In this document: piece after piece, positions 1 to 41,286 of the stretch | Numbering within the stretch: the first letter of the stretch is position 1 | Layout: each line of letters opens with the position of its first letter | Assembly: GCA_028821995.1 (NCBI GenBank) | Contig: JAPKEQ010000004.1 | Span: 1 to 41,286 of the forward strand | DNA from: Alphaproteobacteria bacterium | Lineage (GTDB): Bacteria > Pseudomonadota > Alphaproteobacteria > UBA2136 > JAPKEQ01 | DNA length: 41,286 nucleotides | Direction of reading: 5' to 3' | Notes under the pieces: model-generated | What the model was told of the DNA's origin: nothing | The model's input: only the letters and a program-made list of their open reading frames with translations | Databases searched by the model: none | Program-made: the position numbers and the translations under genes

Positions 1-2
1 CG

Positions 3-101
3 CCGCTACGTGATGCGCGTTGGAAGCGTATCAGTGAAGCAGATTTTCTTACCACAGCTGAAAAAAGAGAATTTCTTGGCTTTAAACCCTTGAGTTCTTA
101 A
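3..101 (+). CDS. C-terminal fragment of a probable HK97-family phage portal protein (5' end outside window)
   Basis: Frame 3 reads PLRDARWKRISEADFLTTAEKREFLGFKPLSS*; the W-x-R-I-S-x-ADFLTxxEKRE-x-LGF pattern is typical of HK97 portal C-termini, and the position upstream of protease/capsid fits. Confidence 0.65.
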   Translation, partial: PLRDARWKRISEADFLTTAEKREFLGFKPLSS

Positions 102-165
102 AAATTGTCAGTTTTTGGGCTTATCTTGCCTCCTATAAATATGTGGATGTTGTTTATAGGAGGTT

Positions 166-984
166 ATGATGTCATCAGATCATGTATTCGGAGCGTATTC
201 TTTATCGCCTAATGAGGCGGGGGATGCTTATACGCTTAAAACAGCTCATCTGGATAGAGATTCGGGGGAGATGATTTATAGTGAGTGCTACATTGACGGG
301 GAGGAAATGAACCCTATAAGTGGTGCTGAATCTATGCAACTTTCAGTACGCGGTGAAGAGTTTGATGTAAATAGAGGCGAATATAAAGAGGCTTTTGATA
401 GAGCCGTTAACTCTGAGGAAGCCATGCAGTTTGAAGCTGACCATGGTATTAACCGTGAAGTTTACGCAACCATGGCCGTAATGGAAGATCATTTTCATAT
501 GGAAAATTCTCCAGAAGTTGTAGGTGCCCTAGAAGCAAGGCGAGACGGCCTAGAAGCTGCTGATAATGAAAGAGGCGATGAAATTATGGAGCACAGAGAA
601 GCGCTCTGCCAGCCTCCAAAAGATTATGAAGATAAAGTTGTAGCAACAATCATTACAAAGGATTCTATACATGTGTTAACGGAAGACGGGCATATGTTTG
701 AAGCTTCAGAGCTTGCTTTAGAAGGGAAAGAAGTGAACGGTATAAAAGAGCGATCAGATATGATCCATCAGTATAAATCTGACTTGCAAGCCAAGGGAGG
801 TGTTGCTGATTTTAATGCAATTGACGCTGGACGTAATATTACGGGCGCAGCAATGGAACTGCAAACTGATCCTGAAAAGGCTGGCGGTAAGTATGATACA
901 CGCAAGCATGTAAGAGACGCAGATGAGCTGTTGACGCACGACCTTGATATAAGCGTCAAGTTTGGCGATGATGCTAGAGGATAG
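166..984 (+). CDS. hypothetical acidic protein (start at 166 or 169)
   Basis: Long ORF with RBS (ggaggttatg), followed by strong terminator. Confidence 0.75.
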   Translation: MMSSDHVFGAYSLSPNEAGDAYTLKTAHLDRDSGEMIYSECYIDGEEMNPISGAESMQLSVRGEEFDVNRGEYKEAFDRAVNSEEAMQFEADHGINREVYATMAVMEDHFHMENSPEVVGALEARRDGLEAADNERGDEIMEHREALCQPPKDYEDKVVATIITKDSIHVLTEDGHMFEASELALEGKEVNGIKERSDMIHQYKSDLQAKGGVADFNAIDAGRNITGAAMELQTDPEKAGGKYDTRKHVRDADELLTHDLDISVKFGDDARG

Positions 985-996
985 GGCTATTTAAAC

Positions 997-1028
997 AAAA
1001 ACACCCCGCAAAAGCGGGGTGTTTTTTT
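997..1028. terminator. bidirectional intrinsic terminator aaaaacaccccgcaaaagcggggtgttttttt between convergent genes
   Basis: GC stem flanked by A-run and T-run. Confidence 0.9.
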
Positions 1029-1031
1029 CGG

Positions 1032-1868
1032 TTACATAAGCTTGAATGGCGGTGCCATCAGCTCTTCCATCAGTTTGGCGTACAAAATATCAGCGGTCTC
1101 ATCAGCAAGGCTGGTGTCGCCCATGATTTTACTGATAAGGCCTGGTGATTTTGGCCTCAGGTCATGAATTTTAGGCTTGGTTTGGCCTGTAATGTCAGGG
1201 TGCGAATTGATGGCTTCACGGGTGTAGCCAAGTGCATCAACAAGGCCAAATTCAACAGCCTCATAACCTTTCCAAACCGTACCTTCAAACAGGTCTGGTG
1301 TTTTCAGGTCCAGCTTGTTGCCGCGCCCTTGAATCACATGTTTTTTGAACAGGGCATGCAGATCATCAAGATCCTCACGCATTTTTGCTTTTTGTTCTGC
1401 TGATTCATCAGCAAATGGGCTGATGCCAGCTTTGTTTTTGCCAGCGGTATGTACGCGCTGCTCAATGCCAAGTTTTTTCATAACTTCAACAAAGCCAAAG
1501 TAACGGGCCACTACGCCAATGCTGCCAATAACAGCCACGCGGTTTACAAAAATTTTGTCCGCGGCCATGGCAATCCAAATGCCGCCACTGGCGCAGACTT
1601 CTTGCACCACAACGTAAACAGGGATTCCTGTTTTTTCTTTCCAGTACATGATCTCGTTGTAGATCAGGTCACTCTGGCTGGGGCTGCCGCCGGGGGTGTT
1701 CAGGTCAATGAGCACCAGTTTGGGATGGTGTTTTGTAAAAGCTTCTTCAATCAGGTGGCGGTAAGCACCAATATGAATGCCTTTCTTGCCTGTTTGAATC
1801 ACGCCGTGCATATGCAGACGGTTGATGTTGAAGCTATTGGAGGGGGAAGATTTAAGGCTCAGTTTCAT
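1032..1868 (-). CDS. SppA/S49-family (ClpP-fold) serine peptidase
   Basis: LVLIDLNTPGGSPSQSDLIY...VVQEVCASGGIWIAMAADKIFVN...GSIGVVARYFGF...AVEFGLVDALG; start chosen at MKLSLKSSP after SD. Confidence 0.92.
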   Translation of the reverse strand: MKLSLKSSPSNSFNINRLHMHGVIQTGKKGIHIGAYRHLIEEAFTKHHPKLVLIDLNTPGGSPSQSDLIYNEIMYWKEKTGIPVYVVVQEVCASGGIWIAMAADKIFVNRVAVIGSIGVVARYFGFVEVMKKLGIEQRVHTAGKNKAGISPFADESAEQKAKMREDLDDLHALFKKHVIQGRGNKLDLKTPDLFEGTVWKGYEAVEFGLVDALGYTREAINSHPDITGQTKPKIHDLRPKSPGLISKIMGDTSLADETADILYAKLMEELMAPPFKLM

Positions 1869-1917
1869 TGAAGGCTCCAATGTATGAAAAAAGAGAAGAA
1901 GATAAGAATTGTTTGTA

Positions 1918-1947
1918 TACATACATGTAGAAGGAGGGGGCTGTCAA
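1918..1947 (-). promoter_or_regulatory. sigma70-like promoter TTGACA-18-TATGTA for the S49 peptidase gene
   Basis: Direct reading of minus strand. Confidence 0.7.
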
Positions 1948-2025
1948 GCTGTTCTATTCCTGTCAGTAAAATTCATGTGCTTTCTCATAAGGGTTCGTGG
2001 TTTAACAAAGGGTAGAGAGTTTTAA

Positions 2026-2670
2026 ATGAAAATGAATATATTTATGTGCGCGCTAACCGCATCGGTTACTTGTTTAGCAGTAGGGGCATCTTATGCACAA
2101 TCATCAAATACAGCGGCTGTATCTCGTCAAGTTATGAGTCTTAAAAATACGCTGGATAGTTTTAGAGCAAACATTAATGGACGGCTTAACGTACTTGAAG
2201 TGCAGTTTGAAGATTGCAGTGATGGTTCTGAATATGGAACGGTTGAATATGGGGCCTGTACTGACTCAAATGAAGTCGGTTTTACATTAAGCCAATGTAT
2301 GAATGGAAGCTGGAAAGAAACGGTTGATACTTGCGCAGTGCCGCGCCAGCAGTACGCACGTATTGGAGATGGCCGTGTGAATCCACGTCTTCCAAATGCG
2401 ATTAGCCTTGATGATGAAGCGGGTCTTCTTGTTGGGGGCGGACCAAGATTTATGTCTGGTGATACAACAACGCTAGATCAGTTTTGTAGGGATAAAGGTT
2501 TCCTTGGTATTGAAACATACGGACGCCACGTCTTCAGTAGCTGTGGTAATGATGCTGTTGTTGGCTACAATGGGTCCGATTATGTGTACGGAGCAGCAGC
2601 AACATTTGGATGTAGCGCTGCAACGCATGTAATTTGTACAAATAACTCATCAGATGTTATTGCGCCATAA
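2026..2670 (+). CDS. secreted, Cys-containing hypothetical protein with N-terminal signal peptide
   Basis: MKMNIFMCALTASVTCLAVGASYAQS signal sequence; multiple Cys in mature part. Confidence 0.75.
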   Translation: MKMNIFMCALTASVTCLAVGASYAQSSNTAAVSRQVMSLKNTLDSFRANINGRLNVLEVQFEDCSDGSEYGTVEYGACTDSNEVGFTLSQCMNGSWKETVDTCAVPRQQYARIGDGRVNPRLPNAISLDDEAGLLVGGGPRFMSGDTTTLDQFCRDKGFLGIETYGRHVFSSCGNDAVVGYNGSDYVYGAAATFGCSAATHVICTNNSSDVIAP

Positions 2671-2686
2671 GGCTTTTGCAATACGC

Positions 2687-2717
2687 AAAAAACACCCCGC
2701 AAATGCGGGGTGTTTTT
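2687..2717. terminator. bidirectional intrinsic terminator (aaaaaacaccccgcaaatgcggggtgttttt)
   Basis: GC stem with A/T flanks between convergent genes. Confidence 0.9.
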
Positions 2718-2724
2718 AAATCGT

Positions 2725-3405
2725 TTAGCTTTTTTGTGCCACAGGATTTGCAGGCTTAACAACATCATCAATGATGCCGTTGTCTTTGGCTTCTTCAGCG
2801 CTCATCCAGGTGTCACGGTCAAACCATGTATCAACCACGCTTTCAGGTTGGCCTGTTTTTTCAACGAACATGGCGTGCAGTTCATCATTCAGGCGCTTGG
2901 AGTGGTCAAAGCTACGTTCCATGTCCTTGATGGTACCTTGGGTACCAGCACTGACCTGGTGAACCATGATCTGCGAGCGAGGCGTTGCAAAACGCTTGCC
3001 TTTGGCGCCATTGATAAGCGTTGCTGCGCCCATGCTGGCTGCCATGCCATTCACGATAATGGCAACATCATTGGGGATGGATTCTATTGTATCAATGATT
3101 TTATAACCACTGATTACGCTGCCACCGCCACTGTTGATGTACATTGTCATATCTTGGGCGCTTTTAGAGCTGAGAATCAGCATCAGCGAGGTCAGAATAT
3201 GGGCCATGCCATCTTCGAAAGGGCCGTAGAGCTGCAAAATACGCTCTTCTAGCAGAAGGCTATCAGGGTCTGTGATAACCGTACCGTGAGGGGTTTCCTT
3301 CACGATGCGCGGAACCATAATATTGGAAGGGGTTGCCCCGGTTAGGCCACGGTCAACCATGGCTTTAATTTCAGCTTCAGCACCAAAACATACAGGATAT
3401 TGCAT
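2725..3405 (-). CDS. clpP: ClpP-like (S14) protease
   Basis: NGMAASMGAATLINGAKGKRFATPRSQIMVHQVSAGTQGTIKD...DRDTWMSAEEAKDNGIIDDV: ClpP Ser and His motifs. Confidence 0.93.
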   Translation of the reverse strand: MQYPVCFGAEAEIKAMVDRGLTGATPSNIMVPRIVKETPHGTVITDPDSLLLEERILQLYGPFEDGMAHILTSLMLILSSKSAQDMTMYINSGGGSVISGYKIIDTIESIPNDVAIIVNGMAASMGAATLINGAKGKRFATPRSQIMVHQVSAGTQGTIKDMERSFDHSKRLNDELHAMFVEKTGQPESVVDTWFDRDTWMSAEEAKDNGIIDDVVKPANPVAQKS

Positions 3406-3483
3406 AAGATATGCTCCTAGATAAAGAAAAGGGAAAGAAGAGTGAGAATTTGTTTAATTCTATAGGTGAGCATAGGGGGCGTC

Positions 3484-3518
3484 AAATAAAAAGTGCCCCC
3501 TTTTTAAGCAGGGGGCAC
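3484..3518 (-). terminator. intrinsic terminator gtgccccc...gggggcac
   Basis: Stem-loop plus T-run on minus strand. Confidence 0.8.
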
Positions 3519-3529
3519 AGATATATCGT

Positions 3530-4018
3530 TTATTGAGAGGTAGAAATTCTAACAACGCTTTTGAAAATATCAAATCCTTCCAATGGGATAGGTGCGCTCT
3601 TTGATGCGTGGCTGTGGCAGCGAATGTCAGATGGGAAATGATCAATTTTACTGGCCAGCCAATCATCTGCAAGAGATGTGAGGAAGGTGTCTGTCTCTTC
3701 ACTTTCTGCAGCAAGGCTCATAATAACACGATCTTTTGCATCGTGCTCTTCAATGCGGTGCCAAAAAAAGAGAAGTGTCTCTGCATCAGTTGCATGGAAG
3801 CAAAGTGGCGCGCTTGCATGGATTTCCTGAACAGAGGGCTTGCTAAAGTCATGGTCCAAAATAAGTGCAAACTTTTGGTATGGACGCAATTCCTTTTGCT
3901 TAAGAAATACATGTGCAGCACCCCCAATAAGCATTGTGTGGCTATTTTTAGGGCGTGTGCCAACAACATTTTCTTGTGGGTGGGCAGCAATGGATGAAAG
4001 TAGAATGATTTGACTCAT
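3530..4018 (-). CDS. hypothetical cassette protein, possibly related to the 8.6-12.2 kb paralog family
   Basis: ORF with own promoter, SD and terminator; core APLCFHATDAETLLFFWHRIEEHDAKDRVIMSL resembles the family core. Confidence 0.75.
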   Translation of the reverse strand: MSQIILLSSIAAHPQENVVGTRPKNSHTMLIGGAAHVFLKQKELRPYQKFALILDHDFSKPSVQEIHASAPLCFHATDAETLLFFWHRIEEHDAKDRVIMSLAAESEETDTFLTSLADDWLASKIDHFPSDIRCHSHASKSAPIPLEGFDIFKSVVRISTSQ

Positions 4019-4064
4019 GCTAGATTCTCCTTAAAACGGGATGTATAGAGAGAGAAGTAGGCTG

Positions 4065-4094
4065 TGTATACATTGCTTGCGCATGTATTGTCAA
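4065..4094 (-). promoter_or_regulatory. promoter TTGACA-18-TATACA
   Basis: Minus strand reads ttgacaatacatgcgcaagcaatgtataca. Confidence 0.8.
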
Positions 4095-4123
4095 CTCTTA
4101 AGAGGCTGGCCTGCACCCAAAAG

Positions 4124-4152
4124 CGAAACCCACCCCGCTTGGGGTGAGTTTC
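4124..4152 (-). terminator. intrinsic terminator gaaacccaccccgcttggggtgagtttc
   Basis: Stem-loop downstream of 4163..4684. Confidence 0.7.
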
Positions 4153-4162
4153 ATTGTTTCGA

Positions 4163-4684
4163 TTAGGCGGTTTTTTTTATGGGTTCAAAGGTGTATGGAT
4201 CGCGGCCAATGGAAATCATCAACCCTCGCAAGGCTTGAATGCTTTCTGCAGGCATGCGATGTTTGTCCTCTGGCTTCGTGAGGATATCGGCGATATCGTA
4301 GCCGCATGCGGTCAAAAACTCGGCCCATTGGCGGTGCGCAGGGTTCTGGCTGTCATTGTTGCTAATGAAAGCATTAACCTCACTTGCCATGCTTTGTTGT
4401 GCCACAGGGTCGAGGCCAGCAAAGGCTTCCATCATCGCAATCAGTTGCATGCGTTTGATGCGGTCTTTGTCTTCAACTGCAAGCTCCGCATTGGTGTGGG
4501 GAGCAGGCAAAACCTCTGCCCGCAGTTGCATTATGCCAACCAGTTTGGTGGCAAAGGCATAGCTTTGGGGGTTATTGGCATCCCCAATGTTTTTGCTTTG
4601 GCTCTGGCCAACCAGCCTGGCTGTGGACTGTGCGCCTGAGTACTGGCGCAGTTTTGTGATGGCATCGCAAAAAGTAAGTTCCAT
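4163..4684 (-). CDS. hypothetical protein
   Basis: ORF with SD ctaggagga and terminator. Confidence 0.75.
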   Translation of the reverse strand: MELTFCDAITKLRQYSGAQSTARLVGQSQSKNIGDANNPQSYAFATKLVGIMQLRAEVLPAPHTNAELAVEDKDRIKRMQLIAMMEAFAGLDPVAQQSMASEVNAFISNNDSQNPAHRQWAEFLTACGYDIADILTKPEDKHRMPAESIQALRGLMISIGRDPYTFEPIKKTA

Positions 4685-4817
4685 GAGTAAATCCTCCTAG
4701 GATCATGGTGAACGGAAAGAGAGTTAGTTTAGTAGGGGTATTATTGGAGATGTTTATTGCGTTTACAAGAGAGTTTTTATAAAAAATACCCCACACACTG
4801 CGGGGTATCTTCGATTT

Positions 4818-5420
4818 TTATTTTAGCTTTACTTTCTGCCATGCTTTTTTGATTTGGAAGAGGGGGACTGCGAATCCCATACCGTCTTGCCAATCGCTTT
4901 GGCAGTGCATGCCCAGTAATTCGCCGTTGGTGTTTACCACAGGGCTTCCAGAAGAGCCAAAGGCGCGCACATCACGTTCTGAGTCACCATCATGAAAATG
5001 GTAAGGAAAGATCATGGGGGCCACATCTTGGCTTGCACTTTCGTTGCGCATCCACTTGCGTTGCGGGCCATCCCACACCTCTGCTTTATTGCAGGGGCGA
5101 GGGCCTTTGTCATGCGCACGGTATTGCGGTACCACGTAACAATCTTTTCCGAGCATATGGCTAGGAACAGCATGAGGAATGACTGCAAATCCATGACTAT
5201 AGCCAGATGTCAGGAACATGAGGTCTTCTTCAATTGCCCAAAGCCTTTTACGAGGCAGTGTGCGGATTTGCCCTCTGTTATACACAAAGATATTGGGGTC
5301 TACGTTGCAATGGGCGCATGTCACAATTGTACGCTCATTTAATGCAAAGCCTGAACACTTGGGTGTGTTTAAATTGGGTCCCATAAAGGTGATGACGTAG
5401 TCATCTAAACATAAAGTCAT
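4818..5420 (-). CDS. trypsin-like serine protease without signal peptide
   Basis: Triad motifs TCAH, EEDLMFL, GSSGSPVV; C-terminal LLGMHCQSDWQDGMGFAVPL. Confidence 0.88.
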   Translation of the reverse strand: MTLCLDDYVITFMGPNLNTPKCSGFALNERTIVTCAHCNVDPNIFVYNRGQIRTLPRKRLWAIEEDLMFLTSGYSHGFAVIPHAVPSHMLGKDCYVVPQYRAHDKGPRPCNKAEVWDGPQRKWMRNESASQDVAPMIFPYHFHDGDSERDVRAFGSSGSPVVNTNGELLGMHCQSDWQDGMGFAVPLFQIKKAWQKVKLK

Positions 5421-5451
5421 AGGGGCCTCCTAAGAAAAGGGAAAGAGGTTT

Positions 5452-5480
5452 TGTATACGAACAAACTAGAGGGAAGGCAA
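5452..5480 (-). promoter_or_regulatory. promoter TTGCCT-17-TATACA
   Basis: Direct reading of minus strand. Confidence 0.75.
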
Positions 5481-5568
5481 GAACTGGTCAAGTAAAAACG
5501 CCTACCTTCGCACCTTATATGCCTGCCTCTATGCTGTTTGTATATGTCCTGCAAACAAGGAGAGCCCC

Positions 5569-6195
5569 ATGCAGATAAGAGATTTTAGCGCTGAAATAGT
5601 TTCCACCGATCAGGTAAAGGGCGAGCTTGTCGCCACCGCCAGTACATTTAACAGCGTAGACGAGGAGGGGGATATCATTCTGCCCGGTGCGTTTAGCAAA
5701 ACACTGAGCGAGCACAAAGCCAGCCACTTTAAGTTTTTGTATCAGCATGACCCGTTTTATCCGCTAGGTATTATTAGGAGCCTGACCCAAACAAAAGACG
5801 GCCTAGAGATGCGTGCAAAATTTGCCATGAATAGCGCCTTTGTGAGGGATAAGTTTGAGCTGGCACGTATGGGCGCCTTTGGGGGCGTGAGCATTGGCTT
5901 TTCTATTCCTGCAGGTAAGAGCCGCATAAGGCCTGATGGCGTGCGTGAAATTAGCGAAGTGAAGCTTATGGAAGTGTCGCTTGTGACCTTTCCCGCCAAT
6001 ACAGAAGCAAAGATTCAAGATGTGAAAGGCGCAGACCGCCTTATGCAGGATTTTAAAACAAGTTTTGGCCTCAGTGCGGCGGGTGCAAACTCTGCTGCCG
6101 AAGGCCTTAAAGCACTACATAAATGTGTAGCCGCACCAGAGCCGCAAGACTTGCTTTTGCACTCGTTGAAGATACTCAAAAGCAATTTAATCTAA
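5569..6195 (+). CDS. phage prohead protease (HK97 family)
   Basis: GELVATASTFNSVDEEGDIILPGAFSKTL...LYQHDPFYPLGII...FGGVSIGFSIPAGKSR...EVSLVTFPANTEAKI. Confidence 0.95.
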   Translation: MQIRDFSAEIVSTDQVKGELVATASTFNSVDEEGDIILPGAFSKTLSEHKASHFKFLYQHDPFYPLGIIRSLTQTKDGLEMRAKFAMNSAFVRDKFELARMGAFGGVSIGFSIPAGKSRIRPDGVREISEVKLMEVSLVTFPANTEAKIQDVKGADRLMQDFKTSFGLSAAGANSAAEGLKALHKCVAAPEPQDLLLHSLKILKSNLI

Positions 6196-6206
6196 GGAAT
6201 TAAAAT

Positions 6207-7403
6207 ATGTCAGATAACGTAAAAGACATGATGAGCGAAATCGGCTCACACTTTAAGAACACAACACTAGAAGTAACAAAATCTATGGCGGATCTACAAA
6301 AGAACCAATCTCGCACGGATGAGAAACTTCAGTACCTGATGGAAACAGTAAAAAACGGTACAAGCGGTGAAGTGCGTGAACGCTCTGAAACTGTGCTTAA
6401 ATACCGTAAAGCGTTTATGGATTATATCCGTAAAGGCCGCAGTGGTGAAATTGAGCTGGCTGCGATTCAAAATGATTACCGCAGCGAGTGGGCTGACCGT
6501 CTTGCGGCTAAAGGTAACCACTACGAAGCCAAGGCGCTGAGCCACACAGACTCAGAAGGCGGCTACACAGTGCCAGAAGATATGGCAAGCTCTATTGTGC
6601 GCCGTTTGCAAGACTTCTCACCTGTGCGCCGTGCGGCAACTGTATCAACAACATCTAAAGATGCTCTTCAGATGCTTGTACGCGACGCAGATATTGGTAT
6701 TGCTGGCCTTGCTGAAGGAGCTGCTGTAAGTGAAACAACAGCACCAACATTTGGCAAAAACGATATCCCTGTGCATAAAAAAGGTGTTTACATCTTTGCA
6801 TCAGAAGAGATCCTTGAAGATAGCGGCTTTGACCTTGAAGCAGAAATTGCACGCGAAGCGGCGGATAAATTTGCCCGCGCTGAAGGGGCTAACTTTGTTT
6901 CTGGTACAGGTACAGGGCAAGCCAAAGGCTTCCTGACTTACACAGCCGGTACAAGCTTTGGGGAAATCGAACAGGTGAACTCTGGCGCTGCTGCGGCACT
7001 GACTAAGCAAGGCCTTGTGGATGTACTGTTCTCACTTGGACGCGAGACCTATCTACGTAACGCATCTTGGATGATGAACGCATCAACTTGGGGTAACATT
7101 GTAAACCTAGAAAGCACAGGCGGTGAGCCGCTACCTGAAAGCTGGGTGAACCTCAGCAAGATGGAACTGCTTGGACGCCCTGTTATTGTGGCGGACGATA
7201 TGCCTATCGTTGCGGCAAACGCTCTCTCTGTTGCAGTGGGTGATTTTGCAGAAGGTTACCGTATTGTGGATCACATTAGTGGTATCCGCATGACGCGCGA
7301 TGAGATTACAGCACCAGGTACAGCGAAGTTCTACTTCCGCAAACGTACGGGTGGTGAGGTTGTGAACTCTGACGCGATTAAGATCCAGAAGATCTCTGCG
7401 TAG
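6207..7403 (+). CDS. HK97-type phage major capsid protein
   Basis: N-terminal delta domain then GGYTVPEDMASSIVRRL...SPVRRAATV...EILEDSGFDLEAEI...GRPVIVADDMP...GDFAEGYRIVD. Confidence 0.96.
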   Translation: MSDNVKDMMSEIGSHFKNTTLEVTKSMADLQKNQSRTDEKLQYLMETVKNGTSGEVRERSETVLKYRKAFMDYIRKGRSGEIELAAIQNDYRSEWADRLAAKGNHYEAKALSHTDSEGGYTVPEDMASSIVRRLQDFSPVRRAATVSTTSKDALQMLVRDADIGIAGLAEGAAVSETTAPTFGKNDIPVHKKGVYIFASEEILEDSGFDLEAEIAREAADKFARAEGANFVSGTGTGQAKGFLTYTAGTSFGEIEQVNSGAAAALTKQGLVDVLFSLGRETYLRNASWMMNASTWGNIVNLESTGGEPLPESWVNLSKMELLGRPVIVADDMPIVAANALSVAVGDFAEGYRIVDHISGIRMTRDEITAPGTAKFYFRKRTGGEVVNSDAIKIQKISA

Positions 7404-7414
7404 GTTCTATACCT

Positions 7415-7446
7415 AAAAAAGCCCCCGCATGTGCGGGGGCTTTTTG
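7415..7446 (+). terminator. intrinsic terminator aaaaagcccccgcatgtgcgggggcttttt
   Basis: Stem-loop plus T-run. Confidence 0.88.
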
Positions 7447-7524
7447 TTTTATAATTTTTTTATTCTTTGTATCTCGGTGTATCATAGCCGCATGCGTCTA
7501 TAAAATTGCTGTGGTGCAGGCCTT

Positions 7525-7655
7525 ATGGAGAGGGAGCGTAAGCGACCCAAAACCCGAGTTGAGGGTTTTGAACGGATAGCATGGCTATCCACGATGTACG
7601 TTTTGAGCTTATGCGAAAAACATCTCAGCGCACATGCAAAGCTATGTGCGCTAAA
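7525..7655 (-). repeat. dispersed intergenic repeat copy R1 (minus orientation)
   Basis: Reverse complement contains GCGCTGAGATGTTTTTCGC..GCTCAAAAC...GGGTTTTGGGTCGC-like core shared with other copies. Confidence 0.5.
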
Positions 7656-7696
7656 GTAGGTGAAAAGATATAAATAAAACCACCCCCACAAAAAGC

Positions 7697-7722
7697 CAAA
7701 GCCCCGCATTTGCGGGGCTTTG
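7697..7722 (-). terminator. intrinsic terminator caaagccccgcatttgcggggctttg
   Basis: Stem-loop downstream of minus-strand gene. Confidence 0.85.
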
Positions 7723-7732
7723 TTTCGTTTGT

Positions 7733-8215
7733 TTAAGCTGTGCAGCACAGCATTTTTTTGCTGAAAGCGCCGCGGAGCACACTCATGGTAAGCTCGCCTG
7801 TTTCTTTAGCCGTTTTGAACAAGCCTTCAGAAGTATGCATACTGTGTATGATGCCGCAAGGGCTTTTGACGCTGACGAGCCAGGATGCGTTGCGGTGATA
7901 AGTACGGCCACTCTCTTCGCTTATGGCTGGGCCAGCAGGGATGAAGTCGGTTGCAACAACCTCCAAGCTCTCCTTGATCCGTTTGCCAAAGATGTGATTG
8001 GTCGCTGCGTAGCTGGCTAAGCAGGCCATGCATGTGCAGCCAATCACCGCAATCGGTATCAAGAATAGTATGGCAGTTGCCATGATGGCTTTGATCAGAT
8101 AGATCTCATACGCCTGACCTTCAAGTGTTGCGATTTGTTGCCATGTGCCACTGTCAGTGACATACATGAATACGCCAGTGTAAAATTGAATCATTTCTAC
8201 GATGAAGCCTAGCAT
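7733..8215 (-). CDS. hypothetical membrane protein
   Basis: Hydrophobic segments; SD ttaggag upstream of MLGFIVEMI. Confidence 0.75.
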   Translation of the reverse strand: MLGFIVEMIQFYTGVFMYVTDSGTWQQIATLEGQAYEIYLIKAIMATAILFLIPIAVIGCTCMACLASYAATNHIFGKRIKESLEVVATDFIPAGPAISEESGRTYHRNASWLVSVKSPCGIIHSMHTSEGLFKTAKETGELTMSVLRGAFSKKMLCCTA

Positions 8216-8419
8216 GTGTGTTCTCCTAAGAAAAAAACGCACCGTACACTTAAAAATTCATTCCAAGTGTCTAAACGGTACGGTGAGGCAGGATGCCTCT
8301 AGTTTTATTATGCTTTAGCATGTAGGGATGGAGGGCAGAAAATTCAAGGGCATTTTATGCTTGCTCTTAGTTTTTATTTTATAAAGTGTGAAATTTCAAA
8401 AATAAAACCTCCGAAAGCT

Positions 8420-8545
8420 ACAGCCTTGGTTTAAAGCGCATATTTGAAAAAATAGCGCATCCGCTCTATTTTTATCTGCTTTTAACCGCTCAAAACCTCT
8501 TAAGATTTTGGTTCGGCTATTCGTCTCACACTCGTGTAGGTCAGC
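8420..8545 (+). repeat. dispersed intergenic repeat copy R2 (plus orientation)
   Basis: gctcaaaacctcttaagattttggttcggctattcgtctcacactcgtgtagg resembles 26713-26767. Confidence 0.5.
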
Positions 8546-8647
8546 ACCTTGCATGTTCATCCCTTGTAAAATCTAAAAAATCCTCTATATATGCCTTAAC
8601 AGTTTATCTGTTTCCCTTTTCTATGCCACTAACAGGAGGATTTTCCT

Positions 8648-8932
8648 ATGGCGAATAAACTGATTGCAATGCCAATTTGCAATGCCGCTATGGCCAATGT
8701 GCTGACAGAAGGTCAGCACAGGGCCATTGAGGCGTCTGAAATTTTGGTCATGCTGAATACCATGCCGTCGCAGCGTGTATGCGTGGTGTCTTGCTTTGGC
8801 GCACCTGAGTTCACATCTGAACTAGAAAAATACCAATGGGTGATTTTTGCAGACAACAAAAAAGCGCTGGATGAAGCCACGAAAGGGCTAGCCGACAGCC
8901 ATCACAACCTTCGTATTGTTGAAATGGTTTAA
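8648..8932 (+). CDS. small hypothetical protein, accessory paralog family
   Basis: Strong SD caggagga; core YQWVIFADNKKALDEATKGLADSHHNLRIV. Confidence 0.8.
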   Translation: MANKLIAMPICNAAMANVLTEGQHRAIEASEILVMLNTMPSQRVCVVSCFGAPEFTSELEKYQWVIFADNKKALDEATKGLADSHHNLRIVEMV

Positions 8933-8967
8933 GCTTTTTTTCCACTTTGTGACAGGAGGTTTCATAC

Positions 8968-9381
8968 GTGAAACTTACAGAAATTGCACCAAACCTTGAC
9001 GTGCAAGAAGCTTGGCAGGCCATCACCACACCGCTCGCGCGTCCGCTTAGCAAAAAGCAACGCCAAAAAAGCCCGCAAGGGGTTGTTATTGTACTGGCTT
9101 CAACCCGTAATACCTTTCATGTGCCTTCTTTGGCAGAGCGTAATGTAAAGGAGCCAGGCAAGGCCAAGGTATTTGGCAAGGTTTGGGTAACCTCAAACAA
9201 TATGGCCTTTATTGGCATGTGCCAAATGTTTATTGAAAATGGTGGCGGGCTAAAAAATGTGCCTTACCGTTTTCTTATTTTTGGAGATAATGGAGAGGTG
9301 ATCGTCAATAGGTCTTTTGCAGAAATTCACCAGATGGATACCGGTGACTTGTGTCGCATGGTACCGCATGATTTGAGCTGA
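8968..9381 (+). CDS. hypothetical protein (GTG start)
   Basis: SD acaggagg upstream; terminator downstream. Confidence 0.75.
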   Translation: MKLTEIAPNLDVQEAWQAITTPLARPLSKKQRQKSPQGVVIVLASTRNTFHVPSLAERNVKEPGKAKVFGKVWVTSNNMAFIGMCQMFIENGGGLKNVPYRFLIFGDNGEVIVNRSFAEIHQMDTGDLCRMVPHDLS

Positions 9382-9404
9382 TTCATATCAGCATAAAAAC
9401 GAAA

Positions 9405-9435
9405 AACAGCTCCCATTTTTATGGGGGCTGTTTGT
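9405..9435 (+). terminator. intrinsic terminator aaacagctcccatttttatgggggctgttt
   Basis: Stem-loop plus T-run. Confidence 0.8.
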
Positions 9436-9566
9436 TTTTGTGCCTGTATGCGTATGGAACTAAAGAGGCAAGATAAAAAGCTCTCTTTCTATTTTAGTAT
9501 GATTATGTTAATCCTTAAGCATAAGTGATCTCTTTGTCTTTTTTCTTCAAGTGGAGGAATGCTCCT

Positions 9567-10130
9567 ATGAACAAACACTACGTGCTTGCCCCTGTGCATA
9601 CATTTTTTCTAACCCAAAACCTTCTTCAGGCACCTGCGCAGGGCTGTAAGGCCAGCAGCCTTAATTTGATGTTGAGCAAAATAACAGAATGGTGTGAAGA
9701 GTGGGGGCGTAAGATTGAGCGCATCGCCCTGATCTCTGGCGCAAGTTTAAACCGTTATTTAGATGTTGAAGCGTCTCCTGACGGAGAGGCTTATGACCTT
9801 GTTCTTATCTCCGATTCTCCAGAAGTTCTCTACCGCTTTTTGCGTGAGACTCAACATATGGATATGGAGATTGACCTTTGGGTGGATGAGCAAACAGAGT
9901 TTTGGCGTGACGGTTGTAAAACGCCCGTTAACAGCAATGCTTCTCATTGTGCAGAAACTTTAATGTGCGCGCTCACACTGCCAGTGATGATTCGTGATAA
10001 TATTGGCCGCAGCCTTACACGTTTGCCAAGGCTGGTTCAGTTTAAGGGTCAAAATGACGGGTTTGGCAACCCTGTAAAGGATGTTATGGAAGAGGCGGCA
10101 GCCATTCAAAAAGTCCTCTCTAAACGATAA
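9567..10130 (+). CDS. hypothetical protein, accessory paralog family
   Basis: YDLVLISDSPEVLYRFLRETQHMDMEIDLWVDE, similar to the 10636 product. Confidence 0.82.
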   Translation: MNKHYVLAPVHTFFLTQNLLQAPAQGCKASSLNLMLSKITEWCEEWGRKIERIALISGASLNRYLDVEASPDGEAYDLVLISDSPEVLYRFLRETQHMDMEIDLWVDEQTEFWRDGCKTPVNSNASHCAETLMCALTLPVMIRDNIGRSLTRLPRLVQFKGQNDGFGNPVKDVMEEAAAIQKVLSKR

Positions 10131-10136
10131 ACAAGC

Positions 10137-10162
10137 AAAGCCCCCATATGGGGGCTTTGTTT
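10137..10162 (+). terminator. intrinsic terminator caaagcccccatatgggggctttgttt
   Basis: Stem-loop plus T-run. Confidence 0.85.
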
Positions 10163-10209
10163 ATACCTATTGAAAAACAGCTCATTCATTCCCATAACTT
10201 AATGTATCA

Positions 10210-10225
10210 AACGCAATTTTGCGTT
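10210..10225 (+). promoter_or_regulatory. 5' leader hairpin AACGCAA-TT-TTGCGTT
   Basis: Perfect 7-bp inverted repeat upstream of SD; related hairpins at 11279, 11771, 31601. Confidence 0.55.
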
Positions 10226-10251
10226 CCTTTTTGCCCAAGGAGGGCTCTCTT

Positions 10252-10593
10252 ATGAATATCGTTCCTATGAATACGTTGCCTCTTGGGGCAATCATGCTGG
10301 ATTTGGCCGTTAAAGCTGATCCAAAAGCACCTAACGCTGCCTTGGTGGTTGCTGAAACGCTGGATGAAAGCGTAATGGAAGCTCTCGGTGAGGACTATCA
10401 AAATGTTTACTGGGCCAGTTGCTCAACACCTGTTGCGTGTGTACTGATTGAACTTGGCCGCATGAAAGGGCTGGGCAATGTTGATGTTCATGTGATTCCT
10501 GCGTCTGACGCTCACGTTGAACATATCTTCATACAAGGCACATTTACAGCTCATATGACAGAAACCCAACTTCAAAATGCGCTGGCCGCCTAA
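10252..10593 (+). CDS. hypothetical protein, accessory paralog family
   Basis: SD aaggagg; core YQNVYWASCSTPVACVLIELGRMKGLGNVDVHVIP. Confidence 0.8.
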   Translation: MNIVPMNTLPLGAIMLDLAVKADPKAPNAALVVAETLDESVMEALGEDYQNVYWASCSTPVACVLIELGRMKGLGNVDVHVIPASDAHVEHIFIQGTFTAHMTETQLQNALAA

Positions 10594-10635
10594 AGCCAGC
10601 TTTTCCAAAAATTTGCCACAACGAGGAGAATCTCA

Positions 10636-11193
10636 ATGGCAACTCTGAATATTGTAGTCGCTCCCATTATGGGGGCAGGGCTTGTTACTGCACTGCGTGA
10701 CAGCCAATGCAACGCAACTGTTGTTGTGGATGAATGTGATGCTGTGGCCTATCTGAAGGGGTTTGAATCCCATCAGAAGGTCGCGCTGGTCATCGGTAAT
10801 GATCCGCGCACAGACACGCCGCACTACAATGAGGTCGGCGAGCTGTACGACATCATGTTCTTCACCGATTCACCGGAAAATATGTACCGGTTGATTCGCC
10901 GCACAGCAGAACGTATTGCGCCCTGTGATTTGTGGGTAATGGATGACCTTGCTCACAACAAGCCGCAGGCTGCGGGTGAAAACAGCATCAACCTTGATGA
11001 AGATGATCAAGTTACGGCTTCTGACATATTCTACTACCTGCGTAATGGCGTAGGTCGTGAATTTTCCGTGGAAGCTCTGCCTAACATCATGGACATGCGT
11101 GTCCATGGCAAAGGGCAGGATGCAGGCCTGCTTCAACAGCTGGCAGCGGCAACGCTACAGCTGGAAGTTGCTAGTCAGAATATGGCTGGTTAA
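10636..11193 (+). CDS. hypothetical protein, accessory paralog family
   Basis: YDIMFFTDSPENMYRLIRRTAERIAPCDLWVMDD, similar to the 9567 product. Confidence 0.83.
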   Translation: MATLNIVVAPIMGAGLVTALRDSQCNATVVVDECDAVAYLKGFESHQKVALVIGNDPRTDTPHYNEVGELYDIMFFTDSPENMYRLIRRTAERIAPCDLWVMDDLAHNKPQAAGENSINLDEDDQVTASDIFYYLRNGVGREFSVEALPNIMDMRVHGKGQDAGLLQQLAAATLQLEVASQNMAG

Positions 11194-11203
11194 TCGATAA
11201 AAC

Positions 11204-11232
11204 AAAATCCGCTCCCTCTGGGGGCGGTTTTT
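11204..11232 (+). terminator. intrinsic terminator ccgctccctctgggggcgg-TTTTT
   Basis: Stem-loop plus T-run after stop-TAATCGATAA. Confidence 0.8.
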
Positions 11233-11242
11233 GTATGAAAGG

Positions 11243-11272
11243 TTGACATTCTGTGCACTTTAAGTGTATACA
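11243..11272 (+). promoter_or_regulatory. promoter TTGACA-18-TATACA
   Basis: ttgacattctgtgcactttaagtgtataca. Confidence 0.85.
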
Positions 11273-11278
11273 GTCCCT

Positions 11279-11294
11279 GCAAAACAAACTTTGC
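11279..11294 (+). promoter_or_regulatory. 5' leader hairpin GCAAA-acaaac-TTTGC
   Basis: Inverted repeat just downstream of the predicted -10, followed by accgttt. Confidence 0.5.
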
Positions 11295-11327
11295 GTACCG
11301 TTTCTCTTCATGAAGGATAAACTTCCT

Positions 11328-11684
11328 ATGAAAATTATCAGTTTTTCAGATGCTGACCAAGCCTTTGCTCAAGTGTCTGCCTATTTTGAGGGCGACTGGG
11401 CTGAAAAGAATGTGGTGGTGACAGATGCCCATGAAATCACCGAGCGTGATTTTGCTAGCGGTATTGTAAGCCCTCATGCCGATATTATATTTTGGGCACA
11501 GGATAAAATGGTGATGGCGGCAATCTGTGATGCTGTTATGACCATGCAAGCCTATTCTGACAAGGTTCAACTTGTGGTGCAGCGCAACATTGGCCGAGAG
11601 TATGGCTCTTCTTTGTGTTTCCAAAACATGACTTATGACAGTATGGACGATTTTGTGCTTACACCTGATGCGCAACTTCCTTGA
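11328..11684 (+). CDS. hypothetical protein, accessory paralog family
   Basis: ADIIFWAQDKMVMAAICDAVMTMQAYSDKVQLVVQ core; own promoter and terminator. Confidence 0.8.
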   Translation: MKIISFSDADQAFAQVSAYFEGDWAEKNVVVTDAHEITERDFASGIVSPHADIIFWAQDKMVMAAICDAVMTMQAYSDKVQLVVQRNIGREYGSSLCFQNMTYDSMDDFVLTPDAQLP

Positions 11685-11694
11685 AAACGATAAG

Positions 11695-11721
11695 CAAAAC
11701 CCGCCGTTACGGCGGGTTTTG
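11695..11721 (+). terminator. intrinsic terminator aaaacccgccgttacggcgggtttt
   Basis: Stem-loop plus T-run. Confidence 0.85.
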
Positions 11722-11733
11722 TACGTTTAAGCC

Positions 11734-11762
11734 TTGACGTAAAAAGAGGAAGGGGGTATACC
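11734..11762 (+). promoter_or_regulatory. promoter TTGACG-17-TATACC
   Basis: Direct reading. Confidence 0.75.
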
Positions 11763-11770
11763 GAGCACCC

Positions 11771-11788
11771 CACAAAGCAATCTTTGTG
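11771..11788 (+). promoter_or_regulatory. 5' leader hairpin CACAAAG-caat-CTTTGTG
   Basis: Perfect 7-bp inverted repeat followed by ttccgttt. Confidence 0.55.
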
Positions 11789-11821
11789 TTCCGTTTACTT
11801 ATCCATAAGGAAAAATACTGA

Positions 11822-12175
11822 ATGAAAATTGTGCCGTTTCATACGTCAGCAGAAATGTATAAGGGCTTTGCAGATGTGAGGGAATTTGAAAATTCTCAAG
11901 GGCGTAAAGCTTATGTTCTTATGACAAATGTGAAACCAGAAGATGAGGAAAGAATTGCTGAAAAGCTTTGTATGCCTGTTTTTGACTTTGTTCTTGCAGC
12001 GGGTAACCCAGAGGTGATGATTGAAACATGCCGCGTGCTCAAATATGCAAACCTTACAACTTCGCAGTATAAGCTGCTTATGCTGCGCCGCCATGGCAGT
12101 GAGTTTGTTTGCACAACGGACTTAGGGGCAATGCCGTTTGAAGACGTTAACCAGTTTGTCACGGGTTTCAAATAA
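11822..12175 (+). CDS. hypothetical protein, accessory paralog family
   Basis: FDFVLAAGNPEVMIETCRVLKYANLTTSQYKLLMLRR core. Confidence 0.8.
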   Translation: MKIVPFHTSAEMYKGFADVREFENSQGRKAYVLMTNVKPEDEERIAEKLCMPVFDFVLAAGNPEVMIETCRVLKYANLTTSQYKLLMLRRHGSEFVCTTDLGAMPFEDVNQFVTGFK

Positions 12176-12184
12176 ATCGAAAAA

Positions 12185-12213
12185 GAAAACCACTCCTTCG
12201 GGGGTGGTTTTTG
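12185..12213 (+). terminator. intrinsic terminator aaaaccactccttcgggggtggttttt
   Basis: Stem-loop plus T-run. Confidence 0.85.
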
Positions 12214-12226
12214 TATACATATTGTC

Positions 12227-12255
12227 TTGCAATCTATGCAACGCTGCTTTATACA
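12227..12255 (+). promoter_or_regulatory. promoter TTGCAA-17-TATACA
   Basis: Direct reading. Confidence 0.8.
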
Positions 12256-12302
12256 GAAAGGATAGCTTATCTTAGCCTTTCTTTTTTCTATGGAGAATAT
12301 AG

Positions 12303-12929
12303 ATGTCTCATGATTCTTTGCCTCCTGCATCACAGGGGAGCTTCAACTACGCAGGTGCGCTTGTGCGCCTTAAAAACCCAGAACTTATGCCTTGTGGCTG
12401 CGGTTTTGCTTGGGATGCTTGGACTGTTGCCACATGTGCGCATATTCAACCTCAAACCAGCAGCATGCTGTTTAACTGTAGCCGCTCTGGCGTTGAGATT
12501 GATTATGTGGTGAGCTTTACCGAAGAAGATATTGCTTTTGTCGTGTGTAAACAGCCCCATGGCTTTCATGTTTTTCCTCGGCTTGAGGTTGAGCCAGAGC
12601 CTGATATTGCCCTTTCGGTTTGTCAGGAATATACCACTGAGCAAATTCCCTTTAGCCCTTTAACTGGGGCTGCCGAAACCACAGGGGAAATAGCCCAGCC
12701 AGAGCTATACTTTAGCCGAAGAGTACCGCCAACCAAGCCAAATGTTTGGACATACCAGTTGCAAAGTGCAACGCCAGCAGGTGCATCAGGCAGCCCTGTG
12801 ATGACTAAAAGCCGTGCCATTGCAGCCATGCATGTTGGCATGAATACAAGTAATAACATGGGTTACGGCATTTCAATGCTAACCATGAACCAAGCGTTTC
12901 AGCGTATGCTGCTACGCCAGTCAAAATAA
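12303..12929 (+). CDS. second trypsin-like serine protease without signal peptide
   Basis: TCAH, EEDIAFV, GASGSPVM triad motifs; same architecture as 4818..5420. Confidence 0.85.
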   Translation: MSHDSLPPASQGSFNYAGALVRLKNPELMPCGCGFAWDAWTVATCAHIQPQTSSMLFNCSRSGVEIDYVVSFTEEDIAFVVCKQPHGFHVFPRLEVEPEPDIALSVCQEYTTEQIPFSPLTGAAETTGEIAQPELYFSRRVPPTKPNVWTYQLQSATPAGASGSPVMTKSRAIAAMHVGMNTSNNMGYGISMLTMNQAFQRMLLRQSK

Positions 12930-12933
12930 ATCG

Positions 12934-12966
12934 AAAAAACACCCCGCATTTGTGGGGTGTTTTTTG
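12934..12966 (+). terminator. intrinsic terminator aaaaaacaccccgcatttgtggggtgttttttg
   Basis: Stem-loop plus T-run. Confidence 0.9.
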
Positions 12967-13008
12967 TTTTAAAGTATCTTTGTTCTTAACTTTAAAACAA
13001 AAATCATC

Positions 13009-13037
13009 TTGCGAGAAAATGCATGCTCATCTATACA
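13009..13037 (+). promoter_or_regulatory. promoter TTGCGA-17-TATACA
   Basis: Direct reading. Confidence 0.78.
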
Positions 13038-13082
13038 AAGCTTACTTTAAATCTTTTTCTCTTTTTCTATGGGGGGCACGCA

Positions 13083-13610
13083 ATGTCTCGGACACCTAAA
13101 CGTAAAAGCTATGGTGCAGTACTACGCCTTGCAGGCGCTTGGAAAAGCTACAGCTACTCTCGCGGAGAGTATGATGCTCATATGGAGCGTTTTCGTCTTT
13201 ATGATGAAGAAACCGCCCAAGCTATTTTGAGGGGGGCTCGTGAAGGTGCCAAGGGCGCTGAAAAAATTCTATACGAACGCTTTATGAAAAATATGCTACC
13301 GGTTGGGGATTCTTGCAAGCCTTTTGATGCAAACCTTGATGATACGGACCCTGCAAATTTTGCTTTTGGTTTGAGGCTTTTTAATTTTTGCCGCGAGGAA
13401 CTTCATGCTGGCCCCGCAACCTGCTTTAGCGTGCTTGAAGGCTTTTCAAAGTATCCATTAAAAGAGCAACGCCGCCTTGCGGCAGATCTGCCTGATTGTA
13501 TTGGTGGAGTTGGCTTTTTGATACAAGAGCACATGGACTGGCTTCAGTTGTTTAACCATTATGGAAACCTACATTTAGAAACGGTTGTTCTTGAATTCCA
13601 GGATTTATAA
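13083..13610 (+). CDS. hypothetical protein, divergent paralog of 13645..14211
   Basis: MSRTPKRKSYGAVLR...DPANFAFGLRLF...FSVLEGFSKYPLKEQRRLAADL. Confidence 0.8.
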   Translation: MSRTPKRKSYGAVLRLAGAWKSYSYSRGEYDAHMERFRLYDEETAQAILRGAREGAKGAEKILYERFMKNMLPVGDSCKPFDANLDDTDPANFAFGLRLFNFCREELHAGPATCFSVLEGFSKYPLKEQRRLAADLPDCIGGVGFLIQEHMDWLQLFNHYGNLHLETVVLEFQDL

Positions 13611-13615
13611 GCGAT

Positions 13616-13646
13616 AAAAACACCCCGCAAATGCGGGGTGTTTTTT
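13616..13646. terminator. bidirectional terminator aaaaacaccccgcaaatgcggggtgtttttt
   Basis: Between convergent genes. Confidence 0.9.
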
Positions 13647-14211
13647 ATTCGGGTACAAGGCGGTAATCTTTATAGACGCGCAGGGCATAGTCAATAAAGG
13701 TTTTCCACGTGCTTTTGTAGGTGCTGAAGGTTTTATCATCAGGGGGTAAAAAGCGTGTGCGAATGAGCGCTTCTGTAACTTCCATGCGCTTATGAACCGG
13801 AAGCTGAGTATAAGCATGGATAACCTTATCAACGCTTGCGGCGTCAACCCAGCCATCATCGCGTAGTGCTATAACAAGCAACACAAAAAACTGCTCGTTT
13901 GGTTCTTGTATGGCGCTTGTTACATCTGCTAGCGTGGGCTCGGTGTAAGTTTCACCAATCTTTCTAAAGCTGGTAAAAAATTGATCTTTTACCATGTGCG
14001 CAGGGCTGCGCTCATCTGGCAGGCAGTCATGGGCATTTATACCTTCAAGAACCATACGTTTAACCGTATCGCGCTTAAGGGAAACGTAAGCCTGTACTGC
14101 TGGCAGTTGCATATGGTTATGCCATGTATCTAAAAAATTATTCCTCTGTCTGACATACGTCCAGACAGCGTAAGCCGCTTCAAAGCGGTTGTGTCTAGGA
14201 AGGGAAGACAT
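13645..14211 (-). CDS. hypothetical protein, divergent paralog of 13083..13610
   Basis: EPNEQFFVLLVIALRDDGWVDAASVDKVIHAYTQLPVHKRMEVTEAL. Confidence 0.78.
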   Translation of the reverse strand: MSSLPRHNRFEAAYAVWTYVRQRNNFLDTWHNHMQLPAVQAYVSLKRDTVKRMVLEGINAHDCLPDERSPAHMVKDQFFTSFRKIGETYTEPTLADVTSAIQEPNEQFFVLLVIALRDDGWVDAASVDKVIHAYTQLPVHKRMEVTEALIRTRFLPPDDKTFSTYKSTWKTFIDYALRVYKDYRLVPE

Positions 14212-14452
14212 GGGTCTTGCTCCATAAAAAAGAGAAAATAAGATGTGTTGTGTGAATGCACTGTAGAGGGAAAAAATGCATACATCAAACAGGGAATGAG
14301 AGCTATGAGCCTTTTTCTGAAAAATGTTTGTTTTTGCTGAGTAATTAGGCAGGTAACCCAAATAATCCTTGATTTTTAGGGGGGAGAGGTGTATCAGATG
14401 CATGAACTTATCACCTTATCTTTCCTTTTTCTCTTTTGGGAGGCTCTCCTAT

Positions 14453-14923
14453 ATGCCCCGTACAATTAAAGACAAATTTGACCTTAATGAGGCACTGTTT
14501 TCTGGTGTGCGTCATTTCAGCCTTGCAGGACCGCGCGGCGGTGGCAAAATTGGCAAGCTTCGCTATATGGTGCGCGATGTTTATGGTGAAACCACCCTGC
14601 CGCTCTCTAAAGAGCGAGATGGGTCCTATGTTGAGTTGGTGGAACAGATTCGTTCTGGCGCTACAACTGCTGGCACCACTGCTCAGTTTGGTTTTGTGGT
14701 TGTGGACGTAAATAAACAGCATTTTGATGAAGTCACGCAAGCCAATTGGCATGATGCAGACCATGTTCAGTTTGCATTTGAAAAGCTGATTGCTGAAACC
14801 CTGCGGGATTACTACAGTTATGCAAGCATTAACCGGAAGCTGGCTGTCGTGTTTAATTTTGATAATGCGCCTTTTGCACCAGATTCCGTCCAGTTTAAAG
14901 CTGTTGAACGCACCAGTTTTTAA
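14453..14923 (+). CDS. hypothetical protein
   Basis: Py-rich leader and SD gggagg; downstream terminator. Confidence 0.78.
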   Translation: MPRTIKDKFDLNEALFSGVRHFSLAGPRGGGKIGKLRYMVRDVYGETTLPLSKERDGSYVELVEQIRSGATTAGTTAQFGFVVVDVNKQHFDEVTQANWHDADHVQFAFEKLIAETLRDYYSYASINRKLAVVFNFDNAPFAPDSVQFKAVERTSF

Positions 14924-14949
14924 TGGCGCTTGAAATATAAAATCGAATT

Positions 14950-14980
14950 TAAAAAGCATGCCTTATGGTATGCTTTTTTT
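14950..14980. terminator. bidirectional terminator aaaaagcatgccttatggtatgctttttt
   Basis: Stem-loop between convergent genes. Confidence 0.8.
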
Positions 14981-14981
14981 G

Positions 14982-16895
14982 CTATCTACCGAGCTCTATT
15001 TTTTCTGTTTGAGGAGCCTTTACATATTCTTCTTCAGAATCAAGCTCTCCTGTTTTTATCACTTGCTTAAAGACGTCCTTATAGGCATCAAGGCGGTGTT
15101 CTTTACCTTCAAATACATCATTGAGCGCAATGTATGCTTTACGCGCCGTATCATCTTCTAGCGTCGCGCTAAATTTAGTTTTTTCATAAGCGCCATCTGC
15201 GTCCTGTAGGGCGCCATAATAATGCGCAGAAGCAACCATAGTTTTGATAGCAGGAACATCCTCTACATGAGAGACAACGATATTGTTCTGATAGGCATGG
15301 TCTGAAATTTGAGCGATTGTCCATGTATCAAAAGGGGCAGGGCTAGATTCCATAATAAAATCACCATTTTCTGGGGATTGGCGCAGGGTAATGAGAAGGT
15401 TTTGCGGCTTTTTGCCTTCTTCTTTGGTTTTATCAATGTATAAAATGGCGCTTGGTGCCTGAATCTCTGCTTCTGGTTCTTTAAGCTTATCCATGAACTC
15501 TGCCGCGCCAGAAAGTACAAGGTGGTTCATGTAGTCATGCATGGAGGTTGTAAAGCGTCCAAAGACTGTATCTAACTGATCTTCGTTTTTATAATGTTCA
15601 AGCGCTTTACATGTGCCATCACTCATAGCAAGAAGTTCAAGTCCTTGGCGTTCTTGATCGGCCTGCCTTGCAATAATAGCATTAAGTGTTTGAGCATCTT
15701 CAAGGGTTATGTGCTCAGATGATTGCGGACGTAGTATTCTTTGTATCGCTTTTTCGCGTTCATCAAGGGTACGCGCAAGCGTTTCTTTTTGCCTTTTTTT
15801 TAAGACACCCTCGCAAGGCAGCTCGCCTTCTTCCAGGAAATGGTTAAATGCAGCATAGGCACCGCCTTCCATATACAATTCGCGCTCATACACCCATTCT
15901 CTTACACCAAAGTGTAGCTGACGGCCGTGCAGTTTAAAGATTTCTTTTTCTTTAGGTGTGTGAGGCTCTCCCTTGGCCTTAATATACTCAACTGCATCAA
16001 GGCCTCTGTTTTCAATAAGGTGCCTTGTTGCTGCAATGCCGGTATGAACGCAGTAATGTTGCATAGATTGTGCAGGAGATGTGATGCGTACATCATGTAC
16101 GTAATCAATAAGGGCGAGCATATCCTCGGTGCTGTAACCTTCGCTTTTTGCAAATTCAGCAGTTTTAAGAAGGCCATAAACATCTTGCCTTGTTTCACAA
16201 AGGCTTTTTAACCACGAATCACGGAAACTTGCTTGCGTTGCCAGGGCAACTTCCTTTTGGGAGACGCCTTCTAAAACGCGAACAGCTTCATCAATGTCTT
16301 TTTCAAAAACTTTTTTATAAATATTGGAGTGGTCAACCTCATCTCCAACAAGCAGGGCATCAAGCGCATGGCCTTCTTCATGGTTTGTCACAAAGGCATA
16401 AAAAAGAGGCTCAAGGCGTGCAGGTAGTGCTCTTGTTGTGTTGTTATCTCTTTGCGATGAAAAGCCGACACTACCAACGCCAGTTGATGGTGTAAAAATG
16501 ATTGGGGAAGGCTTGCCATCTTTTGCAGAAATACTGGTTGGTTTGAGCAAAACGCCAGAAGGGGAACGTGTGCCTGCCATGATGGGGCGTGTATAAGAGC
16601 TTAAATGATGCGTGATGCCTTGCTCTTTTTGGATGTCATCAATTTGCGCCGCTGTGGGGTAGCCATTTTTTGTATAGAATGCGGTGCGGTCTACCGTTTG
16701 AATGCAGGACGTCACTGCTGAAGATGCAAGCTCTCGCTTTTTATGGTCTATAACACGCTGAACAGTAAGCCTGTCATCATCTGTAAGGCGTTCTTTTAAA
16801 TCAGCAATACCGCGCTTAATAACCTCATCAAGAGACAGGTTTTCCTCCTCTTGAATGTAGCGGCCATAGCGCTTTTGGTTATTTCTTGCGAACAT
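14982..16895 (-). CDS. large putative zinc metallopeptidase-like protein (637 aa)
   Basis: FVTNHEEGHALDAL (HExxH) followed about 50 aa later by CETRQDVYGLL; long ORF. Confidence 0.7.
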   Translation of the reverse strand: MFARNNQKRYGRYIQEEENLSLDEVIKRGIADLKERLTDDDRLTVQRVIDHKKRELASSAVTSCIQTVDRTAFYTKNGYPTAAQIDDIQKEQGITHHLSSYTRPIMAGTRSPSGVLLKPTSISAKDGKPSPIIFTPSTGVGSVGFSSQRDNNTTRALPARLEPLFYAFVTNHEEGHALDALLVGDEVDHSNIYKKVFEKDIDEAVRVLEGVSQKEVALATQASFRDSWLKSLCETRQDVYGLLKTAEFAKSEGYSTEDMLALIDYVHDVRITSPAQSMQHYCVHTGIAATRHLIENRGLDAVEYIKAKGEPHTPKEKEIFKLHGRQLHFGVREWVYERELYMEGGAYAAFNHFLEEGELPCEGVLKKRQKETLARTLDEREKAIQRILRPQSSEHITLEDAQTLNAIIARQADQERQGLELLAMSDGTCKALEHYKNEDQLDTVFGRFTTSMHDYMNHLVLSGAAEFMDKLKEPEAEIQAPSAILYIDKTKEEGKKPQNLLITLRQSPENGDFIMESSPAPFDTWTIAQISDHAYQNNIVVSHVEDVPAIKTMVASAHYYGALQDADGAYEKTKFSATLEDDTARKAYIALNDVFEGKEHRLDAYKDVFKQVIKTGELDSEEEYVKAPQTEKIELGR

Positions 16896-17065
16896 GAAAT
16901 AGGTATGGGGGCAAAAGCGCTATAAAACAAGGGCTAAGTCAGCAAAAAAATGCCCTAGCATTTTACTGCTAGGGCGAGTGAGGAGAGGGACTTATCTCTC
17001 CCATGTTCTTAAGGAAGTTGAGAGCTTACATGTGATGCTGCATGCTCTCAGTTGAACAAACTATT

Positions 17066-17356
17066 TTATCTCTCAAATTCAATGCCTTGGTCTTTGTTTA
17101 TACCAAGCTCTTGCTCTTTGTCTTTATCCATGCTGATACCACGAGATTGAAGCTCCATCTCTATAGTCAGAGCCTTGTCTTCTAAATCTTTAAGCTTACC
17201 AACACCTGCTGCAAGTTTGGCTTCTGCGTCTGCCTTTTGTGCTTCAAGAGGAACATCGCTTGCGCCGAGAGGAGTGCCGTCATCATCGTTTTCACTTACC
17301 GTATCAAGTGTTTTTAAATCTTTAATGTCGAGTTCTTGCTTCTCTATTTTTCCCAT
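17066..17356 (-). CDS. small charged hypothetical protein
   Basis: ORF downstream of 17380..17922 with SD gggaggaaac. Confidence 0.65.
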   Translation of the reverse strand: MGKIEKQELDIKDLKTLDTVSENDDDGTPLGASDVPLEAQKADAEAKLAAGVGKLKDLEDKALTIEMELQSRGISMDKDKEQELGINKDQGIEFER

Positions 17357-17379
17357 AGTGTTTCCTCCCAGAAATCTTT

Positions 17380-17922
17380 TTATTCGCCGCCTTGTACGTG
17401 GCGTTTAATGGCGTGCAACTTACGTGCACCTTGGTCGTAGTAACGGCGCATTTCATTGTAATTTGCGTCTTTACGTGTCTTGTTGGCTGTGTGGCGCTCA
17501 CCCCTCCAAATAAGAGAAAGCAAAGAGCCCTTCATATCTCCAAACGTTGCAGGAGAGGCCTTAAATGTTTTATGGGTTTTATCAATACCGTACTTTTGCT
17601 CATGGCCCCAGCAGTTGCGCTGTGCGCCAACAGGGTCACGGAAGATACGGCAGAAAACAAGTGTCAGCTGCTGCGAAACTTGTTCCATTGCGCGTCTTAC
17701 ACGCTCAAAATCAAAACGGAATGATGAAATTTGATGATCTACAGCACGTACATCGCGTTGCATATACCAGTTATCAGTTTCTTGGTGATCAATCATATTG
17801 TTAAGTTTGCTGTAAATAAGCTGAAGATCCGCAGCATCAAGCTCTGGCATGTAGCGCGCAAAGTCGTTTGCTGTGGCTTTATCACCTAGCAAAAACTGAA
17901 TTAAATCATCTTTATGTGTCAT
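17380..17922 (-). CDS. hypothetical protein
   Basis: ORF with SD gggaggta upstream of MTHKDD. Confidence 0.72.
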   Translation of the reverse strand: MTHKDDLIQFLLGDKATANDFARYMPELDAADLQLIYSKLNNMIDHQETDNWYMQRDVRAVDHQISSFRFDFERVRRAMEQVSQQLTLVFCRIFRDPVGAQRNCWGHEQKYGIDKTHKTFKASPATFGDMKGSLLSLIWRGERHTANKTRKDANYNEMRRYYDQGARKLHAIKRHVQGGE

Positions 17923-18122
17923 GTGGATACCTCCCTAAGTATCTACCCTAATTTTTATTTTGGATATTTTTTATCCAAACTGAACTTCACCCAAAGTCCT
18001 CATATTTATAGAAGGGGTTAAAAAGTTACATGTCTATTTCCTGACATCTTCGCACTCTTGTTTGTGCCTTTCATACTGAAATGGCGAAAAAGCTTACAAA
18101 ACTAAAGAAAGTAACGTGATTC

Positions 18123-18332
18123 ATGAAAGTCGAATGTATTCGCCCTGTTGCGATCTCAACAGATGGAGTTCAAGTGAAATACTGCAAAGTTGGCGATATT
18201 TTAACTTTAAGACAAGACCTGGCTCTGCCCCTTGTTAAAGCTGGTTATTTGAAAGAAACTCAAGAAAAACTGACAAAAGCAAAAGGGAGGGCGCCTGAAG
18301 TGTCAATTTTGAGAAAGGGGGCATGTTCATGA
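18123..18332 (+). CDS. small hypothetical phage protein upstream of connector
   Basis: ORF overlapping start of connector gene. Confidence 0.6.
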   Translation: MKVECIRPVAISTDGVQVKYCKVGDILTLRQDLALPLVKAGYLKETQEKLTKAKGRAPEVSILRKGACS

Positions 18333-18874
18333 GCCTGATTGACCTGACCAAACCCGTTGTGCCCTCGGTGACTCTTATCGCACTTAAAGAGCATTTGCGT
18401 ATTGATGGCAGCGATGAAGACACGCTTTTGTTGTCTCTTATTGATGCGGCAACAAAACATGTAGAAACAAGAGCTGATACAAAGTTGATTCAGCGCCAGG
18501 TGCGCTATAGCACGCCTTATAAAAAAGTACTAAGGCTTCCGGTTGCGCCGCTTATTTCTCTAGATTTGCTTGAAGTACGCGGCACAGATGGAGAGGTTAC
18601 ACCTGTGGATCTGGATGATGTGATTGTTGATGCAGATACCGGCGTTATTGATTTGACGCATGTTTCGCTTGGTATTTTAGATGCTCAACAGCTGCGCTTA
18701 ACCTGCACAGTTGGCCATGGTTCTCAGGCTGATGACCTGCCAGCAGAGCTGGCGCAGGCAGTTTTACTGCAAGCGTCTCATATGTATGAAGCGCGCGGCC
18801 TTACGCAGGCCATGAGCTCTCACCCCATGGTAAAAATACTTTGCACAGCGCATCAGCGCCCATGTTTAAGCTAA
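18323..18874 (+). CDS. phage head-tail connector (gp6-like)
   Basis: LIALKEHLRIDGSDEDTLLLSLIDAATKHVETRADTKLIQRQVRY...LPAELAQAVLLQASHMYEAR. Confidence 0.88.
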   Translation: MFMSLIDLTKPVVPSVTLIALKEHLRIDGSDEDTLLLSLIDAATKHVETRADTKLIQRQVRYSTPYKKVLRLPVAPLISLDLLEVRGTDGEVTPVDLDDVIVDADTGVIDLTHVSLGILDAQQLRLTCTVGHGSQADDLPAELAQAVLLQASHMYEARGLTQAMSSHPMVKILCTAHQRPCLS

Positions 18875-18886
18875 GGGAGGCGTATA

Positions 18887-19252
18887 ATGTTTTCATTTTC
18901 AACGCAGGCTAAAACAAGAATCACGCTGGAAAAGCGAACCCTTATAGATGATGGCTTTGGCGGCGAGAGCGCAAGCTGGGCCATACTGGATACGGTGTGG
19001 GCTGTTTTAGATGTACAGCAGGGTGGCAGTGCTATGCTGGACGGAAAAATTCCTGAAAGCACGCAGTCTTTTACGGCTTGGATTCGTCATAGAAGCGATA
19101 TGGATGAAAGTCAGCCAGAGGCTTACCGTGTGAGGTTTGATGGACGCACAGGCGCCGTACAGGCACTGACAGGTTTTGATGAAACACGCAAAACTTTCGG
19201 AAAAACATACCAGCGTCTCAACTTAACTTTAGATGCCCCATCACGCGGTTAA
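18887..19252 (+). CDS. phage head-tail adaptor / joining protein
   Basis: RITLEKRTLIDDGFGGESASWAILDTVWAVLDVQQG...YRVRFDGRTGAVQALTGFDETRKTF..QRLNLTLD. Confidence 0.85.
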   Translation: MFSFSTQAKTRITLEKRTLIDDGFGGESASWAILDTVWAVLDVQQGGSAMLDGKIPESTQSFTAWIRHRSDMDESQPEAYRVRFDGRTGAVQALTGFDETRKTFGKTYQRLNLTLDAPSRG

Positions 19253-19269
19253 TGTAAAAGGAGCGTTTT

Positions 19270-20073
19270 ATGCCTATCGATTTTTCTTATGAATTTAAAG
19301 AGATGAAACGCTCCATTCCTAAGTATGCGAAAACAAAACCAGAGGCATTACGTAATTTATCCTCACTTAAGGCATTACATGCTCATGATAAAATTTCAGA
19401 TCAGTTTCATGCGCTTGATAATATTATAACTTCAGAGCTGCTACGCTTAAGGGCAGGCGTGCCGCAAAAGTATAAGGAACTTATTATGGTGTCTCCAAGG
19501 GCCGTGGATCCTGATACTTATCAGCGTTACACACAGCCCCATGATTGGGTATTTGATGATGAGCTTTCAGATGAAGATTACTTTAAGTATGGTCGTCATT
19601 ATTACAGCCGTATGGCTAAAGGCAAAGGCAGTACAAAAACGCGTGTGGTGCGCGGTGAGGGCAGTGAAGGGGTTATGCAAATTCCTGTTATCCCTGTGGT
19701 GGATTATACGATTACACAAGAAGGCAAACTTAAGGTGTTCCGTATTGTTATTCTCCATGAAACAGAGTTTGAAGATTCTTACGATCCGCGTAGCGACCCC
19801 CTCGACAGTGATTTAAAGAAGCTTTCTGATAAAGAATGGAAGGTTTTGAGAAAGAATATCAATCATGCAATTTTAGCCCTGTCTAATGCGGGGGAAGGTC
19901 TTCGCCGCACGGCTATAAATAGCGTTATGCCAGAAATGATGCGCAGGCGTGATGAGAACTTGGGAGCATTTAGTAAAATTATGGCACCGCTTCGCGATTA
20001 TTTTAAAGGGGAAGATGATAGGCCCTACTCTTTAGAAGGCAGCTTTACCGGAAGCGGCGAGTTTGAGGAGTAG
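19270..20073 (+). CDS. hypothetical protein co-oriented with head-tail genes
   Basis: ORF with SD aaggagcg. Confidence 0.75.
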   Translation: MPIDFSYEFKEMKRSIPKYAKTKPEALRNLSSLKALHAHDKISDQFHALDNIITSELLRLRAGVPQKYKELIMVSPRAVDPDTYQRYTQPHDWVFDDELSDEDYFKYGRHYYSRMAKGKGSTKTRVVRGEGSEGVMQIPVIPVVDYTITQEGKLKVFRIVILHETEFEDSYDPRSDPLDSDLKKLSDKEWKVLRKNINHAILALSNAGEGLRRTAINSVMPEMMRRRDENLGAFSKIMAPLRDYFKGEDDRPYSLEGSFTGSGEFEE

Positions 20074-20168
20074 GGGGCTGTTTCTTCCTTCTTTACAAAC
20101 TTTCATCATAGGCGTAAAACCTATCTCACAAGACCTTACCTTACTTCTCGTTTTAAAAGGAGCAGATT

Positions 20169-20825
20169 ATGCTCAAAAACCTCACGCTACAAAGTAGGCT
20201 TTTTATCGCGACGATGTTGATGCTGATCTTTGCGGCTGTTGAAATCATTCTGGGTCGCTTTATTGGCCTTTCTGCTATTAGTGCCGATGGCGTAAATATG
20301 CTTGGCCATAGTTTACTTTTATTTATTGCCCTTGCTGTAGATTCCTTGCGGCGGGTTTTTGAAAAAGAAGGCCGAATGCTTGAAGCTATTGGCGGTCTTA
20401 TTGGTGGGCTTTTCCTGATTGGTATGGCGCTTATGATGGCGCTAGGCGCTGGACATCATCACCATTCACTCGCTGAACATGCACAATTTATGGCGCAAAT
20501 GGGCAGTGCAGATTTTTGCGGCCTTTCACCTGGTATTTGGATGAGCGCTCTTGCAGGTGCAAGCTTTGTACTGCATGCGGGGCTGTCTCTCTATTTGCTT
20601 AAAGACATCAAAAATTTGAATGTTGCAGGTGCATGTTTGCACTTTGGCTTAACCACGCTAACTACCGCAGCCATGTTTATAAGTGGGGTACTTATGGTAT
20701 CTTTTGGCTGGTGGTTTTTAAGCGATGTTTTGATGCTTATCATTACGGCTCTGATGATTGTTTCTGGTGTAAGGCTTGGCTTTAAAAGCCTTGGCCTGTT
20801 GAATGAGAGTTTAAAGAAGGCGTGA
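20169..20825 (+). CDS. cation-diffusion-facilitator-like membrane protein, degenerate metal motifs
   Basis: LSAISADGVNMLGHSLLLFIALAVDSLRR and GACLHFGLTTLTTAAMFISGVL resemble CDF TM2/TM5; GHHHH loop. Confidence 0.55.
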   Translation: MLKNLTLQSRLFIATMLMLIFAAVEIILGRFIGLSAISADGVNMLGHSLLLFIALAVDSLRRVFEKEGRMLEAIGGLIGGLFLIGMALMMALGAGHHHHSLAEHAQFMAQMGSADFCGLSPGIWMSALAGASFVLHAGLSLYLLKDIKNLNVAGACLHFGLTTLTTAAMFISGVLMVSFGWWFLSDVLMLIITALMIVSGVRLGFKSLGLLNESLKKA

Positions 20826-20837
20826 AATTTTGCCCTG

Positions 20838-20900
20838 TTAGAGTGGGGGCACGAATAGTGCGCCCCCAAAGGCTAAGACCTTTTGAGCGGCTAAAAGCAA
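20838..20900 (-). repeat. dispersed intergenic repeat copy R3 (minus orientation)
   Basis: Reverse complement CGCTCAAAAGGTCTTAGCCTTTGGGGGCGCACTATTCGTGCCCCCACTCT resembles 26713-26763. Confidence 0.6.
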
Positions 20901-20918
20901 GGCAAAAAAAATAACACG

Positions 20919-20952
20919 AAAAAAACACCCCGCATGTAGCGGGGTGTTTTTT
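20919..20952 (-). terminator. intrinsic terminator aaaaaaacaccccgcatgtagcggggtgtttttt
   Basis: Stem-loop with A/T flanks. Confidence 0.88.
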
Positions 20953-20960
20953 GTTTTCGA

Positions 20961-21371
20961 TTAGGCTGCTTCCATGGTGCAGCTTTCTGTTGCGGCACGT
21001 GCTTCGCGCTCGGCAGCCATTTGCGCTTGAATGACACTGAAGTCATTCACGTAGCGTCTGCCATCTTTGCCGACGTACGATGTGCACGCGGGCTTTTGAT
21101 CCGCTTCAGCATTTTTGGCAGCAGCGATAATTTCCTCCACTGTGCCAGAGATCCAGCCCGTGACTACGGGTTTGGGCGCGACAACGCTTTGGTAGTACTC
21201 AACGGCAGATGCAGTGGCTCCCATAAAGGTCGATGCAGCAAAGCCAATCATGATGGCCGTTCCGGCAGTTGACCCTTGGGCGCCGGCAAGCATCATAATG
21301 CCTACAACTGCAAAGGTTACGATCATTCCTGCCATGAACAAGGCGTCTGAAGTTTTAGTAAAAGTTTGCAT
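20961..21371 (-). CDS. hypothetical membrane protein
   Basis: MQTFTKTSDALFMAGMIVTFAVVGIMMLAG; SD taggagga. Confidence 0.75.
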   Translation of the reverse strand: MQTFTKTSDALFMAGMIVTFAVVGIMMLAGAQGSTAGTAIMIGFAASTFMGATASAVEYYQSVVAPKPVVTGWISGTVEEIIAAAKNAEADQKPACTSYVGKDGRRYVNDFSVIQAQMAAEREARAATESCTMEAA

Positions 21372-21468
21372 GTGAAATCCTCCTAGGACATGCGGGGAAA
21401 GGAAAGCATTGTAGTTTGATGAGAAAGATATAGGGGTAAATAGCCATAAGTGCAAGGCTAGTAAAGCA

Positions 21469-21496
21469 AAAAAGATGCCCCAAAGGGCATCTTTTT
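21469..21496 (-). terminator. intrinsic terminator aaaaaagatgccccaaagggcatcttttt
   Basis: Stem-loop with A/T flanks. Confidence 0.8.
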
Positions 21497-21504
21497 CTCG
21501 TTTG

Positions 21505-21825
21505 TTAATCCCAAAGGGTACCGTTTACAGCATAGGTGCGGCCTTTGCTGTCTCGCTCAGTATTAGGGGTGTCGCATTCAACCAAAATGGTGCAGTTGAA
21601 ATCTTGAACGTTTTTGAACTTTGCTTTATCAGCTTTATTGGCCGCTCGTATATTTTGTGCTTGGCTGGCAATATCTTTGCTACTCTCCATGAGAGCGCTA
21701 GCGTAGCGGCGGCTGCGATTGAGAAGGCGGTCTTCCTTTGGAACTTTGAGAATATCTTCAAAAATCCAAGTGATATATCCTAGGGTACCTGCTGTAATAG
21801 CAAGCCCCGCTAGAAGTTTAATCAT
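21505..21825 (-). CDS. small membrane-anchored hypothetical protein
   Basis: MIKLLAGLAITAGTLGYITWIF; overlaps upstream gene end. Confidence 0.65.
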   Translation of the reverse strand: MIKLLAGLAITAGTLGYITWIFEDILKVPKEDRLLNRSRRYASALMESSKDIASQAQNIRAANKADKAKFKNVQDFNCTILVECDTPNTERDSKGRTYAVNGTLWD

Positions 21826-22030
21826 CGTCAATGTCCTTTGATTTAGGGATAGGGTAAGTTTTGTTGGCAAGTGAGAAAATGTAAATCGCAATGATAAAGC
21901 AAACCCATGTAAGTGCGCTGTTGCCTGTTGCAAAGTGGTAGATTGTACCTATACCTGCAATCACTGCTGCTAGCCCAACAAGAAGAAGAGTCAGTAACAT
22001 AAGCGTATGTTTCCTGTGTAAAAAAGACAA
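21818..22030 (-). CDS. small membrane protein
   Basis: Two hydrophobic segments; upstream of 21505..21825. Confidence 0.6.
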   Translation of the reverse strand: MSFLHRKHTLMLLTLLLVGLAAVIAGIGTIYHFATGNSALTWVCFIIAIYIFSLANKTYPIPKSKDIDDD

Positions 22031-22129
22031 AAAGGTGTAAGGGGCAAGCCCGTATATTTTCTAAACATAGGAAATTTAAGCTGAATAATCAAGTGTTAGG
22101 GTTATAAATGTTCTGATATACTGGCCCGC

Positions 22130-22738
22130 ATGGAAAACAATCAAATTAAATTTTTATCAGTTGATGATATGTTTGGCATTAAGGGGCGCATGGGCCGCCT
22201 GCATTATATGCTGGTTACAGTACGTATTTTTGTTTTAGGCATGGCGCTTATTGCGCTTATACCGCCTGCAAGTTTTATTGTAAGTTTTGTTGGCGTAAAC
22301 CCATTATTTGCACAAAATACATTCATTGCATTGATTCTTATAGGGTTAAGCTTGAGTAATTTATCTATTGTTATGCGGCGCGTACAGGATATAGGCTTTC
22401 CATACTGGACTGTATTTATTATGATTCTTTTAAGTTTTCTTGTGCCTAATGAGCCGGAATGGCTTGTTCTTGCGGCAACAATTGTTGTGTTTGCAATGCA
22501 AATCGCTTTATTTATTATACCAGGAGATGCTGAAGAAAATGCTTACGGCGCTTGTGTTGAAAACCCTGAAATGCCAGAAGAATATTACTGGATGAAACCT
22601 TCTACTCAAGGGATTGCTGTATTTGGTTCTGTTCTTCTTGTTGCGTTTTTATTCATATTGGCATTTGCCCAGTATATTCCAGAGGAGTACCTGCCTGAGA
22701 ATATATCAACAGAAAGTTATACGTTGAATAGTCAGTAA
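22130..22738 (+). CDS. DUF805-like membrane protein
   Basis: GRMGRLHYMLVT, VMRRVQDIGFPYW, IPGDAEENAYGA motifs. Confidence 0.75.
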   Translation: MENNQIKFLSVDDMFGIKGRMGRLHYMLVTVRIFVLGMALIALIPPASFIVSFVGVNPLFAQNTFIALILIGLSLSNLSIVMRRVQDIGFPYWTVFIMILLSFLVPNEPEWLVLAATIVVFAMQIALFIIPGDAEENAYGACVENPEMPEEYYWMKPSTQGIAVFGSVLLVAFLFILAFAQYIPEEYLPENISTESYTLNSQ

Positions 22739-22767
22739 AAAAAGCCCGCAAAATTGCGGGCTTTTTT
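22737..22767. terminator. bidirectional terminator aaaaaaagcccgcaaaattgcgggcttttttat
   Basis: Stem-loop between convergent genes. Confidence 0.88.
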
Positions 22768-22777
22768 ATATAAAACT

Positions 22778-23026
22778 TTAGTCAACGAGAGCTGGTAATG
22801 TGTTGAGCGCTTGCTCCATTGTCTCATCATTGGCAATCGTACGTACTTTCAGAAAATTGCTTTTGGTTTCTTTCACCTGGGCATCGGCAAGGGTACGCTT
22901 AGGCGTCGGATGTTCTTTAAGGAACTGATCAAACATATCTTCAGTAAATATGGCTGTTTTAGATGATTTCTTATCACTTTGCATATTGCGCTCTTTGGCT
23001 GTAAAGGCTGCGCTCATAAGATTCAT
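22778..23026 (-). CDS. small hypothetical protein
   Basis: ORF between terminator and upstream intergenic region. Confidence 0.6.
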   Translation of the reverse strand: MNLMSAAFTAKERNMQSDKKSSKTAIFTEDMFDQFLKEHPTPKRTLADAQVKETKSNFLKVRTIANDETMEQALNTLPALVD

Positions 23027-23158
23027 GCTACTGTTTTTCCCTGCATTGGTTGCTCTTTCTTAACGTCTCTTGTTTTTGACTATAACTTAATTATGGTACA
23101 AAACTCTTCATGTTTCAAGGTATTGATTTTATTACGCTATATTGTTCTTTTGCGCAAC

Positions 23159-23190
23159 CAAAAAAACTCGCTTTATAAGCGAGCCTTTTT
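23159..23190 (-). terminator. intrinsic terminator caaaaaaactcgctttataagcgagccttttt
   Basis: Stem-loop downstream of 23203..23616. Confidence 0.75.
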
Positions 23191-23202
23191 GAAGGGGTAG
23201 CT

Positions 23203-23616
23203 TTAAGTTGCGGTAATGGTGCCGCTACTTTCAAGTGTAAGGGTATAAGCAACTTCACCGTTATAGTCTCCACTATAGTCAAAACGGGTAATCATAAACG
23301 CGCCCTCATAAGTTCGGTCACTACTGCCAGGAATAAGAATTTGATAGTTTAAATGTGTGTTATCTTCAGCTGCGACGCGCACAAGTGAAAAAGGTGTATC
23401 ATCTTCAAATAAACCGCTACCGCTAATGTTCATGCTTTGGATACCTGCGCCTTCTAGAAGGGTACGTTTTCCTGCGCTTCCTTTATGGGTGGCATCAATG
23501 AGTTCATTGTTAATGCTAAAGCCTGTCGCGCGAATGCCGCCGACCACTGTAAAGGTTCCAGAAGAAGGACTATCTTCCACTTTAAGTAGTAAATCTTTTC
23601 CTTTTTGAGCTGTCAT
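23203..23616 (-). CDS. phage major tail protein (tail tube, TP901-1/GTA gp9-like)
   Basis: MTAQKGKDLLLKVEDSPSSGTFTVVGGIRATGFSINNELIDATHKGS...MNISGSGLFEDD...YEGAFMITRFDYSGDYNGEVAYTLTLESSG. Confidence 0.9.
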   Translation of the reverse strand: MTAQKGKDLLLKVEDSPSSGTFTVVGGIRATGFSINNELIDATHKGSAGKRTLLEGAGIQSMNISGSGLFEDDTPFSLVRVAAEDNTHLNYQILIPGSSDRTYEGAFMITRFDYSGDYNGEVAYTLTLESSGTITAT

Positions 23617-23666
23617 TTTAAATCTCTCCTTGTTTTAAAATCAGTTGGTTGTGTGTAATTTTTAAT

Positions 23667-24068
23667 TTAATTTGTTACTTTTGCACTCAGCCTAATTGTG
23701 CTGCGCCATGTGGCGCCATCTCGCATAAGAGCGGTACGGTTTGGGCCTGATGCGCGCATGTTTACAAGCTGAAATTCTGTTATGGAAAGGCTGCCATTAT
23801 GCAAAAGATCATGGACAAGACTCCTCAGCTCAAGGGCTTCTTTTGCCCCATGGGATCTGCTAAAAAGTGTGATGCGAATATCGTGATTCATGCCTTCCGT
23901 GGTCATGGTATCAAAGGGTGTACCGGAGGCATCAATCAGCGCACATGGAAACTGTGCATTTTCAGGAAGAGAGGTATAAACGCGTGCACCAAGATGCGCG
24001 GCAAGAGATGTATCCTCTTTCAGTTTTGTCAGTAAAGCCTGAATAAGCGGTAGGGTGCTGTCTGCCAT
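23667..24068 (-). CDS. DUF3168-family phage tail protein (GTA gp8-like)
   Basis: LIQALLTKLKEDTSLAAHLGARVYTSLPENAQFPCALIDASGTPFDT..GMNHDIRITLFSRSHGAKEALEL. Confidence 0.85.
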   Translation of the reverse strand: MADSTLPLIQALLTKLKEDTSLAAHLGARVYTSLPENAQFPCALIDASGTPFDTMTTEGMNHDIRITLFSRSHGAKEALELRSLVHDLLHNGSLSITEFQLVNMRASGPNRTALMRDGATWRSTIRLSAKVTN

Positions 24069-24204
24069 ATATGCCTCGCGTCTTTTGGGTTGATACAGGC
24101 AGTGTGGGGGAGAGGGGGCGGTGTGCGAAGTGGGCGAGTTATTATTTTTATTCCCGCTCTTGGTCTTTGGTTTTGTGAATCATAGATTTCCCAAAACAAA
24201 ATCC

Positions 24205-24330
24205 CACGCGGGTATGGTCTTGAAAATGCCCTTTTATTTGAATGCTGCGCGCTTTCCAGCGCTTGCATGTACTGGGTATTTTCGCCGCAGTCCCTTATGC
24301 CTGCGGCTCGCACTATTCGTGCTTGCATGC
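24205..24330 (+). repeat. dispersed intergenic repeat copy R4 (plus orientation)
   Basis: tcttgaaaatgcccttttatttgaatgctgcgcgc...gcgcttgcatgtactgggtattttcgcc...tcgcactattcgtgc; close to reverse complement of 26801-26915. Confidence 0.75.
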
Positions 24331-24368
24331 GTTTATGATATACCGAGAGCGAAGCATACCCCACCCCA

Positions 24369-24400
24369 CAAAAAAGCCCCCCATTGCTGGGGGACTTTTA
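24369..24400 (-). terminator. intrinsic terminator aaaaaagccccccattgctgggggactttt
   Basis: Stem-loop with A/T flanks. Confidence 0.75.
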
Positions 24401-24408
24401 ATTTTCGA

Positions 24409-25323
24409 TTAGGCCTGCTGAGGCGCGTCGCTGGGCGATGCTTCTTCAGCGCCGTCTTCAAGTTCAATAAGAACAGGCTTTTTGGGTGCTTGAACACCAG
24501 AAGAAGCTTCTTCTTGTGCTGCGCTTTGCCCCAAAAGCTTTTGAAGTGCGGCTTGGTTTGCTTGATCTTCTTCACTTGTTTGACGCAAAAGTGCGGCCTG
24601 TTCAGCAGCTTGCTCTTCTTTGAGCTTGCGTGTTGCAGCGCCTTGTTGTGCGGCAACCTTCAGCTTAGCCAGCTGCTTGGGAGACATACCCTTCAGCTTG
24701 TTACCAAGCTCTTTAGTGTCAATGCCAGCGGCTTTGAGATCTGCTTCCAGTGAGCCAGATTCGCTCAGAGCGATACTGCGGTCAAAGGCGGGTTTCAGCA
24801 GCAGAGGCATGAATTCATGCACCAGTTGCATATAGCCAGCAAAGAAGCCGTAGGTCACAATAAGATCTGCTGTTTTGAACAGAAAGGCTGCTTCAGCCTT
24901 AAATGCCGCAGCACCTTCAATGCCACTGCCAGCAAGCCCTTGAGCAAGGAGCATAGGGTAAGTGACAATCACCACAGTGGGAAAAAGTGCACGAATGACA
25001 TGCTTGCGTTCAAAGTGCGCTTGCACTTTCATTTGCTTTTCCCCGCGCGGCAAGTAGGGCGCGGCAAAAGCAATAAGAACACCAACAGCGCCAACAGCAA
25101 TGCTGATATAGAAAATGGCTTTCATGTTGCTCAGGTACCAGATGGGGTCAATGTAGGTAAACACGACCTTCATTTGTTCTGGAATGTACTGGGCAGCCAA
25201 ATTGCCCTGCGGGCCATAAGTGGCGTAACCAGTGGCAAGCAGGGTGAGAGATGTGAGGATGAACAGAGTGGAAAACACACGGTTCAGCATCACACGGGCG
25301 GCCATATAGGCAAGTTTACGCAT
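24409..25323 (-). CDS. multi-pass membrane protein with charged coiled C-terminal tail
   Basis: Several TM segments, long Q/A/E-rich cytoplasmic tail; SD aaggagaat. Confidence 0.8.
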   Translation of the reverse strand: MRKLAYMAARVMLNRVFSTLFILTSLTLLATGYATYGPQGNLAAQYIPEQMKVVFTYIDPIWYLSNMKAIFYISIAVGAVGVLIAFAAPYLPRGEKQMKVQAHFERKHVIRALFPTVVIVTYPMLLAQGLAGSGIEGAAAFKAEAAFLFKTADLIVTYGFFAGYMQLVHEFMPLLLKPAFDRSIALSESGSLEADLKAAGIDTKELGNKLKGMSPKQLAKLKVAAQQGAATRKLKEEQAAEQAALLRQTSEEDQANQAALQKLLGQSAAQEEASSGVQAPKKPVLIELEDGAEEASPSDAPQQA

Positions 25324-25421
25324 GGATATTCTCCTTAGTATGCGGATCGGGAAAGGGATGAAAAGATTCAAAGGTAACGTGGGTATAGGGGAGTTCACTT
25401 AAAAAATCAACCCTTAAGGCG

Positions 25422-25453
25422 CAAAAAAGCCCCCGTAAATACGGAGGCTTTTC
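25422..25453 (-). terminator. intrinsic terminator aaaaaagcccccgtaaatacggaggctttt
   Basis: Stem-loop with A/T flanks. Confidence 0.8.
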
Positions 25454-25463
25454 TGGAATCGAT

Positions 25464-25754
25464 TTATTTGTAGAAAGATACGCCGCACAGGTAGGTGATG
25501 GCGCGCTCATTGTTTTCGCCAAGGGCGATGTCCAAAGAGCTATAGTGGATCAAAATCTTGCTGGCGCCGGCTGCAAGGGCAGCGTTTTGGATTTTTTCCC
25601 AAACCACGCCTTTGGCCTGACAGGAGGTCACTTCGTCACCCACTTTGGTGATGCAACCTTCAAAGCAGTCCACGTATCGGCTGGTGTCTTTGAGGTCTTC
25701 AGTGCGGCGCGCAACGGCCAGTTGGCTTTTGTTTTCATCAGAAATCAGATGCAT
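25464..25754 (-). CDS. small hypothetical protein
   Basis: ORF with SD aaggagct. Confidence 0.72.
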   Translation of the reverse strand: MHLISDENKSQLAVARRTEDLKDTSRYVDCFEGCITKVGDEVTSCQAKGVVWEKIQNAALAAGASKILIHYSSLDIALGENNERAITYLCGVSFYK

Positions 25755-25817
25755 GTGTTTAGCTCCTTAAGCTAAGAGGGGGGGGGATTAAAAAGGCGAA
25801 AACGCCTTCTTGGTGGT

Positions 25818-26468
25818 TTAAATAAGCGCTTGAGCGCTATATTGCTCTAACATATTCGCAACCAAGCTTTGCATAAGCGCCAGCATCTCACTCTCGTCAG
25901 GAGAGCGGATATAAAAGACGTTATCAAGGCTTGGGCGTAATGCGTAGCAATGGTTGGCATGTTCAAAGCGTAGGCCTTTTTGGCTTAAAATACTTTGAAT
26001 ATGCAAATGGAGAGAAGGGACCAGCATAAAAGCACGTAAAACTGAATCGTATGTACAATCTTGTATTATGTGCTTAGGGTCTTTGAAGAGGGTAAGTTCT
26101 GCACCGTCTTCAAATGCAATTTTCATGATGGCTTGGTAAAATGCCGCTGGCATTTTGGTTCCATAGGTTTCTCCAAGCTCTTTCATGGATGAGCTCGCGC
26201 CATGTTGAATAGGCGTTTTTGCAGCGGTAGCAAAACTGTTCAGCTCTGGATAGGCATTGCATTGATAACTATTGCCAAGAGATATTAAAGCCTCTCGCTT
26301 CAACGGCACATCAAGCGCAGCAAACCTACACATGATATCCACATAAGCGGCGTGGTAGTTATTGGGTAAATCAAGGCAACTAAATGACTGTGCAAAAGCT
26401 CGGCATATAATGGGCAGCTTATCTATTGATGCTTTTTTCCCTGTTGTTGAAAAGTGTTTACTGGTCAT
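25818..26468 (-). CDS. hypothetical protein
   Basis: Long ORF upstream of weak hairpin. Confidence 0.72.
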   Translation of the reverse strand: MTSKHFSTTGKKASIDKLPIICRAFAQSFSCLDLPNNYHAAYVDIMCRFAALDVPLKREALISLGNSYQCNAYPELNSFATAAKTPIQHGASSSMKELGETYGTKMPAAFYQAIMKIAFEDGAELTLFKDPKHIIQDCTYDSVLRAFMLVPSLHLHIQSILSQKGLRFEHANHCYALRPSLDNVFYIRSPDESEMLALMQSLVANMLEQYSAQALI

Positions 26469-26579
26469 GGCATACCATGATGAAAAAACTCCTTGTGCTA
26501 GGGAGGGGGAAAGGAAAGGTAGATAGGTCTAGTGAGTTTCTTATACGCTGATGGGGAATTTTTTCAAGAAGAAACTCGG

Positions 26580-26974
26580 TCTTCGCTCTTAGCCTCGCAT
26601 TATGGCTCTGCTGCGCTGCGCCATAATGACGATACTCCGCGAAGTATAATCTTGAAAACGCACTTTTCTTTGAAGGCTGCACGCTGAGGCGTTTGCCTAT
26701 ATGTGCTTTTTCGCTCAAAACGCCTGAGCGTTTTGGGTCGCACTATCCGTGCGCCCACTCGTGTAGGCGGATAGCTCAATTATGTCTTACTGCTTCGCGA
26801 GCACGAACAGTGCGAGTCTAAATGCTCAGGCATTTAGGCGAAAATACCCAGTATATGCAAGCGCTGGGTAGCGCGCAGCATTCAGTAAAGGGGCATTTTT
26901 AAGACGTTACTTCGCAGGGGATCGTCTTTTTGAAGCAGCGTAGCGTATGAAAAAAGCGAAACTGAGAGCGAAGA
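26580..26974. repeat. about 395-bp palindromic intergenic element with head-to-head repeat copies R5 (+) and R6 (-) and near-identical ends TCTTCGCTCTyAG
   Basis: tcttcgctcttag (26580-26592) vs reverse complement of ctgagagcgaaga (26962-26974); cores cgcactatccgtgc (26739-26752) and gcacgaacagtgcg (26801-26814). Confidence 0.65.
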
Positions 26975-27043
26975 GAAAAAACAACCACTTCACACTTTAG
27001 TGGGGCTCTGTTCTTGTTAAGCCTGAATATAAGGAGAACTCAC

Positions 27044-27361
27044 ATGACTGTTTCAAATATTTCAGGAGAAGTGCTCTGCACCCTAAATGGGAAAGATTAT
27101 GTGTTAAAGCCGACCTTTGGGGCACTGATGCGTATAGAGCTTAAAGCAGATTGCTCTGTACTCACGCTAGCAGCGCAGGCGCTGGAAGGCACTTTACAGG
27201 TGAGCCATATAGCGACGATTCTAAAATTTTGCATGACAGAGGATATTACGGAAGAAGAGCTTGGAGAGATGATTCTCCTAGAAGGGCTTGTGAATACTTT
27301 GCCGTGCGTTCATGCGCTTATGAGAGTCATCCTTGAAGGCACATTAAAGCTTGATGACTAA
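27044..27361 (+). CDS. GTA gp10-like phage tail protein
   Basis: GEVLCTLNGKDYVLKPTFGALMRIELKADCSVLTLAAQAL...ATILKFCM..EDITEEELGEMI. Confidence 0.8.
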   Translation: MTVSNISGEVLCTLNGKDYVLKPTFGALMRIELKADCSVLTLAAQALEGTLQVSHIATILKFCMTEDITEEELGEMILLEGLVNTLPCVHALMRVILEGTLKLDD

Positions 27362-27572
27362 ACTCCCTTACGATGCCTATATGCAGGTGGCTGTACTGGG
27401 CTTTGGTATTTCCATAAGCGAGTTTTGGCAGATGACCCCCAGCGAGTTTAAAGTACTGTGGCAGGGCTATAAAACAAAAGAGGGGCTTGAGCCCCCCTTG
27501 AGTAAATCTGATTTAGAATCTCTCACCGCACGTTTTGGGCGTACAGGGGAAAGTGTTAAAGAGAAAGCGTAG
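27354..27572 (+). CDS. phage tail assembly chaperone-like protein (GTA gp10.1-like)
   Basis: MTKLPYDAYMQVAVLGFGISISEFWQMTPSEFKVLWQGY; overlaps gp10-like gene. Confidence 0.75.
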   Translation: MTKLPYDAYMQVAVLGFGISISEFWQMTPSEFKVLWQGYKTKEGLEPPLSKSDLESLTARFGRTGESVKEKA

Positions 27573-28437
27573 CGCCTTGAAGTTCATCGCGCTCAAGAGC
27601 ATCTTCACGATCACCATTTCTCGCATCTTCAAGGGCTTGCACTTGGCGTCTGTTATCAAGAGCTGCACCCATGTGCATATCTTCCATCGTTTGGCCAAGC
27701 TCTTCAGCGTATTCTTTATCAAGCTCCATGTTGCGTTCACGGGCCGCTTCAATAGAACCTTCTGCCTTGCCGCGCAGTGCGCTTTCAGCCATGACATCTC
27801 CAAGAGATGGGTTTGCGCCTTTCACGGCTTCATGGATGCGATCCTTGCATTGGTCTTCAAAATCATGAACTTGTCGGAGGTCATTTTCGTTAAAAGTAAT
27901 GGTCATGCCTGTTTCATCTTGAATGCGTTGTTGCATCTGACCTGTTTCGCGCATAAGGGCCGCGTATCCTGGGTCTATTTGTGCGCTTTGCTTTTGTGCT
28001 TCTGCCATTTCTGCCGCTTGCCCATAAGCTTCCTGCGATGCTTCAACTTCTGATAAACGCTTTTCTCTGCCGTATTCTCTCAATGAATTATCAAGGTTTT
28101 CATCAAGTTCACCAATATCCATACGGTCGCGCTGAACTTGTTCGGATGTTGGATACATGTATTCCATGTGAATTTCTGCTGCTTTTTGGGCACTTGCAAG
28201 AAGTTCAGGGTCTAAATTTTTGTCGCGAATTTGAGATTGGCCGTTACTCATTTTGTGGACGTAGAAGGCATCGAGCACTGCTTTTTGCTCTTCAAGTTCA
28301 TAGAGGACTTCGTTGTGAGGTTCAGTTTCTTCTATGCCGCTTTTTGTCTCTTGTTGAATTTCTGGCTCAGGTTTTTCAAAGCCTAAGCGATCCTTGACTG
28401 AAGCGAATGCATTTTGAATTTTATCTCTAACACCCAT
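27556..28437 (-). CDS. E/Q-rich coiled-coil hypothetical protein inserted between tail chaperone and tape measure
   Basis: 293-aa ORF overlapping the chaperone gene tail-to-tail by 17 nt. Confidence 0.78.
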   Translation of the reverse strand: MGVRDKIQNAFASVKDRLGFEKPEPEIQQETKSGIEETEPHNEVLYELEEQKAVLDAFYVHKMSNGQSQIRDKNLDPELLASAQKAAEIHMEYMYPTSEQVQRDRMDIGELDENLDNSLREYGREKRLSEVEASQEAYGQAAEMAEAQKQSAQIDPGYAALMRETGQMQQRIQDETGMTITFNENDLRQVHDFEDQCKDRIHEAVKGANPSLGDVMAESALRGKAEGSIEAARERNMELDKEYAEELGQTMEDMHMGAALDNRRQVQALEDARNGDREDALERDELQGATLSL

Positions 28438-28600
28438 GGTGCCGTTTTCTCCCTATAACTATCCCTCTAGTAACCTAATGTTACGTATCTTTATATGGTG
28501 GTATTCAAATAAAAAATCAACATCTTATCACTTATTCCTGACACTTTTATGATGAAAGGGTAAGTACCATCTTTAAATTATAATTGTTAGGAGCGCGCGC

Positions 28601-29191
28601 ATGAGCCTGCATACTGAAGAACTTCTTTACCAGATTAAAGCTGATGCCAGCGGGCTTGAAGCCCCCCTTAAACAAGCCGAAAACCGCATGCAAGCTTTTA
28701 GCTCGCGCAGCGGAGACAGCCTTAAAAAAGGACTGCTGAATAGCTTGGAGCAAGGTAAGTTTGAACTTAAAAATTTTTCTGACCTGCTGGGAGATTTGGC
28801 TGCAAACTTTGCAGGGCAGGCTTTAGGAGGAGCACTTCCGGGAGATTCCTCAGGTATTGCAACGGCGATTGGCTCTAGCATTGGTGGTATTTTTGGTAAA
28901 GCAGGCGGCGGAACTGTTAGCCCTAATCGCCCCACACTTATTGGTGAGCGCGGCCCTGAAATGTTTGTGCCCAAAGTCGCAGGGTCTGTGGTGCCAAACC
29001 ACCGCCTTGGCAGCGGCTCTGGCGGCGTAACAGTACAAAACCATTTTAATATGAGTGCAGGCGTTGCAGGTACGGTTAAAGCAGAGCTCATGGCGGCTAT
29101 TCCTGCTATTGAAAAACGCGCCACAGCGGGTGTGATGAATGCAGTAAGCCGCGGCGGGCGCGCAGCTCGTGCTATTGGTAACCAAGTGTAA
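28601..29191 (+). CDS. short phage tail tape measure protein (GTA gp11-like)
   Basis: LYQIKADASGLEAPLKQAENRMQAF...AGQALGG..PGDSSGIATAIGSSIGGIFGKAGGGTVSPNRPTLIGERGPEMFVPKVAGSVVPNHRL. Confidence 0.88.
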   Translation: MSLHTEELLYQIKADASGLEAPLKQAENRMQAFSSRSGDSLKKGLLNSLEQGKFELKNFSDLLGDLAANFAGQALGGALPGDSSGIATAIGSSIGGIFGKAGGGTVSPNRPTLIGERGPEMFVPKVAGSVVPNHRLGSGSGGVTVQNHFNMSAGVAGTVKAELMAAIPAIEKRATAGVMNAVSRGGRAARAIGNQV

Positions 29192-29207
29192 AGAAAGAAA
29201 AATTCAC

Positions 29208-29810
29208 ATGACAGTTCAACCACTTCCAAGCTTTTTTCCAGTAGAAGAGCAAACCTTTTCCCTTGAAGGACACGTCAGCGTATTTGAAAGTCCGCTGAGC
29301 CGCGCTAGCCAGCAGCAGGTGCGCGGTGGTAGCCGCTGGCGCAGCGATGTAACCCTTGCGCCCATGGCCATGAAGGATGCGCGTCCTGTGCTTGCCTGGC
29401 TTGAAAATATTCAAGCGAGTGGAGACTTTTTCACCCTTGGGGATGTTGAGTCTCGCGTGCCGCAAGGTGTGGCAACAGGTACGCCTCTGCTAGATGGTGC
29501 AAACCAAACAGGAAGCAGCCTAACTACAAAGGGCTGGACGGCCTCTGTTACGACTCTTTTAAAAGCAGGGGATTTTATTCAGATTGGAGATGAGCTAAAG
29601 CGCGTTGTCTCTGATGTGAATAGTGACGCAGGCGGTCATGCAGTGGTTCATATTACCCCGCCTATGCGCGGCAGTTTTGCCGATGGCGTAAGCCTTGTAA
29701 CAGCAGATACAAGCGCGGTGATGCGACTGATAGATAACAGTCAGGCTAGCTTTAACAGTGGTGCGGATGGCGTTGTGTCGATTCGTCTGAGTGCGGTGGA
29801 AATTTTTTAA
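29208..29810 (+). CDS. phage distal/minor tail protein
   Basis: RGGSRWRSDVTLAPMAMKDARPVLAWLENIQASGDFFTLGDVESRVPQGVATGTPLLDGANQTGSSLTTKGW...LKAGDFIQIGDELKRVVSDV..GHAVVHITPPMRGSFADG. Confidence 0.8.
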   Translation: MTVQPLPSFFPVEEQTFSLEGHVSVFESPLSRASQQQVRGGSRWRSDVTLAPMAMKDARPVLAWLENIQASGDFFTLGDVESRVPQGVATGTPLLDGANQTGSSLTTKGWTASVTTLLKAGDFIQIGDELKRVVSDVNSDAGGHAVVHITPPMRGSFADGVSLVTADTSAVMRLIDNSQASFNSGADGVVSIRLSAVEIF

Positions 29811-29869
29811 ACATTTCGCCCTATGGAAAGCCCCCTTAGCGGGGCTGTTTCCTTGTTTTCTCTTCAATC

Positions 29870-29898
29870 TTGACCTGTTTCTAGAAAAGTCGTATAAA
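29870..29898 (+). promoter_or_regulatory. promoter TTGACC-17-TATAAA
   Basis: Direct reading. Confidence 0.8.
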
Positions 29899-29947
29899 CC
29901 AAACATCAAACGATCTTTTTTTCCCTTTTTCACTAAGGAGTCATGTC

Positions 29948-30727
29948 ATGCGGGCGTTTTTTTATTGGTACATACGCATCCTTGAGAAAACTTTTATACC
30001 TATCATTGTTTTGGTGGGCGCTTTTAGGGCAGCTCTCTTTTTTGAGATTTTTGTCATCTCAAAGCAAGCAGAAACATCCCTTGCACACTTTTTTGATGTG
30101 TATGGCTTTTGGGTTGTGGGCGGCTTTGCTATTTTTAATACGTTGAATATTGCCGTGTTCAATAATGCGAATTATTTGGCAACGGAGCAGCAAGAGCCGC
30201 TTTCAAAGTTTTATGATGGCATGAAGGGGGTCGGCATATTTTATTTGGCGGTTCCGCTCATTATATGGTTTTTGCCTGTGGCTCTCCAGTCAGAGGGTGC
30301 GGCTTTGCGTAATATTTCAAATGGCATTCCGCCTTTGGTATCATTGGCGGGGGCTGGCTATCTGTTGAGTATGCTTATTGGCGGTGCGTTAACGCCGCTT
30401 GTGCGCATGTTTGTAAAACCTGGCTGGCAAGCTGAACACCTAGATGAGCTGAAGGAAGAAACCACCAAAGTGCTCCGTATTCATGGCGCATTTATGGAAA
30501 ATGAGGCAGAGAAGGCTATGCATGGGATGAAATACCCTGAAGTGCTAGCTCTTAAAGCCCAGTGCGATGAAATTGGTGTGCTCACTGAAATGCAAACAGA
30601 AGCCTACAATGATTTGCAATCCACAATGGAAGCGCGGGGCGTAAAGGTCGTTCATGGTGCAGCATTTTCTGATAAAAACTCAGCCCAGCTGATGGCAGAG
30701 CAGGAAGGGACGTCAGATGGAACGTGA
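29948..30727 (+). CDS. multi-pass membrane protein
   Basis: Hydrophobic segments, SD aaggagtc. Confidence 0.8.
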   Translation: MRAFFYWYIRILEKTFIPIIVLVGAFRAALFFEIFVISKQAETSLAHFFDVYGFWVVGGFAIFNTLNIAVFNNANYLATEQQEPLSKFYDGMKGVGIFYLAVPLIIWFLPVALQSEGAALRNISNGIPPLVSLAGAGYLLSMLIGGALTPLVRMFVKPGWQAEHLDELKEETTKVLRIHGAFMENEAEKAMHGMKYPEVLALKAQCDEIGVLTEMQTEAYNDLQSTMEARGVKVVHGAAFSDKNSAQLMAEQEGTSDGT

Positions 30728-30956
30728 AGTTGTTGTTGTGACGCCTCATGTGCGTGAGCGCCTTAAAAGGCGGCTTATAGAGCTTGGTTACGGCCAGCGA
30801 GATACGCTGATGCTTGCTGTTGAGCAAGGGAGTTTTGAAGAGCTCCAAGCTTTGCGCAGCTCTATAGATACGCATATTCTTGCCGTAGAAGCTGCCATAA
30901 TTGCCAAAAAAAATATGAAAACCGTATTTGATGATCTTGGATCCAAGTACGGATAA
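30717..30956 (+). CDS. small hypothetical protein overlapping the preceding ORF
   Basis: Overlap of reading frames; terminator downstream. Confidence 0.72.
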   Translation: MEREVVVVTPHVRERLKRRLIELGYGQRDTLMLAVEQGSFEELQALRSSIDTHILAVEAAIIAKKNMKTVFDDLGSKYG

Positions 30957-30964
30957 ATCGACTT

Positions 30965-30996
30965 TAAAAAACCCTGCGCAATGCGTGGGGTTTTTG
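30965..30996 (+). terminator. intrinsic terminator aaaaaaccctgcgcaatgcgtggggttttt
   Basis: Stem-loop plus T-run. Confidence 0.7.
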
Positions 30997-31056
30997 CTTA
31001 ACTTAAGTTCACCTATCTGGTTCACACCTGCGGTTTGGGCATTATCATGTCATGAG

Positions 31057-31085
31057 TTGTTTTATGAGTAAAACAGGCGTATAAG
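31057..31085 (+). promoter_or_regulatory. promoter TTGTTT-17-TATAAG
   Basis: Direct reading. Confidence 0.65.
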
Positions 31086-31134
31086 TCTTTGCATCAACCT
31101 ATCTTTTCTTTCTTTTTTATCATGGAGCTTTATC

Positions 31135-31569
31135 ATGATCTATCAAGTGACTATGCGAACGGTGAGTTACGTTGAGTTTATTTTTAATGACTACTACGAC
31201 AACATGGATGCTGAAAAAGCAGAAGGCAATCCGCGTAAGGTAAATACACGTGACCCAGATGCTTTGGTACTGCCAAGAGGTTGTTTTGGTTTTCGTCTCT
31301 TTGACCGCTATGAAGGCGTTTGCGAGGGCGAAAAAGTATCTAGCGAACGGGTGAATGTATCTGACCTCTATTTGGTTGGGACTCTTCTCAGCAGAAGCGA
31401 AGTTGCAGAGTATTTTCCGCGACGTGATGATATTCTTAAAAAAATGGACATAGCTGAAGCGACGTCTGTTGTGCACTGCTCTGCGCCAAACGGTGATATC
31501 TGGCATATTATTGAAGATAAGGGCGAAGGACTTACTGTTTTGAATCCAAGCCAAATCGCTCGTGCTTGA
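31135..31569 (+). CDS. hypothetical protein, paralog of 31655..32089
   Basis: GCFGFRLFDRYEG...ERVNVSDLYLVGTLLSRSEV. Confidence 0.8.
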   Translation: MIYQVTMRTVSYVEFIFNDYYDNMDAEKAEGNPRKVNTRDPDALVLPRGCFGFRLFDRYEGVCEGEKVSSERVNVSDLYLVGTLLSRSEVAEYFPRRDDILKKMDIAEATSVVHCSAPNGDIWHIIEDKGEGLTVLNPSQIARA

Positions 31570-31600
31570 AATCACATCAATCATCCCCATAATATAAGGA

Positions 31601-31617
31601 ACGCAAAATCTTTGCGT
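31601..31617 (+). promoter_or_regulatory. 5' leader hairpin ACGCAAA-atc-TTTGCGT
   Basis: Perfect 7-bp inverted repeat followed by cccttttt. Confidence 0.55.
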
Positions 31618-31654
31618 CCCTTTTTTGAAGTGCCTGTATGAGGAGAAATACATC

Positions 31655-32089
31655 ATGGCAATGCAAACCTACCGCGCGCTGATTCTGCCCGGTGCTGAAA
31701 CTTTTGTCGAAACTTCAACCCCGCTGAGCGTGGAAGACATTCCGGCAAATGCCTTTGGCTTTTACTTCTTTGATGCCGATCCGGCAGAAATGGAAGAAGA
31801 CCCCAAAACCGCTGAGCGGAGCAATGTCAGCGGCAAAACTTACGTTGGCATGGTTCACAATATTGCTGAGCTCCTTTGGTCTGAGAGTGAAGACCATATG
31901 CGCAAAACCATTGAAGATGCAAAAACTGACCGCTGCGTTGTATGTCGTTATGGCAAGGACAGCGTGATGATTCTGCCTTTTGTTGAAGGTGATGTCGCGT
32001 TGAGCCCGATTCCATCGGAAAATCCTGATGATGCCTTTGAGGGCTGCTCCATAGACTTTGTCTATGACGGTAAATCCAAAGTCGCCTAA
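31655..32089 (+). CDS. hypothetical protein, paralog of 31135..31569
   Basis: NAFGFYFFDADPAE...ERSNVSGKTYVGMVHNIAEL. Confidence 0.8.
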   Translation: MAMQTYRALILPGAETFVETSTPLSVEDIPANAFGFYFFDADPAEMEEDPKTAERSNVSGKTYVGMVHNIAELLWSESEDHMRKTIEDAKTDRCVVCRYGKDSVMILPFVEGDVALSPIPSENPDDAFEGCSIDFVYDGKSKVA

Positions 32090-32102
32090 GCCAATCGAAA
32101 AT

Positions 32103-32132
32103 AAAAAAACCACCCCTTACGGGGTGGTTTTG
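32103..32132 (+). terminator. intrinsic terminator aaaaaaaccaccccttacggggtggtttt
   Basis: Stem-loop plus T-run. Confidence 0.88.
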
Positions 32133-32206
32133 CTTGTTAGAAGCATCGAGGTGTTCGCCTTTCAACACGTACATGCAAAGCTATGTGCAATAAAACAGTT
32201 CTAAAG

Positions 32207-32605
32207 TCACTTACTCGCTAAGCAGAACGCCGTAAATCCATATATCTTATACACAGTTATCAGGCAGCAAAATCCGCCTATAAAAGCCCCTACAAAAAAG
32301 GAGAGGGACGTGCCGTATATGCAGGCGCATATAACGCCGCCAAAGCCGCCGCCGAGCCACTTAGCAAGAACGCTCCAGCTATGCAAGTTGCACGTGAGAG
32401 AATCCAAGTAGCGGTACAAAAACATCTCATATGCGTAGCAGCTTGCATGAAGGATAAACCACAAAAAGGGCAGAGAGAATAAAACAGCTGCTGCATAAAG
32501 CAAAGGCAGAGATATAAACAAAGTGATGGTGAGCCAAAGGATAAAGCCAAGGTGAAGAGGCATGGAGATTTTTCTCCATAGCACCCATATCCAGATATTG
32601 GGCAT
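32207..32605 (-). CDS. small membrane protein
   Basis: Multiple hydrophobic segments; start uncertain. Confidence 0.6.
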   Translation of the reverse strand: MPNIWIWVLWRKISMPLHLGFILWLTITLFISLPLLYAAAVLFSLPFLWFILHASCYAYEMFLYRYLDSLTCNLHSWSVLAKWLGGGFGGVICACIYGTSLSFFVGAFIGGFCCLITVYKIYGFTAFCLASK

Positions 32606-32736
32606 GAAGATAGCTCCACATATAAAATGGTAAGAAGAGAGTTTATATGGCTTTAGATATAGAAGGAAGGGGATAGGCTGTCAAAAAGAAATGCTTTTTC
32701 TGCTTTTCTTTTTGCTTGTGGCATCGCTCGCCCTTC

Positions 32737-34704
32737 TTAAGCTACCATCTTCTTTGGCACGCTACTATCCATAAACTGCTGCGCCCAAAGTTCTACTGTG
32801 AGCAGAGACAGAAGCGTATAAGCGCCGTCTACTTTGCCTGCTTTTGTGGCGTTAAAGAGTTCTTCAATGCCATTTACATCGTACCAGCCGCGCGCGTGTG
32901 CCTTTTGGCCCATTAGAATATCGCGCACCATATCTGCGTTATCGTCAACAATCCAGCTGCGTACAGGGGCCCCAAAACCAGCTTTAGAGCGGTAGAGAAC
33001 CTTTTTCGGGAGGCGAGGCTCCATGGCTTTTTTCAGCATAATCTTGGCGCGCTTGCCATTACATTTTTGGTTTATTGGAAGCTTGGCCGCAAAGCTGAGA
33101 AGGCGCGGGTCTAGGAAAGGTACACGAATTTCAACGCCTTCAGCCATGCCCAGCTTGTCTGTGTAATTGAGGTTATGGTCCGGTAAGAAACCGTGTTGTT
33201 CCATAAAGAGCATTTGGTTCAGCGGATGTTGCGCGCTAAGAGGTGTGCTATCTCCCATGCTATCAAGGCTAGATGGAATGCTCATTTGACGTACCTCGTT
33301 TAGGTAGCCGCCATTATAGTTTGCAAATTCTTTTTTCATGTCATCGCTAAGCAGGCTGAGTGTCATACCTGCTGGGGTGCTATGGAAAGCGCTTAGCATG
33401 GCATCTTGAATGTTGTTGCCCAGAATATAACGTAGGCGTTCTGCGCGGCGTTTCATGAAGCTTGGGGCCTGGATAAGTCCAAGGCCAGTAGACATCGCGC
33501 CCTTCATACCGCTTGGCATGCCTTCTAAGGCTTGCATAAGCATAATCGCTTGGTGACGGCGGTATCCGCTAAAAATATCATCTCCGCCTGTGCCGCCCAT
33601 CAGCACCTTAATGTTATGTTCACGCGCTTTTTTAGAGATAGCAGCAACGTAGAGAGGGGCAGGGTCAGCTTGCGGCTCATCGAGTGCATAAACCATTTCG
33701 CTCAGGTGTTTCATACCGTTTGATTCGGCTGTGACATGCTCTAGTATGGCGCCTGTGTGTTTGGCCACAATACGGGCGTATTCGCTGTCGTCGCTAAAGC
33801 CTTCTTTTTTAAAGCGAGCATCATCAAAGCCAATGCAAAATGTTTTGAGTGGGCGTTTATCCTGCGCCATGATGCTGGCCACAATAGCGCTACTATCTAC
33901 GCCGCCAGAAAGAAATGCACCAACAGGCACATCTGCAACCAGCTGATCGCGTACCACATCATCAAATAGGTCTAACAAATGTACAGGTTTAAGGGATTTA
34001 TCGTAAATTGGTTGGCCTTTTTTATCCAGTTCAGGCATGGGCGGCGTGTACCATGTTTTTACGCGCAGGCCTTCTTCGCTATATAGCATGTAATGGCCGG
34101 GCAGAAGTTTTTTGACGTCCCCAAACATTGTGTCCTCACCTGCGCTCCAAAGGTATGTCAGGCTGTTAAACATCGCTGTTGGGTTCATGCTACGGGGCAG
34201 AGCTTCATGTTGCAGAAGCGCTTTCATTTCACTGGCAAACAGTAGCCCTTTTTCGCACAGGGCATAATAAAGTGGCTTAATACCAAGGTGGTCACGGGCA
34301 ACAAATAGGGTTTGGTCTTTTCTATCCCAAATGGCAATAGAGAAAATGCCGTTAAGCTTGTTGAGCATGCCAGGGCCATAGCTATCGTAAAGGGGGCCAA
34401 GAATGGCTGTGTCAGATTTTTCGTTGAACTGATAGCCGCGGCGTTTAAGGTCTGCAGCGAGCGTTTTATAGTTATAAATTTCGCCGTTGAACACCACCAT
34501 GTAGCGGTTACGAACGGCAGACATAGGTTGTGATGCAGCCTCTGAAAGGTCAATAATAGAGAGTCGTCTATGCCCAAGGCCTACGCCTTGCATACCGTCA
34601 ATCCAGTGGCCTTCACCGTCAGGCCCACGGTGGGCAATGGCATCGGTCATGTTTTTTAGTAGTGATGGCTCAAACGAGCCTACAAATCCAGCGAGTCCGC
34701 ACAT
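32737..34704 (-). CDS. asnB: asparagine synthase (glutamine-hydrolysing)
   Basis: MCGLAGFVG N-terminal Cys amidotransferase, AHRGPDGEG, NGEIYNY, FLSGGVDSSAIVA PP-loop. Confidence 0.97.
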   Translation of the reverse strand: MCGLAGFVGSFEPSLLKNMTDAIAHRGPDGEGHWIDGMQGVGLGHRRLSIIDLSEAASQPMSAVRNRYMVVFNGEIYNYKTLAADLKRRGYQFNEKSDTAILGPLYDSYGPGMLNKLNGIFSIAIWDRKDQTLFVARDHLGIKPLYYALCEKGLLFASEMKALLQHEALPRSMNPTAMFNSLTYLWSAGEDTMFGDVKKLLPGHYMLYSEEGLRVKTWYTPPMPELDKKGQPIYDKSLKPVHLLDLFDDVVRDQLVADVPVGAFLSGGVDSSAIVASIMAQDKRPLKTFCIGFDDARFKKEGFSDDSEYARIVAKHTGAILEHVTAESNGMKHLSEMVYALDEPQADPAPLYVAAISKKAREHNIKVLMGGTGGDDIFSGYRRHQAIMLMQALEGMPSGMKGAMSTGLGLIQAPSFMKRRAERLRYILGNNIQDAMLSAFHSTPAGMTLSLLSDDMKKEFANYNGGYLNEVRQMSIPSSLDSMGDSTPLSAQHPLNQMLFMEQHGFLPDHNLNYTDKLGMAEGVEIRVPFLDPRLLSFAAKLPINQKCNGKRAKIMLKKAMEPRLPKKVLYRSKAGFGAPVRSWIVDDNADMVRDILMGQKAHARGWYDVNGIEELFNATKAGKVDGAYTLLSLLTVELWAQQFMDSSVPKKMVA

Positions 34705-34877
34705 ATATTTTTTGTTCTTCCTGTCTCAAAATTCCCTTGCATTAATCTTAACAAAATTCCCTAAAAGCCGCTAGATTTTATTTCTATAAAGCTGTTGTAT
34801 ACATTAAGTTTTTTGTGTATATTGCAGTTAATTTAAATCTTTATTTCTGTTTTCTGCATGTAACGGAGGTGACTCTC

Positions 34878-35498
34878 ATGCAAACTCAAAAACCGTCTCT
34901 TGTAAATTTCTGGAAGCGCGTTGCTGCTGGAAGTCTATCTTGGCACCTGAAAGAACCTGGCATGTTTTTGGGTACTTTCATTGGCATGGCTATTTACGCT
35001 TTGCCATTGTTGTTTATCAGTAACTCTAACGGTGACCCTGCAATTGTGAACTCTATGGTTGTCATGTCGCTTATTACCGCTATTGCTATGGGTTTTTTGT
35101 CTTATGGACGGGAGATTTTCTTTGCTGACGAAGAAAGGCCATCACTGCGAACAAAATGCATTTGGGAAAGTGTTTGGGATGGTGTGATCTCTGGCATGTT
35201 AGGGATAGCCTATGTTATTGGCATATTTCTTCTCATGGCAGTGTTGAACAATTTTATTCCTATTGAGGGAACCTGCCTTGGTGTGATTATGTGGATTGTT
35301 TACGCAACAGGTCCATGGGTGTGGCCAATGATTCTTGTTGGGCGTAAAGGTGAGGCAAAAGGCTATTTGCCGTTTTATTTGCGCATCTATGACTCTTTTA
35401 GAGTGACTCAAAAAAAGACGCGTCATAAAATGAAAAAAGGTTCTAAGAGCCTGCAAGAGCGCATGGATGATATTGCAAACCGCCCTGATGGTGATTGA
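34878..35498 (+). CDS. multi-pass membrane protein
   Basis: Hydrophobic segments; SD acggaggt; TTGTAT-17-TATATT promoter upstream. Confidence 0.78.
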   Translation: MQTQKPSLVNFWKRVAAGSLSWHLKEPGMFLGTFIGMAIYALPLLFISNSNGDPAIVNSMVVMSLITAIAMGFLSYGREIFFADEERPSLRTKCIWESVWDGVISGMLGIAYVIGIFLLMAVLNNFIPIEGTCLGVIMWIVYATGPWVWPMILVGRKGEAKGYLPFYLRIYDSFRVTQKKTRHKMKKGSKSLQERMDDIANRPDGD

Positions 35499-35507
35499 TC
35501 GAAAAAT

Positions 35508-35537
35508 TAAAAGGCTGCCTTTGGCAGCCTTTTTTGT
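35508..35537 (+). terminator. intrinsic terminator aaaaggctgcctttggcagccttttttg
   Basis: Stem-loop plus T-run. Confidence 0.88.
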
Positions 35538-35549
35538 GTGTTCTGCATG

Positions 35550-35580
35550 CAAAAAGCCCCTCCGTGCGGAGGGGCTTTTA
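35550..35580 (-). terminator. intrinsic terminator aaaaagcccctccgtgcggaggggctttt
   Basis: Stem-loop for minus-strand gene. Confidence 0.88.
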
Positions 35581-35589
35581 AATCGTTTT

Positions 35590-35991
35590 TTAGTTGTTGC
35601 GGTTTGCCCAATCTTTAAGAGCTTTGCCTGCGCGGCTTGCGGCGTTTCCGGCCGCTGCACCCAGGTCTCTTGCTTCATCTTTCCATGTTTCAGGAACGGT
35701 GGGGCGCCAAGGGTTGCCTGTGGCTTCCAGTGCAACTAAAATGTTACCTTGTACGTAGTCTGGCAGGTCCTGAAAACGCTCACAGGTTTGCGATATACCG
35801 CGATTGGTATCTCTTGTAAGCGTAATTTCGCAGACGTTTTGAGTCAAAGTATTGACCGTAACGCTATAATGAAAATCACCATGGCGATCACCGTTTGTAT
35901 TCAGCTCTGTTGTGTCCAGGGCAATCGTTTCAGCAGATACTGCGCCAGCCATGCCAAGTGCACATACGGCTGCAAGAAGGATTTTTTTCAC
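35590..35991 (-). CDS. small exported protein with signal peptide (GTG start)
   Basis: VKKILLAAVCALGMAGAVSAETIAL; SD atggagta. Confidence 0.75.
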   Translation of the reverse strand: MKKILLAAVCALGMAGAVSAETIALDTTELNTNGDRHGDFHYSVTVNTLTQNVCEITLTRDTNRGISQTCERFQDLPDYVQGNILVALEATGNPWRPTVPETWKDEARDLGAAAGNAASRAGKALKDWANRNN

Positions 35992-36044
35992 GAGGGATAC
36001 TCCATTGTTGTGAAAGGAAAAGGAAAGAAGATGAGATTTTTCTT

Positions 36045-36073
36045 TGTATACCATGGCGTGGGTATGTAGGCAA
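36045..36073 (-). promoter_or_regulatory. promoter TTGCCT-17-TATACA
   Basis: Direct reading of minus strand. Confidence 0.78.
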
Positions 36074-36087
36074 GGCGTTTATTTAGC

Positions 36088-36747
36088 TCACACCCACTCA
36101 TCCTGCTTAAATTCTCCTGCGCCTTCATCGTAAGCAAAGAACTCTTTGAGCGGCACGCTCAGTGGGTCCATGCCCCAAAGGAAGCGCGTATCAATGAGGT
36201 CATCACCGCTCTTATGAATAATTTGCGGCACGCCGTCTACCAGCGGGAAGGTCATAGGGCGACCGTTTACATGCTTTCTATGAATCTCACTTGGGGTTGT
36301 TTCAACCTCTAGCACCTGTAAATGCTCCTGCCCTAAAAAGGCATCGATGCGGTTTTTAATATGGGTCTTTTTGCCTTTGCCATAAAAGACTTTAGGGTCT
36401 GCGGGGCCGCGTTTATCGCTAAACATATGGGTGAGGGCAAACAGGTCTACGTCAAGGGCGAGGTCTTTGCCGTTTTGACCTGTTACGGCCATGCCGTCTT
36501 GCGTCCAAAAGGTTGTGTGTTTAGTCAGCTTAACCACTTCTTCTGTCAGGCAGGTGACAAAGTTAAACTCTGGCATGCGCTGCTTAAACAGCGTAAAGCC
36601 TTCCAGCTGAGAAGTCTCGCTGCTATCGACCATATGTTTGCCGCCGCCTTTGACCAGGCCTGTAATATAGCCGTCGTATTTAGGGTCGGTGAGGGGCACT
36701 TTGATGATGATTTTTTTAGGGGCTGTTTTTTTGATTTGGGCTTTCAT
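36088..36747 (-). CDS. hypothetical protein, probable early/replication operon
   Basis: Long ORF abutting 36747..37277. Confidence 0.75.
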   Translation of the reverse strand: MKAQIKKTAPKKIIIKVPLTDPKYDGYITGLVKGGGKHMVDSSETSQLEGFTLFKQRMPEFNFVTCLTEEVVKLTKHTTFWTQDGMAVTGQNGKDLALDVDLFALTHMFSDKRGPADPKVFYGKGKKTHIKNRIDAFLGQEHLQVLEVETTPSEIHRKHVNGRPMTFPLVDGVPQIIHKSGDDLIDTRFLWGMDPLSVPLKEFFAYDEGAGEFKQDEWV

Positions 36748-37277
36748 TATTTTGCTCCTTGTTTGAGGTGGTTTGGTTGGTGTTGAAACAGTAAGTTGAG
36801 GGCGTCTCTTAGGCGTGTGTAGGGAAGTATCTCCTCCCGCACGCGTGTAAGAATATCTCTTGGAAAAGGCTTTTTGCTTTGGTATTTTAGCCAGCTTGTG
36901 CAGGCAGATTCCACCGCCCAGCTCGGAAAAGGCTCTAGCATCATAAGCCAGTCATTAAATACGGCGCTGTGCAGCTTTTCTGGGAGCGGCGTAATAAAGA
37001 AGTGCGCCAGCAAAGCCATAATGCGCCCCATGGTGCGCTCTGGGTCACCTTCACGCAGCGCAGTATGCGTAAGTTTGAGTGCATGGCTTATGGCCTGCCA
37101 GTCTTCTTGAGATAGACGGCGCGCAACATCCTGTACGGCTAAATATTCCTTAGGCGCAGAAATCATGTCACAGGCCTCGTGTGCGTTTACGAACCGCATC
37201 ACAGGCACCGGCAGTCCATGCGTGAGTGACGCTTTGCATGGAGGTTTTAGGGGCTGTGTAACTTGGTTTGGTTTCAT
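36747..37277 (-). CDS. hypothetical protein, possible phage replication accessory
   Basis: LEPFPSWAVESACTSWLKYQSKKPFPRDIL pattern; adjacent to DUF1376 gene. Confidence 0.65.
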   Translation of the reverse strand: MKPNQVTQPLKPPCKASLTHGLPVPVMRFVNAHEACDMISAPKEYLAVQDVARRLSQEDWQAISHALKLTHTALREGDPERTMGRIMALLAHFFITPLPEKLHSAVFNDWLMMLEPFPSWAVESACTSWLKYQSKKPFPRDILTRVREEILPYTRLRDALNLLFQHQPNHLKQGAK

Positions 37278-37626
37278 GGGAGTCCTCCGTTTTGTTCCAA
37301 CGTTTAAGGGCGTTTTTACGTGCGGCAGCGCTCTTTTGCGCGCGCTTTTCAATTTCTACCATGAGCCTAGGATGGCGCCATGCGGCATCGCTTACGGTAA
37401 AGAGCGGCTCAAGCGTTGGGCGGATTTTTGCCCACTGTGCAGGGGTGCAACTGGCCATAAAAGCAAGGCGCTTGTTGCTATTGGGAATGCCGTCCTCTCC
37501 GCGTACCCAATGCGCCATAAGTAGCAGCATGTAAGCGCCGTGTTCTTGCACGTTAAAGTGACGGGTGTCGCGTAGGTAATCGCCAACGTAAAGAGGCATC
37601 CAAATGGTGAGGTTGTTATTGTTCAC
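37168..37626 (-). CDS. DUF1376 (YdaU-like) phage replication-associated protein (GTG start)
   Basis: WMPLYVGDYLRDTRHFNVQEHGAYMLLLMAHWVRGEDGIPNSNKRLA. Confidence 0.85.
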   Translation of the reverse strand: MNNNNLTIWMPLYVGDYLRDTRHFNVQEHGAYMLLLMAHWVRGEDGIPNSNKRLAFMASCTPAQWAKIRPTLEPLFTVSDAAWRHPRLMVEIEKRAQKSAAARKNALKRWNKTEDSHETKPSYTAPKTSMQSVTHAWTAGACDAVRKRTRGL

Positions 37627-37698
37627 TTTAATAAGCTTCCCGTATTTGGTTTTCTGCGAAAAAAAATGCCCGCTCTCCCATACCTTTACGCACAAAAA

Positions 37699-37729
37699 CA
37701 CGCCCCATCTGCAAAGCAGACGGGACGTG
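37699..37729 (-). terminator. hairpin acgccccatctgcaaagcagacgggacgt
   Basis: Stem-loop downstream of 37744..38127. Confidence 0.55.
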
Positions 37730-37743
37730 AAAATCGATTGCGC

Positions 37744-38127
37744 TTAGGGGAAGTGAATTATAAATTGCAGTGATGCGTAAACGCTGAGAGCGTAGAGGCA
37801 ACCTGTGCTGGCCACTGCTATCCATGCGCTTTTTGCCAAGTTTTCTGGCATGTAGCGCTGCACAATGCACCAGAGAGCATAACGCACCCAAATGGCATTG
37901 AGGGCGGCCATGCAAATGAGCATGGCAATGAATGTGATGGTGTTGATCTCGGGGATCGCGCCAAAAATCAGCAGGCCGCCAATACCAAACAGGGCGCTTG
38001 CCCATGTCAGGTACTTTTGGCTTGTTCTGATGCCTTGCACAATGCCAGTGACAAAACCAAAAACTGCCGGGAGAAAAAATCCCATTATGGCTATTATGGT
38101 CCATATCTCGAAAGCTGTGAGGTTCAT
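37744..38127 (-). CDS. membrane protein
   Basis: Several TM segments. Confidence 0.72.
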   Translation of the reverse strand: MNLTAFEIWTIIAIMGFFLPAVFGFVTGIVQGIRTSQKYLTWASALFGIGGLLIFGAIPEINTITFIAMLICMAALNAIWVRYALWCIVQRYMPENLAKSAWIAVASTGCLYALSVYASLQFIIHFP

Positions 38128-38154
38128 GATGAGGTAAGTTCCTTGTAAAAAGGG

Positions 38155-38673
38155 TTATGGAGTTTCGGAGTTTGAGGCTATGTCTTCCTCTTCCTCCTGT
38201 TTTTTGCGGGTTTGCTTGAAGCCTTGAACGGCAAAGTACAGCACCAAAAGAATGGTGGTTGCAAACCATAGGGTCATGGGGAGAGCGAGCGCAACGCAAA
38301 GCACTTTTATGATAAAGAGCGATGTGTTTTGGAGGATGCCAAGCTTTGCGATAAGTGGAAATTTTTCCAAAAAACGCAAAATAGTAACGCTGTAGCGCGC
38401 CATAATACCGTGAATCATCAGCGTGTTGAAGCTGAGGATAAGCGGCAGTTGCAAGAAGCCTAATAGGTAAACTTCTGGAAACAAGGCATCTGTGATAGCG
38501 ACAAAGACCACAACCACAGTGAAGATCACCAAGATAATGCGGCCGCGATGCTTGAATCTGTTGTAGGCGATTGTGTACGCCATGCAGACTCCCATGAACC
38601 CAACAATATTGAGAATGGCAGAGAGGGGAAGGTGTGTTACCCATTGCCAATTTTGTTGGATGAAATCCCACAT
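38155..38673 (-). CDS. membrane protein
   Basis: Several TM segments; acidic C-tail. Confidence 0.72.
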   Translation of the reverse strand: MWDFIQQNWQWVTHLPLSAILNIVGFMGVCMAYTIAYNRFKHRGRIILVIFTVVVVFVAITDALFPEVYLLGFLQLPLILSFNTLMIHGIMARYSVTILRFLEKFPLIAKLGILQNTSLFIIKVLCVALALPMTLWFATTILLVLYFAVQGFKQTRKKQEEEEDIASNSETP

Positions 38674-38763
38674 ATGGGGCCTCGTTGATAATAAAACAAA
38701 AAGGGTGAAGATTGAGTCTCTTCCTTACATATAGTCTGCAAGGAAGCGATGTCAAGGGGATAG

Positions 38764-39207
38764 CTACGCCATCATGCTTGGAGGCTCGTTTGATCCTATA
38801 AACAGGCGAATCAAAATTTCTGCCATAATGATGAGCCACGCAAACCTGAGCGGCCAGTAAAATACCAGTGCAAGCAGGCTCTCCAGAAGGCCTCTTTTGA
38901 AGGTTTTGGGGTGTGTCATCATGAATGTGAACTGCTCTACTGCGTTGATGCAGAGAAAGCTTGCTATGAGCAATCCAAGAGCTTGTTGGTACATATCTTG
39001 TGTTTGAAAGACAAGATATACAGATAAACCGATAACCAGCGCATTTTTGATGGCTATTTTCCATGCACCTTTGCGCATATCGCGAAAAGTTAGGACTGCG
39101 GTATATATATATCCGATGCTTGAGAGAAAAACCAAAAGCATGAGAGCTTCTGGTAGGAAAAGTGAAAATATCTCCAGCGCCGTGTAAATAAATAGAAGGA
39201 CCTGCAT
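38764..39207 (-). CDS. membrane protein
   Basis: Several TM segments; SD agggaga; TTGCAA-16-TATACT promoter at 39256-39283. Confidence 0.72.
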   Translation of the reverse strand: MQVLLFIYTALEIFSLFLPEALMLLVFLSSIGYIYTAVLTFRDMRKGAWKIAIKNALVIGLSVYLVFQTQDMYQQALGLLIASFLCINAVEQFTFMMTHPKTFKRGLLESLLALVFYWPLRFAWLIIMAEILIRLFIGSNEPPSMMA

Positions 39208-39296
39208 GGTCATCTCCCTTATAAACGGGGGAAAGATAGATAGGTATATTTGCGCAGTATACAATTTTGGGGCAAGATTGCAAGAACATACGTTTT

Positions 39297-39614
39297 TTAT
39301 TCCCCATTTTGCTCAAAATCTTGTAGGTGACACAAAACATGTGTGTAGGGAGAATCTTTGAAATTTTTAAGAGAGCAAGTTTCTAAAATATTAAGTTTTA
39401 CAGAGGATTCTGTGTTGCGAACACGGTAGGCTTTGCCTGTTTCCCTGTTAAACCACCAAGAGCTAAAAGGGTCGTTTGCGTCTCCAATATAAGTTAATCC
39501 TTCAAAAAAGGAGAGGGAAGATGCACACCAAGAGAAATCATCTCGTTGATTTATATATGTTTTCTCGTTCTCTTGTTTAATGGAGAGAGAAAAATCTTGC
39601 CTATTTACTAACAT
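39297..39614 (-). CDS. small hypothetical protein
   Basis: ORF only. Confidence 0.5.
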   Translation of the reverse strand: MLVNRQDFSLSIKQENEKTYINQRDDFSWCASSLSFFEGLTYIGDANDPFSSWWFNRETGKAYRVRNTESSVKLNILETCSLKNFKDSPYTHVLCHLQDFEQNGE

Positions 39615-39814
39615 TTTCTGTATTCTATACACATATTTTGTTGCTTTGCCCTTGTAAGAGCGACCAATAATAACAATATGTGTGTATAAAGCATTATAAT
39701 GTGTGCCTTTGCAACGGAAATATTTTTCGTTTATGGGGTTCTCATATGGAAATTGATTTACAACCTATTTAAAATCAATGGTTTGTGCTGAATTACAAGA
39801 TGGAATTTTTTATA

Positions 39815-40264
39815 ATGGAAACACCAAAATTAACGATTACAACGAGGCTTAAAGCGATAAGAACCTCCCTTGGGCTTACACAGGCCCAGCTTGCTGCGCG
39901 TCTTGGATATAGAAGCTACAGAAGCTGGCAAGAGTTTGAAAGTGGCAATCGTACCCCTACGTTTGATGTGCTAGAAGCTCTCTTTAATAACGGTTTTAGT
40001 ACGGATTGGATACTGAGCGGGCAGGGGCCAATGCTCAGTGCGGATAGAAAAGGTGATATTGATCGTAGCCTTCTTATTGAGTCCTTGAGAGATGTGAAAG
40101 AAGAAGCTGCCCGCCAAAAGGTTTCTCTCGCTCCAGAAAAAGAAGCTGATATTGTTGCGGAAATTTATATGGATGCCTTAGAAGAGCAAAGCGGTACTTT
40201 GGATGAATCCCCCCTTGAAGTGAACCACCAAAACGTGGTGCGTTTTGTGAGATTTAGTAAGTAA
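39815..40264 (+). CDS. XRE/CI-like helix-turn-helix transcriptional regulator
   Basis: TTRLKAIRTSLGLTQAQLAARLGYRSYRSWQEFESGNRTPTFDVLEALFNNGFSTDWILSGQGPM. Confidence 0.9.
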   Translation: METPKLTITTRLKAIRTSLGLTQAQLAARLGYRSYRSWQEFESGNRTPTFDVLEALFNNGFSTDWILSGQGPMLSADRKGDIDRSLLIESLRDVKEEAARQKVSLAPEKEADIVAEIYMDALEEQSGTLDESPLEVNHQNVVRFVRFSK

Positions 40265-40285
40265 TTTTTATGCGATGATGCATGC

Positions 40286-40312
40286 AAAAAGCCCCGCAAC
40301 TGCGGGGCTTTT
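40286..40312. terminator. bidirectional terminator aaaaagccccgcaactgcggggctttt
   Basis: Stem-loop between convergent genes. Confidence 0.88.
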
Positions 40313-40322
40313 AGGAATCGAT

Positions 40323-40616
40323 TTAGCGAGCGGTTTTATAAAAGGCAGCAAAGGCTTGGTAGTCTTTGGCTTCTTTTATTTTTTTTCGCACAGTTACACT
40401 GAGATCGCGCTCATCTTTGAGCTTTTGAAACAAAGCATAACCACGCACAACAGAGCGCTGTCTGTTTGTGTTTAAAAAGTCAAACAAGGCCAGCATCTGC
40501 TGTCGCTCGCTCTCATTAAAATGCGGCGCTTTAGAGATATCCTCTTTAAAGCTTGCAATTTTGGCTGCGTATTTATCGCAGCGGGCACAGTTGTTAGGGT
40601 CGCAGCTGTCTCCCAT
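40323..40616 (-). CDS. small protein with N-terminal Cys cluster
   Basis: MGDSCDPNNCARCDKY; SD caggaggt. Confidence 0.72.
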   Translation of the reverse strand: MGDSCDPNNCARCDKYAAKIASFKEDISKAPHFNESERQQMLALFDFLNTNRQRSVVRGYALFQKLKDERDLSVTVRKKIKEAKDYQAFAAFYKTAR

Positions 40617-40644
40617 TGGAACCTCCTGTTAAAGGAAAAAAAAG

Positions 40645-41052
40645 TTATTGTGGTGGATGCCATGGATCATAAGATGGCACATGACGCACCAGTGGTTTAA
40701 GGAAATCTTTCAGCGCATCTAAAAAGCAGTAATCCTTGTGCAAAGCTTGCAGATAGGCACTTTTTTTAAGGCCTTTAGCACTGGATAGGGTTGCGTTTGC
40801 CTCATGGTTTAGACGAGACAGAACAAGGTCAATATGTGCGCCAGAAAAAAGGGTCTGAAACAGGGCTTCAGGTGTACCTTTCGCACGCTTGTAGTGATCA
40901 AGGGATACACCCAAAATGCGCACTAAAAGCGGATAAGATAAACCACTGTCAATTTTTTGAATTTGGTACGCCGCGTATGTTTCCTTGAATTTGAGAAGAG
41001 CACGAATGGCACCATCGCTTAGGCCAGCCGCGCTATGGGGCAGGTCTTTCAT
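40645..41052 (-). CDS. hypothetical protein, possibly HTH-like
   Basis: ORF with SD ctggaggt. Confidence 0.65.
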   Translation of the reverse strand: MKDLPHSAAGLSDGAIRALLKFKETYAAYQIQKIDSGLSYPLLVRILGVSLDHYKRAKGTPEALFQTLFSGAHIDLVLSRLNHEANATLSSAKGLKKSAYLQALHKDYCFLDALKDFLKPLVRHVPSYDPWHPPQ

Positions 41053-41115
41053 GAGGGGAAACCTCCAGAGAAAAAGATAAGAAGCAGATTGATAATCTGC
41101 CTTTTATAATACCTG

Positions 41116-41280
41116 TTAAAGGTTAAGCAGTGCAAGTCCTAAAAGAAGAGTGATAAAAACAACAGGAATAACAATAAACCCAATGATGAGTTTTTTATCT
41201 TCGTGTTTAAAGTGTTTCCAAGTCAGGTCTTTTTTAAGCTCGTCGCTTTTTTTCTTATTATCCAACGCAGTATTCCTCAT
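41116..41280 (-). CDS. 54-aa single-TM small protein (not in ORF track)
   Basis: MRNTALDNKKKSDELKKDLTWKHFKHEDKKLIIGFIVIPVVFITLLLGLALLNL*. Confidence 0.5.
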   Translation of the reverse strand: MRNTALDNKKKSDELKKDLTWKHFKHEDKKLIIGFIVIPVVFITLLLGLALLNL

Positions 41281-41286
41281 GTGTTT

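Follow-up and report, generated by a model that had tools for sequence, protein, structure and literature searches.

The window, by which we mean the whole 41,286-nt stretch of DNA that was analysed, appears to be chromosomal DNA of an alphaproteobacterium, with the genes for a domesticated, GTA-like siphovirus particle distributed in short, separate units between accessory genes. The protease-capsid unit (5569..7403, + strand) encodes a prohead protease (5569-6195) and an HK97-type capsid protein (6207-7403); the capsid protein is 94% identical in G001, a second species of the genus. The connector unit (18123..20073, + strand) consists of 18123-18332, a gp6-like connector, a head completion protein and 19270-20073, which is of unknown function. 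On the - strand, the unit at 23203..24068 encodes a gp17-like tail completion protein (23667-24068) and the tail tube protein (23203-23616). A GTA-gp10 protein and a tail assembly chaperone are encoded at 27044..27572 (+), and a short tape-measure protein and a distal tail protein at 28601..29810 (+). The portal-to-tail order is kept in the window, but the virion genes are interspersed with accessory genes. All virion reading frames are intact, and they are kept in both species together with their promoter elements. The pN/pS values of capsid, portal, TerL and tail tube are 0.09-0.13, showing strong purifying selection, and those of three accessory genes are 0.41-0.49.

The original prediction listed eleven promoter sites upstream of accessory genes. 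Each of them was found in the sequence as written and correctly oriented, in most cases 30-60 nt before an SD and a start codon. On the - strand, host-type promoters are found at 1918..1948 (with a C/T leader; gene 1032-1868, S49 peptidase), 4065..4094 (TTGACA-N18-TATACA; gene 3530-4018; the -35 and TATAC are kept in G001), 5452..5480 (gene 4818-5420, trypsin-like; TATACAAAAC is kept in G001), 36045..36073 (with a C/T leader; gene 35590-35991) and 39256..39283 (TTGCAA-N16-TATACT; gene ending at 37628). Those on the + strand are at 11243..11272 (gene 11328-11684) and 11734..11764 (TTGACG-N17-TATACC, kept in G001; gene 11822-12175) and, with C/T leaders, at 12227..12255 (gene 12303-12929, weakly trypsin-like), 13009..13037 (gene with a start near 13083), 29870..29900 (gene 29948-30727) and 31057..31087 (gene 31135-31569).

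The accessory unit of promoter, C/T leader and SD occurs above chance at these places, and the length of the C/T tract is variable among the accessory units. The strict core TTG-N19..21-TATAC[AT] is found in 14% of the upstream regions of the window and 4.5% of those of the host, far above chance; its frequency in host coding DNA is 0.0019 per 150 nt. When the full unit was defined as the promoter, a C/T run of at least 10 and an SD, it was present in 11 of the 43 units of the window (26%) and at 60 of the 753 host transcription-unit starts elsewhere in the genome (8%), which is a local enrichment of 3- to 4-fold (Fisher p=0.0007). Shuffled host leaders contained the full unit in 6 of 753 cases, and one contig of the second species contained it in 10 of 67 (15%). 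Generic TTGACA/TATAAT counts over the whole window were not above those of shuffles (24 versus 32; 36 versus 29). Therefore, the signal lies in the position just upstream of genes and not in bulk density. Terminator-like hairpins are dense in the window, at 51 versus 22 expected (sd 4) and 43 versus 24 expected (sd 4) per 20 kb; one host control gave 28 versus 22 expected per 20 kb.

We trained a host promoter model only on the 753 upstream regions outside the window in the same alphaproteobacterial genome. This model returned the accessory-gene promoter, TTGnnn-N17-TATA[A/C][A/T], and the commonest -10 was TATACA. Furthermore, ordinary host genes (ftsH-like, NAD synthase, AMP-binding/acyltransferase and peptide-binding protein genes) carry the full unit. 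It had been proposed that the unit is a signature of morons in a prophage, an idea that would fall if the motif occurred upstream of random host genes; we looked for the motif there and found it. The accessory-gene promoter unit is the ordinary gene-start signal of this bacterium. In contrast, the proposal that virion units lack a clear host-type signature was borne out: six virion starts had lower host-model scores than the accessory genes (p=0.004). Because each accessory gene comes with a sigma-70-type promoter, and often a terminator, and this promoter is missing from the virion genes, transcription of one set is very probably independent of the other. Independent expression of the accessory cassettes is thus supported, but a moron origin of the unit is not. 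The contrast between accessory and virion genes is real, but its meaning is different from the one first given to it: the virion units have a shared promoter-like element of their own.

This element, CTTCGCAC-N16-[C/T]AnnCT(G), is common to four of the five virion units in the window. It has a sigma-70-like -10 and, precisely where a -35 would be, a conserved element that departs from the consensus; TTCGCA is placed 17 nt from the -10, as in a sigma-70-family promoter. The sites are CTTCGCAC-N16-TATGCTG at 5506..5536 (+) before the protease-capsid unit (kept in G001, C16:6307), CTTCGCAC-N16-CATACTG at 18048..18078 (+) before the connector unit (kept in G001, L156), CTTCGCAC-N16-CACACTG at 24100..24130 (-) before the gp17-like/tail-tube unit (in G001, CTTATCAC-N16-CACACTA, L157) and CTTATCAC-N16-TATGATG at 28524..28554 (+) before the tape-measure/distal-tail unit. 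There is no good site before the gp10 unit (27044); a degenerate match at 26988..27018 (+; CTTCACAC, poor -10, score 0.6) was not counted. It should be noted that inspection by eye first supplied the motif, and that the chance of an 8-mer being common to three out of five randomly taken units is not very low (1.3%); the support comes from held-out units.

A virion matrix was built from the four window sites alone and ranked over 809 units outside the window. Virion/lysis units on other contigs are those for the large and small terminase, the portal, two tail genes and a putative holin, which was named from its sequence and has no family match. Five of these six held-out units were in the top six of 809 (hypergeometric 1e-11): TerL ranked 1, the J-like tail protein 2, the TerS-like protein 3, the 185-aa tail protein 5 and the portal 6. 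The putative holin ranked 17 of 809. The scores of 681 other host units were 16.6 or less, and 9 of the 10 virion sites in this genome (G000) scored 17.6-29. With about 82% of the genome analysed and genes called with a simple model, the whole-genome pattern gave 10 matches in G000 (reversed control, 2), 9 of which stand before virion/lysis genes. In G001, 8 of 11 matches (reversed control, 2) do so. The virion motif is nearly specific for virion and lysis units and is conserved in the second species. The predicted transcription start coincides with the TerL start in both species.

Particle loci are on contigs C81, C99, C38 and C61, and the putative holin is on C125. TerL is on the adjacent contig and was located by the promoter scan. 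A particle without a terminase had been considered from negative searches (Hyphomicrobiales-type TerL and PF03237), but this idea was rejected because the scan found TerL; the PF03237 family search had missed the gene to which the promoter element pointed. As a separate observation, a search with PF05876, which is not the terminase family relevant to the particle, found a distinct gene on C89. The accessory genes around the virion units are largely colinear in G001. An inversion of the tail-tube unit between the species was considered and rejected, since this region is colinear as well. With regard to vertical inheritance with the host, the locus is colinear in the two species, but 16 further genomes from the order yielded no capsid, and a search of IMG/VR with the capsid gave nothing.

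We consider it likely that these genes encode a domesticated GTA-like particle, that they are scattered between host genes but brought back together by a dedicated promoter which depends on an activator or a sigma factor, and that the accessory genes are served by host sigma-70 promoters. Two programmes would then be interleaved. Accessory genes would be transcribed singly from the housekeeping sigma-70-type promoter with its C/T leader and SD, and the virion, packaging and probably lysis units would be under the dedicated promoter-like element. A specific activator or alternative sigma factor may recognise CTTCGCAC and turn on all dispersed units together. Such a common switch-on would allow the particle to be made as one unit despite its scattered genes. 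Promoter activity of the element, the existence of its regulator, joint expression of the units and a functional particle are inferred. There is about an even chance that some ten transcription units with the virion, packaging and lysis genes of a domesticated phage particle, spread over at least four loci of a small alphaproteobacterial genome, form one regulon through CTTCGCAC-N16-[C/T]AnnCTG, with a regulator that is not of the known GafA/GafYZ kind. If a shared promoter does unite the scattered virion genes, this would be one way in which a virus dissolves into a genome and is still made. The element would also be a sequence handle for missing particle genes, and the regulator could be found by DNA affinity. 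A compact head-tail cluster is the usual mark of GTAs, and a dispersed one escapes searches for it.

The accessory genes might instead be morons, that is, imported cassettes that were inserted in a prophage and are expressed from their own promoters in the lysogen. Own promoters, the many terminators between virion units and a frequency of the full unit 3- to 4-fold that in the rest of the genome are in keeping with this, and, as in phage morons, stand-alone genes with promoter and terminator lie among virion genes. However, the promoter and leader are the genome's housekeeping architecture, found genome-wide and not particular to the cassettes, and the virion genes occupy several sites on the chromosome instead of one compact prophage. 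Moreover, many accessory genes are at the same places in G001 and are thus old residents, not variable insertions, as far as two species can be compared. The moron view is quite unlikely and is largely refuted by the host-wide occurrence of the unit.

Concerning the virion element, CTTCGCAC-N16-CATACTG could be the site of a general host alternative sigma factor or stress regulator, whose regulon the virion genes have joined. Its sigma-70-family geometry would suit this, and host-linked regulators control the GTAs of other bacteria (PMC6363796, PMC11150451). We nevertheless regard a host regulon as unlikely, since nearly all strong intergenic matches found in 1.37 Mb stand before genes for virion, packaging or probable lysis functions, and the single other strong match is before dnaA. 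It is very improbable that the units are scattered remnants of a decaying prophage with leftover late promoters that no longer cooperate; the separation of particle genes by unrelated genes and a terminase and tail tip that are not of the RcGTA type would fit decay, but no virion frame is broken, and in both species the frames, which are under strong constraint, are retained together with their elements.

The domesticated, dispersed particle proposed here can be compared with known systems. Its genes are derived from a caudoviricete and fully endogenised at multiple loci, as described for GTA viriforms (PMC9662315). RcGTA of Rhodobacter capsulatus is regulated by GafA and has five loci (PMC9662315, PMC6363796). 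As in RcGTA, there is more than one locus, and homologous portal, protease, capsid, connector, tail tube and gp10-type proteins are in the same order; identity to the best GTA-type loci is 42% for the portal and 49% for the tail tube. Unlike in RcGTA, interposed accessory genes make the structural cluster about three times as long, and it is split on both strands. When 80 GTA-type loci from other Alphaproteobacteria were compared, they contained no match to TerL, which is psiM2-type, to the distal tail or to the lambda-J-like tail tip, and the promoter element is absent from them. Sequence searches did not find RcGTA-type g13 or g15; the 185-aa tail protein and the lambda-J-like 960-aa protein seem to replace them. 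The particle is not a plain RcGTA, because its terminase and tail tip differ.

In CcGTA of Caulobacter, promoters are activated by GafY with IHF, and GafZ acts by antitermination (PMC11150451). There, particle genes have several promoters with a poor -35, whose activity a dedicated activator raises through the housekeeping sigma factor; some 18 accessory promoters have been reported (PMC11150451). The particle genes described here likewise have several promoter-like elements with a poor -35, which a dedicated activator may lift. However, the CcGTA structural genes form one cluster with one promoter, whereas head and tail genes here are split into many units, each with the element, and the -35 region is AATCAT in CcGTA versus cTTCGCAc here. 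No DUF6456 (GafA/GafZ) protein was found in G000 or G001 with a tool that was positive for the Caulobacter control but missed TerL with PF03237. Phage late-gene regulons similarly have one promoter type before virion, packaging and lysis units; here, such units are scattered through a bacterial chromosome, and no fewer than four contigs carry them. Two other repeated sequences were rejected as virion control elements. The repeat of about 80 bp upstream of 24068 (-) and 27044 (+) is a dispersed intergenic repeat with many host places, also in G001. TTCCTGACA is also seen in numerous intergenic regions that have nothing to do with virion genes, in some of them as an inverted pair; it is present at two virion units of the window and at one G001 orthologue.

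The original prediction was that accessory genes of the window carry a standardised cassette (a near-consensus promoter with a TATACA-like -10 box, a C/T-rich leader and an SD sequence before a stand-alone gene, and a terminator), a clear signature which the virion genes lack. Every promoter listed was present in the sequence and directed at a gene, and the C/T-rich stretch between the -10 box and the SD sequence is real, with a variable length. Terminator-like hairpins occurred in the window at about twice the shuffled expectation, and in one host control region just slightly above it. A two-box promoter model, fitted by EM to 753 upstream regions from elsewhere in the genome, converged to TTGnnn-N17-TATA[A/C][A/T], in which a spacing of 17 was dominant. 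Its scores did not differ between the accessory genes of the window and host genes (p=0.12). Of the 205 host promoters that passed the threshold, 22 have TATACA, the most frequent -10 box. Furthermore, the complete unit, C/T run and SD sequence included, was found in 60 of the 753 host units, before genes for an ftsH-like protease, an NAD synthase, an AMP-binding/acyltransferase protein and a peptide-binding protein and before many orphan genes. Thus, the units exist as predicted, but we conclude that they are the ordinary stand-alone gene architecture of the host. The window is nevertheless enriched for them (11 of 43 units; Fisher p=0.0007), and no stretch of 43 consecutive host units reached 11. 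On the contig from G001, a second species of the same genus, 10 of 67 units carried the full unit, and in the analysed part of contig C125 its density was above that of the window. C125 (locus L151), a row of stand-alone orphan genes that includes a putative holin gene, is the contig with the highest promoter/C-T-leader density in the genome. Several of these promoters are kept in G001; examples are TTGATT-N17-TATACC before 24409 and the TTGACG promoter before 11822. The C/T leader most likely aids translation initiation; S1-type binding, a generally known mechanism, would fit such a role.

The predicted contrast between accessory and virion promoters proved correct: the virion units scored low under the host model (p=0.004). 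Four of the five in the window share a promoter-like element of their own. CTTCGCAC is located upstream of three virion units in the window and CTTATCAC upstream of a fourth, and 15-16 nt past them there is a -10-like [C/T]AnnCT or TATGAT. Read as a promoter, the element has TTCGCA in the place of TTGACA, 17 nt from the -10 box. Because random draws yield an 8-mer common to 3 of 5 units in about 1.3% of cases, its initial discovery is weak evidence and the real test lies in its predictions. A matrix from the four window sites alone was run on the rest of the genome. Its top intergenic matches with a downstream gene preceded TerL, a 960-aa lambda-J-like tail protein (contig C61) and a TerS-like gene (contig C99); the portal was also recovered, and a 185-aa tail protein (contig C38) was found by pattern. 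The six virion or probable lysis units ranked 1, 2, 3, 5, 6 and 17 among 809 non-window units. The unit at rank 17 encodes a 77-aa protein on C125 with a coiled coil and a membrane segment, 91% identical in G001; these features suggest the putative holin. A refined matrix, partly circular because its 14 sites were drawn from both species, gave scores of at most 16.6 for 681 host units on other contigs and of 17.6 to 29 for 9 of the 10 virion/lysis sites of G000, the genome containing the window; the putative holin scored 12.0. The sole strong non-virion match is GTTCGCAC-N16-TAAGCTT before dnaA (L077:2343).

The pattern CTTMDCAC-N16-YANNMT gave 10 matches in G000 and 11 in G001, and the reversed pattern gave 2 in each. 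Virion, packaging or probable lysis genes follow 9 of the 10 and 8 of the 11 matches, respectively. The eight in G001 precede genes for the protease, portal, TerL, putative holin, connector, gp17-like protein, 185-aa tail protein and a 117-aa protein called phage-like by eye. The TerS-like orthologue in G001 has the near match CTTCGCAA. In both species the predicted transcription start of TerL is the A of its ATG (L127:4730-4770; G001 C16:15942-15900), and therefore a leaderless TerL message is predicted. The element was not found in 80 GTA-type loci of other Alphaproteobacteria. Accessory and virion units are thus told apart by their promoter class, and in two species the virion-type promoter marks particle genes that lie dispersed in the genome.

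A dedicated activator in contact with the housekeeping sigma factor, or else an alternative sigma factor, probably recognises the conserved 8-mer at the -35 position; the scattered virion units would then fire together. Among documented systems, CcGTA comes closest: its promoter, with a poor -35 (AATCAT), depends on GafY together with IHF for RpoD recruitment (PMC11150451). RcGTA is regulated through GafA (PMC6363796). A search for a DUF6456 protein found none in G000 or G001, a weak absence because the same tool missed TerL with PF03237.

The window encodes a prohead protease, HK97-type capsid, gp6-like connector, head completion protein, gp17-like protein, tail tube, GTA-gp10 protein, chaperone, short tape measure and distal tail protein, in the order of alphaproteobacterial GTA-type clusters. 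In those clusters the portal starts about 6.4 kb ahead of the tail tube, and the tape-measure gene starts about 1.1 kb behind it; here, the span from portal to distal tail is about 31 kb. Contig C99 carries the portal, TerL and TerS-like genes, and its end appears to join the window start, as judged from G001, where the portal adjoins the window's first gene. Capsid, portal, TerL and tail tube are strongly constrained (pN/pS 0.09-0.13). Genes that are dispersed, endogenised, intact and under such strong constraint fit a domesticated particle. Its TerL differs from that of the RcGTA family, being psiM2-type and nearest to those of Pelagibacter phages, and the 80 GTA-type loci contain no match to its distal tail protein, 185-aa tail protein or J-like protein. 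Therefore, we call the predicted particle GTA-like and keep it out of the RcGTA family. The contrast between accessory and virion genes thus leads to a probable regulon of scattered GTA-like particle genes that share a promoter element, and this is the part worth pursuing.

The G000 assembly is 1.67 Mb in 140 contigs and 86% complete, with the window as the entire contig C81; about 1.37 Mb of the assembly was analysed, together with 67 kb and smaller loci of G001. Its relatives, together with the best matches to the tail tube, assign the genome to the Alphaproteobacteria. Genes were called with our own hexamer model, and start positions are approximate. Most accessory genes are 40-60% conserved between the two species, yet the non-virion genes at 4818-5420, 13645-14208, 17380-17922, 37168-37626 and 39800-40264 (an HTH protein) are about 81-89% conserved, like virion genes, and could have a part in the particle or in its control. 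A separate GpA-type terminase gene (L115, G000:C89 591-1328), not found in G001, probably derives from an ordinary prophage. The genome also contains a dispersed, partly palindromic intergenic repeat of about 80-135 bp, whose copies are 70-80% alike. It is present at many places, twice between virion units (window 24193-24326 and 26644-26930) and also at L067, L136, C61, L037, L011, L097, L126 and G001 L157. Another sequence, TTCCTGACA, is intergenic at L046:9996, L056:7941-7958, C53 (L012):6019, L090:4001 and window 18037 and 28534; at L056 it forms an inverted pair, TTGTCAGGAA ... TTCCTGACA, operator-like in look.
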